From Actinomyces bowdenii (GTDB lineage: Bacteria > Actinomycetota > Actinomycetes > Actinomycetales > Actinomycetaceae), in contig NZ_JAGFOU010000015.1 in assembly GCF_017592395.1 (NCBI RefSeq), forward strand, positions 22,054 through 86,053: a stretch of 64,000 nucleotides of DNA, read 5' to 3'. Positions 1-64,000 of the stretch are shown piece by piece. How positions within the stretch are numbered: position 1 is the stretch's first letter; the number at the start of each line of letters is the position of its first letter. The notes under the pieces were generated by a model. That model was not told the origin of the DNA. It made no database searches and worked only from the letters and a program-made list of their open reading frames with translations. A program made the position numbers and the translations under genes.

Positions 1-2
1 GT

Positions 3-540
3 GTCTCAATGCACCTTATGGCGCGAGGTGCCTTCTGACGGTGGTGTTCACCACGGCCACGCCGCGTCGGTGGTCTCAATGCACCTTATGGCGCAGGGCG
101 CCTTCTGACCCAAGGAGAACGCCATCATCATGGAGCCCGGTGATGTCTCAATGCACCTTATGGCGCAGGGTGCCTTCTGACACTCCGGAGACTACACCGG
201 CACCTTCGCCGGAGCCGTCTCAATACACCTTATGGCGCAGGGTGCCTTCTGACCTCCAGAAAGCTATTGAAACGAGATTGAGGTCAGAGTCTCAATGCAC
301 CTTATGGCGCAGGGTGCCTTCTGACCCGGGCGTTGTGAGGCACATGCTGCAGGCATTCTTGTCTCAATGCACCTTATGGCACAGGGTGCCTTCTGACCTT
401 GCAATTGATCTGGGGGACATCACGTCCCTCGTTGTCTCAATGCACCTTATGGCGCAGGGTGCCTTCTGACTGGAAATTTCGAGGAGCTGCACGTTGCCGT
501 GCAGTCTCAATGCACCTTATGGCGCAGGGTGCCTTCTGAC
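3..540 (-). CRISPR. CRISPR array, 8 repeats and 7 spacers, left end cut by window
   Basis: Eight 37-bp repeats start at 3, 73, 145, 217, 289, 361, 434 and 504. Each begins GTCTCAATGCACC and ends GGTGCCTTCTGAC on the plus strand. The seven spacers are 33-36 bp and all differ. Inside the repeat GCACCT and GGGTGC can pair as a short stem. Read on the minus strand the repeat ends ATTGAGAC, close to the ATTGAAAC tag of many type I and III repeats, so crRNA is probably transcribed from right to left. Repeats 1, 2, 4 and 6 carry one or two changes, while repeats 7 and 8 are canonical, which fits a leader on the right. No cas gene lies in the window, so the subtype is not assigned. Confidence 0.95.
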
Positions 541-1145
541 CCACCCCTCGAACCACCCCCTGTGACCAGCAGTGATACGAGGCGCAGCGCAGGCGACCCG
601 TCGGCACCCTCCAGACCGCCCCGGCACAAACCCCTTTGCACCACATCCACGCAGGTCAGCACCACAGCGCCAGCGACACCCCTCCAGAGCCCCCGTCACC
701 CGGAATCCAACGAGACCATGCGGAAAAGTCCCCCTCCCCCACCAACATCAGACATCCGATATCCAGGACCATAGCCCCACTCCGCGCTCTTCTTCCCCGC
801 CCGGCGCATCCAGTCCCGCGCCTCTACGCATCCGGCGCCCATCCCCCGCCGCAACGCCGTCGTTGCCCGGGACGACCGGTGCGCGAAGCCGGTCCGCCCG
901 GGGTGGCCCAAGACTCGCTGGGCCAGCCGCATTCCGCTTGCTGACGCGCATCCCGCTGGGCCAGAACAGCGCCAGCGACCCAGCAGGATACGGGATACCC
1001 CGCAGAAGGCGGGTGACCGAGCGGAAGGCGGATGACCCAGCGAAACACCGGTCCCCGGCCCGCCCCGCTGCTCCTACCTGGGCAGTTCCTGGGATACTTC
1101 TCGTGTCGCCCACAGAGACCCACCACCCGCCGTTAGCATCGTCGT
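541..1145. other. Gene-free stretch between CRISPR array and PaiB-like gene
   Basis: No credible gene is visible: open frames here have shadow-like, Pro/Arg-rich translations. If the array is transcribed on the minus strand, its leader would lie in the first 100-200 bases (541-740), though this part is not notably AT-rich. The right end holds the probable promoter of the downstream gene. Confidence 0.5.
1134..1139 (+). promoter_or_regulatory. TAGCAT -10 box, leaderless start
   Basis: TAGCAT lies exactly six bases before the ATG at 1146 and no Shine-Dalgarno sequence is present, so transcription probably starts at the ATG. No good -35 box was found. Confidence 0.4.
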
Positions 1146-1838
1146 ATGTACGTCCCCCGGCACCTAGAGCTCTCCGAGGCCTACACCACCACCCTGCTCA
1201 AAGAGGTGCGGGCGGGCAACCTCGTCACCTTCCACGCCCAGGGCCCCGCCGCCACCCTGGTGCCGTTCTACCTCGACGAGGAGCGGGGCGTGCTCGTCAC
1301 CCGCCTCGTGCGCGACAACCCCCAGGTCACCGAGCACTCCATCGGGCCGGCCCTGGTCATCCTCGATGAGGCCGACGCCTACATCTCCCCCCAGTGGTAC
1401 GTCACCAACGAGGTCGCCCCCTCCGTCCCCACCTGGGACTACATCACCGTCCACGTCCGCGGCGCCATGCGCATCGACACCAGCCTGGAGGGCGCCATCC
1501 GCGCCGTGCGCGAGCTGACCCTGCGCACCGAGCCCGCCGCCGTGCTCGACGCCGTGGACGAGCCCCGGCTCACCGCCATGGCCCGCACCATCGTGGCCGT
1601 CGAGATCTCCCTGGACCACGTCGAGGGCAAGGCCCAGATGAGCCAGGACCGCCACCCCGACGACGTGCGCAGCCTCATCTCCGCCCTGGAGGACCGGGGC
1701 GAGACCACCCTGGTCAAGTACCTTCGCGAGGTCAGCCTGCCCTACGCCGAGCAGAGGCTGGCCACCATCGCCCGCCTGCACGAGACCCGCAACGGCCGCG
1801 CCGAGGAGCAGGCCTACCGGGTGGCCCGGCTCCACTGA
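1146..1838 (+). CDS. PaiB-like FMN-binding protein
   Basis: A 230-residue cytoplasmic protein of the PaiB family (FMN-binding split-barrel, often called negative transcriptional regulators). Family signatures are visible: N-terminal MYVPRHLE, the stretch SPQWY near residue 82, and VPTWDYITVHVRG near residues 94-106. PaiB relatives are linked to sporulation and protease control or to small-molecule detoxification in other bacteria, but the role here is unknown. It is a single gene whose 3' end overlaps the convergent membrane-protein gene by 25 bp. No SD precedes the ATG; a TAGCAT box sits six bases upstream. The family call is firm and the function is not. Confidence 0.85.
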   Translation: MYVPRHLELSEAYTTTLLKEVRAGNLVTFHAQGPAATLVPFYLDEERGVLVTRLVRDNPQVTEHSIGPALVILDEADAYISPQWYVTNEVAPSVPTWDYITVHVRGAMRIDTSLEGAIRAVRELTLRTEPAAVLDAVDEPRLTAMARTIVAVEISLDHVEGKAQMSQDRHPDDVRSLISALEDRGETTLVKYLREVSLPYAEQRLATIARLHETRNGRAEEQAYRVARLH

Positions 1839-2566
1839 GGCCACTGGGCCCCCACTGGGGCCAGGCGCGTCCCGCCCACCGCCGGGGGCGGCACCGGGAC
1901 CGCCACCCCGCCCTGCACCGGGGCCACCGGCGCCGCAGGTGCGACGAGGAGGGTGCGCCGCCCGGCCAGATCGCAGCGGCGGAGCACCACCGCGCACACC
2001 ACCACCAGCGCGCCGCCGACCGCCGTGAGCACCGCACTGGCGGCCGTGGTCCCCACCAGCGCGCCCCGCACGCCGTCATCGTCCTCCCCCAGGGCCATGA
2101 GCGCGAAGCCGAGCAGCAGGAACGGCGGGATGCCGCAGACGCAGGAGGCCAGGAGCGCCAGCAGCCCGGGCCGGGGATCCGCCACCGCCACAGGATCATC
2201 GATCGCCGGGATCGCGCTGAGCCGCCCCAGCCCCACCGCCGCCAGGGCGATCGCCGCGAGCACCACCACCAGCACCGGCAGGGACAGGATCAGGGCCAGG
2301 AGGAGCAGGTCCGTGGCCGCAGCGCTCAGGCCCCCACCCGCATCCAGCCGGGAGGCCTGGGCCACCAGGCCGCAGGCCCCATGACCCGCCCCCACCGCCG
2401 AGCACCACAGGGAGCCCGCCAGGCACCTGGCGGTCGACCGGCGCCGATACCACCAGTAGTGCGGCACCGCCCACGGCGGCATGCCCACCGGGTGGGGGCA
2501 GGCCCCCGGGTAGCCGATCGCATGAGCGCCCTGCGCTCCCCAAGCCCCTTGGGCGTACCTGCTCAT
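1814..2566 (-). CDS. Hypothetical polytopic membrane protein
   Basis: About 250 residues, not assigned to a family. The N-terminal 30 residues are rich in Gly, Ala, Tyr and Pro, like the cytoplasmic tails of DUF4190-type actinobacterial membrane proteins. Several hydrophobic stretches follow, one of them LLLLALILSLPVLVVVLAAI, separated by short charged loops, and the tail is Pro/Ala-rich. I chose the ATG at 2566 (MSRYAQGAWG) because TACTGT lies six bases upstream, as in other leaderless genes here. An in-frame ATG at 2608 is also possible. The gene is convergent with the PaiB-like gene. No function is claimed. Confidence 0.6.
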   Translation of the reverse strand: MSRYAQGAWGAQGAHAIGYPGACPHPVGMPPWAVPHYWWYRRRSTARCLAGSLWCSAVGAGHGACGLVAQASRLDAGGGLSAAATDLLLLALILSLPVLVVVLAAIALAAVGLGRLSAIPAIDDPVAVADPRPGLLALLASCVCGIPPFLLLGFALMALGEDDDGVRGALVGTTAASAVLTAVGGALVVVCAVVLRRCDLAGRRTLLVAPAAPVAPVQGGVAVPVPPPAVGGTRLAPVGAQWPQWSRATR

Positions 2567-2651
2567 GGGCTGACAGTAGGCAGCAAGCCCCCTGGACGCG
2601 ATCGGCACTCCTCCCCACCGGCCGCAGCCCTGCGCCGCCGCCCCCGCGCCG

Positions 2652-2675
2652 CAGGCCGCATCCCGCTGCGGCCTG
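2652..2675 (-). terminator. Hairpin downstream of nusB
   Basis: CAGGCCGCA and TGCGGCCTG form a perfect 9-bp stem with a 6-base loop, about 25 bases after the nusB stop. There is no T-run, so this may be a terminator of the U-less kind common in high-GC actinobacteria, or only a stabilising 3' hairpin. Confidence 0.45.
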
Positions 2676-2697
2676 CCCGGCAGCGGGGCCCCGGCGG

Positions 2698-3204
2698 CTA
2701 CCGCAGCGTCTCCGCCAGGTCCCCGATCCTGCCCAGCAGGCCCCCCAGGTAGCGGGGGGACTCATCGGTGGACAGCATGCGGCTGAGCGTCATCGCCTCA
2801 TCGACGGCCACCGGCGGGTCGATCTCATCGTTGTAGATGATCTCCCATGCGGCCGTGCGGGCGATCGCCCGATCCACCGCCGGCATGCGCCCCAGGGTCC
2901 AGCCCTGCCCGTAGGTCTCGATGGCCTCATCGACCTCCTCCAGGCGCTCGGCGAGGCCGGCGAGGATCTCGCGGGTGTAGGCGGGCGCCTGCGTGTGGTT
3001 CGCGGAGGTCACGGCACGCTCAGCGGCGAAATCCGCCAGGCGCTCCCCGCGCCCCGGGGCCCCGGGGCGGAGCATGCCGCGCTGGTCGGCCTCGAAGAGG
3101 ATCTCGATGGCCCGGCGCCGGGCCTTGGTGCGGGCGGTGACGGGGTGCTTGTCACCGCGGCCGGGCGCAGCGCCGCCCTCCTCGGACTGGGCCTGCGCGC
3201 CCAT
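2698..3204 (-). CDS. nusB: Transcription antitermination factor NusB
   Basis: A 168-residue protein that joins NusE (S10) at boxA of rRNA leaders in the antitermination complex. The all-helical NusB core is clear: TKARRRAIEILFEADQRG near residues 25-42, and VDRAIARTAAWEI and PPVAVDEAMTLSRMLSTDES in the C-terminal half. An actinobacterial Gly/Glu-rich N-terminal extension of about 22 residues precedes the core. The start ATG shares one base with the efp stop (TGATG), so nusB is translationally coupled to efp, the usual actinobacterial efp-nusB order. Confidence 0.95.
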   Translation of the reverse strand: MGAQAQSEEGGAAPGRGDKHPVTARTKARRRAIEILFEADQRGMLRPGAPGRGERLADFAAERAVTSANHTQAPAYTREILAGLAERLEEVDEAIETYGQGWTLGRMPAVDRAIARTAAWEIIYNDEIDPPVAVDEAMTLSRMLSTDESPRYLGGLLGRIGDLAETLR

Positions 3205-3767
3205 CAGTCGGTGACGCGGGAGATGTAGGTGCCGGCGCGGGTGTCGACCTTGACCCGGTCGCCGGTGTTGAGGAACAGCGGCACCTGGATCTCCGCGCCG
3301 GTCTCCAGCGTGGCCGGCTTGGTGCCCGCCGAGGAGCGGTCGCCCTGGAGGCCCGGCTCGGTGTGGGAGACCGTCAGCACCACGGAGGCCGGCATCTCCA
3401 CGAAGAGCACCGTGTCCTCGTGGAAGGCCACCACCACGTCCTGGCTCTCCAGCATGAAGGTGGCCGCATCGCCCACGGTGGCCGAGGGCACGTAGGTCTG
3501 CTCATAGGACTTCACGTCCATGAACACGAAGTCGTCGCCGTCCTTGTACAGGTACTGCATGTCGCGGCGGTCCACCGTGGCGGTCTCGACCTTGAGGCCG
3601 GCGTTGAAGGTCTTGTCCACGGTCTTGCCCGACAGGACGTTCTTCAGCTTGGTGCGCACGAAGGCTGGGCCCTTGCCCGGCTTGACGTGCTGGAACTCCA
3701 CCACCTGCCACAACTGGCCCTCCAGGTTGAGAACCAGTCCATTCTTCAGATCATTGGTCGTCGCCAC
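3204..3767 (-). CDS. efp: Elongation factor P
   Basis: EF-P binds the ribosomal E site and relieves stalling at polyproline motifs. The protein begins [20 protein letters not shown] and carries the loop [12 protein letters not shown], whose first lysine region is the usual modification site, plus the KOW-like N domain and two OB domains. I chose the GTG at 3767 because GAGGA lies eight bases upstream and this gives the normal family length of 187 residues. A GTG 15 bases further upstream is less likely. The gene follows the shikimate genes and is coupled to nusB. Confidence 0.95.
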
Positions 3768-3909
3768 GTGCACAATCCTCACTGTCGCTGCCGTCTTAGA
3801 ACAGGGACGATCCTACCGCGCCCCGCCAGGCGCTCCGCAGGCCCCCCATGTCACGCGGATCACTGGAGCACCGCCCCGGCCTGCCCCGCGGGCGCTCAGG
3901 CCGGCCGGG

Positions 3910-4611
3910 TCACGACGGCGCGCCCAGGTGCCCCAGCACGTGCCGGGCGGCCTCATCAGGGCTGGTGCTGCTGGTGTCGATAACCGCCTCGGCCAGGGCG
4001 CGGCAGGCCTCCTCGCGCCGGCGGAGCATGCCGATGAACTGGTGGTGGACGGGCCCCAGGGCCACCGAGCGCGGCGCGTTGAGGCCGTTGCGGGCCGCCA
4101 GCACCCGGCCCTGCGCGCCCAGGGCCACCACCCGTCCGCCCCGCGCGGCGAAGGTCTCCAGGGCGCGGCGGGCCTGCGGCTCATCCACCCAGCCCGATCC
4201 CAGCGCCAGCACGGCCCCACCACCAGGGGCGCCTCGGGCCCCCTCATCACCGGCCACGACAGCCCGCTCCAGCGCCTCGACCAGGGCCGCCGCCTCGGCG
4301 CGCCGGTAGGCCCGCTCCCCGACGGCGACCAGGGCGTGCTCGGCCCCCACCCGCAGGGAGGCGGCCGTCAGCGCCGCCAGGTCCACGACCGCGGCATCGA
4401 CCACGGCGCCCACCGGCGCACCAGCCGCCTCATCAACTGCCTCATCGACTGCCCCGGCCGCGCCCTCGTCGCCCGCCTCGCGGGCCGGGGCCTGCCGCCC
4501 CCGCAGGCGCGCCACCGCGGCGGCCACGCTGCGGCACCCCGCCCCCGGCGGGCCGATGAGCGCCAGGGGCGCCGGGGCGGGCGGGCCCGGGACCGGCACC
4601 TCCGCCCCCAC
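3910..4611 (-). CDS. Shikimate-kinase-like protein with degenerate P-loop
   Basis: A 233-residue protein starting at a GTG that shares a base with the aroKB stop (TAGTG), with GAGGAGG eight bases upstream. It resembles AroK throughout: a nucleotide loop GPPGAGCRSV near residue 17, GERAYRRAEAAALVEALE, GGGAVLALGSGWVDEPQAR, and a C-terminal DTSSTSPDEAARHVLGHL. However, the P-loop has Cys-Arg where kinases have Gly-Lys, and the RPLL motif of the lid region is RSVAL. Loss of the phosphate-binding lysine suggests it cannot phosphorylate shikimate. A real AroK domain sits in the gene just upstream, so this copy may be regulatory or structural. Long Ala/Gly inserts are present around residues 40-60. 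Confidence 0.7.
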   Translation of the reverse strand: MGAEVPVPGPPAPAPLALIGPPGAGCRSVAAAVARLRGRQAPAREAGDEGAAGAVDEAVDEAAGAPVGAVVDAAVVDLAALTAASLRVGAEHALVAVGERAYRRAEAAALVEALERAVVAGDEGARGAPGGGAVLALGSGWVDEPQARRALETFAARGGRVVALGAQGRVLAARNGLNAPRSVALGPVHHQFIGMLRRREEACRALAEAVIDTSSTSPDEAARHVLGHLGAPS

Positions 4612-6488
4612 TACTGCCCGCCCTCCTCGGCGGTGACCGCCTGGTGGGCCTGCTCCAGCACCACCTCTGCGGGCGCCGCGGTGCGCACGGGCACGCCGAC
4701 GCCGTCGAGCAGCACCAGGCGCAGTGCCCCGGCGCGCACCTTCTTGTCGCTGAGCATCACCGCGCGCATCTCCTCCCAGCGGCCCCGGGCCCGGGGGATG
4801 GCCACCGGCAGGCCGACGGCGCTGAGGGCGCGGCGGTGCAGGGCCACCGTCTCGGCGTCGATCCTGCCGCAGCGGTGGGCGACCTCGGCGGCGAAGACGC
4901 AGCCCACGGCCACCGCCTCCCCGTGGCGCCACTGGTAATCGGTGGTCCGCTCGATGGCGTGGGCGTAGGTGTGCCCGTAGTTGAGGATCTCCCGCAGGCC
5001 CGACTCGGTGAGGTCCTCGCCCACGACCTCGGCCTTGACCGCCACGGCGCGGGCCACCAGCTCGGCCAGCACCGGGCTGTCCCAGGCCGGGGGCCGGGAG
5101 TCCTCCCCGCGCTCCAGGACGAGGTCGAGGATGGCGGGGTCGGCGATGAAGCCGCACTTGATGACCTCGGCCAGGCCCGCGCGCAGCTCGCGGTCATCGA
5201 GCGTGGCCAGGCAGTCCAGGTCGGCCAGGACCGCAGCCGGGGGGTGGAAGGCCCCCACGAGGTTCTTGCCCGCCGCGGTGTTGATGCCGGTCTTGCCCCC
5301 CACGGCGGCATCGACCATGGCCAGCAGGGTCGTGGGCACCTGGATGATGGGGACCCCGCGCAGCCAGGTGGCGGCCGCGAAGCCCGCCAGATCGGTGCTC
5401 GCCCCTCCGCCCAGGCCCACCACCAGCCCGTCGCGCCCCAGGCGCATGGCGCCCAGCTCGCCCCACACGCGGTCGAGCACCCCGGTGGTCTTGGTGCGCT
5501 CCCCGCCGGGCACCTCGATGCGCCCGGTCCTCAGCCCGGCCCGGGCCAGCCGGGCCCCGTAGGCGGAGGCCAGCTCCCCCGCCCCCTCATCGCAGATGAG
5601 CGCGACCCCGCCCCGGCCCGCGCCGGGGGCACTGGCGATGGCCTCGACGAGCCGGTCCTCCAGGCCGTGGCCGATGAGCACCCGGTAGGGCCGCATGCCG
5701 CCCACGCCGATGCTCCGCGGTCCCACGGCCCCCTCCGGCCGGCCGACGGGGCGTGCCCCAGGATCCCGGTCGGCGGTGGCGCCCGCCTCCCGCCCCGCCG
5801 CCGGCGCCTGCGGCTCCGGGGCAGCGGCCGCCTGGGAGGGCAGGTCGAGGGCGGCCAGGGCCCGGGCGGTCTGCGGGGCCTCCACGCCCAGGGCCACGAG
5901 GATGAGCGCGGCCACCTGCTGGGGGCTCAGCCCATCGGTGGGCACGCTCATCGTGGCGACCTCGGCGTACAGGGGCGTGCGCCGGGCGTCCAGGGCCTCC
6001 ATCCTGGCCAGGACGGCGTCGGCCCGGTAGGCGGCGCCCTCGCGGGCGGCGCGGGCCTCATCGGAGTCCGCGCCCGGGCCGATGAGGGGGCGCCCGCTGC
6101 CATCGCCCACATGCGCCGCGGCCGTGCGGGGGCTGGCCACCAGGTGGATGACCGTGCGCCCCTCCAGCATGCGGCGGTTGTCGGCCCGCAGCACCCCGCC
6201 CCCGCCCAGGGCGATGACGCCCTGGGCCGCCGCCGGGGAGTCGAGCACCGCGTGCAGCGCCCGGTGCTCCCGCTCCCGGAAGCCCTCCTCGCCCTCGGCG
6301 GCGAAGATCTCGGGGATCGTCATCCGGGCCCGACGGCGGATCTCCGCATCGGTGTCCGTCACCTGTACCCCCAGCGCCTGGGCCAGCAGCCGGGCCACCG
6401 TGGTCTTGCCCGCGCCGGGCAGGCCCACGAGCACCAGTGGCAGGCGGTCCTGGGGCAGGATGACCTGGGGGATGTGCGAATGGGTCAT
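4611..6488 (-). CDS. aroKB: AroK-AroB fusion: shikimate kinase / 3-dehydroquinate synthase
   Basis: A 625-residue bifunctional enzyme of the shikimate pathway. Residues 1 to about 185 are shikimate kinase: P-loop GLPGAGKTT, the D-T-D of TDTDAEIRRR, GGGGVLRADNR, GRPLIGPG. After a Pro/Ala/Gly linker of about 80 residues comes 3-dehydroquinate synthase: GGERTKTTGVLDRVW, VGLGGGASTDLAGFAAATWLRG, VGGKTGINTAAGKNLVGAFH, and the metal-binding REILNYGHTYAHAIE with a following HGEAVAVG. The ATG at 6488 has GGAGA six bases upstream. It sits between aroC and the AroK-like pseudoenzyme. Separate aroK and aroB genes are usual, so the fusion is uncommon. Confidence 0.92.
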   Translation of the reverse strand: MTHSHIPQVILPQDRLPLVLVGLPGAGKTTVARLLAQALGVQVTDTDAEIRRRARMTIPEIFAAEGEEGFREREHRALHAVLDSPAAAQGVIALGGGGVLRADNRRMLEGRTVIHLVASPRTAAAHVGDGSGRPLIGPGADSDEARAAREGAAYRADAVLARMEALDARRTPLYAEVATMSVPTDGLSPQQVAALILVALGVEAPQTARALAALDLPSQAAAAPEPQAPAAGREAGATADRDPGARPVGRPEGAVGPRSIGVGGMRPYRVLIGHGLEDRLVEAIASAPGAGRGGVALICDEGAGELASAYGARLARAGLRTGRIEVPGGERTKTTGVLDRVWGELGAMRLGRDGLVVGLGGGASTDLAGFAAATWLRGVPIIQVPTTLLAMVDAAVGGKTGINTAAGKNLVGAFHPPAAVLADLDCLATLDDRELRAGLAEVIKCGFIADPAILDLVLERGEDSRPPAWDSPVLAELVARAVAVKAEVVGEDLTESGLREILNYGHTYAHAIERTTDYQWRHGEAVAVGCVFAAEVAHRCGRIDAETVALHRRALSAVGLPVAIPRARGRWEEMRAVMLSDKKVRAGALRLVLLDGVGVPVRTAAPAEVVLEQAHQAVTAEEGGQ

Positions 6489-6536
6489 GATCAGTCTCCT
6501 CACCGCGCTTGAGTGGTCACCGGCATCGAGCAGCCG

Positions 6537-7760
6537 CTAGGCCCACCGGGTGCGCTCGGCGACCCGGTCCAGGTAGGCCCCGAGGTTGCGGCGGGCCTCG
6601 CCCACCGAGTCCCCGCCGGTCTTGTCCATGAGCGCCTCGGCCAGCACCAGGGCCACCATCGCCTGGGCGATGAGCGCGCCGGGCACCACGGCGCTGGTGT
6701 CGGAGCGCTGGTGCAGGGCCGTGGCGCCCTCCCCGGTGGCCAGGTCCACGGTGCGCAGGGCCCGCGGCACGGTGGAGATGGGCTTGAAGGCGGCCCTCAC
6801 CCGCAGGGGCGCGCCGTTGGACATGCCCCCCTCGATCCCGCCGGCGCGGTTGGTGGCCCGCTGGGCGCGGCCCTCCTCCAGGGCCACGATCTCGTCATGG
6901 GCCCGGGAGCCGGGGCGGGCCGCCTCGGCGAAGCCGTCGCCGATCTCCACGCCCTTGACGGCCTGGATGCCCATGAGCGCGCCCGCCAGGCGGGCGTCCA
7001 GGCGGCGGTCGGCGGCCACATGCGTGCCCAGGCCCACCGGCACCCCCTCGGCGATGACCTCCACGACCCCGCCCAGGGTGTCGCCCGCCTTGCGCGTGGC
7101 ATCGATGTGCTCGACCATGGCGGCGCTGGTGGCGGCATCGATGCAGCGCACCGGGTCGGCATCCAGCCGGGCGGTGTCCCGGGCCGAGGGCGGCGCGGCG
7201 CCCTCGGGCAGGGCCACCCCGCCGATGCGCACCACGTGGCTGACCAGGCGGATGCCGGCCACCTGGTCGAGCAGGGCCTGCGCCACCGCGCCCAGGGCCA
7301 CGCGCGCCGCCGTCTCCCGGGCCGAGGCGCGCTCCAGCACCCCGCGGGCATCGGGCAGGTCGTACTTGAGCACGCCGGGCAGGTCGGCGTGACCGGGGCG
7401 GGGCCGGGTCAGGGGCCGGTTGCGCGCGATCTCCCGCTCGTCCCCGGTGCCCGCGTCGATGAGCAGGGCCTGCGGCGGCACGGGGTCGGGGCTCATGACG
7501 GTGGACCACTTGGGCCACTCCGAGTTGCCGATGAGCAGGCTGATGGGGCTGCCCAGGGTGCGCCCATGGCGGATGCCGCCCAGGATGCTCAGCTCATCGC
7601 GCTCGAAGGCCTGGCGGGCCCCCCGCCCGTGGCCCAGGCGGCGCTGGGCCAGCGCCGCCCCGATCTCCTCGCTCGTGATCTCCACTCCCGCGGGCACGCC
7701 GTCGATCATGGCGGTCAGCGCCTGGCCGTGGGACTCGCCGGCGGTCATCCATCGAAGCAT
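6537..7760 (-). CDS. aroC: Chorismate synthase
   Basis: A 407-residue enzyme converting 5-enolpyruvylshikimate-3-phosphate to chorismate with reduced FMN. Signatures seen: [13 protein letters not shown] at the start, [57 protein letters not shown] and [23 protein letters not shown] chose the ATG at 7760, which gives the standard family N-terminus. It lies between aroE and aroKB on the same strand and is part of the shikimate operon. Confidence 0.96.
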
Positions 7761-7797
7761 GACGCCGATCATCCCATATGACGGGCGGATCTCCTGC

Positions 7798-8889
7798 TCA
7801 GCGCGCCTCCAGGGCCCGGGCCAGTGCCGCGCGCATCGGGGCCACCCGGGGCGCGCGGCCGGTCATGAGGCGGACCTGGGCCACCGCCTGGTGCAGCAGC
7901 ATGAGCCAGCCCGGGGCCACCAGCCCACCGGCCGCCTGCCAGGCCGCCGCCAGCGCCGAGGGCCAGGGGTCGTAGGCCACGTCCAGGAGCACCGGGCCCC
8001 CGGCTCCCGGGGCGGCGCCCCCCTCGCCCCGGGCGGGGCTGAGCCGCGGGGCCAGGTGAGGGGCCAGGGTGTCGGCGGCCCCGGCGGGCAGGGTGGAGAC
8101 CACGATCCGGGACTGCGCCGCCCGCCGGGCGATGGCGGCGTCGCTGGCCTCATCGCCGGGGGTCCAGGCCAGGGCCTCGATCTCGATGCCCATCCGGTGC
8201 GCGGCGCTCAGGGCCCGGCCCGGCCCCGCGTGGCGGCGCGCCGCCACGGCGATCGGCCCGGCGCCGAGCTCGGTGAGGGCCGCCAGCGCCGAGCAGGCCG
8301 TGGCCCCCGAGCCCAGCACCAGCGCGCCGCCACCAGCCGCCTGCGGACCTGCCTGAGGCAGGACCTCGAGCGCGCCCCGGGGCCCGCCCTCATGGAGGCC
8401 CGGGGGCACGGCGTCCCGCCGGGTCTCGCGAATGGCCTCGACGATGCCGGCCACATCGGTGTTGAAGCCCGCCAGCAGGGCCGGCCCCTCCCCCGCGCGC
8501 TGGGCGACGACGGTGTTGACCGCCCCCACGGTCCGGGCCAGCGGGTCGATCGCGTCCAGCAGGGCCAGCAGCGACTGCTTATGCGGCATGGTCACGCTCA
8601 GGCCCGCCCAGATCGCCCGGCCCGGGCCGGGGCCGACAGGGGCGGCGAGCTCATCGAGCAGGGCGGGCAGCCGGGGCGGGGCCACCTCGATCGCCTCATA
8701 GGACCAGTGCTCCAGGCCCAGGTCCGCGTAGGCGGCCCGGTGCAGCGCCGGGGACAGGGAGTGGGCCACCGGGGCCCCGATGACGGCGGCGCGCCATCCT
8801 CGCGGGCCCTGCGCGCGCGCGCCGCTCCCCGGCCCGGCGCCCGGCTCCCCGGCTGCGCCCGAGGACCTCACTGCGGCGGCCTGATGCAT
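7798..8889 (-). CDS. aroE: Shikimate dehydrogenase
   Basis: A 363-residue NADPH-dependent shikimate dehydrogenase. The catalytic domain begins near residue 34 with [20 protein letters not shown], followed by LSVTMPHKQ (catalytic Lys), GAVNTV and GFNTDVAG. The nucleotide-binding loop is [18 protein letters not shown] eight bases before the ATG supports the start. The first 32 residues and several Ala/Gly/Pro-rich inserts make it longer than the usual 270-290. It is followed by aroC after 37 bases. Confidence 0.92.
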
Positions 8890-8937
8890 GGGCTCTGCTC
8901 CTGCGCTGTCATGCCATTCGGTGCTGCCGGGCGCGTC

Positions 8938-10152
8938 CTAGCCCTCCTGGGGCATCGGGGTGCCCTGGCAGACCTCCTTGTTCTTCTCGCAGTAGTCGCG
9001 CAGGCGGGCCGTGTTGGCCTCCTGCTCGGCATGCGTGGTGGCGAAGAGCGTCTCACCGGTGGACAGGTCCACGGTCACGAAGTAGAGCCAGTCGCCCTCC
9101 GGGGGCTTGATGACGGCCTTGATGACCTCCTCGCTGGGGCTGCCGATCGGGGTGGGGGGAAGCCCGGCGTGCTTGTAGGTGTTGTAGGCGTTGGAGTCGT
9201 CGGCGGTCTCCTCCGCGCTGGGGATGCCCCCCACCCGGCCCAGGCCGTACAGGACCGTGGAGTCCATCTGGAGCAGGCCCTGGGTCTCGCCGTCGGTGTC
9301 CTTCAGCCGGTTCTCGATGACCCGGGCCACCTGGCCGTAGTACTTGGGCAGGGAGACCTCGCGCTCGACGATGGAGGCCTTGATGAGGACCTGCTGGTAG
9401 TCCTTCTCCGCCACCCCCAGGGCCTTGAGGCGCGAGGTGGTCACGGAGACCATCCGGGCCACCACCTCGGTGGCGGTGGCGTCCTCGGCGATGTCGTAGG
9501 TGGAGGAGGCCAGCCAGCCCTCCACATTGCCCCCGGCCGCCTCGGGCAGGCCGATGGCGGCGGTGTCGGCGTAGGCGGCATCGACCTCCTCGGCGGTGAA
9601 GCCGCCCACGGTCATGAGCCGCTCCTTGACCTGGTTCTTGGTGAAGCCCTCGGGCACGGTCAGGGCGTGCTCGGACTTCGAGGTGGGGTCCAGCAGCGCG
9701 GCCACCGCATTGGCCGCGGACATGCGGGTCTTGAGCGTGTAGGTGCCCGCCTGGATGTTCCCGGAGTTCGCGTTGGCCTTGTAGGCCTCGACGAAGGCGC
9801 CGGCGGTGGCCACGACATCGGCGTCCTGGAGCAGCTCGCCGATGATCTGCCCGGAGGCGCCCTCGGGGATGGTCACCACCACCTCCTCCTCACCGGTGCC
9901 CTGGTAGTCCTGGACGCCGCTGGCGCTGGAGGAGGAGTCGCGCACATAGGTCACGGCCTTGTACCCCACGACGCCCACGGCGGCCAGCACGACGACGAGC
10001 ACGATCGAGGTCAGCCAGTGGCGGCGGCGCTTGCGCCGGCGGCGCTCGACCTTCTCCAGTCGCCGCTGGCGGCGGCCCTTGACCCTGCCGCCGGCGTCCG
10101 CAGCGTCCTCGCGCTGGATGCCGAGCTCGGCGAAGAAATCGTCGTGGCTCAC
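8938..10152 (-). CDS. mltG: Endolytic murein transglycosylase MltG
   Basis: A 404-residue cell-envelope enzyme that cleaves nascent glycan strands and helps end peptidoglycan elongation. A basic cytoplasmic N-terminus (RRQRRLEKVERRRRKRRRH) is followed by one membrane helix near residues 47-65 and an outside YceG domain. The catalytic Glu lies in SIVEREVSLPKYYGQVARVI, and QMDSTVLYG, SNAYNTYKHAGLPPTPIGSP and YFVTV are family motifs. The GTG start overlaps the ruvX stop (GTGA). The gene belongs to the alaS-ruvX-mltG-aroE run typical of actinobacteria. Confidence 0.95.
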   Translation of the reverse strand: MSHDDFFAELGIQREDAADAGGRVKGRRQRRLEKVERRRRKRRRHWLTSIVLVVVLAAVGVVGYKAVTYVRDSSSSASGVQDYQGTGEEEVVVTIPEGASGQIIGELLQDADVVATAGAFVEAYKANANSGNIQAGTYTLKTRMSAANAVAALLDPTSKSEHALTVPEGFTKNQVKERLMTVGGFTAEEVDAAYADTAAIGLPEAAGGNVEGWLASSTYDIAEDATATEVVARMVSVTTSRLKALGVAEKDYQQVLIKASIVEREVSLPKYYGQVARVIENRLKDTDGETQGLLQMDSTVLYGLGRVGGIPSAEETADDSNAYNTYKHAGLPPTPIGSPSEEVIKAVIKPPEGDWLYFVTVDLSTGETLFATTHAEQEANTARLRDYCEKNKEVCQGTPMPQEG

Positions 10153-10646
10153 GCTCTGCCTCTCTTGCTCAGGTGGACGCGCTCCCCGGCAGGCGCACCG
10201 GTGCTGCGCTCGGCCGCAAGGGCCTGCTCCAGTATGACAACAGCAGCGGCCTGATCGACGACGCTGCGGAAGCTCCTCTCCCGCAGCCCCGCCTCATGCA
10301 GGCCCCTGTGGGCCGAGACCGTGCTCAGGCGCTCGTCGACCAGGCGCACCGGCACCGGTGCGATGATCCCGGCGAGATCCTGCGCCCAGCGCCGGGAGTC
10401 CCTCGTCGAGGAGGAGCTCCCGCCGCTCATGCTCCTGGGCAGGCCCACGATGACCTCCAGGGCCCCGTGCTGCGCCACAAGGTCTGCTGCCTCATCAAGG
10501 TCAGCACCATAGCGGTCCCTCCTGAGTGTCTCCACGGGAAACGCTAGGATCGCGTCCTGATCGCAACGTGCCACACCGATGCGCGCCTTGCCCACATCGA
10601 AGGCCAGGCGCACCCCCGGGCGCATCCCCCCGGCGCTCGCATCCAT
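10149..10646 (-). CDS. ruvX: Holliday junction resolvase-like RuvX (YqgF)
   Basis: A 165-residue RNase H-fold protein of the YqgF family, involved in pre-16S rRNA 5'-end processing in E. coli and possibly in DNA junction resolution. Motifs seen: LAFDVGKARIGVA, VIVGLPRSMSG, VRLVDERLSTVSA and a closing DQAAAVVILEQAL. The ATG at 10646 or one seven codons later may be used. It starts nine bases after the alaS stop and overlaps mltG by four bases. Confidence 0.93.
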   Translation of the reverse strand: MDASAGGMRPGVRLAFDVGKARIGVARCDQDAILAFPVETLRRDRYGADLDEAADLVAQHGALEVIVGLPRSMSGGSSSSTRDSRRWAQDLAGIIAPVPVRLVDERLSTVSAHRGLHEAGLRERSFRSVVDQAAAVVILEQALAAERSTGAPAGERVHLSKRGRA

Positions 10647-10654
10647 GGGGCGGC

Positions 10655-13363
10655 TCAGCCCCGCAGGCCCTCTGCCACGGCGCGCAGCGCCTCGGGAAGC
10701 GCCTCGGGGCTCTGCCCGCCGCCCTGGGCCATGTCGTCCTTGCCGCCACCGCCGCCGCCGAGCGCCTTGGCGGCCACCCGCACCAGGGCGCCGGCCTTGA
10801 TGCCCGCCTCCCGGGCGGGGGCGTTGGTGGCGACGACGATGACGGGCCGGGCGCCGACGACGCCGCCCACCGCCACCACCACGGGCTCGGCCTGGCCCAT
10901 GCGCTCGCGCACATCGGCCACCAGGGGCCGCAGGGCATCGGCCGAGGACAGCTCGCCCAGGGACAGGGCCGCCAGGCGGACATCGCCCACGAGGGTGGCG
11001 GCCTCGATGATCTCGGTGGCCCGGGCCGCCGTGGCCGCCTGCTCGGCGGCCTGGACCTTCTTCTCGGCCTCCTTCAGGCGCCCCAGGAGGGACTCGATGC
11101 GCTCGGGCAGCTCCTCGGGCCGGGCGCCCACGAGGGCGGAGAGCTGGGAGACCAGGGCGTGCTCGCGCGCCTGGAAGCCGTAGGCACCCTGGCCCACCAG
11201 GGCGTCGATGCGCCGCACGCCCGAGCCGATGGAGGACTCCCCCAGCACGGTGATGCGGCCGATGCGGCCGGTGGTGGGCACATGCGTGCCGGCGCACAGC
11301 TCCTTGGACCAGTCCCCGCCGATGGAGACCACCCGGACCTCCCTGCCGTACTTCTCCCCGAACAGCGCCATGGCGCCGGCGGCCCGCGCGGCGTCGATAT
11401 CCATGACCTCGTCGGTGACCGGCAGGTCCTCGGCCAGGCGCGTGTTGACCTCCTCCTCGATGCCGGCCAGCTGGTCCGGGGCCAGGGCCGAGCCGTGGCG
11501 GAAGTCGAAGCGCAGGCGGGAGGGGGAGTTCTCGCTGCCCGCCTGGGTGGCGTTGGACGAGACGATCTCGTGCAGGGCCTGGTGGACCATGTGGGTGGAG
11601 GTGTGGGCCCGGGCGATGGCCAGGCGCCGCTCGGTGTCGATCCGGGCGAAGGCCCTCTCCCCCACGGTGACGCCGCCCTCGATGAGCCTGCCGCGGTGGA
11701 CGGTCAGGCCCTTGAGGGGGGCCTGGACGTCGTCGACCTCGATGACCCCGCCGTCGGCCAGGCGGATGGTGCCCTGGTCGGCGAGCTGGCCGCCCATCTC
11801 GGCGTAGAAGGGGGTGCGGTCCAGGACCACCTCCACCTGGGCGGGGGCGGTGGCCGTGGGCCGGGGCGCGCCGTCGACCAGGACCGCCGCCACGGAGGCC
11901 TCGGCCGAGTCCTCCGTGTAGCCCAGGAAGAGCGAGCCGCCCTCCATCTGGCGCTGGAGGTCCTGGAAGACGCGCAGATCGGCGTGCCCGGTCTTCTTGG
12001 CGCGCGCATCGGCGCGGGCGCGCTCCCGCTGCTCGGCCATGAGCTCGCGGAAGGCGGCCTCATCGACGGCCACGCCCTGCTCGGAGGCCATCTCCAGGGT
12101 CAGGTCGATGGGGAAGCCGTAGGTGTCGTGCAGCTCGAAGGCGCTGCGCCCGGTGACCACCGGGGCGGCGCCGCCGGCCTCCTTCTTGGCCCTGGCCACG
12201 GCCGTGTCCAGGATGGTGGTGCCCGCGGCCAGGGTGCGGCGGAAGGCCTCCTCCTCGCCGAAGGCGACATCGGAGATCGTCGCCCAGTTCTCCTCCAGCT
12301 CGGGGTAGGAGGCCTTCATGGCGTCCTTGGAGGCGGTCATGAGGGTGGGCAGGGTGGCCTCGTCCACGCCCAGCAGGCGCATGGAGCGCACGGCGCGGCG
12401 GATGAGCCGGCGCAGCACGTAGCCGCGCCCGTCATTGCCGGGGCGCACGCCGTCGCCGATGAGCATGAGGGAGGAGCGCACGTGGTCGGCCACGATGCGC
12501 ATGCGCACGTCGTCCATGTAGGCCTCCGAGCCGGGGCCCGCCTGCGCCCCCCGCCCGTAGGTCCTGCCCGACAGCTCCTGGGCGGCGCCGATGACGGGGA
12601 AGACCTCGTCGATCTCATACATGTTGGGCTTGTCCTGCATGAGGAAGGCCAGGCGCTCCAGCCCCGCGCCGGTGTCGATGGCGGTGGGCTCCAGCCGGCC
12701 GACGAGCTCGAAGTCGTGGCCCTGGCCCTCGCCGCGCAGGAACTCGTCGAAGACGAGGTTCCAGATCTCCAGGAAGCGGTCGCCCCGGGTGTCGGCCGCC
12801 GGCCCGCCCTCGGGGCCGTAGGCCGGGCCCCGGTCGTAGTGGATCTCGCAGCAGGCGCCGGCCGGGCCCGGCTGCCCGGTGGACCAGGAGATCTCGGCGA
12901 AGGGCAGCTGCTGGATGCGCTCGGCGGGCACGCCGATGACGCGGGTCCAGTAGTCCAGGGAGGCCTCGTCCTCCTCCCAGATCGTCATCCACAGCCGGTC
13001 GCCGTCGAGCCCGTAGCCGCCCTCCCGGGTGGGGGAGGTCAGCAGCTCCCAGGCCAGGGAGATGGCCCCCTCCTTGAAGTAGTCGCCGAAGGAGAAGTTG
13101 CCGTTCATCTGGAAGAACGTGCCGTGGCGCGTGGTGAAGCCGACATTGTCGATGTCATTGGTGCGGATGCACTTCTGCACCGAGGCCGCCCGGGGCCAGG
13201 GCGCCGGCTCGGTGCCCAGGATGTAGGGGATGAAGGGGACCATCCCGGCCACGGTGAACAGGATGGAGGGGTCCGGGGAGATCAGGGGCACCGAGGGCCG
13301 GATCTCGTGGTCCTTCCGGGCGAAGTAGTCCAGCCAGCGGCTGCGGATCTCAGAGGTGCGCAT
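10655..13363 (-). CDS. alaS: Alanine-tRNA ligase
   Basis: A 902-residue class II synthetase with N-terminal aminoacylation domain (RTSEIRSRWLDYFARKDH, TRHGTFFQMNGNFSFGDYFK), editing domain (HTSTHMVHQAL near residue 580 and the zinc-site CAGTHV), a coiled linker and a C-Ala domain ending GGGGGGKDDMAQGGG. I chose the ATG at 13363 because GAGGA is seven bases upstream and the family N-terminus begins here; an ATG at 13375 is possible. It is upstream of ruvX and mltG in an apparent operon. Confidence 0.97.
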   Translation of the reverse strand: MRTSEIRSRWLDYFARKDHEIRPSVPLISPDPSILFTVAGMVPFIPYILGTEPAPWPRAASVQKCIRTNDIDNVGFTTRHGTFFQMNGNFSFGDYFKEGAISLAWELLTSPTREGGYGLDGDRLWMTIWEEDEASLDYWTRVIGVPAERIQQLPFAEISWSTGQPGPAGACCEIHYDRGPAYGPEGGPAADTRGDRFLEIWNLVFDEFLRGEGQGHDFELVGRLEPTAIDTGAGLERLAFLMQDKPNMYEIDEVFPVIGAAQELSGRTYGRGAQAGPGSEAYMDDVRMRIVADHVRSSLMLIGDGVRPGNDGRGYVLRRLIRRAVRSMRLLGVDEATLPTLMTASKDAMKASYPELEENWATISDVAFGEEEAFRRTLAAGTTILDTAVARAKKEAGGAAPVVTGRSAFELHDTYGFPIDLTLEMASEQGVAVDEAAFRELMAEQRERARADARAKKTGHADLRVFQDLQRQMEGGSLFLGYTEDSAEASVAAVLVDGAPRPTATAPAQVEVVLDRTPFYAEMGGQLADQGTIRLADGGVIEVDDVQAPLKGLTVHRGRLIEGGVTVGERAFARIDTERRLAIARAHTSTHMVHQALHEIVSSNATQAGSENSPSRLRFDFRHGSALAPDQLAGIEEEVNTRLAEDLPVTDEVMDIDAARAAGAMALFGEKYGREVRVVSIGGDWSKELCAGTHVPTTGRIGRITVLGESSIGSGVRRIDALVGQGAYGFQAREHALVSQLSALVGARPEELPERIESLLGRLKEAEKKVQAAEQAATAARATEIIEAATLVGDVRLAALSLGELSSADALRPLVADVRERMGQAEPVVVAVGGVVGARPVIVVATNAPAREAGIKAGALVRVAAKALGGGGGGKDDMAQGGGQSPEALPEALRAVAEGLRG

Positions 13364-13523
13364 CGGGGTCCTCATCCTGGTTCGTGGGTGGCATGCCCGC
13401 GGCGGCGGGCGGTGGTGCTCAGCGGGCGGGCCCGGGTCGAGGACGCCCGGGACGGGGCGGCGCCGTCGGGCCGCGTCCGGGCCCCTGGTACCGGTGGTAC
13501 CGCAGCGTACTGCGCGATACACC

Positions 13524-13558
13524 GGGCGCCCCGAACCGACGAGCGGTCCGGGGCGCCC
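13524..13558 (-). terminator. Hairpin downstream of rpsD
   Basis: GGGCGCCCCG and CGGGGCGCCC make a perfect 10-bp stem with a 15-base loop, about 25 bases after the rpsD stop and ahead of alaS. There is no T-run. It probably ends or attenuates the rpsD transcript. Confidence 0.5.
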
Positions 13559-13582
13559 CGGCGTGCACCGCGGGGGGTGGGG

Positions 13583-14206
13583 TCAGCGCGAGTAGTACTC
13601 GACGACCATCTGCACATCGCAGGTGACCGGGACCTCGTCGCGCTTGGGGCGGCGCACCAGGGTGGCCGAGAGCTTCTCGAGCTCGACGCCCAGGTAGTCC
13701 GGCACGGGGGGCAGCACGTCGCGGTGGGCGCCGGCAGCGGCGATCTGGAAGGGCACCATCACCTGGGAGCGGGGGCGGACCTGGATGGTCTGGCCGGGCT
13801 TGACGCGGAAGGAGGGGCGGTCCACGACCCTGCCGTCGACCATGATGTGGCGGTGGACGACGGCCTGGCGGGCCTGGGCGATGGTGCGGGCGAAGCCGGA
13901 GCGCAGGACCAGGGCGTCCAGGCGCATCTCCAGCAGCTCGACGAGGGACTCACCGGTCAGGCCCTTCTCGCGGCGGGCCTCCTCGAAGACGCGCTGCAGC
14001 TGGGCCTCGCGGATGCCGTACTGGGCGCGCAGGCGCTGCTTCTCCTTGAGTCGGACGGCGTAGTCGGACTCGGTGCGGCGGCGGGCCCGGCCGTGCTCGC
14101 CGGGGCCGTAGGGGCGGCGCTCGAAGTAGCGCACGGCCTTCGGCGTCAGCGGGATGCCCAGGGCGCGGGACAGGCGCACCTGGCGGCGGGAGCGGGAGGA
14201 GCTCAT
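13583..14206 (-). CDS. rpsD: 30S ribosomal protein S4
   Basis: A 207-residue primary 16S rRNA-binding protein. The N-terminal domain (RRQVRLSRALGIPLTPKAVRYFERRPYGPGEHG) lacks the zinc cysteines, so this is a Cys-free S4. The S4 RNA-binding domain is clear: EMRLDALVLRSGFARTIAQARQAVVHRHIMVDG. The protein ends MVVEYYSR. It sits alone upstream of alaS rather than in the alpha operon, as is usual in Actinomycetales. Confidence 0.97.
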   Translation of the reverse strand: MSSSRSRRQVRLSRALGIPLTPKAVRYFERRPYGPGEHGRARRRTESDYAVRLKEKQRLRAQYGIREAQLQRVFEEARREKGLTGESLVELLEMRLDALVLRSGFARTIAQARQAVVHRHIMVDGRVVDRPSFRVKPGQTIQVRPRSQVMVPFQIAAAGAHRDVLPPVPDYLGVELEKLSATLVRRPKRDEVPVTCDVQMVVEYYSR

Positions 14207-14435
14207 ATGACTTCTTCCTGTCGGAGTGGTGATCGCGCGCCGCCGGCGGGTGCCTGCGGCGCGGGGTCAGCCGCTGCGGGCCATGACCCCAGGAGGCCCA
14301 CCGGGCCCGAGGGGCGCGGGTGGGCAACTCCAGAACTTTAGCCCGACCCCGCTGCGGGCCGCACCTCCCATGCCCCGGCTGTGAGGCGATCCTCATCACG
14401 CCCCGGCCCCGGGGAGGGCCGGCCGCGCGGGGCCC

Positions 14436-15227
14436 TCAGGACCGTCGACGGCGCAGCACCGAGACCACGGCGACCAGGAGGAAGGCGGTGAACAGCCACC
14501 GCGCCGCCACCGGGCTCAGGCAGGCGGCCAGCATCGTCCCCACCGGAGAGGCCGCCGCCGAGGCCGCCCCCGCCAGCAGGCCGACGCGCAGGTCAGCGCT
14601 GCCCCGGCGCAGGTTGCCGGCCGTGCCGGACACGGCGGTGGGCACCATGGCCGCCAGGGAGGTGCCGCGCGCCAGCAGGTCGCCCGCGCCCAGGACCACC
14701 TCCAGCCCGGGGACGACCACCACTCCCCCGCCCACGCCCACCAGGCCCGCCAGCAGGCCGGCGACCAGGCCGATGCCCACCAGGGCGGCGCACCGGGGGG
14801 CGTCCAGGGCCAGCTCGCCGGCGCGCACCGGGGCCGAGAGCCTCTGGCCCACGATGACCAGGGCGACGAATCCCACGAAGATCCATCTCAGCGCCCGGGT
14901 GGGCAGCCGGTGCAGCAGGCGCACCCCGATCTGGGTGCCCGCCAGGGAGCCGGCCACGAGCAGGGCGGCGGCGCTGAGCGAGACCTCGCCGCGCAGCCCG
15001 TAGCTGATGGCGCCCACCAGCGCCGCCGGCATGATGGACACCAGGGAGGTGGCGGCGGCCCGGCGCTGATCCATCCCCAGGACCGCCACCAGCGCGGGGA
15101 CCAGCAGGATGCCGCCGCCCACCCCGAACAGCCCGGAGAGCAGGCCCGCGCAGGCCCCGATGAGCAGGGGCGCCAGGGTCCGGCCGGGGCCCCGGGGGGC
15201 ACCGCCGTGCGGTTCGTCGTCGTGCAC
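14436..15227 (-). CDS. TauE/SafE family sulfite-exporter-like permease
   Basis: A 263-residue membrane protein with about eight helices in two halves. Each half carries a Gly-rich family motif: GLLSGLFGVGGGILLVPAL near residue 30 and GLLAGLVGVGGGVVVVPGL near residue 155. Family members move sulfite, sulfoacetate or other organosulfur anions; the substrate is unknown here. The GTG start has TAGGCT six bases upstream. The gene begins nine bases after the rarA stop and probably shares its transcript. Confidence 0.88.
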   Translation of the reverse strand: MHDDEPHGGAPRGPGRTLAPLLIGACAGLLSGLFGVGGGILLVPALVAVLGMDQRRAAATSLVSIMPAALVGAISYGLRGEVSLSAAALLVAGSLAGTQIGVRLLHRLPTRALRWIFVGFVALVIVGQRLSAPVRAGELALDAPRCAALVGIGLVAGLLAGLVGVGGGVVVVPGLEVVLGAGDLLARGTSLAAMVPTAVSGTAGNLRRGSADLRVGLLAGAASAAASPVGTMLAACLSPVAARWLFTAFLLVAVVSVLRRRRS

Positions 15228-15236
15228 GCCGGGAGC

Positions 15237-16616
15237 CTACCGCTGGGAGCGCAGGATGGTGCGCACGCTGGCCAGGCGCTGGGCCAGGCGGTCCTCGAAG
15301 CCGTTGGCGGTGGGGTGGTAGTACTCGGTGCCCTCCAGGTCCTGGGGCAGGTAGGCCTGGGCCACCACCGAGTGGGGGTGGTCGTGGGGGTAGAGGTAGC
15401 CCTGGCCGTGGCCCAGCGCCTCGGCGCCCCGGTAGTGGGCGTCGCGCAGATGGGCGGGCACGGCCCGGCCCTTGCCGGCCCTGACATCGGCCAGGGCGCG
15501 GTTGAGGGCGACGGTCACCGCATTGGACTTGGGCGCGGTGGCCACGGCCAGGGCCGCCTGGCCCAGGATGAGGCCGGACTCGGGCATGCCCACCATGGCC
15601 ACCGCCTGCTGGGCGGCCACCGCCGTGGACAGGACGCTGGGATCGGCCAGTCCCACGTCCTCCGAGGCCTGGATGACGATGCGCCGGGCGATGAAGCGGG
15701 GGTCCTCCCCCGCGGCGATCATGCGGGCCAGGTAGTGCATGGTGGCATCGGGGTCCGAGCCGCGCATGGACTTGATGAAGGCGCTGATGACGTCGTAGTG
15801 CTGGTCGCCCTGGCGGTCGTAGCGCACAGCGGCCGTATCGACGGCCCGCTCCACCTCCTCCAGGCCGATGGTCGCATCGCCGTCGGCGCTGCCCGGGCCC
15901 CGGGCCCCGGCCAGGACGGCGCCGGCGGCCGCCTCCAGCACCGTCAGGGCCTTGCGCGCGTCGGAGCCGGCCATGCGCACCACCTGCTCGCGGGCCTCGT
16001 CGGTGATGGCCACCCTGCCCGCCAGGCCCCGCTCGTGGTTGAGGGCCCGGTCGACCAGGGCGGCGATGTCGTGCGCCTCCAGCGGGCGCAGGGTCAGCAG
16101 CAGGGAGCGCGACAGCAGCGGGGAGACCACCGAGAAGGAGGGGTTCTCCGTGGTGGCGGCGATGAGGGTGACCCACCGGTTCTCCACGCTGGGCAGCAGG
16201 GCGTCCTGCTGGGAGCGGGAGAAGCGGTGGACCTCATCGACGAACAGCACCGTCTCCCGGCCCGAGCCGGCCAGCTGGCGCCGCGCCTCCTGGACCACCG
16301 CCCGCACGTCCTTGACCCCGGCGGTGACCGCCGAGAGCTCGACGAAGCGTCGGCCCGAGCCCCGGGCCACCAGGTAGGCCAGGGTGGTCTTGCCCGTGCC
16401 CGGCGGCCCCCACAGGATCACCGAGGACACCCCCGCGCCGCCCATGGCCCCGGGCCCGGGCTCCACCAGGCGCCTCAGCGGGGAGCCCGGCCCCAGCAGG
16501 TGCTCCTGTCCGGCCAGCTCCTCCAGGGAGCGCGGCCGCATGCGCACGGCCAGGGGCGCGCGCGCATCCTCGGGCAGGCCGGCCTCATCGGTACCGGCAG
16601 ACTCGAAAAGGTCCAT
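15237..16616 (-). CDS. rarA: Replication-associated recombination protein A (RarA/MgsA)
   Basis: A 459-residue AAA+ ATPase acting at stalled replication forks. Walker A is [11 protein letters not shown] near residue 70, Walker B is [18 protein letters not shown], and sensor 1 is AATTENPSF. The C-terminal tetramerisation part has [21 protein letters not shown] and [23 protein letters not shown] lies six bases before the ATG with no SD, suggesting a leaderless mRNA. It is divergent from the MMPL gene. Confidence 0.95.
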
Positions 16617-16622
16617 GCCCGG

Positions 16623-16628
16623 ACCCTA
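16623..16628 (-). promoter_or_regulatory. TAGGGT -10 box of rarA, leaderless start
   Basis: Minus-strand TAGGGT ends exactly six bases before the rarA ATG and replaces a Shine-Dalgarno sequence. Confidence 0.4.
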
Positions 16629-16755
16629 TCGCCCCGCGGGCGGGGGCGGCCGCCGTCCGCGCACCGCGCCGACCGCCGCTCGCCACCGCGCCCCGGCCCG
16701 CGGGCATCCGCCCGTGGTGCACCGGCATCCGCCGGCCGGATGAGACAATCGCCCC

Positions 16756-19011
16756 ATGCTCTCCTGGTTAGCCCACCGCGTGGTCAAGGACGCCTGGCTC
16801 GTCATCCTCACCTGGGGGCTGGTCGCGGTCGCGCTGGCGGCCGCGGCGCTGAGCGGCCTGGGCGGGCCGAGCCTCCTCAGCCGCCTGGAGGCCCCCTCCT
16901 CCAGCCTGCCGGGCACCCAGAGCGCCGTGGGCCAGGAGGTTCTGGACTCCCTAGCGGGCGACGCCGTGGCCGTCACCCTCCTGGTCTCCGACGTCGACCT
17001 GAGCAGCACGCAGCGCCAGGAGGCGATCGCCTCGGCCCTGGCGCCCGCCCACGCCGACCTGGCCCAGCTGGCGGGGGCCTCCAATGTCCTGGACCCCTTC
17101 GTGGTTCCCGGGATGCTCTCCTCCCCCGCCGCCCGCTCCCTGGCCTCCAAGGATCTCGACAGCTTCATCATCGTGGTCACCGTCAACCCCAATGGCACGA
17201 ATGTGGCCGACCCCCAGGACCACGGCTACACCAGGGAGCTCAACGCCCTGGTGGACAGGGTCGCCTCCCGCCTGGAGCGGGTCCCCGGGGAGCTGGGCGA
17301 GGCGGGGCCCAAGGCCACCGGCATCGTCTCCCACCAGCGGCTCATCGACCGGGCCATCAGCGCTCAGGCGGGGCGCGACCTGCTCACCGCCGAGATGATC
17401 GTCCTGCCCCTGGCCCTGCTGGCCATGATCCTCATCCTGCGCAGCCTCATCGCGGCCCTGGCGCCCCTCCTGACGGCGCTGGCCTCCATCGCGGTCAGCC
17501 TCGGCGCCCTCCTCGGCCTGAGCCTGGTCATGGGGATCGAGCCCCTGGCCGTGGCCATCGCCGTCCTCATGGCCACGGCCCTGCCCCTGGCCCACGGCCT
17601 GATCCTGACGCTGCGCTACCGCGCGGAGCTGGGCCGCGCCGACGGGGAGCTCTCCCTGGAGGACAGCCGTGAGCGACGACGGCGCACGGGCCGGCGCGAC
17701 CTGCTCGTCACCACCTGCATGACCACCGCGATGCGCACGGCGGGCCGCACCGTCATGCTCAGCACCCTGGCGGTGGGCATCGGCCTGGCTGGCCTGGCCC
17801 TCCTGGAGGGCGGGGTCCTGCAGGCCATCGCCCTGGCCTGCACCATCACCATCCTGGTGAGCGCCGCGGTCACCCTGACGCTGGTGCCCGCCCTCCTGGT
17901 GCTCCCGGGCCGCCGCCTGGCGGGGCCCTCGCCGCTGGCGCGCCTGCCCCTGCCGGGGCGGCGGGGCCGGGGCGCCGGGGCCCGGCGCCACCCATGGGCG
18001 GTGGTCGTGGGCTGCCTGCTCCTGCTCATGGCGCTGGCCCTGCCGCTGCGCCAGCTGCACGTGGTCACGCCCTCCGCCGAGCACCTTCCCTCCGGCTCGG
18101 CCCAGTACGACCACTGGCGGGTCCTCCAGGAGGACTACCCGGCCGCGGCGGGCCAGGACGCCACGCTTATCCTGGCGGGCACCGGCACGAGGGTCACCGA
18201 CTTCATCAACAAGCAGGTGGCCGCGGTGCCGGGGGTCGAGGCCATCCTGAGCCCCTCGACGGCCGGGGACTACACCGTGGTCTACCTCGACCTCAGGGGC
18301 GAGCCCTCCTCCGCCTCGGCCGAGGCGGCGGTGGCGGGCATCCGCGCCCTGCCCGCCCCCGTGGACAACTGGGTGACGGGCCAGGCGGCCAGCCAGCTCG
18401 ATGCGCGCGAGGCCATCATGGCCGGGCTTCCCCGGGCGCTGGGAGCCGTGGCCGTGTTCACCGTCATGCTGCTGCTCCTGCTCACCGGCTCCCTGCTCAT
18501 GCCGCTGCGGGCCCTGCTGGTGTCCCTCCTGTCCCTGGCCTCGTCCTTCGGGCTGCTGGCCTGGCTCATCCAGCACGGCCACGCCTCGGCCCTGGTGGGG
18601 CTGCGGCCCGGCGGCGGCCTGGAGGCGGCGGTCGTGGCCGCTGCGGCCTGCCTGGGCCTGGGGCTGTCCTTGAGCAACGAGGTCATCGTGCTGACCCGCA
18701 TCGGCGAGTACCGCGAGTCCGGCTTCGACCATGCGACATCCACGGAGCGGGGGCTGCGGCCCGCCAACCGCACCATCGCCCTCATCGCCGTGCCCATGGT
18801 GGTGGTCTTCGCGGGCCTGGAGGCCGGCGGCCTGCCGGCGCTCAAGGAGCTCGGGCTGGCGCTGACCATCGTCCTCGTCCTGGACGCCCTGGTCGTGCGC
18901 GCGCTGCTGGTGCCGGCGGTCATGGGGCTCCTGGGCAGCTGGAACTGGTGGTCGCCGGGCTGGCTGGAGTCCCTGCGCGGCCCCGCCCCGACCCGCCCGG
19001 CCCAGGAGTAG
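16756..19011 (+). CDS. MMPL/RND-family membrane transporter
   Basis: A 751-residue protein with the two-fold MMPL layout. One helix near residues 15-35 is followed by an outside loop of about 180 residues, then a cluster of helices (LLTAEMIVLPLALLAMILIL, and the segment around LGLSLVMGIEPLAVAIAVLM). A second helix near residue 415 (VVVGCLLLLMALAL), a second outside loop and a second helix cluster follow. MMPL proteins export lipids or hydrophobic compounds using the proton gradient; the substrate is unknown. GACAAT lies six bases before the ATG and no SD is seen. The gene is divergent from rarA. Confidence 0.88.
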   Translation: MLSWLAHRVVKDAWLVILTWGLVAVALAAAALSGLGGPSLLSRLEAPSSSLPGTQSAVGQEVLDSLAGDAVAVTLLVSDVDLSSTQRQEAIASALAPAHADLAQLAGASNVLDPFVVPGMLSSPAARSLASKDLDSFIIVVTVNPNGTNVADPQDHGYTRELNALVDRVASRLERVPGELGEAGPKATGIVSHQRLIDRAISAQAGRDLLTAEMIVLPLALLAMILILRSLIAALAPLLTALASIAVSLGALLGLSLVMGIEPLAVAIAVLMATALPLAHGLILTLRYRAELGRADGELSLEDSRERRRRTGRRDLLVTTCMTTAMRTAGRTVMLSTLAVGIGLAGLALLEGGVLQAIALACTITILVSAAVTLTLVPALLVLPGRRLAGPSPLARLPLPGRRGRGAGARRHPWAVVVGCLLLLMALALPLRQLHVVTPSAEHLPSGSAQYDHWRVLQEDYPAAAGQDATLILAGTGTRVTDFINKQVAAVPGVEAILSPSTAGDYTVVYLDLRGEPSSASAEAAVAGIRALPAPVDNWVTGQAASQLDAREAIMAGLPRALGAVAVFTVMLLLLLTGSLLMPLRALLVSLLSLASSFGLLAWLIQHGHASALVGLRPGGGLEAAVVAAAACLGLGLSLSNEVIVLTRIGEYRESGFDHATSTERGLRPANRTIALIAVPMVVVFAGLEAGGLPALKELGLALTIVLVLDALVVRALLVPAVMGLLGSWNWWSPGWLESLRGPAPTRPAQE

Positions 19012-19126
19012 TCGCGCTCCCCCGGAGATCGCGGGCGCTGCGGGGAGCATCATGGGGCTAAAGCCCCGCGTCGCCCGGCGGGGAGGGCGTCACTCAGCGA
19101 GGTGGGCGGGACCCGCGGGTGGGGTG

Positions 19127-19744
19127 CTACAGCAGGGAGACGTCCCCCGCGCCCTCACGCAGCACCTCGGGCACGTCGTCGGTCAGGTCCACCACCGTGG
19201 TGGAGCGGGCCTGGCCCACCGGCCCCTCGATGACCACATCGAGCAGGTGGCCCAGGGAGTCCTGGATCTGCCAGCCATCGGTCTCCGGCTCGGTGCTGCC
19301 GGGGCGGATGAGGGTGGAGGACAGCAGCGGCTCGCCGAACTGGGCGACCAGGGCCTGGGTGATGGCGTGGTCGGGGATGCGCACGCCCAGGGTGTGCTTC
19401 TTGGGGTTGAGGGTCATGCGCGGCACCTCCTTGGTGCCCTTGAGGATGAAGGTCCACGGCCCCGGGGTCAGGCGCTTGATGAGCCGGAAGGCGTTGTTGC
19501 CCACGATGGCCAGGGGCCCGGCCTGGGCGAAGTCGGCGCAGATGAAGGTGAAGTTGTGCTTGGCGTCCAACTGGCGGATGGTGCGGATCCGGTCCAGGCC
19601 GTCCTTGTTGCCCGGGGCGCAGGCCAGGGCGTATCCCGAATCGGTCGGGTAGGCCACCAGGCCTCCGTCCTTGAGGGTGTCCACGACCTTGGCCACCAGG
19701 CGGGTCTGCGGGTTGTCGGGGTGCAGCTCGATGTAGCGCGACAT
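19127..19744 (-). CDS. yciO: YciO-type Sua5/YrdC-family protein
   Basis: A 205-residue protein of the YciO branch of the YrdC/Sua5 superfamily. It follows E. coli YciO closely as I remember it: IELHPDNPQTRLV, GGLVAYPTDSGYAL, RIRTIRQLDAKHNFTFIC, TPGPWTFILKGTKEVPR, GEPLLSSTLI and TTVVDLTDD. Sua5/YrdC make threonylcarbamoyl-AMP for tRNA t6A; YciO itself has no agreed essential role. TAGCAT lies six bases before the ATG. Confidence 0.9.
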   Translation of the reverse strand: MSRYIELHPDNPQTRLVAKVVDTLKDGGLVAYPTDSGYALACAPGNKDGLDRIRTIRQLDAKHNFTFICADFAQAGPLAIVGNNAFRLIKRLTPGPWTFILKGTKEVPRMTLNPKKHTLGVRIPDHAITQALVAQFGEPLLSSTLIRPGSTEPETDGWQIQDSLGHLLDVVIEGPVGQARSTTVVDLTDDVPEVLREGAGDVSLL

Positions 19745-19750
19745 GACTCC

Positions 19751-19778
19751 ATGCTACATCCGGTGACCGCACTCACAA
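19751..19778 (-). promoter_or_regulatory. Promoter of yciO, leaderless
   Basis: On the minus strand TTGTGA and TAGCAT are spaced by 16 bp, and TAGCAT ends six bases before the yciO ATG. Transcription is predicted to start at the ATG. Confidence 0.5.
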
Positions 19779-19834
19779 TCGCTGGGGCCTGCGTCGCGGC
19801 GCGGGCATCGGCGCCGGCGGCGACGGGCGCCCGA

Positions 19835-20608
19835 TCAGCCCCGACCGGCAGGCGGCTGAAGCGCCAGATCGAGCATCTCGTGGGCGTTGTCAGAGAAGAC
19901 GGCGGTGGCGCCCCAGTTGAACAGCTCATTGGCCCGGCCCCGGGAGTTGACCGTCCACACGCCCACCCCGTAGCCGGCATCGCGCGCCGCCTGGACCATC
20001 TCGCGGGTCAGGCCCGCATCCTCCAGGTGGATGTGCGCCGCCCCGGTGAGCTCCATGGTCGAGCGCCAGTCCCCGTGGGGGCCCGGCCGGCCGTAGAGGC
20101 AGGCCACCGCCACCTGCGGGGCGCGCTGCTTGAACAGGTGGAGCAGGAGGTGGTTGAAGGAGGAGACCAGCACCCGGGCGCCTGGGCCCAGTCCCCCCAG
20201 TGCGGCGGCCACGCGGTCCACCAGCATCAGGCTGCGCCGCCCGCCCGCCTCATTGGACTTCAGCTCCAGGTTGAGGCCCAGGCCCGTCGCGGCCACCACC
20301 TCCAGGAGCTCGGGGAGCGTGGGCAAGGGCTCGCCGGCGAACTCCGGGGAGAACCAGAAACCGGCGTCGATCCCCGCCAGATCCGCGGCCACGAGATCGT
20401 CGTAGCGGCCGGAGCGGTTGGTGGTGCGGTCCAGGGTGGAGTCGTGCAGGACGATGACCGTGCCGTCCGACAGGACATCGACGTCGACCTCGACCCAGGC
20501 GACCCCGTGCTCCGCGGCTGATCGCACCGCCGCCAGGGTGTTCTCCGGCGCCAGGGCGCTCAGGCCCCGATGCGCGTAGACACGGCGCCGCTCCTCTGCT
20601 GCCTGCAC
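19835..20608 (-). CDS. Glycerophosphodiester phosphodiesterase
   Basis: A 257-residue GDPD TIM-barrel enzyme that releases glycerol-3-phosphate from glycerophosphodiesters. Catalytic motifs: YAHRGLSALAPENTLAAV, VEVDVDVLSDGTVIVLHD (Glu, Asp and His), LNLELKS, and VWTVNSRGRANELFNWGATAVFSDNAHEML. There is no signal peptide, so it is likely cytoplasmic. I chose the GTG at 20608 because AGGAGG lies four bases upstream; the ATG at 20626 is an alternative without SD. It is divergent from the arsR gene. Confidence 0.9.
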   Translation of the reverse strand: MQAAEERRRVYAHRGLSALAPENTLAAVRSAAEHGVAWVEVDVDVLSDGTVIVLHDSTLDRTTNRSGRYDDLVAADLAGIDAGFWFSPEFAGEPLPTLPELLEVVAATGLGLNLELKSNEAGGRRSLMLVDRVAAALGGLGPGARVLVSSFNHLLLHLFKQRAPQVAVACLYGRPGPHGDWRSTMELTGAAHIHLEDAGLTREMVQAARDAGYGVGVWTVNSRGRANELFNWGATAVFSDNAHEMLDLALQPPAGRG

Positions 20609-20758
20609 TCTGCCTCCTGCTGTCATGGGACTGCCGCGGGCACCGCCCCGGCGCCATGGGGCGCCATGCCAGCCGGGGCCGTCGCATGGACGCGTCGGGA
20701 TGCCGGGCGCCCACCCTACCGGGCGGCCGGCCCAGGAGGACACGACGCATCAAGGCGC

Positions 20759-20787
20759 TTGCATATCAAGGAGCGCTGATATAAGGT
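20759..20787 (+). promoter_or_regulatory. arsR promoter with overlapping inverted-repeat operator
   Basis: TTGCAT (20759) and TAAGGT (20782) are spaced by 17 bp, and TAAGGT ends seven bases before the ATG. Between and over these boxes lies ATATCA-N8-TGATAT (20763-20782), a perfect inverted repeat placed where an ArsR/SmtB dimer would block RNA polymerase. Autoregulation is inferred. Confidence 0.55.
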
Positions 20788-20794
20788 CGCTTTT

Positions 20795-21124
20795 ATGCAA
20801 GAGGACGACAGGCCCATCACCGGGCCGTTGAACGACGACTCACCAGTCGTGCAGCTGTTCAAGGCCCTTGCGCATCCGATGAGGGCGAGCATCATCCACC
20901 GCCTGACCGAGTCCCCCGCTGACGTCTCCGAGCTCGTCGAGCTGCTCGGGGCCTCCCAGCCACTGGTCTCCCACCACCTGCGGGTGCTGCGCGAGGCCCA
21001 CCTGGTGGAGGCCCTCAGGGACGGGCGCCGGAACAGCTACTCCCTCATCGACGACCACGTCGCGTCGATCTTCCTCGACGCGCTCGGACATATGAAGGAG
21101 CACGACCATGACTGCCACCACTGA
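20795..21124 (+). CDS. ArsR/SmtB-family metal-sensing repressor
   Basis: A 109-residue winged-helix repressor: ALAHPMRASIIHRLTESPADVSELVELLGASQPLVSHHLRVLREAHLV covers the HTH. The last helix has D-x-H-x10-H-x2-E (DDH ... HMKE), the alpha-5 pattern that binds zinc or cobalt in SmtB/CzrA-type sensors, and the tail HDHDCHH adds further ligands. No alpha-3 CxC motif of the arsenic/cadmium type is present. It overlaps the downstream Cys/His-rich gene by 17 bases, so both are one transcript. Release of repression by zinc-like ions is inferred. Confidence 0.9.
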   Translation: MQEDDRPITGPLNDDSPVVQLFKALAHPMRASIIHRLTESPADVSELVELLGASQPLVSHHLRVLREAHLVEALRDGRRNSYSLIDDHVASIFLDALGHMKEHDHDCHH

Positions 21125-21431
21125 GCACCGCCCCGCCGAGGCCCACAGCCACACCCACGGCCCCGACTGCGGCCACCTCGCCGTCATCCACGGCGACCAC
21201 GTCGACTACATCCACGACGGCCACGCCCACCGCGAGGACAACGGCCACTACGACGAGTGCACCGCCTGCTCCTGCCCGGACTGCTCCGACGTCTGCGCCG
21301 TGTGCGACTGCGCCGACTGCTCCTGCCCCACCTGCAACCACAGCACCTGCTCCTGCGAGCACTGCGAGGACTCCTGCTCCTCCTGCTCCTGCGAGGACTG
21401 CTCCTGCCCCACCTGCACGCACGCGGCCTGA
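21108..21431 (+). CDS. Cys/His-rich metallothionein-like metal-binding protein
   Basis: A 107-residue protein of two halves. Residues 1-50 are His/Asp-rich (HTHGPDCGHLAVIHGDHVDY, then IHDGHAHREDNGHYDEC), a domain I recall next to metal regulators in actinobacteria. Residues 51-107 contain 19 cysteines, with CSCxxC present five times (CSCPDC, CSCPTC, CSCEHC, CSCEDC, CSCPTC) and several other CxxC pairs. This is a metallothionein-like pattern, though I recognise no named bacterial metallothionein. It follows the SmtB-type sensor, so metal buffering in the cytoplasm under that sensor is the likely role. The short Cys-rich tail looks like it grew by duplication. Confidence 0.8.
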   Translation: MTATTEHRPAEAHSHTHGPDCGHLAVIHGDHVDYIHDGHAHREDNGHYDECTACSCPDCSDVCAVCDCADCSCPTCNHSTCSCEHCEDSCSSCSCEDCSCPTCTHAA

Positions 21432-21453
21432 GCCCCGCCTCCGGCAGACCCAT

Positions 21454-21495
21454 CTGATCGCCCGTCCCGCTGGCACCAGCGGGACGGGCGATCAG
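21454..21495. terminator. Bidirectional terminator between the Cys-rich gene and aspS
   Basis: A perfect inverted repeat of 20 bp arms (CTGATCGCCCGTCCCGCTGG and its complement) with only two bases between, placed between two convergent genes 23 and 5 bases from their stops. No T-run, but position and strength support termination both ways. Confidence 0.75.
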
Positions 21496-21499
21496 GGCA

Positions 21500-23266
21500 T
21501 CAGGCGGGCTCGGCGTCGACGCCGGCCTCCTTGCGCTGCTCGGGCGTGATGGGGGCCGGGGCGTCGGTCAGCGGGTCGAAGCCGCCGCCGGACTTGGGGA
21601 AGGCGATGACGTCGCGGATGGAGTCGGCCCCGGTCAGCAGGGAGACGATGCGGTCCCAGCCGAAGGCGATGCCGCCGTGCGGCGGGGCCCCGAAGGTGAA
21701 GGCCTCCAGCAGGAAGCCGAACTTCTCCTGCGCCTCGGCCCGGCTGATGCCCATGACCTTGAAGACCCGCTCCTGGACGTCGGCGCGGTGGATGCGGATC
21801 GAGCCGCCACCGATCTCGTTGCCGTTGCACACGATGTCGTAGGCGTAGGCCAGGGCGCTGCCCGGATCGGTGTCGAAGGTCTCCAGGCACTCGGGCTTGG
21901 GCGAGGTGAAGGCGTGGTGCACCGCCGTCCAGGCCGAGGCGCCCAGGGCCACATCACCCTCGGCCCTGGCCTCGGCCGAGGCCTTGAACAGGGGGGCGTC
22001 CACCACCCACACGAAGGACCACTGGTCCTCATCGATGAGCCCGCAGCGCCTGCCGATCTCCAGGCGGGCGGCCCCCAGCAGGGCGCGGGCGGCCTCCACG
22101 CCTCCGGCGGCGAAGAAGATGCAGTCCCCCGGCTGGGCGCCCGCGGCCCGGGCCAGGCCCGCGCGCTCGGCCTCGGAGATGTTCTTGGCCACCGGCCCGC
22201 CCAGCTCGCCGTCCTCGCCGACGGTCACGTAGGCCAGGCCCTTGGCACCGCGCTGCTTGGCCCACTCCTGCCAGGCGTCGAAGGTGCGCCGCGACTGCGA
22301 GGCGCCCCCGGGCATGACCACAGCACCCACATGGGGGTTCTGGAAGACCCGGAAGGAGGTGCCCGCGAAGTAGTCGGTGAGGTCGACCAGCTCCAGGCCG
22401 AAGCGCAGGTCGGGCTTATCCGTGCCGTACTTCTCCATGGCCTCGGCGTAGGTCATCCGCGGGATCGGGGTGGGCAGCTCGTAGTCGATGAGCGCCCAGA
22501 CCTCGCGCAGCACGTCCTCGGCCACAGCGATGACGTCGTCCTGCTCGACAAAGCTCATCTCCACGTCCAGCTGGGTGAACTCCGGCTGGCGGTCGGCCCG
22601 GAAGTCCTCATCGCGGTAGCAGCGGGCGATCTGGTAGTAGCGCTCCATCCCCGCCACCATGAGCAGCTGCTTGAACAGCTGGGGGCTCTGGGGAAGGGCG
22701 TACCAGGAGCCGGGGGCCAGGCGCGCGGGCACCAGGAAGTCGCGGGCGCCCTCCGGGGTGGAGCGGGTCAGGGTGGGGGTCTCGATCTCCACGAAGTCGT
22801 GGGACTCCAGGACTCGGCGCGCCGCCGCGGAGACCTGGGAGCGCAGGCGGATGGCCCGCTGCATGGGCGAACGGCGCAGGTCCAGGTAGCGGTGCTTGAG
22901 GCGGGCCTCCTCCCCCACCTGGCCGGCGTCCTCGGCGTGGTCGGAGACCTGGAAGGGAAGCGGGGCGGCCGGGTTGAGGATCTCCACCTCATCGGCCACG
23001 ACCTCGATCTCCCCGGTGGGCAGGCCGGGATTGGCGTTGCCCTCCGGGCGGGCAGTGACCTGGCCGGTGACCCTCAGGACGTACTCGGCGCGCAGGTCGT
23101 GGGCGACCTCCTCGCGGATGACCACCTGGGCGATGCCCGAGGCGTCCCGCAGATCGATGAAGGCCACGCCCCCGTGATCGCGGCGCCGGTCCACCCATCC
23201 CGTCAGGGTGACGGTGGTGCCGATGTCCTGTGAGCGCAGGGAGCCTGCTGTGCGGGTTCGCAGCAC
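21500..23266 (-). CDS. aspS: Aspartate-tRNA ligase
   Basis: A 588-residue class IIb synthetase. The N-terminal OB-fold anticodon domain ([20 protein letters not shown]) is followed by the catalytic core with motif 2 ([20 protein letters not shown]), the bacterial GAD insertion in the middle and motif 3 ([15 protein letters not shown]). The GTG at 23266 gives the usual N-terminus, with AAGGA upstream. Whether it charges tRNA-Asp only or also tRNA-Asn cannot be read with certainty. It is followed by the terminator shared with the convergent gene. Confidence 0.96.
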
Positions 23267-23373
23267 GGTGCTGGATTCCTTCCGTGTGGGGCACTGTCCC
23301 GGTGCCCGTCGGGGCGCACCGCGAGACGGGCGGGCGCCGCCGGCAGTCTAGCCCGGGCCCTGCGGCGCCCCGC

Positions 23374-24153
23374 TCAGGCGTGCAGCCCGCGCTGCGGCAG
23401 CGCGCCCTGGCTGCGCCTGAGCTGGGCCAGGCGGCGGCGGTTGATCACCACGACGACGGACAGCAGCACCAGCAGCGCGCTGAGCGCCAGGATGGAGCGG
23501 CCGATGGCGGGGAAGGCCTCGGCGGCGGCGCTGCGCTGCAGGGCGGCGGGCGCATCGGGGCGCGTGCCGGCCGCCGGGCCCGCCGCGGCCTCGGCCATGG
23601 GCGGTGGGGTGGGATCCGGCTGCGGGGTGGGAGGGGGAACGGACTCGGCCCCACCGATGACGGTCACGCCGGCGACGGTGAAGTAGGGGCTCTTGTTGGT
23701 GTAGTCGGCGGTGCGCACCGTGGAGGTGGCCACGTCCTGTCCCGCCGAGACGCGGAAGCGCAGCCAGTGGGCGCCCAGGCCCACGTAGTCCGGGAGCTCG
23801 AAGGAGCCCGAGGCGGTGCCGTCCTCATCGATGCTGATCGTGGCCACCACACCGGCCGCCTCCGGGGAGGCGGCCAGGGCGCCGTCGTCGATGAGGATCT
23901 GGACCGTGGCGCCCCGCGGGAAGCCCGAGACGGTGTACATGAGGGTGCCTCCCACGGCCACGGTGGAGGGGCTGACGGTCGAGGCGGTGCCGCTGGTGGA
24001 GGGCCCCGTGGAGGTGTCGGCCCGGGCGGGGGCCGCCTGCGAGGGCAGGACGAGCAGGGGGACCAGGGCCATGAGGCACACGAGTGCCAGATCGCGCCCA
24101 CGGCGGGACCCGCGGATCACCGAGGCGATCATCCTCGGCAGTACTGCCCGCAT
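23374..24153 (-). CDS. Secreted membrane-anchored protein with Ig-like domain
   Basis: A 259-residue surface protein of unknown function. A signal peptide covers about residues 1-45 (hydrophobic LALVCLMALVPLLVLPSQA, then ARA-D). An Ig-like beta domain follows (TVSPSTVAVGGTLMYTVSGF ... GTASGSFELPDYVGLGAHWL). Next come a Pro-rich spacer, a C-terminal membrane helix (ILALSALLVLLSVVVVI) and a basic tail. No LPXTG motif is present. AAGGA five bases before the ATG at 24153 fixes the start. It lies just downstream of a larger surface-protein gene of the same layout and probably acts with it. Confidence 0.75.
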   Translation of the reverse strand: MRAVLPRMIASVIRGSRRGRDLALVCLMALVPLLVLPSQAAPARADTSTGPSTSGTASTVSPSTVAVGGTLMYTVSGFPRGATVQILIDDGALAASPEAAGVVATISIDEDGTASGSFELPDYVGLGAHWLRFRVSAGQDVATSTVRTADYTNKSPYFTVAGVTVIGGAESVPPPTPQPDPTPPPMAEAAAGPAAGTRPDAPAALQRSAAAEAFPAIGRSILALSALLVLLSVVVVINRRRLAQLRRSQGALPQRGLHA

Positions 24154-24247
24154 GCACGTCCTTCCCTGCTCACGCATCTTCTCGTCCCTGGTCCTCATCC
24201 TCATGCGCCGACGGCCCGCTGCACCGGCCGCCGCAATCGCGCCGCCG

Positions 24248-26128
24248 TCAGCCCCGCAGCGCGGCCACCCCCGAGCGGGCCGCCACCAGGAAGCTCGCGG
24301 CCCCCAGCGCCAGCAGCCCTCCGGCCCCGATGAGCAGCCAGTCGTCCGGCCCGATGTACCCGGGCCCCTCGGCGGCGTGCGCGCCGGGCAGGACGCGCGC
24401 CCGCCTGGTGTCACCGGCCCTGGAGGAGGCCTCGGCGATCTCCAGCCGGGCCCAGCCCAGCAGGACGTTGTCGCGATCGGCCACCACGAGCTCATAGCTG
24501 CCCGAGTCGAGTGCGGAGATGTCGATGGCCACCGAGTTGGTCGAGTCGACCTGCACCCAGCCCGGGCTGCGGGCTCCGGGGAAGACGAAGACCGAGACCC
24601 ACTCCCCCTGCGAGATCGCCGAGGAGGGGAGGATGAGCGTGACCAGGTTCCCCTGGCGGGCGCCGGACAGGGAGCCCGCATTGTCGGCGCTCAGCTCCGA
24701 GGCGCTGGAGACCGGCGCGCGCGGGGTCCCGGCGGGCCGCTGCTGGGGATCGTCACCGGCCGGGGGCTGGGACTGCCCCTGCTGCTGCGCCTCCCCGGCC
24801 TCGGCGCCGGGGCCCCCGAGGCCGGGCTCCAGGGGCTGCGGGGACTGCTCGGGATCGGGGCCCGGGGGGAGCGTGGGGGCGGCTGCGGGCGGGGCGATGT
24901 CCTCGCTGTCCTTGCTCAGCGCCGAGGAGTGGTCCGGGGGCCGGACCGCCCCGGGGGGCGGGTCGTCCTGGGGCGCGGGGGGATCGTCCGAGGGCGCGGG
25001 CTCCGGAGCCGCGGACGGCTCCGGGCCCGGCTCCGCATCGGTCCCGGTGGTCGGTTCAGGGGCCGGCCCGGTCGTGGGCCCATCCGTCGGCCCGGCCGTG
25101 GGCTCTGGGCTGGGCTCGTCCGTGGGCCCACCCGTCGGCCCGGCCGTGGGCTCTGGGCTGGGCTCGTCCGTGGGCCCGGTCGTGGGCCGGGGACTCGGCT
25201 CCGGCGACGGCGAGGCGGAGGGCATCACCGTCGGCTCGGGGCCGGGAGCCGACGTCGGCTCAACGGTGGGAGCCGTGGTCGGCGCGGCCGTGGGCTCGCC
25301 TGTGGGGCCGGCCGTGGGCGGCACGGTCGGCTCGGGGCCGGGCGGCTCCGGCGTGGGCGGGGTCGTGGGCCCGGCCGTGGGCCCGCCTGTGGGCGGGGCG
25401 GTCGGCTCGGTGGTCGGAGCCGGGCCCGGCTCGGGGGAGGCGGACGGCGTCGGCTCCGGGTCGGGAGCGGGTGACGGCGTCGGCTCCGGCTCGGGCGAAG
25501 GGGACGGGCCCGGCTCCGAGACGGTGAAGACGCCCGTGGTCACGACGTCCTCATCGCTGGTGAGGGTCAGGCTGAAGGTCCCCGTGCCGGGGATGTCGGC
25601 GCCGTGGTTGAAAGCACGGGCCTCCTCCAGGAGCTGGTCGAAGGGCAGATAGCCGATGGCACTGCCGGCGCCCTCACCGCTGGGGACGAGGAGGAGGACA
25701 TGGCCGGTCTCGTACCTCTTGACCTCATCGGGCCCATGGAGATTGACCGTGATCCCAGGGTCGGGCAGCGCCGCGCCGGGAGCGCTGCACCAGCCGGTCG
25801 CCGCGAAGGACAGGGCCTGGCCCGAGGTGTAGGCGGGCACTGCGCCGTGGGCCGGCCCGCCTCCGGGGAGGTTGATGACGGCGGCCGGGACGCAGGCGGC
25901 CTCCCCTGGCTCGGCGGGCCCGGCGGGCGCGCCCTCCACGGGCCCGGCGCCCGGGGCCCCCGAGGCCGGCGCGGTGGCGACCGCCCCGGGCGCCGCCTCA
26001 GCGCCGGTCGCGGCACTGCCAGCGGCCGGGGCCATCAGGAGGGCGCTGAGCGCAGCGGGCACGACCAGCGCGGCGCCGGCTCGCTTCCGCAGAGCGCCGG
26101 CCGCGCTCGATCGCTGTGAGAGTCGCAT
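24248..26128 (-). CDS. Large surface protein with Pro/Thr-rich stalk
   Basis: A 626-residue protein with a signal peptide (about residues 1-40), an N-terminal domain with two cysteines (ACVPAAVINLPGG, GWCSAPG) and a stalk of about 270 residues. The stalk is dominated by PTxxPT and PEPT repeats and includes a 16-residue unit repeated twice (TDEPSPEPTAGPT...). A C-terminal beta domain (NLVTLILPSSAISQGEWVSV) and a final helix (WLLIGAGGLLALGAASFLV) complete it. No LPXTG motif is visible. The layout is of a cell-surface protein projecting through the wall; ligand unknown. The downstream smaller gene shares the domain style. Confidence 0.75.
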   Translation of the reverse strand: MRLSQRSSAAGALRKRAGAALVVPAALSALLMAPAAGSAATGAEAAPGAVATAPASGAPGAGPVEGAPAGPAEPGEAACVPAAVINLPGGGPAHGAVPAYTSGQALSFAATGWCSAPGAALPDPGITVNLHGPDEVKRYETGHVLLLVPSGEGAGSAIGYLPFDQLLEEARAFNHGADIPGTGTFSLTLTSDEDVVTTGVFTVSEPGPSPSPEPEPTPSPAPDPEPTPSASPEPGPAPTTEPTAPPTGGPTAGPTTPPTPEPPGPEPTVPPTAGPTGEPTAAPTTAPTVEPTSAPGPEPTVMPSASPSPEPSPRPTTGPTDEPSPEPTAGPTGGPTDEPSPEPTAGPTDGPTTGPAPEPTTGTDAEPGPEPSAAPEPAPSDDPPAPQDDPPPGAVRPPDHSSALSKDSEDIAPPAAAPTLPPGPDPEQSPQPLEPGLGGPGAEAGEAQQQGQSQPPAGDDPQQRPAGTPRAPVSSASELSADNAGSLSGARQGNLVTLILPSSAISQGEWVSVFVFPGARSPGWVQVDSTNSVAIDISALDSGSYELVVADRDNVLLGWARLEIAEASSRAGDTRRARVLPGAHAAEGPGYIGPDDWLLIGAGGLLALGAASFLVAARSGVAALRG

Positions 26129-26906
26129 CGGGTCGTACCGTTCGTGGGCGGTTCAAAGGACGCTCCTGGACGCCCCAAAGGCATCACCTGAGCACTGACA
26201 AAATAGGTAGAATGAATGGGCGCACTGATATGCCCGGGCTGTTGCAGGGGCACGATCCGAAATCCCCCGTCCCCGAGGCCCCTCGCGCCCCATCACGGGC
26301 CCATGATATCGCCACCGATGTCGCGATTCGATGACGGTGGCGCCGTGGAGGCGCCATCAGGCCGATGGCGGGCCGCCCTTTCCTCGCGGCGCCTGGCGGG
26401 CCGTTGATCCCGGGCCCGCGGTCTTCGGCCGGGAATCCCCGGAAATCCCATGGGACTCATCGTTCAAAGAAGCGCGTTCGTTATTCAGGTCTCTGTTCAG
26501 TCACAATGGATGCGCCGCTGCCGTCGGGGTGCCGCCCGGGCCGGGAAGCGGGACCGGGGAGGGCCCCGGAGGCCCACCGGGGGCCACCAGGGGCGGAGCA
26601 TTGCCCCGGATGTGGTAACCGACCTCACCTGTGACCTGGCCCCGCACCACTGCCGTGCCGATCGGACCTGCCGTAGAGTCGTCGCCGGAGCGATCCGCGT
26701 CTGCTGACCCCGTTCGGGCCTCGCGGCACCACAGGTGCCCGGCGAGCATCCCGTGAGTCTGTGCGTCAAGTCCGTCAGTCACCGTTGTCCAGCACCGGTG
26801 CAGGGCGAGTGTGGTGGGCCAGGTGCGGCAAGAGCGGAGGGCACACGCCCTCCCCCACACTCCTTAGAGCAGTCCCCGCTGTCGCGGGGGCAGAGACGGG
26901 AAAAAC
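26129..26906. other. Gene-free 0.8-kb stretch between surface protein and helicase genes
   Basis: Divergent intergenic region. No convincing gene is seen: short open frames lack SD, codon bias and recognisable products. Two AT-richer patches (around 26195-26220 and 26440-26515) probably hold promoters of the flanking genes. The helicase gene may have a long 5' untranslated region, as is common for cold-inducible DEAD-box genes. Confidence 0.5.
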
Positions 26907-29450
26907 ATGAGCACCAGCAACGAGCCCTTGAGCCTTGACGCCCTCTTCGCCGCGGAGACCTCCCACGGCGGGGACGAGGTCGCCCCTCCGCCCACCGCCG
27001 AGGCCGGCGCGGTCGCCTCGCCGGATTCGCCCGGCTCGCCCCAGGACTTCGCCACTCCCCCCTCCTCGGAGACCCCCGGCGATCCCGAGGACGTCGAGCA
27101 TGAGGACGAGGAGGACGACGTCGAGCGCGACCTGCCCGAGGCCGACCCCGAGGGCCCCGAGAGCACGGAGCAGGAGGACGACGGCGCCGAGATGGATGAG
27201 GAGGAGGTCGACGGGCACGCCCCCTTCATCGAGGACGAGCCGGCCGGCTCCGAGGCGGAGCCCGGTGCCGGGCCGGGCGCCGGCGCCGAGGGCGGCGGGG
27301 AGCCGTCGGCGGATGCCGGCACCACCTTCGCCGACCTCGGCCTGCCCGCGGACCTGCTGCGCGCGGTGACCGACATGGGCTACCTCACGCCCACCGCCAT
27401 CCAGAAGGAGGCCATCCCGGTGCTCCTGGCCGGCCGGGACGTCGTGGGGGTGGCCCAGACCGGCACCGGCAAGACCGCCGCCTTCGGCCTGCCCCTGCTC
27501 GACGCCGTCGACGCCCGCGATCCCGAGGTCCAGGCCCTGGTCCTGGCCCCCACCCGCGAGCTGGCCCTGCAGAGCGCCGAGGCGATCGCCGACATGGCCT
27601 CGCGCTCACGCGGCCTGGACGTCGTGGCCGTCTACGGCGGCGCCCCCTACGGCCCCCAGATCGGCGCGCTCAGGAGCGGCGCCCAGGTCGTGGTGGGCAC
27701 GCCCGGCCGGGTCATCGATCTCATCGACAAGGGCGTCCTGGCCCTGGACCGGGTGCGCTACTTCGTCCTGGACGAGGCCGACGAGATGCTGCGCATGGGC
27801 TTCGCCGACGACGTGGAGACCATCGCGCAGTCCCTGCCCTCGGAGCGCCGCACCGCCCTGTTCTCGGCCACCATGCCCCCCGCCATCCAGGCGGTGGCGC
27901 GCCAGCACCTCCACGAGCCGGTCCAGGTCGAGGTCTCGCGCCCCTCCTCCACCGTGGCCACGGTCCGCCAGACCTACGCCGTGGTGCCCTTCCGCCACAA
28001 GATCGGAGCGGTCTCCCGCGTCCTGGCCGTCACCGACGCCCAGGCCGCCATCGTCTTCGTGCGCACCAAGTCCACGGCGGAGGATGTGGCCATCGAGCTG
28101 GCCGGGCGCGGCATCCAGGCCGCCGCCATCTCCGGGGACGTGCCCCAGCGCGAGCGCGAGCGCCTCGTCGAGCGCCTGCGCGCCGGCACCCTGGACGTCC
28201 TGGTGGCCACCGATGTGGCCGCGCGGGGCCTGGATGTGGACCGCATCGGCCTGGTGGTCAACTTCGACGTGCCCCGGGAGGCCGAGGCCTACGTCCACCG
28301 CATCGGGCGCACCGGCAGGGCCGGGCGCAGTGGCGAGGCCGTCACCTTCCTGACCCCCAAGGAGAAGAGCAAGCTCCGCCAGATCGAGCGCCTCACCGGC
28401 ACCCGCCTGGAGGAGATCACCCTGCCCTCCCCCGCCGATGTCTCCGAGCACCGCGCCGCCAAGCTGCTCAGCCGCGCCGCCGCCCGCCACGAGCGCGGGC
28501 GCCTGGGCATGTACCTGCCCCTGGTGCGGGCCACCGCGGCCGACCTGGGCATCGAGGCCGAGGAGCTCGCGGCCACGCTCCTGGCCCTGGCCGTGGGCGA
28601 CGAGGGCCCCCAGCGCCGTCAGGACGCCGAGCAGCGCCAGCGCCCCCGCCGCGAGGAGAACCTGGACTCCGAGGGCGCCTTCGTCTCGGCCTCCTTCGAG
28701 GGCAGCCGTCAGGACCGGGGCCGCGGCCAGCGCCCCGACGGCAAGCGCGGGGCCTCGCGCGGCGGGCGCCGCGAGCACGAGGGCCCCGGCACCGTCTACC
28801 GGGTCGAGGTCGGCCACCGCGACCGCGTCCAGCCCGGGGCGATCGTGGGCGCGCTGGCCAATGAGGGCGGCATCAGCGGCTCGGACATCGGCAAGATCGA
28901 CATCCTGCAGTCCTTCTCCCTGGTCACCATCCACGCCGATCTGACCCCCGACCAGCTCGACATGATGGGCCGGGCCACCTTCGGCGGCCGTGAGCTGCGC
29001 ATCCGCCCCGACCAGGGGCCCGGGCACGGCTGGTCCGGCCCCCAGGACCGCGGCGAGCGCCGCGGGGGCCCCCGTCGCGACGGCGATCGCGGCTTCGAGG
29101 GCCGTGGTGGCCGTCGCTGGGAGGACCGCGGCGGGCGCTGGGACCGCGGCGAGCGCGGTGAGCGCGGCGGGCGCTGGGAGGACCGGGGCGATCGCGGCGG
29201 GCGCTGGGACCGCGGCGAGCGCGCGGAGCGGGGCGAGCGCGGCGGCCGCGGCTTCGACGAGCGGGGCTTCGAGGGCCGTGGCGGGCGCCGCTGGGAGGAC
29301 CGGCGCGATCGGGGCGGCCGTGGTGGCCACGATGGCCGGGGCGGACGCGACTTCCGCGATGGCTACCGCTCGGGACGCGATGATCGCGGCTCGGGCCGCT
29401 TCGGCGGCAACCGCGGTGGCGGCCACCGCGGCAACCGCGACGCCCGCTGA
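26907..29450 (+). CDS. deaD: DEAD-box RNA helicase DeaD/CsdA type
   Basis: An 847-residue ATP-dependent RNA helicase. Residues 1-138 are an acidic low-complexity extension. The Q motif is near 141-171, AQTGTGKT at 183-190, PTRELALQ at 215-222, DEAD at 289-292 and SAT at 320-322. Lobe 2 holds ATDVAARGLDV and HRIGRTGRAGR. A DbpA-type RNA-binding domain (TVYRVEVGHRDRVQPGAIVG ... IGKIDILQSFSLVTI) lies near 630-710. The last 130 residues are Arg/Gly/Asp/Trp-rich repeats (GGRWEDRG, GGRWDRGER). Likely jobs are ribosome assembly and mRNA decay in the cytoplasm. The long charged tails suggest condensate-like RNA binding. Confidence 0.95.
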   Translation: MSTSNEPLSLDALFAAETSHGGDEVAPPPTAEAGAVASPDSPGSPQDFATPPSSETPGDPEDVEHEDEEDDVERDLPEADPEGPESTEQEDDGAEMDEEEVDGHAPFIEDEPAGSEAEPGAGPGAGAEGGGEPSADAGTTFADLGLPADLLRAVTDMGYLTPTAIQKEAIPVLLAGRDVVGVAQTGTGKTAAFGLPLLDAVDARDPEVQALVLAPTRELALQSAEAIADMASRSRGLDVVAVYGGAPYGPQIGALRSGAQVVVGTPGRVIDLIDKGVLALDRVRYFVLDEADEMLRMGFADDVETIAQSLPSERRTALFSATMPPAIQAVARQHLHEPVQVEVSRPSSTVATVRQTYAVVPFRHKIGAVSRVLAVTDAQAAIVFVRTKSTAEDVAIELAGRGIQAAAISGDVPQRERERLVERLRAGTLDVLVATDVAARGLDVDRIGLVVNFDVPREAEAYVHRIGRTGRAGRSGEAVTFLTPKEKSKLRQIERLTGTRLEEITLPSPADVSEHRAAKLLSRAAARHERGRLGMYLPLVRATAADLGIEAEELAATLLALAVGDEGPQRRQDAEQRQRPRREENLDSEGAFVSASFEGSRQDRGRGQRPDGKRGASRGGRREHEGPGTVYRVEVGHRDRVQPGAIVGALANEGGISGSDIGKIDILQSFSLVTIHADLTPDQLDMMGRATFGGRELRIRPDQGPGHGWSGPQDRGERRGGPRRDGDRGFEGRGGRRWEDRGGRWDRGERGERGGRWEDRGDRGGRWDRGERAERGERGGRGFDERGFEGRGGRRWEDRRDRGGRGGHDGRGGRDFRDGYRSGRDDRGSGRFGGNRGGGHRGNRDAR

Positions 29451-29564
29451 GCCCGGGCCCCGCCGCCGGCGCCGTCCTGGAGGACCGCGCCGGCGGCGGG
29501 AATATCCCAGGTGGCGCCGCTGTTGGCACCCTGTGGTATCGCAGGAGACAGCGGAAAGGCACTC

Positions 29565-31178
29565 GTGATTCTGGACCCCCACATCGCCGGCCTCACTCCC
29601 GCCATCTACCTGTGCGCCGTCGTCGTCCTCGGATTCGCCGCCACCCTGCTGCGGCTGCCGCCCCTGGTGGGCTTCCTGGCCGCCGGCTTCCTCCTGGACG
29701 CCTCCCACGTGCCCTCCCTGGACTTCGTCCATGTCCTGGGCGAGCTGGGCGTGGCCGTCCTGCTGTTCATGATCGGGCTCAAGGTCGACCTGCGCATCCT
29801 GGCGCGCCGCGAGGTCGTGGGCACCGCCCTGGGCGCGATGGTGGCCCTGAGCGCGATGGGCAGCGCGCTCATCGCGGGGCTGCTCCTCCTGGGCCTCAGG
29901 GTCGGGCCCATCACCCCCGCTGGCGTCCTCATCCTCGGATTCGCCCTGTCCTTCTCCTCCACGGTCATCGTCGTCAAGCTCCTGGAGGAGCGCGACGACC
30001 TCAGCTCGCTCTACGGGCGCATCGCCGTCGGGGTGCTCGTCCTGCAGGACATCGCCGCGGTGCTGTACATGACCGTGGTCTCCGGTGAGATGCCCTCGCC
30101 CTGGGCGGTGGTGCTGGTGGGGCTCTGGCCGGCGCGACGAGTGCTGGGCAGGGTCCTGGACCGCATCGACCATCGCGAGATGCGCACCCTGTTCGGCATC
30201 TCCATGGCCCTGCTGCCGGGCTACCTGCTCTTCTCCCTGCTGGGGATCGACGGCGACCTGGGCGCCCTGGTGGTCGGAGTGCTGTTCGCCTCCCACCCGG
30301 CGGCCAAGGAGCTCTCCAGCGCGCTGTTCACCATCAAGGAGCTGCTCCTCATCGGCTTCTTCCTGTCCATCGGCCTGGGCGGCATCCCCGGCGCGGGGGC
30401 CTTCCTCCTGGCGGGGGTGCTCCTGCTGCTCCTGCCCCTGCGCGCGGTCATCTACACCGGCCTGGTGCGCGTGTTCGGGATGCGGCGGCGCACCTCGGTG
30501 CTCACGGGCATCTCCCTGACCGCATACTCGGAGTTCGCGCTCATCGTGGTGGCCGTGGCCGCCGAGCACGCCCTGGTGGGCCGGGAGTGGACGGCCGCGA
30601 TCAGCCTGGCGCTGGCCATGTCCTTCATCGCCTCCTCCGTGGTCAACCGCCACCCGGCCCGCCTGGTCCAGCGGATGACCGACCGGCTCCCCTCCCGCCT
30701 GGACTCCCAGCTCCACCCCGAGGAGCAGCCCCTGGACCTCACCGGCGTGCGCACCGTCATCTTCGGCATGGGCAGGGTGGGGCGGGCCACCTACCAGCGC
30801 CTCATCGACGACGGCGAGCAGGGCGTCCTGGGCATCGACTCCGACACCACCAAGGTCGAGGAGCTCTCCCGGCGCGGGTGGCGCGTCATCGAGGCCGACG
30901 CCACCGACCAGTCCTTCTGGGACAAGCTGGATGCGGTCCACGCCACCAAGGCGGTCCTGGCCATGCCCGAGCCCGGGGCGAACCTCCACGTCCTGGACTG
31001 GCTGGAGCGCTCGAAGTTCGATGGGCAGGTCCTGGCCATCTCCCAGTTCGACGACGAGGCCCAGGCCATGCGCGAGCGGGGCGTGGACGCGGTGGTCAAC
31101 ATCTTCGACTCCGTGGGCACGGCCCTGGCCGAGTTCATCGAGTCCCTGCCCCGCGGCGTGCCCACGCAGGAGGCGTGA
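29565..31178 (+). CDS. KefC-type cation:proton antiporter with TrkA-N domain
   Basis: A 537-residue protein of the CPA2 family. About 11-12 membrane helices occupy residues 1-370, with LPPLVGFLAAGFLLD, FSSTVIVVKLLEERDDL and AYSEFALIVVAVAAEHAL as family marks. A cytoplasmic Rossmann TrkA-N domain follows (TVIFGMGRVGRATYQRLI ... DATDQSFWDKL). A TrkA-C domain is absent. The GTG at 29565 has GGAAAGG five bases upstream. Potassium or sodium export coupled to protons, gated by a nucleotide, is the usual role. Confidence 0.88.
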   Translation: MILDPHIAGLTPAIYLCAVVVLGFAATLLRLPPLVGFLAAGFLLDASHVPSLDFVHVLGELGVAVLLFMIGLKVDLRILARREVVGTALGAMVALSAMGSALIAGLLLLGLRVGPITPAGVLILGFALSFSSTVIVVKLLEERDDLSSLYGRIAVGVLVLQDIAAVLYMTVVSGEMPSPWAVVLVGLWPARRVLGRVLDRIDHREMRTLFGISMALLPGYLLFSLLGIDGDLGALVVGVLFASHPAAKELSSALFTIKELLLIGFFLSIGLGGIPGAGAFLLAGVLLLLLPLRAVIYTGLVRVFGMRRRTSVLTGISLTAYSEFALIVVAVAAEHALVGREWTAAISLALAMSFIASSVVNRHPARLVQRMTDRLPSRLDSQLHPEEQPLDLTGVRTVIFGMGRVGRATYQRLIDDGEQGVLGIDSDTTKVEELSRRGWRVIEADATDQSFWDKLDAVHATKAVLAMPEPGANLHVLDWLERSKFDGQVLAISQFDDEAQAMRERGVDAVVNIFDSVGTALAEFIESLPRGVPTQEA

Positions 31179-31214
31179 GGCGGCGGGGCGGGCCCGCCGG
31201 CCGGCAGGGCCGCC

Positions 31215-32960
31215 TCAGACGAGGCGGTCCAGGAGGCCGGCCAGCTCGCTCCAGGCGGCGAGCTCCTGCCCCAGGGGCGCCACCAGCCGCTCCTCGATGA
31301 CCCCGCCGATCCGCCGGCCCAGGCGCCGCCGGGCCCTCCTGGAGCGCCGGGCCGCCGCCACCCGGGCGATGCCGCCGCAGATGATGGCCACCAGCAGGCC
31401 CAGGCCGATCCCCACCACCAGCAGGATAACGGGCCAGGGCACATGCCCCCACCGGGGCGGGTCGGCGGCGATGAGCAGGTAGCGGTCCATGAGGTGGAGG
31501 GCCACCAGCCACAGGCCGCCCGCCACGGCGGTGAGGAGGGCCAGCCACTGCAGGGCGTTGGCGGCAGCCCACCACCGGGGGCGGGACTGCTCCAGGTCGG
31601 TGGCCATCACGGCCGCGTCCAGCTGCGGGGCCAGGGCCTGGGCACGCGCATCGCTGCGGGCCACGGCCTCGCCCGCCCACCGGGCGGGCAGGCCCGCGCA
31701 GGCCCGCTGGGCATAGGCGTGGGCGGCCATGCGCAGGGCCCCGGCCGCCGCGGGAGGCGCCTGGGGAAGGGAGCTGGCCGGCAGGGGCGCGCCCTCGGCG
31801 CCGCCGGCGCCGGAGGCCCGCCCCGCCGCCGCCTGCTGACCCGCGCGGCCCAGGTGGAGGACCCCCAGGGGGTCCCGGCGCAGCCGCTCCACCCAGCGCA
31901 CCGGCGGCCATCCCACGGCGATGCGCGCCCGGTGCCGGTAGGCGCCGCCCACGGCGTCGGCCACAAGATCGGCCCCCGCCGCCCTGGCCGCGGCCTCCTC
32001 CAGCTCGGCGGCCTGCGGGAGGGCCGCCGAGGACTCCGGGCGGGCGCCGGCCGCACCACCGGTGCCGTGGTCGCCCGCAGCCGGGCCGAGCGCGGTGCGC
32101 AGGCCGCGGGCGGCGGTGCGGATATCCGCGCTCAGGCGCCGGGCCGCGGCCAGGCGGGCCCGGGCGAGGGAGGCGATGGAGCCGGCCAGCTCGGCGATGC
32201 CGCTGCCCGTGCGGGCGCTCAGGGCGATGATGGGGACACCGCCCAGGCCCTGCCGCTCCAGGAGCCGGGCGAGGTCCTCCATGACGGCGGTGCGGGCCTG
32301 CTCGTCGAGTCGGTCCACCTGGTTGAGCGCGACGATGGTGACCTCGGCGTGGGCCGCCATGGGCGCCAGGAAGTCGTGGTGGACCACGCCGTCGGCGTAC
32401 TTCTCCGGGTCGAGCACCCACACCAGGAGGTCGACCCTGCCGGCCAGGCGCTGCGCGATGGCGCGGTGCGCGGGCTCATCGGAGTCGATATCCGGCAGGT
32501 CGAGCAGGATGGTCCCAGCGCCCAGGGCCGGGGCTCCCGGGGCACCGCCCTGCGCGGGGCCGGGCTGCTGGACCCGCTGGCCGATCTCCAGCCAGTCCAG
32601 CAGGGCCGGGACTCCCGGGGCCACCGGCCCGGGACCGATGAGCGCCAGGGGCTGGGAGGTGGTGGGGCGGGTGACGGCCACGCGGGCCAGCTCACTGCCG
32701 GCCAGGGCGTTGAAGACACTCGACTTGCCCGATCCGGTGGCCCCCAGCAGGGCCACCACGGTGGCCTGGGGCGCCAGGCGGCGGCGATGGCCGGCCCGCA
32801 TGATGACCTCGCGGGCCGGGGCCAGGTGGTCCTGTGGCAGGCCCAGGCCCGCCGCCAGCTCCACGGCTCGCTCCAGGGCGCCCAGGCCGTCATCCAGGTC
32901 CGCGTCGGCGGCGGCCGCTGCCGATGCCCGATCCGGGTCAGGCGTGCGTGAGATGGGCAT
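31215..32960 (-). CDS. Dynamin-like GTPase with membrane segments (second of pair)
   Basis: A 581-residue membrane GTPase. G1 is GATGSGKSSVFNAL near residue 75, G3 is DLPDIDSDEPAH, G4 is NQVD and G5 is ALSAR. Two helices lie near the C-terminus (WLALLTAVAGGLWLVALHL and VILLVVGIGLGLLVAIICGG). The ATG shares one base with the stop of the upstream GTPase gene (TGATG), so the two are made together. Paired bacterial dynamin-like proteins in actinobacteria (DynA/DynB in Streptomyces, IniA/IniC in mycobacteria) remodel membranes at septa or under envelope stress; the same role is inferred. Confidence 0.75.
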   Translation of the reverse strand: MPISRTPDPDRASAAAAADADLDDGLGALERAVELAAGLGLPQDHLAPAREVIMRAGHRRRLAPQATVVALLGATGSGKSSVFNALAGSELARVAVTRPTTSQPLALIGPGPVAPGVPALLDWLEIGQRVQQPGPAQGGAPGAPALGAGTILLDLPDIDSDEPAHRAIAQRLAGRVDLLVWVLDPEKYADGVVHHDFLAPMAAHAEVTIVALNQVDRLDEQARTAVMEDLARLLERQGLGGVPIIALSARTGSGIAELAGSIASLARARLAAARRLSADIRTAARGLRTALGPAAGDHGTGGAAGARPESSAALPQAAELEEAAARAAGADLVADAVGGAYRHRARIAVGWPPVRWVERLRRDPLGVLHLGRAGQQAAAGRASGAGGAEGAPLPASSLPQAPPAAAGALRMAAHAYAQRACAGLPARWAGEAVARSDARAQALAPQLDAAVMATDLEQSRPRWWAAANALQWLALLTAVAGGLWLVALHLMDRYLLIAADPPRWGHVPWPVILLVVGIGLGLLVAIICGGIARVAAARRSRRARRRLGRRIGGVIEERLVAPLGQELAAWSELAGLLDRLV

Positions 32961-34756
32961 CAGGGCTCCTCCCCCGCCCCGCCCCGGCCCAGGGCCTGCG
33001 CGGTGGCGTGACGAGCCGCCGCCATGGCCTGGCGCAGGTCCTCGGCCTGCGGCCGGGGACGGCGCAGCATGCCGGTCAGGGCCTGGCTGCGGGCCTGGAG
33101 CAGGGCGGCGACACGGGCATTGAGATCATCGCGGGCGCGGCGGGTCATCGTGCGCATGGCCTGGTCCCCGAAGACCGCCTCCAGGAGGCGCTGGGCCAGG
33201 ACGGCGGTGCCGCCCGCGATGCCGATCTCCCCACCGGTGAGCCCCCCGGTGTGCGCGAAGACCAGGATCATCAGCAGCACGCCCGCGCCGTTGACCCCCA
33301 GGGAGAGCAGGCGCGCGGTCAGGCGCTTGTCCGCCGCCTCGGCACGGATGAGGCCCAGGACCTCCTGCTGCCACTGGCGCACCAGTGCGGCGGCCTCATC
33401 CTCCAGCGGTCCCTGGTGGGCCAGGGCGCCCAGGGCGGCCTCCAGCTGCTCCCCGGCGGTGCCCGAGCGCCTCCAGGCCCGCTCGGTCTCCAGGGCGGCG
33501 CGCTGGGCCTCGGCGGTGATGAGCCCCACCAGGGAGGACTCGATGGCCTCCTCCACCCGGGCCGCCGGAGTGGGCCGGCCCCGCAGGGCGGCGGTGAGCC
33601 GGTCGCGCAGGCGGCCCACGTGGGCCTCCAGGGAGCGCAGCAGGTCCCCGGTCCCCACGAACTCCTGCCAGCGGGCCAGCACCTCCCCGCGCAGCATGGA
33701 GCCGTCGGCGGTGGCCTCCACCACCCGCGCCAGAGCACCCTCGTGCTCCTCCTGCGCCAGCCGGGACAGGCGCTCGTACTCCGCCTCCTGCATCTCCACC
33801 TCGACCACGAGGGACTGGCACTGGGCCAGGGCCGCCGCCAGGGCCCCGGCCAGGGTGCGCCGGGCGATGCGGCGGCGGGCATCGGCGTCGGCCGCCAGAG
33901 CCCCCAGCCACTGCTGGAGGGGCGCGATGACGTGGGCGGGCAGCAGGCCCCGCTCATCCATGGCGGTCTCGACGATGGTGAACACCGGGGAGTCGGCCAG
34001 ACCCGCCTCATCCAGCCGGCGGCGCAGGTCGGCCTCCACCGGCTGCTGGGCCCCGGGGGGCACCCGGTCCAGGACGACGGCGGTGGTCACCCGCCGGGCC
34101 GAGGCGGCCCGCAGGTGCTCCCAGGGCACGGCGTCGGCGTAGCGGGAGGCGGTGGTCACGAAGATCCACAGGTCGGCGCTGGCCAGCAGGCCCGCCGCCA
34201 GCTCCCGGTTGTCCTCGACCACCGAGTCGATATCCGGGGCGTCGAGCAGCGCCAGGCCGTGGGGCAGCACCGAGCAGGCCCGCAGCTCGAGCTCGCGGGG
34301 GGTCTGGGCGGTCGGAGGACTGGCGGGGGCGTCCTCGGGCACGCGCACGCGGGCCAGGGAGCCCAGGACCCGGTCGTCATCGAACCAGGGGGCGTCCTCG
34401 GGGGCGTGCAGCAGCAGGGGGCGCCGCGTGGTGGGCCGGATCGCGGAGCTGAGGCTGACATGCCGGCCCACGAGGGAGGAGACCAGCGTGGACTTGCCCG
34501 CGCCGGTGGACCCTCCCACCACGGCCAGGAGGGGCGCCTCCAGGCTGACCAGGCGGGGCAGGATGTAGTCCCCCAGCTGGTCGCGCACCAGGCCGCTGCG
34601 GGAGACGGCGGCCTGGGCCCCGGGCAGGGCGTAGGGCAGCTCCAGGCCCGCGAGCCGGTCGCGCAGGCCGGTCACGGCGCTCTGCGCAGGGGCGAGTCCC
34701 CCGGCCTCCTGCGCCTGCCGCGGACCGGGCCCGGGCTCGTGGGCGGGGCCGATCAT
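32960..34756 (-). CDS. Dynamin-like GTPase with membrane segments (first of pair)
   Basis: A 598-residue GTPase: G1 is GGSTGAGKSTLVSSL near residue 81, a TTRRPLLL switch follows, and G3 is LLDAPDIDSVVEDNR. G4 is weak (VVLDRVPPGA), where its partner has NQVD. A long helical middle region (AQCQSLVVEVEMQEAEYERL ...) leads to a hydrophobic pair of segments (LGVNGAGVLLMILVFAHTGG and the segment that follows), then another helical arm. It overlaps the hisS stop by four bases (ATGA) and is coupled to the downstream GTPase. Helical stalk plus membrane patch supports a dynamin-like rather than translational GTPase. Confidence 0.75.
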   Translation of the reverse strand: MIGPAHEPGPGPRQAQEAGGLAPAQSAVTGLRDRLAGLELPYALPGAQAAVSRSGLVRDQLGDYILPRLVSLEAPLLAVVGGSTGAGKSTLVSSLVGRHVSLSSAIRPTTRRPLLLHAPEDAPWFDDDRVLGSLARVRVPEDAPASPPTAQTPRELELRACSVLPHGLALLDAPDIDSVVEDNRELAAGLLASADLWIFVTTASRYADAVPWEHLRAASARRVTTAVVLDRVPPGAQQPVEADLRRRLDEAGLADSPVFTIVETAMDERGLLPAHVIAPLQQWLGALAADADARRRIARRTLAGALAAALAQCQSLVVEVEMQEAEYERLSRLAQEEHEGALARVVEATADGSMLRGEVLARWQEFVGTGDLLRSLEAHVGRLRDRLTAALRGRPTPAARVEEAIESSLVGLITAEAQRAALETERAWRRSGTAGEQLEAALGALAHQGPLEDEAAALVRQWQQEVLGLIRAEAADKRLTARLLSLGVNGAGVLLMILVFAHTGGLTGGEIGIAGGTAVLAQRLLEAVFGDQAMRTMTRRARDDLNARVAALLQARSQALTGMLRRPRPQAEDLRQAMAAARHATAQALGRGGAGEEP

Positions 34757-36228
34757 CGCGGCCCGTCCGCCGCCGGTGCAGGTTCAGCGGTGGGCGCAGT
34801 GCCTGCTGGCGTGCCGGCCGGGACGCCGGCAGGCAGGACCCGGGGGGCGGCATCGTGCTGGGACGGCTGCCAGGTCGAGGCGCTGGCCTCCACCTGCTCC
34901 CCGCTGCGGATGTCCTTGACGGAGTCGGGGCCCTCCTGGCCGGGGAACCACACGTAGGGGATGGAGCGCTTGGCGGCGAACCTGATCTGCTTGCCGTACT
35001 TGGCCGCCGTGGGGGCGACGTCGGCGCTGATGCCGCGGGAGCGCAGCGCATCGGCCACGGCATCGGAGGCGCCGCGGTGCTCCTCATCGGCAACGGCCAC
35101 GAGCACGCAGGTGGGCACCGGCCGGCTGACCTCCAGCAGGCCCGCGCTGATGACCCGGGACAGCAGGCGCGACAGCCCGATGGAGATGCCCACGCCGGGG
35201 AAGGTGCGCTTGCCATTGGTGGCCAGGGAGTCGTAGCGGCCCCCGGAGCACACCGAGCCCAGGTCCTCGTGGCCGGCCATGAAGGACTCGTAGACGGTGC
35301 CGGTGTAGTAGTCCAGCCCGCGGGCGATCCGCAGATCGGCCACCAGGGCGCCGGGGCGGCGCGCAGCGGCCGCGGCCAGCAGGTCGGAGAGCTCCTCCAG
35401 GCCCTCGGCGAGCAGGGCGCTGGGCTCGGCGCCGCCCAGGGCGCTGCGCACGGCCCGGGCCACCTCCCGGGCGTCGGTGCCGCTGATCCCGGCCAGGTCC
35501 AGGGCGCGCTCGGCCTGCTCGGGGGTGGCGCCCACCGAGGAGACGAGCTCGCGGCGCACGCCCTCGGCCCCGATCCTGTCGAGCTTGTCCACCACCCGCA
35601 GCACCTCGATGAGCTGGTCGCGGCCCAGGCCTATGGACTGGTAGAAGCCCTGGGCGACCTTGCGGTTGGACACATGGATGGTCACCTCGGGGATGGGCAG
35701 GGCCGCTAGCGCCTCGTGCATGATGAGGGGGATCTCGACGTCGTAGTGCAGGGGCAGGGCGCCGTCGCCCACGATGTCGATGTCGGCCTGGATGAACTCG
35801 CGGAAGCGGCCCTCCTGGGGGCGCTCACCGCGCCAGACCTTCTGGATCTGGTAGCGCTTGAAGGGGAAGGTGAGGGTGCCCGCGTTGTCCACGACGTACC
35901 TGGCGAAGGGGACGGTCAGGTCGAAGTGCAGTCCCAGCTGCTTGGCGGGGTCCGCCGTCCCCTCCTGCCCGTCCTGCTCGGCGGGGTCGGCCTGCAGGCG
36001 GGTCAGGAGGTAGACCTCCTTGGAGGTCTCGCCCTTGCGGGTCAGCTCGCTCAGGGGCTCCACGGCGCGGGTCTCGATGCCGCTGAAGCCGTGCAGCTCG
36101 AAGGTGCGGCGCAGGGCGTCCACGAAGGACTGCTCCACCAGGCGCCCCGCGGGGAGCCACTCGGGGAAGCCGGAGAGGGAGGATTGCGCGAGTCGTGCCT
36201 GTGCCGGTTCCTGTGCCATGGACGGCAT
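34753..36228 (-). CDS. hisS: Histidine-tRNA ligase
   Basis: A 491-residue class II synthetase. Motif 2 is KVWRGERPQEGRFREFIQAD; the histidine motifs are RIARGLDYYTGTVYE and SVCSGGRYDSLA; the C-terminal anticodon domain has VGISIGLSRLL and DVAPTAAKYGKQI. About 45 extra Ala/Pro-rich residues follow the anticodon domain. Start is either 36228 or the ATG at 36219, which has CACAAT seven bases upstream and no SD. The stop overlaps the dynamin-like gene, an unusual operon partner. Confidence 0.95.
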   Translation of the reverse strand: MPSMAQEPAQARLAQSSLSGFPEWLPAGRLVEQSFVDALRRTFELHGFSGIETRAVEPLSELTRKGETSKEVYLLTRLQADPAEQDGQEGTADPAKQLGLHFDLTVPFARYVVDNAGTLTFPFKRYQIQKVWRGERPQEGRFREFIQADIDIVGDGALPLHYDVEIPLIMHEALAALPIPEVTIHVSNRKVAQGFYQSIGLGRDQLIEVLRVVDKLDRIGAEGVRRELVSSVGATPEQAERALDLAGISGTDAREVARAVRSALGGAEPSALLAEGLEELSDLLAAAAARRPGALVADLRIARGLDYYTGTVYESFMAGHEDLGSVCSGGRYDSLATNGKRTFPGVGISIGLSRLLSRVISAGLLEVSRPVPTCVLVAVADEEHRGASDAVADALRSRGISADVAPTAAKYGKQIRFAAKRSIPYVWFPGQEGPDSVKDIRSGEQVEASASTWQPSQHDAAPRVLPAGVPAGTPAGTAPTAEPAPAADGPR

Positions 36229-36262
36229 TGTGTCATGTCATGGCGGCGGGCCGGGCCCGGCC

Positions 36263-37087
36263 TCAGGCCTTGAGGTCGCCCCCGCGGACCTTGGCCTCGG
36301 CCAGGTAGGGGTTGGCGTGGTGCTCGTGGGCCATGGTCGTGGCGGCGCCGTGGCCCGGCAGCAGCACCGTCTGCGGGGCCAGGGCGGTGGCCAGGAAGCG
36401 CAGGGTCCCCAGCATCTGGACCTGGTCGCCTCCGGGCAGGTCGGTGCGGCCCACCGCCCCCTTGAAGATGACGTCGCCGTCGAGGGCCACGAGGTAGTCG
36501 CGGGGCTCATCGAGGGTGGAGGGGTCTGCCTCCATGACCTCGGGGACCTCGGCCTCGTGGAGCAGGGCGCTCTCGGCCAGGGAGGCGTTGAGCAGGAACA
36601 GGCTGGAGCCCTCGGAGTGCCCGGGCGCGGCCACGGCCTGCAGGGCGATTCCCGGGACGAGCTCGACGGCCCGGGAGAAGCCCTCGGCGGGGAAGTCCCG
36701 GATGTCCCGGGGGGCCCGCCAGGCGGTGCCCGCCAGATCGGCGAAGCCCAGGCCCTGGACGCTGATGCCGGTGGTCGCGCCGGGGTCCTCCAGGCGGTAG
36801 CGGTCGGGGGCGGGGATGTGGACGGGGACGTCGACGGCGTCGTCGGCGCGCAGCATGCCCCCGGCGTGGGCGGCCTCGATGAGCTGCTGGCAGTCCCACA
36901 CGTGGTCGGCATGCCCGTGGGTGAGCAGGATGGCGCCCAGGGTCAGGCGGTGGGAGCGCAGCAGTGCCAGGATGCCGGGCACCGCGCCCGCCCCGGGGTC
37001 GACCACGAGGGCCGCGGTGCCCGGGCCGGGCGCGAGCACGTAGCAGTTGGCGGCGAAGACGGGGGCGATCGTGCGCTCGATGATCAT
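36263..37087 (-). CDS. MBL-fold metallo-hydrolase
   Basis: A 274-residue metallo-beta-lactamase-fold hydrolase. The metal motif is LTHGHADHVWD near residues 55-65; further ligands are the His in PGHSEGSS (near 156), the Asp in ALDGDVIF and the late His in LLPGHGAATT. The layout fits the glyoxalase II-like group found beside hisS in actinobacteria; the substrate is unknown. TAGTCT lies seven bases before the ATG and no SD is seen. Confidence 0.88.
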   Translation of the reverse strand: MIIERTIAPVFAANCYVLAPGPGTAALVVDPGAGAVPGILALLRSHRLTLGAILLTHGHADHVWDCQQLIEAAHAGGMLRADDAVDVPVHIPAPDRYRLEDPGATTGISVQGLGFADLAGTAWRAPRDIRDFPAEGFSRAVELVPGIALQAVAAPGHSEGSSLFLLNASLAESALLHEAEVPEVMEADPSTLDEPRDYLVALDGDVIFKGAVGRTDLPGGDQVQMLGTLRFLATALAPQTVLLPGHGAATTMAHEHHANPYLAEAKVRGGDLKA

Positions 37088-37094
37088 GCCGCCC

Positions 37095-37100
37095 AGACTA
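37095..37100 (-). promoter_or_regulatory. TAGTCT -10 box of MBL gene, leaderless start
   Basis: Minus-strand TAGTCT ends seven bases before the ATG at 37087, with no SD between. Confidence 0.35.
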
Positions 37101-37255
37101 CGTGCCCGTGGCCTCCGGGCGGAGGCGCCGGCGCTCGACGCAGCGGATGGGGCAGCGGGGTGCTCCGTGACACATCCGTGATGCGGTAGGTCGTGGCGAT
37201 CGGACAAGGATGAGGCGGTAGATTCTCCTTTCCGAACAAGGCAGGGAGAAGAGGC

Positions 37256-38332
37256 ATGAGCATCTGGGGCATCCGCAACACCACGATTCCGCACGGCGAG
37301 CTGCTGGGCGACGGCAGCACGGGCTTCGTCTCCGTGGGCTTCGATCCGACCCCCGACCTGCAGACCTGCGAGGCCTCCCCCGAGGCCTTCGCCGAGGCCG
37401 TCGCCCAGGCCTATCCGCGGGCCGGGTCCGCCGTGGTCACCGATCGGGCCGACCAGCTCTACTGCTTCGTGCACGCCATGGCGCCCGGCGACGTCGTCAT
37501 CGCCCCCGACCCCGCCACCCGCACCCTGAGCTTCGGCCGGGTGGCGGGCCCCTACTACTACGAGTCCGAGGCCCCCGAGCACCGCCACCGGGTGGCGGTG
37601 CGATGGCGGCGCACGGGAGTGGCCCGCTCCGTCTTCTCCCGCGACCTGCGCGACGAGATCGACTCGCGCTCCACCTTCTTCCAGGTCACCAGGAGCGCCC
37701 CGGAGATCGAGGCCTTCCTGTCCGCCCCCACCCAGGAGGCCTTCGCCGCCCATCGCCGCGAGGCCCAGGGGCCCGGCGCCGACCAGGGAGCGGACTCCTC
37801 CTGGGACGCTCAGGAGGCGCGGGAGCCCTTCCCCGACGCCGAGCGCATCGAGCAGCGCACCCTCGATGTCATCGCCGATCGGCTCGTGCACGGCATCAGC
37901 CGCTCGGAGTTCACCGCCCTCGTGGCCGACCTGCTCCAGGCCATGGGGTACCACACCCGCCCCTGCTACCGCCCGGGCGAGGCGGCGGTGGACCTCCTGG
38001 CCCACCGCGACGCCCTGGGGCTGGAGGGGCCCGCGACCAAGGTCCGCTGCCTGCACACCGACATCCCCGCCGGCCGCCCCGAGGCCCAGGCACTCCTGGG
38101 GGCCATGAGCGCGGGCGAGCGCGGGCTCCTGGTGGCCCTGGGCTCCTGGACGGCTCAGGCGGCGGCGCTGGAGGCCGAGAGCCCGGGCCTGCGGCTCCTG
38201 GGCGGCGCCGAGGTCACCGGCCTGTTCGCCGCCCACTACGACCGGCTGCCCCCCAGGTGGCACGCCCTGGTGCCGCTGCGCCCGGTCCTGGCCCTGGAGG
38301 CCGACGACGCCGAGGCCCAGGGCGCTCAGTAG
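37256..38332 (+). CDS. Mrr-like restriction endonuclease-family protein
   Basis: A 358-residue two-domain protein. The N-terminal half (MSIWGIRNTT ... GDVVIAPDPATRTLSFGRVAGPYYY) resembles the EVE/PUA-like reader domain of Mrr-type enzymes. The C-terminal part (SEFTALVADLLQAMGYHTRPCYRPGEAAVDLLAH) matches the Mrr catalytic domain, with Asp in AVDLL. Where active enzymes have an E/QxK strand, this one reads ATKVRCLHT, so catalysis is doubtful. GGGAGAAGAGG precedes the ATG. It has no methylase partner nearby, which fits a modification-dependent or inactive enzyme. Confidence 0.65.
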   Translation: MSIWGIRNTTIPHGELLGDGSTGFVSVGFDPTPDLQTCEASPEAFAEAVAQAYPRAGSAVVTDRADQLYCFVHAMAPGDVVIAPDPATRTLSFGRVAGPYYYESEAPEHRHRVAVRWRRTGVARSVFSRDLRDEIDSRSTFFQVTRSAPEIEAFLSAPTQEAFAAHRREAQGPGADQGADSSWDAQEAREPFPDAERIEQRTLDVIADRLVHGISRSEFTALVADLLQAMGYHTRPCYRPGEAAVDLLAHRDALGLEGPATKVRCLHTDIPAGRPEAQALLGAMSAGERGLLVALGSWTAQAAALEAESPGLRLLGGAEVTGLFAAHYDRLPPRWHALVPLRPVLALEADDAEAQGAQ

Positions 38333-38431
38333 GGCGTCGCTCGGCGGATTGGGCGTCGCTTCGCGGAATGGACGCACCTTGCAGGTGTCGCCTCTTCCGC
38401 GAAGTGACGCCCTTGTCGCGAAGTGTCGCCC
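38332..38431. repeat. Composite palindromic intergenic repeat
   Basis: Two similar units starting GGGCGTCGCT lie at 38332 and 38351. Two inverted units ending GTCGCCC or GACGCCC lie at 38395-38412 and 38413-38431. Arms 38351-38368 and 38395-38412 pair over 18 bases with one G-T, around an inner hairpin CACCT-TGC-AGGTG. It begins at the stop of the Mrr-like gene. It looks like a REP-type element or a terminator made from one. Confidence 0.7.
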
Positions 38432-38784
38432 GACCTGCCCCAGCCGGTGGCCGCCGGCCCCCTGCGGGCGCGAGCGGGCATGCGGCGGGGCCGCCCCCTG
38501 CCGTGGCACATCCTCACGCCCGCGCCGGCTCGGTCATCGGCGTGATTCCAACGAAGCGCCTCAGCCGCGCCCCCTGCCGGGCCCCGAAGATGTGCAACGC
38601 CCGGCCGCGGGAGGCGCCTGTGCCGATGAGACCCGGATCGAGGCCTGACTGGCGGGTCGCGAGCACGTAGACTCCGGGGCACTGCCGCCCTCCGGCGGCA
38701 CGTACACCACCCGGTGATACCGGGCGCGCACGGAAGTGGAGCAGGAGATGCTCCCAACCCCGTCACAACATGAAGGAGCACCCC
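38432..38784. other. Gene-free stretch with promoter of the DUF349 gene
   Basis: No gene is visible. It holds the CTGACT/TAGACT promoter pair at 38645-38673 and a 7-bp hairpin (TGCCGCC-CTCC-GGCGGCA) near 38683 in the predicted 5' untranslated region. Confidence 0.5.
38645..38673 (+). promoter_or_regulatory. Predicted promoter of the DUF349 gene
   Basis: CTGACT and TAGACT with 17 bp between them. The transcript would start near 38680, leaving about 105 untranslated bases before the GTG at 38785. Confidence 0.45.
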
Positions 38785-40488
38785 GTGACCGAGCAGAACC
38801 AGCCCAGCAGCGAGCTGAACCCCACTGCCGCGTCCACCGCGCAGGCGCAGGACCCCGCCATCGACGATGCCACCAGCAACAGCGGGACCAGCGCCCCCCT
38901 CACCGCCTCCCCGGCCGAGCCCCCGGCTGAGGCGCAGGCGGCCGCCCCGGCCACCGAGGCCGGGCCCCAGGATCCCGAGTCCCCCGAGCCCCCGGCCGAC
39001 CGCGCCCAGGAGGCCTCAGCACCGACTGCTGCCGATGAGCCCGCCCAGGACGATGCCCCCGGTGCGCCGGGGCCCTCCCAGGGCACGGCCCGGGCCGAGG
39101 AGTCCCCGACGGCCGAGCCCGCGCCGGAGCAGGACTCCCCGGAGGGCCCGGGCGCCTCCGCCGCCCCGGGCGAGGCGGGAGCGCCCGCGCCGGCCGCCGC
39201 CAGCACCACTGCGACCGCCCCCGAGACCCCCGTCGACCCCCAGGAGGCCATGGACGCCGCCAAGTGGGGCCGCGTGGACGGCGAGGGCAGGGTCTTCGTG
39301 CAGGACGGCGGCGCCGAGCGCGAGGTCGGCCAGTTCCCCGATGCCCCCGTGGCCGAGGCCATGGCCTTCTACGTGCGCCGGTACCTGGACCTCAAGGCCA
39401 CCATCGACCTGTTCGCCACCCGCCTGCCCCACCTGAGCGTGCGCGAGATCGACTCCACCCTGAAGTCCATCGAGGAGTCCCTGGCCCAGCCCGCGGCCGT
39501 GGGCGACCTGGAGGGGCTGCGCGCCCGCTTCGCCGCCCTGCGCACAGTGGCCGCCGAGCGTCGCGCCGCCGTGGCCGCCGAGCGTGCCGCCGCCAAGGAG
39601 CAGGCGCTCAAGGACCGCACGGCGATCGTGGAGCGGGCCGAGGCCATCGCGGCCCAGGACCCCGCCCGCACCCAGTGGAAGAACTCCGGTGCCGAGCTGC
39701 GCGAGCTGCTGGAGACCTGGAAGGAGGCCCAGCGCCGCGGGCCGCGCCTGGACCGCGGCTCCGAGGACGGCCTGTGGAAGCGCTTCTCCCACGCCCGCAC
39801 CACCTTCGACCGCCACCGCCGCCAGTTCTTCAGCGAGCTGGACGCCAAGCAGTCCAAGGTCAAGGCCGCCAAGGAGGCGCTCATCAAGCGGGCCGAGGAG
39901 ATCCAGCACTCCACCGACTGGGCCGGGACCTCCGCGAAGTACCGCGACCTCATGGCGGAGTGGAAGAGGGCCGGGCGCGCCTCCCGCAAGGAGGACGACG
40001 CCCTGTGGGCCCGATTCCGCGCCGCCCAGCAGGTCTTCTTCGACGCGCGCCGCGCCAAGGATGAGGCCGTCGACGCCGAGTTCGCCGAGAACCTCAAGGT
40101 CAAGGAGGCCCTGGTGGCCAAGGCCGAGGCGCTCCTGCCGATCAAGGACGTCAAGGCCGCCAAGAAGGCCCTGCGCCCCATCCAGGACGCCTGGGAGGAG
40201 GCCGGCCGTGTGCCCCGCTCGGCCATGCGCCGCATCGAGGGGCGCATGCGCGCCGTCGAGGACGCCATCCGCGAGGCCGAGAACGCCGAGTGGCGCCGCA
40301 CCGACCCCGAGACCAAGGCCCGGGCCGAGGGGCTGGCGGGCCAGCTGGAGGACGCCATCGCCTCCCTGGAGAAGGACCTGCAGGAGGCTCAGGCCTCAGG
40401 CGATGCCAAGAAGGTCGCCGAGGCCGAGGCCGCCCTGACGGCGCGGCGCGCCTGGCTCGACCAGGTTCGCCGCTCGGCCAAGGCCTGA
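38785..40488 (+). CDS. DUF349-domain coiled-coil protein
   Basis: A 567-residue cytoplasmic protein. The first 150 residues are acidic, Pro/Ala-rich and probably disordered. Then come several DUF349 helical repeats, each with a Trp-Lys or Trp-Glu mark (TQWKNSGAELRELLETWKEA, ADGLWKRFSHAR-like, WAGTSAKYRDLMAEWKRAGR, DALWARFRAAQQVFFDAR, LRPIQDAWEEAGRVPR). A Lys/Glu-rich coiled coil ends the protein. DUF349 proteins are of unknown function. The GTG at 38785 has AAGGAG six bases upstream. Confidence 0.85.
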   Translation: MTEQNQPSSELNPTAASTAQAQDPAIDDATSNSGTSAPLTASPAEPPAEAQAAAPATEAGPQDPESPEPPADRAQEASAPTAADEPAQDDAPGAPGPSQGTARAEESPTAEPAPEQDSPEGPGASAAPGEAGAPAPAAASTTATAPETPVDPQEAMDAAKWGRVDGEGRVFVQDGGAEREVGQFPDAPVAEAMAFYVRRYLDLKATIDLFATRLPHLSVREIDSTLKSIEESLAQPAAVGDLEGLRARFAALRTVAAERRAAVAAERAAAKEQALKDRTAIVERAEAIAAQDPARTQWKNSGAELRELLETWKEAQRRGPRLDRGSEDGLWKRFSHARTTFDRHRRQFFSELDAKQSKVKAAKEALIKRAEEIQHSTDWAGTSAKYRDLMAEWKRAGRASRKEDDALWARFRAAQQVFFDARRAKDEAVDAEFAENLKVKEALVAKAEALLPIKDVKAAKKALRPIQDAWEEAGRVPRSAMRRIEGRMRAVEDAIREAENAEWRRTDPETKARAEGLAGQLEDAIASLEKDLQEAQASGDAKKVAEAEAALTARRAWLDQVRRSAKA

Positions 40489-40519
40489 CCGGCCCCAGGC
40501 ACCGGGAAGCCCGTGCCGC

Positions 40520-40582
40520 TCTCGTGCCCCAGCCCTCGATCTCGTACCTCCGACCCACGAGATCGAGGGCTGGGGCACGAGA
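40520..40582. terminator. Perfect 26-bp inverted repeat between convergent genes
   Basis: Arms 40520-40545 and 40557-40582 are exact complements around an 11-base loop. A partial third copy of ACGAGATCGAGG starts at 40577. It lies between the DUF349 gene and the MerR pseudogene, which converge here, so bidirectional termination is likely. No T-run is present. Confidence 0.65.
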
Positions 40583-40598
40583 TCGAGGGGGCCGCGGC

Positions 40599-41471
40599 TC
40601 AGCCCCACCGGGCGGCCGCGGGGTCGACCCCCTGGGCGGCCGCGTTGGCATCGATGACCTCCTTGAGCCAGGAGGCCAGCCCCTCGGCGCGCCGGTCGTA
40701 GTGCCTGGCGAAGCGCTCGTCGGCCACATAGCCGCGGGCGATGATCACCTGCTTGGCCACGGTGACATCGAACCAGCGGTTGAGCTCGGCACGGTGGCGC
40801 TCGGCCAGCTCATTGGCCTGCGCGCTTCCCGGGGCGGCGCCCTGGATGAAGGCCTCGGCCAGATCGGCCTCCAGGCTCTCGGTGGCCTCATGGGCCTCCA
40901 TCCAGTCGGCCTTGGACATGAGCGCCTGACGGCGGGCCGACTCGGCCCAGTCCTCGGCGTCCCCCCAGCGCTGCTCGGCCTCCTCGGCGTAGGCCGGATC
41001 CCAGTCGGCTCCCCAGATCTCCGCCTGCTCCTGGACGGTCAGCCCGTCCTTGCTGTCCTGGCGCTCCATCATCGTCTCCATCATGGTGTTCACGGCGCGG
41101 ACCATCCGCGCCAGCCGTGCGATGCGCTCCTCAAGCAGCTCGCGCTGGCGCGCCAGGTGCGCCCAGGCGTCGGCCCGCGGGTCGTCGAGGACCTGCCTGA
41201 CACGGGCCAGGGGCATCCCGGTGGCCCGGTAGACCAGTGCCTGCTAGGCCCGGGCCACATCGGCCTCCGAGTAGAGGCGGTAGCCCGACAGGCTGCGCCC
41301 CGAGGGCCTGACCAGCCCGATGGCGTCCCAGTGGTGCAGGGTGCGAACGCTGATCCCCAGCAGGCCGGCCGCCGCGCCCACGGTCATGCCGGCGCCGCCG
41401 TTGCGCGCGATGCCGCTGCGGGCGGTCCCGCGGCGGTGGTCGTCGTCCTCCATGAGCAGAGCATCTCCCAC
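40599..41471 (-). pseudogene. MerR/TipA-type regulator broken by an amber codon
   Basis: One continuous frame encodes a MerR-type HTH ([24 protein letters not shown] ... [13 protein letters not shown]). A single TAG at 41244-41246 interrupts it, and it then resumes with QALVYRATGMPLARVRQVLDD, a dimer helix and a TipAS-like ligand domain (QAEIWGADWDPAYAEEAEQRWGDAEDW). Family alignment puts a normal residue at the TAG, probably Gln (CAG to TAG). An intact protein would bind DNA through its N-terminus and a cationic or peptide drug through the TipAS domain. The gene is called broken unless amber suppression or a sequencing error is shown. The start is the ATG at 41471, 41453 or 41387. Confidence 0.8.
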
Positions 41472-41588
41472 CCCTCCACCCTGGCGCCTGACGCTGCGTG
41501 AGGGTCAAGGCGGGCGGCCTCCGGGCAGGTTATCCACAGACCCTCGGCTCGCGCTGCGCCCCCGTGCCGCCGGGCTGCACCATGGGGC

Positions 41589-42290
41589 ATGGCCTCCTCC
41601 CCCGCGCCCCCGCCGGCTCGCCCATCCCCCCACTCGCCTGACAGCCCCCCGATGCGCAGCGGCAGGCGCGGCTCCCGGAGCCTGCGCGTCCCCGCCCGCG
41701 CGGCCCTGGCCCACCTGGAGCCCCGGCCCCTTAGCCCCATCCTGGAGGCGGCCCAGGAGGATGAGCTGAGCCTCCTGCGCTGCCCCGGACTCGATGAGCA
41801 GATCCTCGTGCCCGTCCTGGGCCGCCCCTGCCCCATCGACACGCTGCGCACCCCGGCCGGGCGCGTGGCAGCGCTGGCCCCCTTCCTGCTCACCGACTGC
41901 GTCCTGCTGGGCGCCAACGCCCTGTGGGTGCATGCCGGCGGCCCGCCTCCCCGCAGCCTGGTGGTCTGCGTGGATGAGAAGGACCGGTCCCGGTGGAAGG
42001 GGCACCGGATCCACCGCGCCCACCTGCCGCGCATGGATATCGTCGCGGTGGGGGGCCAGCGCTGCGCCACCCTGGCACGGGCCGCCGTCGACGTGGCGCG
42101 CACCGCCCCCGCCTGCGAGGCCGTCGCGGCGATCCTGACGGCCCGGGGCGCGGGCGTCAGCCGGGTCGCCCTGTTCCTGGCGCTGTCCCACTGCCGGGGC
42201 GGCGCCGCCGCGGGCCGCCCGCGCGCCGCCGGGATCATCGAGTCCCTCATGCCCTCCCAGAGGGGGTCAGCCGTTGACGCGCCTCGTTGA
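41589..42290 (+). CDS. AbiEi-like orphan protein
   Basis: A 233-residue basic protein. The middle and C-terminal parts follow the pattern of AbiEi-type (type IV antitoxin) and related proteins of actinobacteria: [13 protein letters not shown], an Arg-rich strand [22 protein letters not shown], and [23 protein letters not shown]. The N-terminal winged helix of true AbiEi proteins is not obvious, and no AbiEii toxin gene is adjacent. It ends 24 bases inside the convergent rel gene. The start is uncertain (41589 or the ATG at 41652). This is a weak family call. Confidence 0.5.
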
Positions 42291-44597
42291 GGACAGGGTC
42301 CGGCGGGCGTCGAAGACGCCGTCGATGCGACGCAGGGCGGCCAGCATGTGGTCCAGGTGACCGGCCTCGGCCAGCTCGACGACGAAGCGGCCCTTGGCCA
42401 CCCGGTCCCTGCTGGTGGCGATGTTGGCGCTGACGAGGTTGACATGCGCATCGGCCAGGGCCCGGGTGATGTCGGCCAGGAGCCCGCCGCGGTCCAGGGC
42501 CTCCACCTCCAGCTGGACCAGGTAGGCGGAGTGGGCCTGCTGGGCCCAGCTGACGCCCACGATCCGCTCGGGCTCGCGCTCGAGCTGCTCGACGTTCTGG
42601 CAGTCGGCGCGGTGCACCGAGATGCCCGAGCCGCGGGTGATGAAGCCGACGATCGGGTCCCCGGGCATCGGGGTGCAGCAGCGCGCGAGCTTGACGTAGA
42701 CGTCCCCCTCATCCATCCCGGCCACGACCACCCCGGCATCGGCCGTGCGGGGGCGGCGGTGTCCCGCCGCCCGGCTGGGCAGCACCCCCTCGGCCAGGGT
42801 CTCCTCGGCGCCGGCCTCCCCGCCCATGGCCGAGACCAGGGTGTCGACGACGTGCTGGGCGGAGATGTGCCCCTCGCCCACCGCGGCGTAGAGGCCCTCG
42901 ATGTCCACCTTGTCCAGGGTCTTGGCCACGTCCATGAGCGAGTCGTGGTTCATCAGCCGCTGGATGGGCAGGTTCTGCTTGCGCATGGCCCGGGCGATCG
43001 CGCCCTTGCCCTCCTCGATGGCCTCCTCGCGCCTCTCCTTGGAGAACCAGGAGCGGATCTTGTTGCGGGCCCGGGTCGAGCCCACGAAGCTCAGCCAGTC
43101 CCTGGAGGGACCCGCATTGACGGCCTTGGAGGTGAAGACCTCCACGGTGTCGCCGTTCTCCAGGCGCGTGTCCAGGGGGACCAGGCGGCCGTTGACCCGG
43201 GCGCCCACGGTGCGGTGGCCGACCTCGGTGTGGACCGAGTAGGCGAAGTCCACGGGCGTGGCCCCCGAGGGCAGGGAGCGCACGTCCCCCTTGGGGGTGA
43301 AGACGTAGACCTGGGTGCCGGCCATCTCGTAGCGCAGCGCCTCGAGGAACTCGGCGGGGTCCTGGGTCTCCTTCTGCCAGTCCAGGAGCTGGCGCAGCCA
43401 GCCCATCTCGCCCTGGTCGCCCTCCCCGGGCGGGCCGTTCCTGGGGCTGGGGCCCGAGGCGTTGGGGTTCTCCTTGTACTTCCAGTGGGCCGCCACGCCG
43501 TACTCCGCCATGCGGTGCATCTCGTGGGTGCGGATCTGGATCTCCACGGGGTTGCCGCCCGGGCCCACCACCGTGGTGTGCAGGGACTGGTAGAGGTTGA
43601 ACTTGGGCACCGCGATGTAGTCCTTGAAGCGGCCGCTCATCGGCGTCCAGCGCGAGTGCAGCGCCCCCAGGACGGCGTAGCAGTCCTGGATGGAGTCCAC
43701 GATCACCCGCACCGCCACCAGGTCGTAGATGTCGTCGAAGTCCTTGCCCCGCACGATCATCTTCTGGTAGATCGAGTAGTAGTGCTTGGGCCGCCCGGTG
43801 ACCACGCCCTTGATCCTGTTGACCCGCAGGTCCTCCTCGATCTGGAGGCGCACCTGGCGCAGGTACTCCTCGCGGGCCGGGGCCCGCTCGGCCACCATGT
43901 GCTCGATCTCCTCGTAGACCCCCGGGTACAGGGCCCTGAAGGAGCGGTCCTCCAGCTCCCACTTGATGGTGTTCATGCCCAGGCGGTGCGCCAGGGGGGC
44001 ATAGATCTCCAGGGTCTCCTTGGCCTTGCGGGCCGCGCTCTCGGCCGAGACGTACTTCCAGGTGCGGGCGTTGTGGAGGCGGTCGCCCAGCTTGATGACC
44101 AGCACCCGGATGTCCCGGGACATGGCGATGATCATCTTGCGCACCGTCTCGGCCTGGGCGGCGTCCCCGTACTGGAGCTTGTCGAGCTTGGTGACCCCGT
44201 CCACCAGCAGGGCGATCTCGTCGCCGAAGTCGGCGCGCAGGCGCTCCAGGCTGTAGTCGGTGTCCTCCACCGTGTCGTGCAGGACCGCTGCCGCCAGGGT
44301 CTGGGGGGTCATCCCCAGCTCGGCCAGGATGGTGGCCACCGCCACGGGGTGGGTGATGTAGGGCTCCCCCGACTTGCGGCGCTGACCGGCGTGCGCCTTG
44401 TCGGCCACCTCGTAGGCGCGCACGATGAGGCTGGTATCGGCCTTGGGGTGGTTGGCGCGCACCGCGCGCAGGAGCGGCTCGATGGCCGCCGGGGTGGCGT
44501 GGCCGCGGGCGCCGAACCAGGCCAGACGGCTGCGCACGCGGGAGCCGGGAACAACACTGTCTCCCGCCGCGACCGGTTCGCTCTTGATATCCGTCAT
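42267..44597 (-). CDS. rel: Bifunctional (p)ppGpp synthetase/hydrolase Rel
   Basis: A 776-residue stringent-response enzyme. The HD hydrolase domain has [14 protein letters not shown] and HDTVEDTD; the synthetase domain has [13 protein letters not shown] and [16 protein letters not shown]; a TGS domain ([26 protein letters not shown]), zinc-finger/helical region and C-terminal ACT domain follow. The HD residues are intact, so hydrolysis is expected. The ATG at 44597 has TATGAT six bases upstream and no SD. It is the last core gene before the accessory island. Confidence 0.96.
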
Positions 44598-44603
44598 TGC
44601 CGC

Positions 44604-44609
44604 ATCATA
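44604..44609 (-). promoter_or_regulatory. TATGAT -10 box of rel, leaderless start
   Basis: Minus-strand TATGAT, five of six bases matching the -10 consensus, ends six bases before the ATG. No SD is present. Confidence 0.45.
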
Positions 44610-44707
44610 TCCGAGCCCGGGCGCGGCGTGCGCATCATACCGGCAACATGACGACGGCACCGCGCCCGCCCATCGGCCAGCGTTTCAGGTTCTCAGAAGA
44701 TCCGGAG

Positions 44708-45066
44708 GCCGGCAAAGCTGGTGGGTGAGGGTGGTTGAACTCGTTTGACAGGAGGTATGTCGCTGGGAAGGGGACGCGGTCCCCGCAGGGACGATGAGTG
44801 GTGTCTCGTCAACCCAGTCCCAGGGGAGCCCGCGCCGATGTTGTCTTCCGCCACGACCGCTCTATCACGCCAGCCCCTGACCCAGGCCCTGCAAGAGGTG
44901 ATCGATCCCAGGGACCGGCGCGATGTGCGCCACGACCTTCCCACGATCCTGTCCCTGACCGTCACCGGGGTGCCGGCCGGCAGGGCGCAGCCTGATGCGA
45001 TAAGGGAGCACGCCACCGACCTGAGCACCGACGAACTGGAGGCCCTGGGCCCACCCCGAGGGCAGG
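44708..45066 (+). mobile_element. ISAs1-family element remnant
   Basis: From 44838 the plus strand encodes the N-terminal part of an ISAs1-family transposase (LTQALQEVIDPRDRRDVRHD, then LPTILSLTVTGVPAGRAQPD and AIREHATDLSTDELEALG). It stops near 45066 where a second, reversed insertion sequence begins. The outer edge GGCAAAGCTGGTGGGTGAGG at 44712 recurs almost unchanged near 62508 on the other side of the island, and is probably the element's end. The catalytic part is lost. Confidence 0.75.
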
Positions 45067-45370
45067 TCCCCTTCCAGCTCCAGCAAGGCAGAAGCGTGCC
45101 GTCAATGATGTGCAGGCCCGCGCGGGGGACATCCTCGGCGGTGGCCAGCACCATCCCCAGAACCCTGGCGATGATCCGGTTGACCACAGCGATCGCTCGT
45201 GAGATCGTAGGCTGGGACACGCCCATGACATCGGCGATCGCCTCCTGAGAAGCATTGGTGCGCAGGTACATCAAAGTCGCCCGCACCGCCCCCATGGAGC
45301 CCAGGATCCTTGGCGCCAGGGCTATCTCATCATCACCCACCACCAACCCCACCAGACGACTCAACTGCAT
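45066..45370 (-). pseudogene. IS5-family-like transposase, N-terminal fragment
   Basis: About 101 residues of a DDE_Tnp_4-type transposase: a helix-turn-helix (ASQEAIADVMGVSQPTISRA) followed by the first catalytic block (AGLHIIDGTLLPCWSWKG, with the first Asp). Homology ends at about 45066, where the frame runs into the reverse strand of the ISAs1 remnant. The join marks a deletion or nested insertion. Not functional. Confidence 0.75.
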
Positions 45371-45681
45371 CCCTTTCCAACCCTATGATACCCTATGCCC
45401 ATGACCGCCCGTTCCTGAAAGGTCTCCGTTTACAATCTGATTCTCTCAGATCAACGAGCCGTCCCAGTTAACACGCCGAGCCAATCATGCCCACACACGC
45501 CCCAGAATAACCTTCAAGATCTCACAACGCTCCGCAGGCCTTAAGTTCCTCAGCGATCTGACGCTGCCGCTTGCGAGTTTCAACCCGCTCCTCATCCACA
45601 CTTACGCTCTCATCTCCTTCAGCTTCAGATCACACCCCTTACACAAACCATCTGACACCTTCCCTGGATAGGATCAATCGT
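45371..45681. other. AT-rich stretch before the methyltransferase gene
   Basis: No gene is seen. The base composition is clearly lower in GC than the flanking core genes. TAGGAT at 45669-45674 lies seven bases before the ATG at 45682 and may be a -10 box, or AGGA within it may serve as a weak ribosome-binding site. Confidence 0.45.
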
Positions 45682-46476
45682 ATGAACGACAGCCCGACTT
45701 TGATCAGCGAGCGCTCCGACCCGGCTATCCAGAGGATAGCAGACATCTCAAAGCCGCAGTTCAAGCCCGGCGCGGTCATGTTCCTCGAAGACGAAATCCC
45801 CATTCGCGAGGCCATCCTCGGCGGCGCAAGACTCGTGGAGGTCTACGCCGACGAAGCCCATGTACCCACTGCGCTCGTCGAACTGTGCAAGGACAGGAGG
45901 ATCCCCTTCCGAGCCATCGCCTCCTCCCTGGTCTCGCAAATCTTCAAGGCGCGCCGCCGCCCAGACGTAATGGCCGTCGCGCACACGCCGCAGCGCCACC
46001 AGCTGGGTGATATCAATCTTCGCGACGGTGACGTCGTCGTGCTCGACGGGGTCCGTATCGTCGGCAACATCGGTGCGATCGTGCGGTCAGCGTTCGCGCT
46101 CGGCGCGTCAGGCGTCGTGCTGTGCGGCTCTGAACTGGAGTCCGTGATGGACCGCCGCCTGGTGCGCGCTAGTCGCGGCTACGTCTTCTCGCTTCCGGTG
46201 GTGCTGGCTACCGAGAGCGAACTGATTTCCTGGGCAGAGCAGAACCACTGCCGCCTGATCGGAATGACTGCCGGCGGTCAGGTACGAATCGATGAGCTGA
46301 TGGGCCGCGACGAGCCCATGGGCCTCGTCTTCGGCAGCGAGTTGCGCGGCCTCTCACACGAGATGGCGCAAGCGATCAGCCTGACCGCGTCGATCCCCAT
46401 GATGCCTGGCGCTGAATCACTCAACGTGTCCGTCGCAGCTGGCATCGTCATGTTCCTCCGCGGACTCGAGCGGTAG
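45682..46476 (+). CDS. tsr: Thiostrepton-resistance-type 23S rRNA 2'-O-methyltransferase
   Basis: A 264-residue SpoU/TrmH-fold methyltransferase. It follows the Streptomyces thiostrepton-resistance enzyme (Tsr, NshR) along its whole length as I remember it: SDPAIQRIADISKP at the N-terminus, then GDVVVLDGVRIVGNIGAIVR, RRLVRASRGYVFSLPVVLA, LVFGSELRG and SIPMMPGAESLNVSVAAGI (the knot and SAM site). Those enzymes methylate the 2'-OH of A1067 in 23S rRNA and block thiopeptides that bind the L11 site. The ATG at 45682 gives the usual length. It converges with the thiopeptide operon and is the probable self-protection gene. Confidence 0.92.
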   Translation: MNDSPTLISERSDPAIQRIADISKPQFKPGAVMFLEDEIPIREAILGGARLVEVYADEAHVPTALVELCKDRRIPFRAIASSLVSQIFKARRRPDVMAVAHTPQRHQLGDINLRDGDVVVLDGVRIVGNIGAIVRSAFALGASGVVLCGSELESVMDRRLVRASRGYVFSLPVVLATESELISWAEQNHCRLIGMTAGGQVRIDELMGRDEPMGLVFGSELRGLSHEMAQAISLTASIPMMPGAESLNVSVAAGIVMFLRGLER

Positions 46477-46651
46477 CGCTCAGGCCGAGGGTGCGGATCT
46501 GCTCGGAAGCCGCCACCCACGAAACGCCTTGCTACGTTCGGCTCGAGTACTGCGGATTCCTTGGCCGAATCGAGTCCCCCGTGGGTGAAAACGAGCGCTG
46601 GGGCCGCACGCCACCCCATTTCAGGGAGTTGATCATCTTCTCTCTTTCAGG

Positions 46652-47566
46652 TCAGGATCGTGTGCCCGCAGGGGGTTCCGGCTGGGCCTCGAGTGCTCGG
46701 GCCAGCAGGAGCGCGACCACGATCTCTTGATCCGGCCGCAACCCCAGACGGTTGTTGTTGGTGTGGATGTAGTTAGACAGGACAGAACCGAACGCGGCCC
46801 CATCGAGCACGGTATCGAGCCGCGTCTGGTCAGTTCCAGCCGCCTGACCAAAAGCCCTCGTCGCGATGGCGAATGCCTCCCCCACACCGGGCGATAGTTC
46901 CGCCGAACGCGCCAGGAGCGTCATCACGGATTCTCCGATTGATTTCCAGACCGGCTTCAACCGCGCTTCATCGAACCATGGCGCGTATCCCATCCAAAAA
47001 TCAGCGTAGCGCCGCAAGAAGGGAACCAACTCACCGCCGTCCAGCCCCGTGCCAGCCAGCCCTTCCGCCGTGAGCCCCAATCCTGCGCCGAGCGGATCGA
47101 AGGGCCCGCCCTCCGCCGCAGCGAGTAGATCCAACACCGCGCAAGTCCCGCTGCAGAACAGGTCTTCGGCGATAGCGACGCCGCCAGCCCCACCATATTT
47201 GGCATATTCGGGAGCGTAGGGGTGGGGTTCCACCGTGCCCGGTGGGCGTGACGCGGCGACGGCCTCCTTCTCCAACCGAGCCAATTGCTCCTGAGCCTCA
47301 ACCTGGTGGGCGTACTCGCTCTTATCCTGCTGCGAGAGAGCGGGTATAAGGTCGGCCAGTTGCGACAAAACCTCGGCCGCCTCAACGGCCTCTAACCTGA
47401 AGCGGACTCGGACGTGAGGTCCGCCCTGCCAATAGCGCAGGAAAAAGAAGTCGTGGGCCTCGATCCGGGATCGCTGCTGTGCCCGGAGCGCCGTCAAAAA
47501 GTCATTGGCCCGCGAGTGAGGCAGGTAGGCGTGCCAGCAATGCCAGGACCGCTTCGGATCAGTCAC
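46652..47566 (-). CDS. Thiopeptide dehydratase elimination subunit (split LanB C-domain)
   Basis: A 304-residue protein matching the thiopeptide-type/SpaB-C domain: SWHCWHAYLPHSRANDFLTA, then FFFLRYWQGGPHVRVRFR, and late SNYIHTNNNRLGL. In split thiopeptide dehydratases this subunit (TbtC-like) removes glutamate from glutamylated Ser/Thr to give dehydroamino acids. It directly follows the glutamylation subunit, overlapping it by eight bases; the GTG has GGAGG upstream. It is the last gene of the operon, and its role as eliminase rather than pyridine synthase is inferred from this pairing. Confidence 0.85.
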   Translation of the reverse strand: MTDPKRSWHCWHAYLPHSRANDFLTALRAQQRSRIEAHDFFFLRYWQGGPHVRVRFRLEAVEAAEVLSQLADLIPALSQQDKSEYAHQVEAQEQLARLEKEAVAASRPPGTVEPHPYAPEYAKYGGAGGVAIAEDLFCSGTCAVLDLLAAAEGGPFDPLGAGLGLTAEGLAGTGLDGGELVPFLRRYADFWMGYAPWFDEARLKPVWKSIGESVMTLLARSAELSPGVGEAFAIATRAFGQAAGTDQTRLDTVLDGAAFGSVLSNYIHTNNNRLGLRPDQEIVVALLLARALEAQPEPPAGTRS

Positions 47567-50186
47567 GCGAGTTCACCTCCACAAAGAACTCCTCGGCAGT
47601 GGCTCCCAGCAGCGGGCTGTCGTAGTCGGCAATGTCGGGGAGACATTCACGGACAAACAGAACCGTGTCTGGCCGGGACATCGCCGTCCGCGCAAGGCTG
47701 CGCAACAGCATCGGGTTGCGGAAGTCCACAAACATCGGCTTATGCGCAGCGGCCTTGCGCATATGGGTGACCCGATCGAGTGACCTGGCCAGTAGCGGGT
47801 TGCGACCGCCGAGCAGGTCATATTCGGCAACCGTCTGGCACAGCACGAAGGCGTGCGACGGCCAGCCTTTGGCCTGACGCCACTCATCGAAAGCGAGGAT
47901 CGCCGCCAGGCTGCCCTTAGTGAGCTCCTCCAGGTGGGGACACTCGGAGGCTGGCAGGGTCCAGGACCTGCGGTCGATGACCACGCCGTCGACAGTCAGC
48001 CGCCGGGTCTCGACCGAGACAGTGCCGGGCGGCCCGCCCACCAGATCCGCAGCCACGCGCCACGGGTAGAGGATCGTGGGGCTGAGGGCCTCGATCATCT
48101 TATACAGTGGCGGTGACCATAGCGGGATGAGGAAGTTCATCGGCATGAGATCGACTGGCGCTCCGGTCTCCCGGTGAACGACGCAGACCGTCTGGTGTTC
48201 ATCGTCGGGAACTGCGACGAGGTCCTTGAGCAGCAGACGGTTGGCGGTCGCAGGAACCACGCCGCCCGGGTAGTCGATGACCGCTCCGGCGAGCTGGGGA
48301 TGAATGTTGAAGTTCAGGCCGAACACAGCGTTGACGTCGGTCTGATGCGGGAACTGTGCAGCAAGGTGATTACGCACCGCTGTCTCGAGGCTCCAACTGT
48401 TGTCTTCGGCGGCGCCCAGGTCACCGCAGAAGCGGCTGAAGAAGGCCCCAAACCCGGTGTTGACCCCGTTCACTATCAGTCCCGTTCCGGAGGGGGAAGA
48501 GGCGTCGAGGGTCATCTGGAGGCGGAACGTGATGGATTCCGGCCGGGCCGCGTGCGGGACCAAGCCCACCGCTTCCTTCAGGTCGGCCGCACTGAAGGTC
48601 CATCCGTCGTCGTCGACCTGCATAGCGTCGACAAGCGCCGACTTGAAGGAGCGTCGCTCCGCTAGGAACACTTCGGCTTCCTCGCAGGAGCGGCCAGCCA
48701 GCACATCGTCTTGCTCGGCAGTGGGCAGCGCAACGAACTTCTCGAACAGGTCGGTGAGGCTCATTGTGCCCCCGATCGAGCGCGAAAACGCGTAGAGACC
48801 GATTCGTTTCAACTGGCCGTAGTCCATGATGGCCGCCAGGTCACCGAGCGCATCCAAAGTCGGCAGATGGGATTCGACGACGACACGGTCCCACGAAGAG
48901 GGCGTCGTCGATGCCACCACGTCCTCGTAGACCGGGGCCTTGAGGCTCTCGGCCGGCGGCCCGTCAATCGCAAGCCGCTCGGTCAGCCTACCCACCTGAT
49001 CACGGATCTGGGCCAGCATCTCGGCACGACGCTCCAGCGAGGACTCGGCGTAGTGCGCTTCCATCTCGACCAAGCTCGTGAGCGGGGCGGCGACGAGGGC
49101 AGCCCGGTCGCTCGGGTCCTTCGCCACGCCTGCGACCAGCGCCTTCAAGTAGCAGGGGTCCTGCTCGGGCGTCGCCGCCCGCATGAATAGCAGTCCGGAT
49201 GCCACCAACGCGTTAAGGACGGTCGTCGCTTTCTTGCGGTCCTCGATCTTAGTCGCAAGGAGAGCGACGCACTCCGCCGCCGAGGCCGGTCCTGTCCGGA
49301 GAAGATCGACCAGGTCACGCAACACTCCGTCGTTCTTAAGCCGAACGACGGCATACCCACAGTAGCCCCTGGCGCCCAGCTCGCGGCTGTTGGCGACATA
49401 ACGTAACAGTTCGTCGGTCACTTCTAGTGTCGAGTTGAGGCTGACGTGGGCGATCTCCGACTCGAGATCGGCGAACGTGCTAAGGCCGAACAGCCAGTTC
49501 ACCAGCACGCGATTGGCCCGCACGACGCTTTGCTCGTCGCGGTCGCCAGCCGCGTCGCTTCGGACAGAATCGGCAGGAAAGGCGGAGACGGTAACGAAGC
49601 GACCAAACGGGCTGGGCTTGAGCGCTGCCCGGTAGAAGAAGTTCGTCATCGACGCCTCTACCGAGCGGGCCTTCGCGGGTTTCCAGGCGGCGCCACAGTC
49701 GACCTTCACATAGCGCTCGATAGAGGCGTAGAGATCCTCGCCCGACAACTGGACAGCACCGGCGATCGAGTCGTGATAGAAGAGGTCGGCCGCTGCGCGA
49801 CGCCACTGCGCAACCCAGTCGTCGTAGCGACTGGGAAGGCTTTCCTCGAGAACCGCAGCCTGCTCCGCCGCGTCGAGCCAGGGCGCGATGCTGGCGCGGA
49901 CCTCGTCGGGGACGTCGTCTCGCTTCAGCGCATGACGCACCCGCGTCAGCCGGCCGTTGTGGATGTCTCGGCGCAGCGCGACGAGCCACCCCCGCTGTTC
50001 TCCCGTTGCCTGGATCAGCGGAAGGAGAGCATCGACGGTCGCCTCCGCCACCTGGGCCGCGTGCGCACCGGCGGCCTGGGCACGATGAACGTCTGCCCAG
50101 AACGAGTCAGCCGACAGTGTCCTGAGCCGATCGACGCCCAACCGGCAGATGCGACCGGTAACGTAGGGACTGATGCTCAGATGCAT
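47559..50186 (-). CDS. Thiopeptide dehydratase glutamylation subunit (LanB N-domain)
   Basis: An 875-residue LanB-type protein lacking the elimination domain. Marks: SISPYVTGRICRLGVDRLRT at the start, FFYRAALKPSPFGRFVTVSAF near residue 180 (the family's tRPTPFGLF-like block), and later FNFNIHPQLAGAVIDYPGG and SWTLPASECPHLEEL. Such subunits transfer Glu from Glu-tRNA to Ser/Thr side chains of the core (TbtB-like). It begins 48 bases after the YcaO stop and overlaps its eliminase partner. Length fits the split type. Confidence 0.9.
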   Translation of the reverse strand: MHLSISPYVTGRICRLGVDRLRTLSADSFWADVHRAQAAGAHAAQVAEATVDALLPLIQATGEQRGWLVALRRDIHNGRLTRVRHALKRDDVPDEVRASIAPWLDAAEQAAVLEESLPSRYDDWVAQWRRAAADLFYHDSIAGAVQLSGEDLYASIERYVKVDCGAAWKPAKARSVEASMTNFFYRAALKPSPFGRFVTVSAFPADSVRSDAAGDRDEQSVVRANRVLVNWLFGLSTFADLESEIAHVSLNSTLEVTDELLRYVANSRELGARGYCGYAVVRLKNDGVLRDLVDLLRTGPASAAECVALLATKIEDRKKATTVLNALVASGLLFMRAATPEQDPCYLKALVAGVAKDPSDRAALVAAPLTSLVEMEAHYAESSLERRAEMLAQIRDQVGRLTERLAIDGPPAESLKAPVYEDVVASTTPSSWDRVVVESHLPTLDALGDLAAIMDYGQLKRIGLYAFSRSIGGTMSLTDLFEKFVALPTAEQDDVLAGRSCEEAEVFLAERRSFKSALVDAMQVDDDGWTFSAADLKEAVGLVPHAARPESITFRLQMTLDASSPSGTGLIVNGVNTGFGAFFSRFCGDLGAAEDNSWSLETAVRNHLAAQFPHQTDVNAVFGLNFNIHPQLAGAVIDYPGGVVPATANRLLLKDLVAVPDDEHQTVCVVHRETGAPVDLMPMNFLIPLWSPPLYKMIEALSPTILYPWRVAADLVGGPPGTVSVETRRLTVDGVVIDRRSWTLPASECPHLEELTKGSLAAILAFDEWRQAKGWPSHAFVLCQTVAEYDLLGGRNPLLARSLDRVTHMRKAAAHKPMFVDFRNPMLLRSLARTAMSRPDTVLFVRECLPDIADYDSPLLGATAEEFFVEVNSRD

Positions 50187-50234
50187 GGTGAATCTTCCTT
50201 GCTGTGGTGTGTGGTGCAGGGATGACGAGGCTGG

Positions 50235-52034
50235 TCATGGGAACGGGTGCGGCGGAGCGGAGGTGAACTCGCTCGGCGCAACCTGGGCCGGGAACGGGAG
50301 CGTCGCTTCGGTGAGCCGCGGCAAGCTGTGGACACGCCCCAGCTCGTAGCCGAACGTGATGGGAAGCATGCCCGGCACGATGACGCGGGCAGCGGCGAGT
50401 CCTTTCCAGGCGAGTTCGCCGGTGGTCACGTTCGCAGCGAAGGCCTCGAGACCAGCGCTCGCCAACTGTTCGGTGATCCCTGCAACGGCGTCGACGAGAC
50501 TGGGTTTCCAGATATCGCGTTCAGCGACCTGATCGTAGGGGACCGCGCCGCCGCTTCCATCGGTGAGGAAGGCGAACCAGGAGGCCGACGAGCGTCGGCT
50601 GCCGAGCATGCAGTGGTCCATCATGGTGTCGACGAGCGAGAGATCATCGACCATGCGATCGACACGCTCGGCTTCCTGCGGATAGGTGACCTTGACCGCG
50701 GAGAAGATCGCGGCAGCCTCGCGCACGCTCGACGACACAGCCGATGCCAGCGTCAGCCCGCTCCCGGCCGACAGCACCTGTTGAGGACCGTCCTCATCAA
50801 TCGAGCGGGCGAGGGCGATCACCGTCGGTACTCCCGTGTCCAACGTGCACCAGTAGACCTCGAATACGGCGCGCAGGAAGAGCTCAGCTCGGGCGATGAG
50901 CTGTTGCAACGACCGGGGCGCGCCGTGGCCCAGATCGATCCGAGGCAGCGCGAGCCGGCGGTACCAAGCGAGCAGGAACGAGTCCCGCTCGACCACCTCC
51001 AGGAGACCGTTCAGCACGGCGTCGCCGATCGAGGCTCCCAATGCGAAACCGCTCGAGGTATCGGCGAACAGCGCGCGGTCGCGAGAGGCCCGCCAAGCCC
51101 AATAGAGCGCCCGTTCCGGCAGGAACCGACGGCTGCCGTCGATGAGCGAGCGGACCGGCACCCACTGGATCGCCTCGTCCGGCTGAAGCATCTGGAAGCG
51201 ATCGCCACGACGCTCGTATACTTCCGGACGCAGGTAGCCCAGGGTTGCAGGGTCGATCGCGGCGGCGCCGAGGGAGGCCAGGGTCGCCGTGACCTGGCTC
51301 TGCGGATGACTGTGGTAGAGCCCCGCGTAACGTTCCAGTGCCTCCAAAACGGCGACGTCGTTGGCAGAAGCGACAGATTCGGTGCGCCCGACGCCGGGTT
51401 CCAGGCTCCCGTCGAACAGCGGCACTCCCACTTGGGCAGCCGTGACGGGACCGTCCAGTTCGAGCAGGGGGTGCTTGAACACTGTGTGAGCACCTACGAA
51501 CGCACGCTGCAGGCCCTGCGGCAATACCCCCGTGAGATGTGAGGAGCCGGGAGCCAGCGTCTCGTCGCACGCGATCTCCACGTCGTCTGTCGGCGCACCG
51601 TGGGGGCCGCAGGCCTGGCAGCGCGTCCGAACCGGCAAGGAACGCTGGACGAGTGTGGCGTCGGTTACGTCGACGACGGCAAGGTTCTCGGCGTCAGGCT
51701 CCGCGAGGAGCGCAATCGCCTCCAGCAGCACAGCCCAGCCGCCTGGGCTCACCGCCGCCTCGATCATAGCGGTAGCCTCATCGGCCGCCGTCGTCGCCGG
51801 TCCCACGTAGTTAGGTGCCTCCTGGGACAGAAGAAATCCACTCAGACAGGCAACGCAAGGACCGCCCTGGGGTGTGATTCGCAATACGTAGAGCTTCTGT
51901 CCGGCGCGGATCACAGCGAGGGTGTCACCGTCCGGCCACGTCGGTGAGATCTCGGCGATCCGCGCGGGATCGCCCACCACCAACCCGCAGCTGCCCACCG
52001 CAGCGCGCAGCGGCTCGATCGTCGTGGTCGTCAT
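50235..52034 (-). CDS. YcaO-domain azoline cyclodehydratase, copy A
   Basis: A 599-residue protein. The N-terminal 200 residues are E1-like in style (CVACLSGFLLSQEAPNYVGP and CQACG zinc-type cysteines). The C-terminal 400 are YcaO, with ATP-site blocks GRTESVASANDVAVLEALER, SSGFALGASIGDAVLNGLLEVVERDSFLL and SAGSGLTLASAVSSSVREA, and the Pro-rich tail PHPFP expected at the YcaO active site. It would phosphorylate backbone amides and close Cys or Ser/Thr side chains into azolines. ATG with AGGAGG four bases upstream; ATGA overlap with the preceding gene. Confidence 0.9.
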   Translation of the reverse strand: MTTTTIEPLRAAVGSCGLVVGDPARIAEISPTWPDGDTLAVIRAGQKLYVLRITPQGGPCVACLSGFLLSQEAPNYVGPATTAADEATAMIEAAVSPGGWAVLLEAIALLAEPDAENLAVVDVTDATLVQRSLPVRTRCQACGPHGAPTDDVEIACDETLAPGSSHLTGVLPQGLQRAFVGAHTVFKHPLLELDGPVTAAQVGVPLFDGSLEPGVGRTESVASANDVAVLEALERYAGLYHSHPQSQVTATLASLGAAAIDPATLGYLRPEVYERRGDRFQMLQPDEAIQWVPVRSLIDGSRRFLPERALYWAWRASRDRALFADTSSGFALGASIGDAVLNGLLEVVERDSFLLAWYRRLALPRIDLGHGAPRSLQQLIARAELFLRAVFEVYWCTLDTGVPTVIALARSIDEDGPQQVLSAGSGLTLASAVSSSVREAAAIFSAVKVTYPQEAERVDRMVDDLSLVDTMMDHCMLGSRRSSASWFAFLTDGSGGAVPYDQVAERDIWKPSLVDAVAGITEQLASAGLEAFAANVTTGELAWKGLAAARVIVPGMLPITFGYELGRVHSLPRLTEATLPFPAQVAPSEFTSAPPHPFP

Positions 52035-53719
52035 CGTTCCTCCTGCTGGCGTGCAACGAAGTAGAGGCGACTGAGAGGGCCTTGACCCGAGAGCTGGAGT
52101 TGCACCAGGCCCGGCGGCAGTAAGAGCGACGCCAGCACATCGCCCCAGGTGGCCGCGTCGGGCAAGACGGCAAAACTGGGGGACGCTGCGACGACAAGGT
52201 CTCCAGCCACCAGCGCCTCGGCTTCGACGGCGGTGGCGCCAGCACGTCGGACGCGGGTGCCGTCGGGCGATGTCCAAGTGGCCATATGCATGCCGGACGG
52301 GGCAACGGCCAGGCTCAGGTGAGTCCTTTCACCGGGACGACCACTCGCGGTGAGCTCCTGCCACAGGAAGCGTGCGGCACGCGAGCAACTGGTGGCCTCC
52401 GTCAAATCGTTGGCCGGTACGGGCGCGAGAAATCGTTCTGGGGTGTCGAGGGCGGCACGCTGCACGGCGCGATAGCATGCCTCGGGCAGTGACCATCCGG
52501 CCGACACGTCACTCAGACCGGTTGCCGCCGAGACTGCTACCTCGACACCAGCGAGGGCCGCCTGGTAGTACGCCTCGCGAGTAGAGATGGCAGCGCGACG
52601 CACCTCAACGAACTCTGAATCGAGCGCCGGAAGGAGATTTATCCGGGCCACCGCCTGGCCTAGCGGAAACTGCGGGAGATCCAAGCCGCCTGCTTCCAAG
52701 AAGAGTCCGCCCCAGCCGCCGATAAGGTCCTCAAAGATCGACAGGATCGTGTTGTTTGCCTCGAGCAATGCCGCGCCGTCGGACTGGTCGGCGACCATGG
52801 ACCGCACGCGCTCCTCGGCACCTGCGACGTCGGCCGGGTCCAGGGGGTGGCTCTCGAAGCCAGCCAACCGAGGCAGGCACGGCACCCGGTTAGTCACGAG
52901 TTCGGTGTCGCTCTGCCACAAAGCGGCTGGCGACCAGCCGTCCTCGGGTGCGGTCACCGCGGCCGACTTCACGATCCATGCCGCGACGGCCCTCGCAAAC
53001 AGTCGCAGGGAGCGTTGCCGGCGAGGGCTCGTGTCCGTGGTGGCTTCGTCTCGCTCCTGCCACCAGCGCAGCAGCGCGGCCGTTTCAGAGTCTGGCACGT
53101 GGGCGGCCCAGAGCCGGCGGTCTCGGGCGCTCACGGCGACCACGCGCCGGTGGTCGTCCACCGTTGGCCAACCGGCGTCGGCGTCGAGCAACACGACGTC
53201 CATCGGGCGGAGACCGAGCTCCAATACGTCTTGGGAGGCGGAAAGCTCGATGATAGTCGAGACCCCTCCCAGTTCGGTGAAGAGGGCATCGGCCAATGCC
53301 TGGCATATGGGGCGCTCGCCGAGGACCACGAAACGCGTCGCCGCCAGGCGCGCCAGCCAGTCGGTCGTGCCCGACTTGTCGGCGGTCTCAGCCAGCACCG
53401 AAAGGACGGCTGCGGGTAGTTGCTGCTGCGGGGCAGCTTCTCCTGCCGGGAGCAGGCAGCCAGCGCCGACGAGTCGCGAGACGATACTGGTGATGATGGC
53501 CTCGGGCGCCCCTTGGACCAGCCCCGCCAGCTCGCGCCCGGTGCGCTGACCATCGGCGGAGTCGACCAGCAATTGGATGAGGCCGCGCAGCCCGGCCCGT
53601 CCCTTGAGATCGAAGGCACCGTACGCGCCTCGGACCCGGATGCCGCCAGCGACGTCGATGATCTGAACATGTAGCGAGCGGATCAGGCGCTGATCCGCTC
53701 CCGCGAACCCATCCGTCAC
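52031..53719 (-). CDS. RRE/E1-like partner protein of the thiopeptide cyclodehydratase
   Basis: A 562-residue protein. The first 90 residues look like a RiPP recognition element (winged helix) that would hold the leader peptide: SLHVQIIDVAGGIRVRGAYG ... GLIQLLVDSADGQRTGRELA. A Rossmann part follows (RFVVLGERPICQALADALF, VVLLDADAG). The rest is a divergent domain without the CxxC pairs of its neighbours. It begins at a GTG overlapping the previous stop (GTGA), with AAGGA six bases upstream, and overlaps the YcaO start. Role inferred: leader binding and activation of YcaO copy A. Confidence 0.65.
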   Translation of the reverse strand: MTDGFAGADQRLIRSLHVQIIDVAGGIRVRGAYGAFDLKGRAGLRGLIQLLVDSADGQRTGRELAGLVQGAPEAIITSIVSRLVGAGCLLPAGEAAPQQQLPAAVLSVLAETADKSGTTDWLARLAATRFVVLGERPICQALADALFTELGGVSTIIELSASQDVLELGLRPMDVVLLDADAGWPTVDDHRRVVAVSARDRRLWAAHVPDSETAALLRWWQERDEATTDTSPRRQRSLRLFARAVAAWIVKSAAVTAPEDGWSPAALWQSDTELVTNRVPCLPRLAGFESHPLDPADVAGAEERVRSMVADQSDGAALLEANNTILSIFEDLIGGWGGLFLEAGGLDLPQFPLGQAVARINLLPALDSEFVEVRRAAISTREAYYQAALAGVEVAVSAATGLSDVSAGWSLPEACYRAVQRAALDTPERFLAPVPANDLTEATSCSRAARFLWQELTASGRPGERTHLSLAVAPSGMHMATWTSPDGTRVRRAGATAVEAEALVAGDLVVAASPSFAVLPDAATWGDVLASLLLPPGLVQLQLSGQGPLSRLYFVARQQEER

Positions 53720-55839
53720 ATCGGTTCCTTTCCGAAGACACACGCGACCAGCGGCGCCGACGAAACACCGTCCAGGCCGAGGGACCAGCGCAGCGCGGGC
53801 GCGATCACGCCACCGAGGATGCCCGTCCCGATCCTTGCGGCGGCGCACCGCAGCTCGAAGCGATAGAGAAGCCCGCCAGCAACCTGGAGCGTCGCGAAGT
53901 AGCCGCTTTCGCCATGTTGCCGGAAGATCGCAGGCAGGTCGGCGACCAGGACGATTATGCCGCTCCCCGTCGCCGCGGCCGGCTGGACCGTCAGCAGGCG
54001 CGGGTCGGTCGGCTTCCGCAGCGGGCACGGTTCACCGTCGGGCAGCCAACGCGCCGCGACGACCCGCTCCCCCGATGGATCGAAGTGAAGCACCACAGCC
54101 CGCAGCAGTGGCGAGCCCGGACCCACGCTCGCGACGTCAGCGAAGCTCTCCACGAGCAGGGGCTCAACGAGATCCTGCGGCACTCGCTCGGGCGCAAAGG
54201 AGCCGACGGAGTGTCGTCCGGGCAACTGGTCGACTAGCCGCTGCGACGTCGGATCTGGCCGGTTGCGTCCTGAGGCGGCGTCAACTGCGAGGACGGCCGC
54301 GATCCGCTCACCGGAGCCGTCCAGGGCGAGTTTCTCCCGCAGCATCTGGTGAAGCGGTGGCGTCACTGATGCGTCGGAGAGGCGGACCCCGAGCGCCGAA
54401 CCGACGGTGGTCGCCGCCGCCCGCGCGCAGCCAACATCGAGGAAAGACAATTTCAGCGCACGATCGCCGTACTTCGGCTCCAGCACCCCGCTGTAGGACG
54501 TCAGGACCAGCAGGTCGGGGCCATCGTGCTCGACGTCGGAGAGTTTGGCCAGCCGGTGCTTTTCCGGCACGTAGGCGTAGACGCCCGACGGTCGTACTCC
54601 AGCCGCTCCCGCGATCACGTAGCCGCGAGGCGAACCAATGTTGGCCGCCGATGGAGCCCACCGTTTGGGCAGGCCGTATTCGTTGACGGCATCGTGGAGA
54701 CCGACGGTGGCACGCAGCACCGCAGCCAGCAGTGCGTCGGGCTGCTCAGCCACCCCGGGACCCAGGTCTGGCCCCGGCACAACGTCGGGAAGCGGGAAGG
54801 AGTCGCAGTGGTTCCAGCGGGGCATCTGCGACTGAAGGCGCAGGAACTCGGGTCGGTAGTGGTCATCGATCCTGGCGCTCGGCAAGAAGCGCGCGGGGGC
54901 GACGGCGACGCTCGCCTCGTAGCGCACCGAGAACGGGATCTGTTCCAACGGCTCGGACGCCGCGGAGCAGTGGGGGCAGCCCGGCTGTGACCACGTGCTC
55001 GTGTTGCGCGTTGCGAGCGAGTCCGCCGCGACCTGCACGCCCTGCTGCGGCCACACCGTGGTATCGCTCGCGCTGAGCAGGGCGATCGTCTGCCGCACGA
55101 TGATCCCGAGCGCGAGTTCCTGCAACCACAGCGTGACACTCGGCCCGCCCATGTCGGCCGCAGTCGCGGCTGCGCACACGGGGCACGGGCTTTCGCCCAT
55201 GTACAAAAGCGGGCTCAAGGCGACACCCCGATCGCCGATCGCGAGCAGCGCGACCGATCGGCCGTCCCACCACAGTTCCAGTGCGAGTGAGACGGTATCA
55301 TCGCTCCACAGAACCAAGGCCAACGCCTCCGGATCGGTGTCGTCGGCGACGACGCCCGCATCGGCCAACGCTGTCCGCAGCTCGACGGCGATTGGTCCGT
55401 CACCGTGCACGTTCACTCCGCGCGAGCCCAGGCGCTGCAGGGCCTCCTGCGTGCTGCCGACGGATTGAACCACTCCCCCGCTCCAGGACAACGACGCCCA
55501 CAGCGGCTCATCACTCGGCTGATCCACGGGGCACGGGCCGGGCAGCAGCTCGACGGCGCCAACGGCCCACAGGCGGTCGTAGAACTGAGCGACGACCGTC
55601 GAACGCAGGCCCGTCGCTTCGGCCACCTGCGTCGCGGTAGTGCTGCCGTCGGCCGCTTCGAGCAGCGCCCTGACGACAGGAGCCATCGCCTCCGTGCCAA
55701 GTGTGTGCTGGCCGCTCGAGGTGCGCACCTGCATGCGACCGTGCGCCAGCTCCCAAGTGACGCCGCTGCGGACCTGTGGCATCTGCACCTCAGGATCGCG
55801 CTGGCGCGACCTCAACACGTTCATGTCCTGGCCCATCAT
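53716..55839 (-). CDS. E1-like/SagB dehydrogenase fusion, copy A
   Basis: About 707 residues. The N-terminal half is E1-like, with CPVCAAA and PGCPHCSAAS as zinc-type CxxC pairs and a winged-helix start (VRALLEAADGSTTATQVAEA). The second half is a SagB-type nitroreductase (KRWAPSAANIGSPRGYVIAG, SGVYAYVPEKHRLAKLSD). A further nitroreductase-like block ends the protein (HGESGYFATLQVAGGLLYRF). It would deliver the leader and/or oxidise azolines to azoles with FMN. The start is the ATG at 55839 (ATGA overlap) or one codon later. Architecture parallels the fusion at 58452-60080. Confidence 0.75.
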   Translation of the reverse strand: MMGQDMNVLRSRQRDPEVQMPQVRSGVTWELAHGRMQVRTSSGQHTLGTEAMAPVVRALLEAADGSTTATQVAEATGLRSTVVAQFYDRLWAVGAVELLPGPCPVDQPSDEPLWASLSWSGGVVQSVGSTQEALQRLGSRGVNVHGDGPIAVELRTALADAGVVADDTDPEALALVLWSDDTVSLALELWWDGRSVALLAIGDRGVALSPLLYMGESPCPVCAAATAADMGGPSVTLWLQELALGIIVRQTIALLSASDTTVWPQQGVQVAADSLATRNTSTWSQPGCPHCSAASEPLEQIPFSVRYEASVAVAPARFLPSARIDDHYRPEFLRLQSQMPRWNHCDSFPLPDVVPGPDLGPGVAEQPDALLAAVLRATVGLHDAVNEYGLPKRWAPSAANIGSPRGYVIAGAAGVRPSGVYAYVPEKHRLAKLSDVEHDGPDLLVLTSYSGVLEPKYGDRALKLSFLDVGCARAAATTVGSALGVRLSDASVTPPLHQMLREKLALDGSGERIAAVLAVDAASGRNRPDPTSQRLVDQLPGRHSVGSFAPERVPQDLVEPLLVESFADVASVGPGSPLLRAVVLHFDPSGERVVAARWLPDGEPCPLRKPTDPRLLTVQPAAATGSGIIVLVADLPAIFRQHGESGYFATLQVAGGLLYRFELRCAAARIGTGILGGVIAPALRWSLGLDGVSSAPLVACVFGKEPM

Positions 55840-56426
55840 CGGCTCCCACACAGGTCACGAAGGTCTTCGAGCGCGCCCTCACGCGCGTCTCGATGCGTGG
55901 TCTCGCAGCGTTCACAGCCATCGACTGGGACCACCTGCACCGCGCACGGAGTCACCTCGTCGCGCCGCTTGCGCAGGACCATGGCGTCAGGTCCATCACC
56001 CGCGAGCCCCGCCAACGTGCGCAGCAGCAACGCCGACGCGACCGCGAGATCGGCGACGGTGAATCCAGCCGACGATCCGACGCCCACGGGGGCGGCGAAA
56101 CTCGGGTCTAGACTATGTTGCCGCTCACGACGGACCGTGCACTCGACGCACACCCGGCTCCCCGCCCCGACCGTCGGACCGCACAGAATGCCGTCGCGGC
56201 CCAGATGGACGGCCAGGAGCGGCTTTCCGTGAGCGAGGGACACATCCTCCCATTCGCGCCAGCGTCCGAGGTCGACGCCGGTGCCCGCCAGCACGATAGC
56301 ATCGACACCAGACACATCTTCTCGGTCTGACTTCACGGGCAGGCCGGAGCGACGAGCGATCCGGGCCAGCAAGGCGTCGGCGAACGGACTCTGGTCAGAT
56401 ACCACGAACAACCTGGAATCGGTCAT
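55836..56426 (-). CDS. Small E1-like cyclodehydratase component, copy A
   Basis: A 196-residue Rossmann-like protein resembling the stand-alone E1-like (cyclo_dehyd_2/ocin-ThiF) parts of azole peptide clusters: LFVVSDQSPFADALLARI, PLLAVHLGRDGILCGP, then the zinc pair CVEC and, near the end, CERC. The ATG at 56426 is preceded by AGGAAAGGAA. It pairs by order and motif with the small protein at 60080-60667 and overlaps the downstream fusion gene by four bases. Precise role not known. Confidence 0.65.
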   Translation of the reverse strand: MTDSRLFVVSDQSPFADALLARIARRSGLPVKSDREDVSGVDAIVLAGTGVDLGRWREWEDVSLAHGKPLLAVHLGRDGILCGPTVGAGSRVCVECTVRRERQHSLDPSFAAPVGVGSSAGFTVADLAVASALLLRTLAGLAGDGPDAMVLRKRRDEVTPCAVQVVPVDGCERCETTHRDAREGALEDLRDLCGSR

Positions 56427-56443
56427 AAACTGGCTTCCTTTCC

Positions 56444-57763
56444 TCACGCGAACGGCTGCGGCAACGGATTGAGTTCGCTCGGCTGGCGCGCTGCAAACCC
56501 CATCCGTGCGGGCACCTCATAGAGCCGGGGGCAGACCGTCGACCGCTCCCCCGGGACGAACGACACGGGGATCGCTTGAGGTACGACGACCTTGACGACT
56601 CGAAATCCGATTCCCCAGCCCTCGTCGGGCGTGACGTCCACGGCGACCGCATCCATACCCTTGCTCTTCAGCATGGCCAGTAGATGAGATAGTGGATCGA
56701 CGGACAACCCGGTCGGGATCGACGTCGGCGACTGGGTCGGCGCCTGGGAGCGCAGCAGGAAATCGAACTCACGGCGCATAGAGCGCCGTCCCAGCCACCG
56801 AGCCCCGCCGGTCACGCTGACATGGCCGAGTGGCGGTTCCTCGTGGAGCGGGCCAGCCGATCGGAGTGCGATTCGGAGTGACAGCAACTCACGCTCAACC
56901 TTGTGCAGGGCGCTTTCCCACGTGAGTGCGCTCGACGCGGCGACGATCTGAGCGAGCGACTCGTCGGTCTCGCTCAGCTGGACTGCATAGACGGTGGGGA
57001 TGCCTAGGTCGGTCGTCGCGTCGAAGCAGCGGGTGACCCGGCCGCCCGGGGTGATCGCAGGAGCAAATTCCGAATGGATCTCGGACAGGGGAAACTGGTG
57101 AAGCCACGTGAGAGCAATCGACTCCCGCTCCGACACCTCGAGGATCGCCCCGATCACCGCCTGACGCAGGTCGCTGTGCGCGGCGGTCCCGGTCGTCGCC
57201 GCGAACGTGAACCGCTCCGAGCCCGAGATGGGCTGCATATGCATGTAGACCGCCGCTGCAGGAACCAGTTGTTCACGCCCGTTGGTCAATGAGAAGCCGC
57301 GCACCCACCGGATCGGAAGGGTGGGGTCATACGGCCGCAGCCCCGAACCGGAACGAGCCATCTCCTCCGGCGACGACGTACTCCACCGCGACGGCGATAG
57401 CACGTCTTCCGACGGGAGTCCGCTCTCGGGCGCGACCACGAGCCGTTCTGAATTCCACGTGCACAGCGCGTAGCGCTCCAGCGCCTCAGTGACAGCCAGG
57501 AGCCGGGCGACGCGGACATCCTCATGGACACCGACACCGTTGATATTGCCCCGGTCGTCCTGGTGCTGCCATTCCCCATCGCCGGTCACCGCCTGCGACA
57601 CCGAGCCCATGTTCGCTACACACACGTGGTACGGGGTGCCACGGGTGTCTTCTCCCGTCAGCTCCACAACGTCGGACACCAGCCCCAGCTCGGACACCAG
57701 CCGCGAGGCCGGTGCCAAACTGGCGAGTTTGTCAGCGAAGCCTTCCATGACAGCAGTCACCAT
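56444..57763 (-). CDS. YcaO-domain azoline cyclodehydratase, copy B
   Basis: A 439-residue YcaO protein. ATP-site blocks: GVHEDVRVARLLAVTEALER, TGTAAHSDLRQAVIGAILEV followed by SERESIALTW, and AASSALTWESALHKVERELL. The tail NPLPQPFA matches the PxPxP-like end of azoline YcaOs. It lacks the E1-like N-terminus of copy A, so it probably works with the separate E1-like proteins upstream. The start is the ATG at 57763 or the GTG at 57760, both overlapping the dehydrogenase stop. Confidence 0.88.
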   Translation of the reverse strand: MVTAVMEGFADKLASLAPASRLVSELGLVSDVVELTGEDTRGTPYHVCVANMGSVSQAVTGDGEWQHQDDRGNINGVGVHEDVRVARLLAVTEALERYALCTWNSERLVVAPESGLPSEDVLSPSRWSTSSPEEMARSGSGLRPYDPTLPIRWVRGFSLTNGREQLVPAAAVYMHMQPISGSERFTFAATTGTAAHSDLRQAVIGAILEVSERESIALTWLHQFPLSEIHSEFAPAITPGGRVTRCFDATTDLGIPTVYAVQLSETDESLAQIVAASSALTWESALHKVERELLSLRIALRSAGPLHEEPPLGHVSVTGGARWLGRRSMRREFDFLLRSQAPTQSPTSIPTGLSVDPLSHLLAMLKSKGMDAVAVDVTPDEGWGIGFRVVKVVVPQAIPVSFVPGERSTVCPRLYEVPARMGFAARQPSELNPLPQPFA

Positions 57764-58455
57764 GACGGTGGGACCGGGCGAGCGAAAGTGGTCGCGAAGA
57801 GATGGTGCCGCGCGATGCAGTCGGCGTCGAAGATGCCTCGTGCGGAGGCGGTGTTGAAGCCCGCGAATACGGTCCCGCCCAGTCCGATGGCGACACAGTG
57901 CAAGTAGAAGTCGTAGACCAGTGCGCTGGCCCGCGTCATCAGCAGCCGGTAGCCGTGATCGCCCCAGGCATGCTGTGCCCGGACGAGGTCGCCGCACACG
58001 CTCAGGACGCCAGTGCCGGTTGCAAACTCACGCTGGATGCCCAGATACGTGTCGGGCGGGGCGTCGGGTAGGCCCCCGATTTTCCCGATCGAATCGGCGG
58101 TGACGGAATACAGGCCCGGTTCGACGTCCCGGCTCTTGAGCAGCACGAAGACGGATTCGGTGGGAGCAGAGGCGTCGTCTTTCCATATCTCTCGCTCGGC
58201 CTGCATCGCGGCGCGGCAGAAGTCGAGTAACGGCAGCACATCAAGGGGCTCTTGCTCGTAGACCAGTGACGAGCGGCGCTGGCCCAGACACTGTCCCAGC
58301 GACACCCCTTCGGCGAGCGGATCGTCGTTCCCGGTCGGCGCGAGCAGGGTCGGTGCCGCTACGCGCAACGGAGTGACGGTCGTCGTGATGGGCTGGTCGG
58401 TCGCCTTGCGGAGCGACGTGATCAGCTCATCCATGTAGGTGAAGTCGGACCTCAT
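57757..58455 (-). CDS. SagB-type FMN azoline dehydrogenase
   Basis: A 232-residue nitroreductase-fold enzyme: GQCLGQRRSSLVYEQEPLDV near residue 50, ESVFVLLKSRDVEPGLYSV, then DLVRAQHAWGDHGYRLLMTR and ALVYDFYLHCVAIGLGGTV. TbtE-like dehydrogenases of this kind oxidise thiazolines to thiazoles. The ATG at 58455 has AGAAGGGA upstream and overlaps the previous stop (ATGA). It is the only single-domain dehydrogenase in the cluster. Confidence 0.85.
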   Translation of the reverse strand: MRSDFTYMDELITSLRKATDQPITTTVTPLRVAAPTLLAPTGNDDPLAEGVSLGQCLGQRRSSLVYEQEPLDVLPLLDFCRAAMQAEREIWKDDASAPTESVFVLLKSRDVEPGLYSVTADSIGKIGGLPDAPPDTYLGIQREFATGTGVLSVCGDLVRAQHAWGDHGYRLLMTRASALVYDFYLHCVAIGLGGTVFAGFNTASARGIFDADCIARHHLFATTFARPVPPSW

Positions 58456-60080
58456 GCGCGTTCCCTTCTGAGTGCGAGTGCCGAGCAGACCATCTCTCGT
58501 GTACCAGGCAGTCCAACCTCGTTGCGAATGGCCTCTTCGGGCCAGTTCAGGAGCGGCGTCCAGCCCAGGCCGAGAGCGGACAGCACGTGCCCGGCCGTCA
58601 CCAGTGCGCAAGCCGCGTCCTGCAGGACGACGCGGAGGGCAAACGCACCGTACTTGCGCGCCACCTTGTCGACATCGCCGATCAGGTACAGCGCGACGGA
58701 GGGCTGCTCGCGTCCTGCTGGGCCAAGGTCACCGATGCGGATCAGCGCGTGGGTCAAATTGTCGTAAACGTACCAACCGTCATCGAGGTTCGCGACGTCA
58801 TGGACGCTCGCATAGGCGGTGACGGCACCGATGTTGCCGCCCATAGCTGTCCAGCGCTTGGTCTTGCCTTGACCGGTCAGCGGTTCCTGAAGTCCCACGG
58901 CTCCTTGAAGCAGGCAGGCGAGGGCATCGACGTCGATCGCACCATCCCCGATCGCCGGCCCGCGGCATGCCTCGGCCTGGAGATCACCGGGCGAGACCTC
59001 CGGGAGCGGGATCCGTTCCGCGTCGGGCCAGGACTTGAACTGCGCCTGCAGATCGATGTTCTTCTGCTGGTAGTGGGCCTGGTGCCCCTTGACGGCCAGA
59101 AATTCCCTCGGCGGAGCCGCGACCGCGGCCTCGTACTGTGCCGCGAGATAGCAGGATCCGTCGACCTCCTGATCGGCCACCGAGCACCAGCGGCATCCTG
59201 GGCGGGTGACGGCCGGCAGGAAACGCGTCTGAAAGGAGGCCAAATCGATCCGTGTACGATCGAGAGGAAGGGCAGAACTGCCGATTCCCGCGCCGATCGC
59301 CATCACCTCACGCGCAATCACGCCCGCCGCGACGCCAGCCTCAACGCCGCTGGCAGCGGGGTTGACGGCATCATGGTTGATGGCGCAGCGCAGGCAGGCA
59401 CTGAAGTTCCGGTCGATGAGCGGTCCGACACTTAGGACGGAACCCTGCAGCAGCACCGGAAGAAGGCGAGTAGAACTCGCCCACGCCGCATTGGCAGTCA
59501 TAAGTAACTGAGGGTCTTCAGGGTCGGCGCAGACGTGGACGACGAGATCGGAAGACTGGACGCGCAGTTGATCAGGCGGGCAGACATCGACGCCATCTGC
59601 CGCGAGGAGCCGGGCGACGTCGTCCGCGAGCGTCCCGCCCTGCAACGCGATCCGCACCGACTGCAACCGGTCCAACGACCTGGTCCAGTGGGCCTCGTTA
59701 GCCGTGGCGTCGGCCATGCGAGAGAGATAATTGGAGAGGGCGTCGGGGGCCGTCGACCCCGTGTCATGTTCGGCGTCCTCAATCACGCCAGACGTCCACA
59801 GCAGGGCGAGCGCACTGTAGGCCTGCTCCTGCATGAGCCCGAGCTCGGCCGCGATCTCCTCGTGGGAATGAGCGCCATCGAGCAGGTCGATCATCAGTGG
59901 AAGCTGGTTCTTGGCGAAATCACCGCGGAACTTCCGGGTGACCAGCGCTCCGTCCACGACGGCTCCCTCGCTGACAGGCCTCACCTGAATGCCGCGTCGA
60001 ACCAGGGGCCGCACTGGGACAATGATCTGCAGGTCGTTGCGGTTGACCGAGCCGAATGCGCTGGCAAGCATCTCTGTCAT
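58452..60080 (-). CDS. E1-like/SagB dehydrogenase fusion, copy B
   Basis: A 542-residue protein. The N-terminal region starts with a winged-helix leader-binding-like part (RPLVRRGIQVRPVSEGAVVD ... LDGAHSHEEIAAELGL). An E1-like part follows (SVGPLIDRNFSACLRCAINH, PGCRWCSVADQ). The C-terminal 190 residues are a SagB-like nitroreductase (TKRWTAMGGNIGAVTAYASV, DGWYVYDNLTHALIRIGDLG, ... AGHVLSALGLGWTPLLNWPE). GGAGGAG precedes the ATG; start and previous stop share a base (TGATG). It pairs with YcaO copy B. Whether the fused dehydrogenase is active cannot be told. Confidence 0.75.
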   Translation of the reverse strand: MTEMLASAFGSVNRNDLQIIVPVRPLVRRGIQVRPVSEGAVVDGALVTRKFRGDFAKNQLPLMIDLLDGAHSHEEIAAELGLMQEQAYSALALLWTSGVIEDAEHDTGSTAPDALSNYLSRMADATANEAHWTRSLDRLQSVRIALQGGTLADDVARLLAADGVDVCPPDQLRVQSSDLVVHVCADPEDPQLLMTANAAWASSTRLLPVLLQGSVLSVGPLIDRNFSACLRCAINHDAVNPAASGVEAGVAAGVIAREVMAIGAGIGSSALPLDRTRIDLASFQTRFLPAVTRPGCRWCSVADQEVDGSCYLAAQYEAAVAAPPREFLAVKGHQAHYQQKNIDLQAQFKSWPDAERIPLPEVSPGDLQAEACRGPAIGDGAIDVDALACLLQGAVGLQEPLTGQGKTKRWTAMGGNIGAVTAYASVHDVANLDDGWYVYDNLTHALIRIGDLGPAGREQPSVALYLIGDVDKVARKYGAFALRVVLQDAACALVTAGHVLSALGLGWTPLLNWPEEAIRNEVGLPGTREMVCSALALRRERA

Positions 60081-60667
60081 CAGTTCTCCTCCGGGTGGTC
60101 CGAGACGGACTGCTGTCCGCAGATCGGGCAGTTGTCTTCGCGCAGGAGAGCAACGGGACGGAAGACTCCAAACTGGAAGTCGTAATCAACGCACCGGCCA
60201 ACGAATGTACCGAGATCAGCAAACATCTGCCGAGCAAACCCAGCGGCCATGGCGACGTGCGCTTGGGCGTAGCCCTCCGGGATCGCGCCGGCATCCCATG
60301 CGGTGGCATCGGGCTCGCTTCGACGCATGGTCTTGGTGGTCAGGCATCCGTAGCACGCTCGCTCGTGAGTGTCCGTCGGTCCGATTCTGAGATGCGAGGC
60401 GAACAGTTCGATGTGGCCGAACGGTCTCGACGCTTCACGAAGCCATCGGCACAACTCCATCCGCTGTTGATGATAGGTCTGCGGAGCCACCAGCACGACG
60501 ACGCTCGCCGAAGCGATGGATTGCGGGAGCGTCGCGTCGGACGTTAGTTCGATAATACGTGCGGCAGGAAGATCGGTCATGGCGTTAGCCGTGGCCGCAC
60601 CAAAGTCCCCAGCGTAGATCAGCATCGCGTGAGGATCTGGATGTCCCACGAGATCTGTTGCATTCAT
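60080..60667 (-). CDS. Small E1-like cyclodehydratase component, copy B
   Basis: A 195-residue Rossmann-like protein with zinc-type cysteines: MLIYAGDFGAATANAMTDLP at the start, ELFASHLRIGPTDTHERACY with CYGC next, and CPICG near the C-terminus. It is the partner in kind of the protein at 55836-56426, and each starts a module of small E1-like, fusion, extra protein and YcaO. AGGGGA lies nine bases before the ATG. Confidence 0.65.
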   Translation of the reverse strand: MNATDLVGHPDPHAMLIYAGDFGAATANAMTDLPAARIIELTSDATLPQSIASASVVVLVAPQTYHQQRMELCRWLREASRPFGHIELFASHLRIGPTDTHERACYGCLTTKTMRRSEPDATAWDAGAIPEGYAQAHVAMAAGFARQMFADLGTFVGRCVDYDFQFGVFRPVALLREDNCPICGQQSVSDHPEEN

Positions 60668-60693
60668 CGATTCATTTCCCCTGTTTGATCATG

Positions 60694-61794
60694 TTAATGG
60701 CATGAGTCTCGACACTCACGCCAGAGCGGCAGCGACTCCGGTAGGCGGTCGAGGCAGTCGGCCTCTCGACTAGCGATCGCTATTTCTCGTACCCGGTCCA
60801 ATGCCTCCACGAGTGTCATCCCCGTGACGTCTTGGGTGGCACGCGAGACCGCATAGCACAGGAAGTACCGCTCTTGGATGGAGAGCCCGATATCAAAACT
60901 CGCCTGATAGGCCGCGCTCGACAGCAGCCGGAAGGCCTGGAAATCTGCGGTCTGGTGCAGGAAGTACCGCAGCGCGTCGCGATACTCGTCGGTGGAGGCA
61001 AAGCGCCGCGAAGGCAGGGCCGGCTCCGATCCAGGCGCGTCGAGGCCCTCAAATCCAGCGGTCGAAACCCTGATATCGCCGACGGCGAACTCCCGTCGAA
61101 CCATGGGGAGATGAGCCGTTTCCAGCGCGAACCAGCCCTGATGCGAGACCAACCCGGACAACGCGTCCATGACCAAGCCCCTGATAACGTCGCTGATTGG
61201 TTCGTAGACCGTCTTGAACGAAGCAAGCACCCGGTCTTGATCAGCAACTGCCGCCAGGAGACCTTGAAGGTGAGATTGCAAGCTGAAGAGCCGCAACTCG
61301 ACGGCGCGTTTCCGAGAGAGCAAAGAGCGCTCCAGAAGCTCGCTGCTCTCCGCTGCAGCCGACGCGTGGGCCACCAAGAGCCCAGCGTGTATGGCGTAGC
61401 GTTCCTCGTAACTGGCGCCAACTATGTCGCGGACAAGATTCAGGAGCACCGGTCGGGCGTCGCTGAATAGCCGATCGACACGCGTTCCAAACGCGGATCC
61501 GGTGAAGCCAGCGCTCTGAAGAATCCCCTGTGGTTGATGACTCACCGCGCCTGATTGGAGCCCTCTGGCTTCAAGTTCCTGAACCACCTGGGTCGTGATC
61601 GAGTCGCTCGGGGGCTCCAAGCAGCAGATCCAACTCACGTGGCCAGCCACGTCGGCACCCGATTGGCGGCTGACGAACCAGGCAGACTGGTCCCCCAGTG
61701 CGGCATCTGCGGATTCCCAGACCCCCAGGAGAGCAGCACGTTGCTGCGGAGCCGAATCCGGCAGCCGCACCTCCAGCGCCCACTTCATGAACAT
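60694..61794 (-). CDS. Candidate thiopeptide pyridine synthase (TclM/TbtD-like)
   Basis: A 366-residue protein, divergent from but similar in length to the pyridine synthases of thiopeptide clusters: MFMKWALEVRLPDS at the start, AWFVSRQSGADVAGHVSWIC, and many helices after residue 130. These enzymes join two dehydroalanines by a formal [4+2] cycloaddition, make the central pyridine and expel the leader. I chose the ATG at 61794 because AAGG lies five bases upstream; an ATG two codons later is possible. First gene after the precursor. Call rests on position, length, cluster content and weak sequence likeness. Confidence 0.7.
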   Translation of the reverse strand: MFMKWALEVRLPDSAPQQRAALLGVWESADAALGDQSAWFVSRQSGADVAGHVSWICCLEPPSDSITTQVVQELEARGLQSGAVSHQPQGILQSAGFTGSAFGTRVDRLFSDARPVLLNLVRDIVGASYEERYAIHAGLLVAHASAAAESSELLERSLLSRKRAVELRLFSLQSHLQGLLAAVADQDRVLASFKTVYEPISDVIRGLVMDALSGLVSHQGWFALETAHLPMVRREFAVGDIRVSTAGFEGLDAPGSEPALPSRRFASTDEYRDALRYFLHQTADFQAFRLLSSAAYQASFDIGLSIQERYFLCYAVSRATQDVTGMTLVEALDRVREIAIASREADCLDRLPESLPLWRECRDSCH

Positions 61795-61810
61795 CAACAC
61801 CTTCAGACAA

Positions 61811-61853
61811 AGATGGGGTCGTGCCCAGATCGATCTCAGGCACGACCCCATCT
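61811..61853 (-). terminator. Strong hairpin between precursor gene and biosynthetic genes
   Basis: Arms 61811-61825 and 61839-61853 (AGATGGGGTCGTGCC and its exact complement) form a 15-bp stem with a 13-base loop, nine bases after the precursor stop. A short T-rich run (CTTTGTC) follows on the minus strand. It is likely a partial terminator or 3' stabiliser that makes precursor mRNA more abundant than enzyme mRNA. Confidence 0.75.
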
Positions 61854-61862
61854 GATGTGCCA

Positions 61863-62012
61863 CTAGGAGCAGGTCGAGCTGCAGGAACTGCAGGCACAAC
61901 CGCTGGTCGTGGTGGAAGCGGCCATCACCTGGGAAGGCAGTTCGCCACCATCAACGGCATCCTCGATGAGATCAGAGATCTCGATCGCCGCGAAGTCGAT
62001 GACATTGTTCAT
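61863..62012 (-). CDS. Thiopeptide precursor peptide
   Basis: A 49-residue peptide, too short for most gene finders. The start ATG at 62012 has a near-perfect AGGAGGTG eight bases upstream. The leader (32 residues) is acidic, with IEISDLIEDAVDGG, and ends ELPSQVMAA. The core is STTTSGCACSSCSSTCS (17 residues: 7 Ser, 4 Thr, 4 Cys, 1 Gly, 1 Ala), so almost every residue can be cyclised or dehydrated. The leader style and the Ala-Ala/Ser junction resemble known thiopeptide precursors (NosM, TclE type) as I recall them. Unlike most, residue 2 of the core is Thr rather than Cys. It sits first in the operon, between the promoter and a strong hairpin. Confidence 0.92.
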   Translation of the reverse strand: MNNVIDFAAIEISDLIEDAVDGGELPSQVMAASTTTSGCACSSCSSTCS

Positions 62013-62124
62013 GTATTTCACCTCCTCGAAGAAACCGATACGTCAAGAAACAACCTTAACTGGCTACGGAATCCCCGCCCGGAGAAGGAGTCGCATCCCA
62101 CCTCCCCGCCAGTTCGGCAATTAG

Positions 62125-62153
62125 AGTGTAATCCTGGCGTAATTTGACGTCAA
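62125..62153 (-). promoter_or_regulatory. Promoter of the thiopeptide operon
   Basis: Minus-strand TTGACG and TACACT with exactly 17 bp between; transcription would start near 62118, giving a 5' untranslated region of about 105 bases. The -35 box lies inside TTGACGTCAA (62144-62153), a perfect 10-bp palindrome that could bind a dimeric regulator. Confidence 0.75.
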
Positions 62154-62671
62154 GGACTTCCCTTTGGAGGAATTCAAGAAGGATCTACGAGATGACTTGC
62201 ACAATATCTGTAAACCGGGTGTCCTCGAGGGGCTATGGCGATCATCGTACAAGATCGTTTGAGGTCTTTTCGTGTTTGAGGACATGATATGCGGCGCCTT
62301 TCGGGCTGTTTGGGGGGTAGTGAGCGCCTCGTCATGGTAGGTGGGAGTCAAGGCCTTTCGATGATGGGAACTGCGTACACACTCCAGCTGAGAGAGCTCG
62401 ACGTGCCTAAGACTACTCATCGGCCCTGACCAGATGGCCTTCCTGGCCTGGATGCTTTGAGGGCGACCGCGGTAGGCCTGCTCCTGACCCAGGGGGTTGG
62501 CAAAGTTGATGGGTGAGGGTGACTGAGTGGGTTTGAAGGTCTTTGAGGGGTTTTGGTGCGTCGGCGGGACGGGGGTGACCTGTTTCTGTGTTAATGTCCG
62601 CTTCGGGTAGGTGGATCAGACTGGCGTGGCTGTCCCAGGCTCCTGTCAGGGGAGGGCCGCGCCGATAGGCG
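62154..62671. other. Insertion-sequence debris upstream of the thiopeptide operon
   Basis: No gene is seen. TTTTCGTGTTTGAGG at 62268-62282 matches the ISL3-type end at about 63877 and is a stranded terminus. At 62508, GGCAAAGTTGATGGGTGAGG nearly repeats the ISAs1-type end at 44712. A short frame ending GPDQMAFLAWML near 62456 may be a further transposase tail. Confidence 0.55.
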
Positions 62672-62880
62672 TTGCGGGCTCTGATCAACGGGATGCGCTG
62701 GAGGGTGGGGTGTGGGAGCGCATCAAGGCTAGGCCGGTCACTATGGCCGACGCCGCAGGCCGGCTCGACTGCCAGGTGTCGGTGGACACACGCGGTCTGG
62801 CGTGCCCACATGCACTCCGCCGGCGCCAGCCGTGACAGTCGCACGATGGTGGACAGCGAGGCGAATGAATCGCCCCGGGT
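62672..62880 (+). pseudogene. IS5-family (IS427-like) transposase fragment
   Basis: Pieces of an IS5-type transposase lie in two frames: ALINGMRWRVGCG, then ERIKARPVTMADAAGRLDCQ with VSVDT (the Asp of the DDE triad), then AHMHSAGASRDS back in the first frame. Internal deletion and two shifts make it non-functional. Confidence 0.6.
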
Positions 62881-62917
62881 TTGATGGAGGCGGTGATGAC
62901 ACGGAAGGATCACTGTT

Positions 62918-63738
<821 letters not shown>

Positions 63739-63751
<13 letters not shown>

Positions 63752-63872
63752 CGGCGCGCTACGCATTCATCCACCGCGAAGAATGCCATTACCCCATCGC
63801 CATGATGTGCCGCGCTTTGAAGGTCTCCAGATCCGGCTACTACGCCTGGCTCAGCCGGGAGCCCTCGAAATC
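63739..63872 (+). pseudogene. Second IS3-family OrfB, truncated N-terminus
   Basis: In the -1 frame: VAARYAFIHREECHYPIAMM, then CRALKVSRSGYYAWLSREPS, the usual OrfB N-terminus. It is cut at about 63872 by the end of an ISL3-type element. Confidence 0.8.
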
Positions 63873-64000
63873 CGGCTCTTCGTGTTTGAGGGTGTGGTAG
63901 GTGGGGCTTATCGGCGCTTTTAGGTGGTTGCGAGGTGGTCCTTGAGTCGTCCGGCGTGGATGAGGCTGCGGGTGGTGTAGTTGGTGAGGTTGCGGAATCC
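63873..64000 (-). mobile_element. ISL3-family element, right part, running out of the window
   Basis: The element end GGCTCTTCGTGTTTGAGG is at 63874. On the minus strand, 63920-64000 encodes the last 26 residues of an ISL3 transposase (GFRNLTNYTTRSLIHAGRLK, then DHLATT and a TAA stop). The rest lies beyond the window. Confidence 0.75.

Follow-up and report, generated by a model that had tools for sequence, protein, structure and literature searches.

What would be made by a twelve-gene operon in an Actinomyces-like genome, and what do its enzymes tell about the ring that they close? The question was examined in a stretch of 64,000 nucleotides, called the window hereafter. Thiopeptides are potent against Gram-positive bacteria, and the locus, if confirmed, would show that an Actinomyces-like genome carries such a system. 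Judged by its sequence, the cluster is a real member of the known thiopeptide class; its core is unusual, and an enzyme set is doubled. From the core STTTSGCACSSCSSTCS the operon would probably produce a pyridine-centred thiopeptide, likely with a 35-membered ring, that would block the ribosome. This reading is based on the gene content, the family matches, the gene order of Sphaerisporangium fuscum and an identical core observed there, from which we infer the reactions, azole positions, ring size, target and self-resistance.

The operon runs on the minus strand (46652-62012), as the sequence-only reading had described it, and codes, besides the precursor, for a homologue of pyridine synthases, a pair of YcaO proteins, two sets of E1-like/SagB dehydrogenases, one E1-like partner and a LanB split in two (Table 1). 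Seven of its eleven junctions overlap by 1-8 bases, as had been said of most genes, and the other four have gaps of 17-68 bases, these lengths depending partly on the start codons picked. All twelve reading frames are intact. The cluster had also been called complete-looking, which holds for these twelve core genes; none of them was recognised as encoding a tailoring enzyme, a leader protease or an exporter, and the contig, whose end is also that of the window, breaks off some 2 kb upstream of the precursor gene. The gene set stands overall: the precursor, both YcaO proteins and both LanB halves exceed their cut-offs, while the E1-like matches and those to SagB (two proteins with TIGR03605 E values near 1e-12) fall below theirs. 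Among the profiles that had been proposed for checking, YcaO, Lant_dehydr_N, Nitroreductase (one protein, 53716-55839) and TIGR03891 each exceed the curated cut-off.

Table 1. Features of the locus, in window coordinates, with the matches on which each assignment is based
Feature	Coordinates	Strand	Evidence
Transposase-like remnant, left flank	44693..45370	-	HTH_Tnp_4 E 1e-5, just under cut-off
TsnR-type 23S rRNA methyltransferase, convergent with operon	45682..46476	+	TSNR_N (PF04705) and SpoU_methylase (PF00588) over cut-off
LanB C-terminal, elimination half, 304 aa	46652..47566	-	PF14028 (Lant_dehydr_C) 120.4 bits, TIGR03891 67.9 bits, both over cut-off
LanB N-terminal, glutamylation half of split dehydratase, 875 aa	47559..50186	-	PF04738 (Lant_dehydr_N) 79.3 bits, cut-off 28
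YcaO1, fused-type cyclodehydratase, 599 aa	50235..52034	-	PF02624 207 bits, TIGR03604 246.1 bits, both over cut-off
Putative E1-like (F-like) partner of YcaO1, 562 aa	52031..53719	-	36% to a G900 protein with TIGR03882 E 1.2e-4; 31% in S. fuscum
E1-like/SagB/nitroreductase fusion, second dehydrogenase set, 707 aa	53716..55839	-	PF00881 over cut-off; TIGR03605 under cut-off
Small E1-like protein 2, second dehydrogenase set, 196 aa	55836..56426	-	TIGR03882 E 8.5e-4 on slightly longer frame
YcaO2, discrete cyclodehydratase (GenG2-like), 439 aa	56444..57763	-	PF02624 183 bits, TIGR03604 266.7 bits, both over cut-off
Nitroreductase-like dehydrogenase component 1 (GenE1-like), 232 aa	57757..58455	-	weak PF00881 E 0.012, TIGR03605 E 0.03
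E1-like/SagB dehydrogenase 1 (GenE2-like), 542 aa	58452..60080	-	TIGR03605 E 7.8e-13, under cut-off; TIGR03882 E 1.6e-4; GenE2 is 543 aa
Small E1-like leader-binding protein 1 (GenG1-like), 195 aa	60080..60667	-	TIGR03882 E 5e-6, under cut-off; size and order as GenG1 (212 aa)
Pyridine synthase homologue (formal [4+2] cycloaddition), 366 aa	60694..61794	-	NF045556 E 1.8e-11, 43.5 bits, cut-off 325
Strong hairpin, just 3' of precursor stop	61811..61853	-	fold z -3.98; 0/200 shuffles fold as well
Precursor peptide, 49 aa	61863..62012	-	NF033401 (thiazolyl_BerA) E 5.7e-14, 52.1 bits, cut-off 37.5
Predicted core, 17 residues	61866-61916	-	begins right after ...LPSQVMAA
Promoter-like match TTGACG-17-TACACT, upstream of precursor	62125..62153	-	9/12 consensus bases
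IS3-type transposase fragment, right flank near contig end	62918..63229	+	PF01527 over cut-off; NF033516 E 5.9e-12, under cut-off

The precursor, singled out earlier for its richness in Cys, Ser and Thr, clears the cut-off of the thiopeptide family NF033401. In the 213 genomes of the taxonomic family it is the only one to do so, two others being weak and below the cut-off; the genomes scanned for such precursors were these 213, 394 of the class, and 200 and 343 from the groups of two relatives, and the P0019 precursor search took in 186 genomes, some overlapping the earlier sets. Four relatives of the precursor were found. P0017, with the core SCTTSGCACSSSSSTCSV, occurs on 108 contigs and has no match in plasmids or viral contigs. 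The core in the window does not match the ThioFinder motif SCTT[CS][GI]CT[CS]S[CS], since it starts STTTSGCACSS; this motif, described as drawn from 38 known thiopeptides in the available text of PMC3454323, is a mining motif and not a definition of the class. The hairpin that follows the precursor stop has no terminator-typical T-run after it, and it may separate expression of the precursor from that of the enzymes.

The remark that the core matched no familiar one did not survive. All 17 residues recur in S. fuscum (G1453:C42, L129-L130), a distant actinobacterium whose precursor has one extra C-terminal Ala, and the 49-residue precursor printed for Actinomyces bowdenii APC 4154, from a dog mouth, is identical to this one (PMC11381294). 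The available part of that paper prints the precursor and tool names only, and its authors state that they did not look closely at thiopeptide/TOMM operons. According to the same text, APC 4154 inhibits eight of eight Gram-positive and none of seven Gram-negative indicators, a spectrum that fits a thiopeptide, although defensin-like peptides could also be its source. Of two defensin-like peptides printed there, the first found nothing in the present genome and the second an unconvincing match (32%, E 0.13, with an internal stop).

The candidate pyridine synthase had been proposed from the letters alone, and its homology is supported by a profile: A5, built from seven sequences, reaches TbtD at E 7e-11, TsrE at 1e-9 and PbtD at 6.4e-7, while the NF045556 equivalog cut-off is missed. 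The profile was needed, as the protein used alone for searching found among 7995 scored candidates only itself and one 89% relative, and matched neither a PDB chain (E <= 1) nor a plasmid record (E <= 0.01). Weighing against the main reading, the Arg that the other clusters and TbtD have in the SxRSH stretch is Gln here, and an AlphaFold2 model from two sequences had a pLDDT of 38. The same kind of operon could be imagined to give a linear, goadsporin-like peptide of azoles and dehydroamino acids without a macrocycle, because goadsporin clusters also have YcaO, SagB-type and split LanB genes, and a cluster of the goadsporin kind, lacking a pyridine synthase, was found elsewhere in this genome. 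Such a product is very improbable here: a pyridine synthase homologue adjoins the precursor, and the precursor itself belongs to the thiazolyl-peptide family. The pyridine-centred macrocyclic antibiotic predicted in the sequence-only reading draws support from the precursor family, the pyridine synthase homologue, the YcaO proteins and the split LanB.

As for the azole-forming enzymes, the cluster has the discrete YcaO, small E1, E1-SagB and nitroreductase-like genes, four in all, and their sizes agree with those of geninthiocin B. In the available text on the geninthiocin B and berninamycin clusters (PMC6306032), the precursor, D, B, C, G1, G2, E1 and E2 genes are likewise similar in size to those here. 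The GenE1-like nitroreductase component has a homologue in all eight other clusters compared, YcaO2 ends in a PxPxF-type tail, and a second copy of the small E1-like protein was also found in S. fuscum. Both YcaO proteins pass PF02624 and TIGR03604, in agreement with the two that had been called, and PF00881 is passed by one protein. Family profile searches gave no match for the protein at 52031-53719. When genome contigs were scanned with a YcaO1 alignment, the best 80 of 502 relatives lay at 28-36% identity and were mostly from Bacillota; none of these 80 had a precursor or pyridine synthase match (tblastn, E 1e-4), though Nesterenkonia L075, the sole one scanned with the pyridine-synthase profile, has a weak pyridine-synthase relative. 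Three profiles are passed by the split LanB, whose N-terminal half matched nothing in the PDB at E <= 0.1.

Facing the operon is the methyltransferase, which had been described as of the thiostrepton-resistance type. The start at 45682 is an ATG inside a longer frame (45571-46476). The protein matches the PDB entries 3nk6 (E 1.8e-66) and 3gyq (E 4.2e-65), and it scores 292.4 bits against the NshR/TsnR equivalog NF000477, below the cut-off of 425; by these matches it is a relative of NshR/TsnR and not a proven equivalog. A TsnR-type gene is present in six of nine fetched cluster stretches.

Nine clusters were compared. Seven further clusters with an NF033401 precursor have homologues of module 1, the pyridine synthase and the split LanB at 25-46% identity; in one of them (G786) the small E1 homologue was found only at E 2.75e-4 and lies outside the stricter table. 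The nine-cluster table omits G319, G340, G383 and G564, which are NF045556 hits, and Nesterenkonia L075; in these five, tblastn found neither module-1 dehydrogenase genes nor a precursor, G319 and G340 being read over about 3.9 kb only. The fused YcaO1 accompanies Cys7 in five of five clusters and is absent with Val7 in four of four, absence being judged within the fetched stretches. The four latter are Streptomyces clusters with one YcaO, whose cores we take to be berninamycin-like, and their fetched stretches lack both YcaO1 and the F-like partner, whereas both are present here. The sulfomycin/litoralimycin cluster of Streptomonospora litoralis (G1091), which has both cores printed in the available texts of PMC8448680 and PMC7345755, shares homologues of module 1, YcaO1, the pyridine synthase, the split LanB and the methyltransferase with the present cluster; however, it has a single dehydrogenase set in place of two, and its cores carry Cys2 and Ser12 or Thr12 in place of Thr2 and Cys12. 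The second dehydrogenase set was found only here and in S. fuscum. If the system is confirmed, the natural series of one YcaO, two YcaOs, and two YcaOs with two dehydrogenase sets would allow a direct test of how the azole-forming enzymes share their work.

The S. fuscum cluster resembles the present one in gene order, the convergent methyltransferase, two YcaOs and two dehydrogenase sets, but the seven enzymes compared are only 26-48% identical, aligned over most of their length, and in its second set E1-SagB and nitroreductase are encoded by two genes, unlike the fusion here. A core shared by an Actinomyces-like genome and S. fuscum despite diverged enzymes is new here. The literature consulted, as far as available, gave no product for the S. 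fuscum cluster. The two cores share 13 of 17 codons, against a mean of 8.7 in a draw from the seven enzyme genes (P 0.027; methyltransferase, F-like partner, nitroreductase and second dehydrogenase set left out of the draw), but this excess is given no weight because the leader shows similar sharing (13 of 19). A bolder reading, which we hold only tentatively and rate slightly below even chances, is that each YcaO has its own dehydrogenase complex, that the pyridine stands between a methyloxazole made from Thr2 and a thiazole made from Cys12, which inverts the sulfomycin-type thiazole-2/oxazole-12 arrangement, and that this is a third tier of 35-membered assembly in which tight selection holds the 17-residue sequence while the enzymes are less than 50% identical.

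What ring would be closed? In gene content the cluster is of the berninamycin/sulfomycin/TP-1161 kind, a group whose described products, in the sources available, have 35-membered rings; therefore closure between Ser1 and Ser13 is likely. Positions 1 and 13 are both Ser, and mass arithmetic with this closure and five azoles reproduced litoralimycins A and B, although not sulfomycin I. Ser10, Ser11 and Ser14 are also present. Closure between Ser1 and Ser10 would give a 26-membered ring of the thiocillin/thiostrepton type with azoles at 2, 5, 7, 9, 11 and 12, all of which are azole-capable, and the ring arithmetic permits it. TsnR-type enzymes protect the L11/23S rRNA site. This is where 26-membered thiopeptides are described to bind in the portions of literature available, in which the target of 35-membered ones is described as unknown in general. 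We nevertheless consider the smaller ring unlikely, since the enzyme set belongs to the group with 35-membered products and Ser13 is kept in ten of ten listed cores, though Ser10 and Ser14 are kept likewise. Residue 2, Cys in seven of the ten, is Thr here, and residue 12 is Cys.

In the pathway to the 35-membered ring, the E1-like partners would bind the leader, and YcaO2 and YcaO1 would cyclise Thr2, Ser5, Cys7, Cys9, Cys12 and perhaps Cys16, Cys7 presumably being the task of YcaO1. The SagB-type dehydrogenases would oxidise azolines to azoles, and the split LanB would use glutamyl-tRNA to dehydrate other Ser and Thr residues. For the whole core in its acid form, carrying 5-6 azoles and 4-8 dehydrations, the calculated [M+H]+ is 1273.25-1365.32, and trimming at the C-terminus would lower it. 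Dha1 and Dha13 would then be joined by the pyridine synthase with expulsion of the leader, and the methyltransferase would protect the producer's own 23S rRNA.

Is the cluster still alive? It could be an acquired island that is silent or decaying, from which nothing is made in this genome: remnants of transposases flank it, G+C in 2-kb windows changes from 72-78% (starts at 30-42 kb) to 60-69% (starts at 43-62 kb), the contig ends close by, no exporter was recognised, and only one of the 213 family genomes has a credible pyridine-synthase match. This is nonetheless improbable, because the twelve frames are intact and the seven compared genes align with those of S. fuscum over most of their length; moreover, the 89% relative of the pyridine synthase and the 93% relative of YcaO1 (P0003) have 57 and 58 member sequences, respectively, in public data. 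The promoter-like match, at whose edge (62153) the locus had been ended, is weak, as the scan found two sites where 2.1 were expected by chance. The transposase remnants on both flanks, the drop in G+C and the contig end are additions to the sequence-only reading, from which all of them were absent.

The window carries a thiopeptide gene cluster, as the sequence-only reading had proposed, since the precursor exceeds the NF033401 cut-off (52.1 vs. 37.5 bits) and a profile (A5) of the pyridine synthase homologue with six relatives retrieves TbtD (7e-11), TsrE (1e-9) and PbtD (6.4e-7). The claimed operon of twelve minus-strand genes, precursor first and LanB C-terminal half last, facing a convergent methyltransferase gene, is also present; 1-8 base overlaps occur at seven of its eleven junctions, and the window's right edge is the contig end. 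Both YcaO proteins, both LanB halves and the methyltransferase domains exceed Pfam cut-offs, while the SagB, E1-like and pyridine-synthase matches stay under NCBIfam cut-offs, so that the family searches bore out the YcaO and LanB assignments and left SagB below threshold. Gene order is shared with the Sphaerisporangium fuscum cluster, and the enzymatic reactions of the proteins are putative. A strong hairpin predicted after the precursor (z -3.98) may lift precursor expression above that of the enzymes.

Features of the cluster and related loci, with geninthiocin B sizes from PMC6306032
Feature	Position	Strand	Here (aa)	Geninthiocin B (aa)	Remark
Operon	46652-62012	minus
Precursor	61863-62012	minus	49	46
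Core codons	61866-61916	minus
Pyridine synthase homologue	60694-61794	minus	366	357
YcaO2, discrete	56444-57763	minus	439	448
Small E1-like, second set	55836-56426	minus
E1-like/SagB/nitroreductase fusion, second set	53716-55839	minus
F-like partner	52031-53719	minus
YcaO1, fused-type	50235-52034	minus
LanB C-terminal half	46652-47566	minus	304	320
LanB N-terminal half		minus	875	885
Small E1-like		minus	195	212
E1-like/SagB dehydrogenase		minus	542	543
Nitroreductase-like component		minus	232	234
Methyltransferase, TsnR-type	45682-46476	plus			ATG at 45682; converges on operon
G900 continuous frame	L102:9995-12637
Second cluster, same genome (G000:C8)	L092:17423 to L093:7607
Its Cys-rich precursor	L093:2477-2677				NF033482 over cut-off
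Nesterenkonia alkaliphila locus	L075:4371-11179

Used by itself, the pyridine synthase homologue matches NF045556 weakly (E 1.8e-11), a model matched by all seven A5 members, and a slightly longer frame used as query found no matching PDB chain. The SxRSH stretch of TbtD and the other A5 clusters is SLQSH in the window protein and the database protein P0002, Gln at residue 173 replacing the otherwise kept Arg. In genome G900, one continuous open frame spans pyridine synthase and YcaO2, possibly a fusion.

The sequence-only reading named no match for the core. The core is identical to that of S. fuscum (P0019) at 17/17 residues, seven compared enzymes being 26-48% identical. In PMC11381294, BAGEL4 and antiSMASH 7 had already turned up the same 49-aa precursor, assigned there as a thiopeptide of Actinomyces bowdenii APC 4154, a strain from a dog's mouth. 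Its authors left the thiopeptide/TOMM operons without detailed examination; APC 4154 inhibited 8/8 Gram-positive and 0/7 Gram-negative indicators and also has defensin-like genes. Neither of two of its defensin-like peptides had a convincing match in the window's genome, and therefore strain identity is not claimed. Literature searches on core fragments and on A. bowdenii with thiopeptide found nothing beyond this paper. The cluster adds a member to a known class, its precursor already being in print; what is new is the presence of two dehydrogenase sets, the pairing of Thr2 with Cys12 in the core, and the recurrence of that core, unaltered, in a distant genus. Core codons agree with those of S. 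fuscum at 13/17 positions, against a mean of 8.7 in draws from the seven compared enzymes' genes, a weak excess (P 0.027). Another database precursor, P0017 (50 aa, 108 contigs), common in public data, has a near-same leader and the core SCTTSGCACSSSSSTCSV.

Among ten core entries, Thr2 with Cys12 occurs in three (the window's, S. fuscum and database protein P0016) and Cys2 with Ser12 or Thr12 in the other seven. Ser1-Ser13 closure would put azoles 2 and 12 beside the pyridine, and therefore this core would swap the sulfur-carrying azole between the two residues. A 26-membered Ser1-Ser10 ring is likewise compatible with the core, and the likely 35-membered size is drawn from the enzyme family. 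Residues 2, 5, 7, 9 and 12 are all azole-capable, and the azole positions are putative, their fit being weak because 15/17 residues are Ser, Thr or Cys. Mass arithmetic reproduced micrococcin P1 and, with the formula of A worked out from that of B, both litoralimycins A and B; it failed to reproduce sulfomycin I. Litoralimycins carry oxazolyl-thiazolyl-pyridine within a 35-membered, 13-residue ring (PMC7345755).

Nine clusters were compared. Four from a single genus, taken as Streptomyces (G786, G1368, G1158, G1145), have one YcaO, one dehydrogenase set and Val7; G900, G1091 and G1076 have two YcaOs, one set and Cys7; the window's and S. fuscum (G1453:C42, which holds P0019 at 100%) have two of each and Cys7. 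YcaO1 thus accompanies Cys7 in 5/5 and is absent, within the fetched stretches, with Val7 in 4/4, lineage being a confounder within this sample. YcaO1 may act at Cys7, and the pairing of the second dehydrogenase set is putative. Similarity revealed the F-like partner in three of the four other two-YcaO clusters, G1091 giving no match, and a TsnR-type gene was seen in 6/9 stretches. Judging by their title, as cited in PMC8448680, Du et al. reportedly describe two YcaOs for sulfomycin of Streptomyces viridochromogenes, and the trimer named there would consist of the small E1, E1-SagB and nitroreductase proteins. The Cys7 core and two YcaOs reported for this sulfomycin speak against lineage as the sole explanation of the YcaO1-Cys7 pairing. 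Its core appears as SCTTTGCTTSSSSSSSS, with Cys7, in PMC8448680.

Eight geninthiocin B genes are alike in kind and near-equal in size to those here; the same source counts geninthiocin, berninamycin, sulfomycin, thioplabin and TP-1161 as 35-membered. An extra fused cyclodehydratase is occasional in discrete-YcaO clusters (PMC4603692), a pattern that this cluster fits. The ribosome is the predicted target and the methyltransferase would confer self-resistance; reviews state that, in general, no target is known for 35-membered thiopeptides, and berninamycin is reported as thiostrepton-like on the 50S subunit.

Horizontal acquisition of the cluster is suggested: G + C drops from 72-78% to 60-69% across it, transposase remnants flank both ends, and among 213 family genomes one has a full pyridine synthase match and one exceeds the NF033401 cut-off, with two more weak matches. 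A second pyridine-synthase match was not credible (58 residues, E 7.9e-4, two stops).

The second azole/dehydro-peptide cluster of the same genome contains a YcaO (41% to YcaO2), small E1, E1-SagB, a nitroreductase-like gene, an M50-like metalloprotease and split LanB; the profile gave no pyridine synthase there. The YcaO of this second cluster has counterparts of 62-90% identity in 16 of the 30 other genomes from the genus (49 genomes searched). Nesterenkonia alkaliphila may carry a further thiopeptide locus, where a LanB-C match and a fused YcaO are neighbours of a weak pyridine-synthase relative (E 2e-9).
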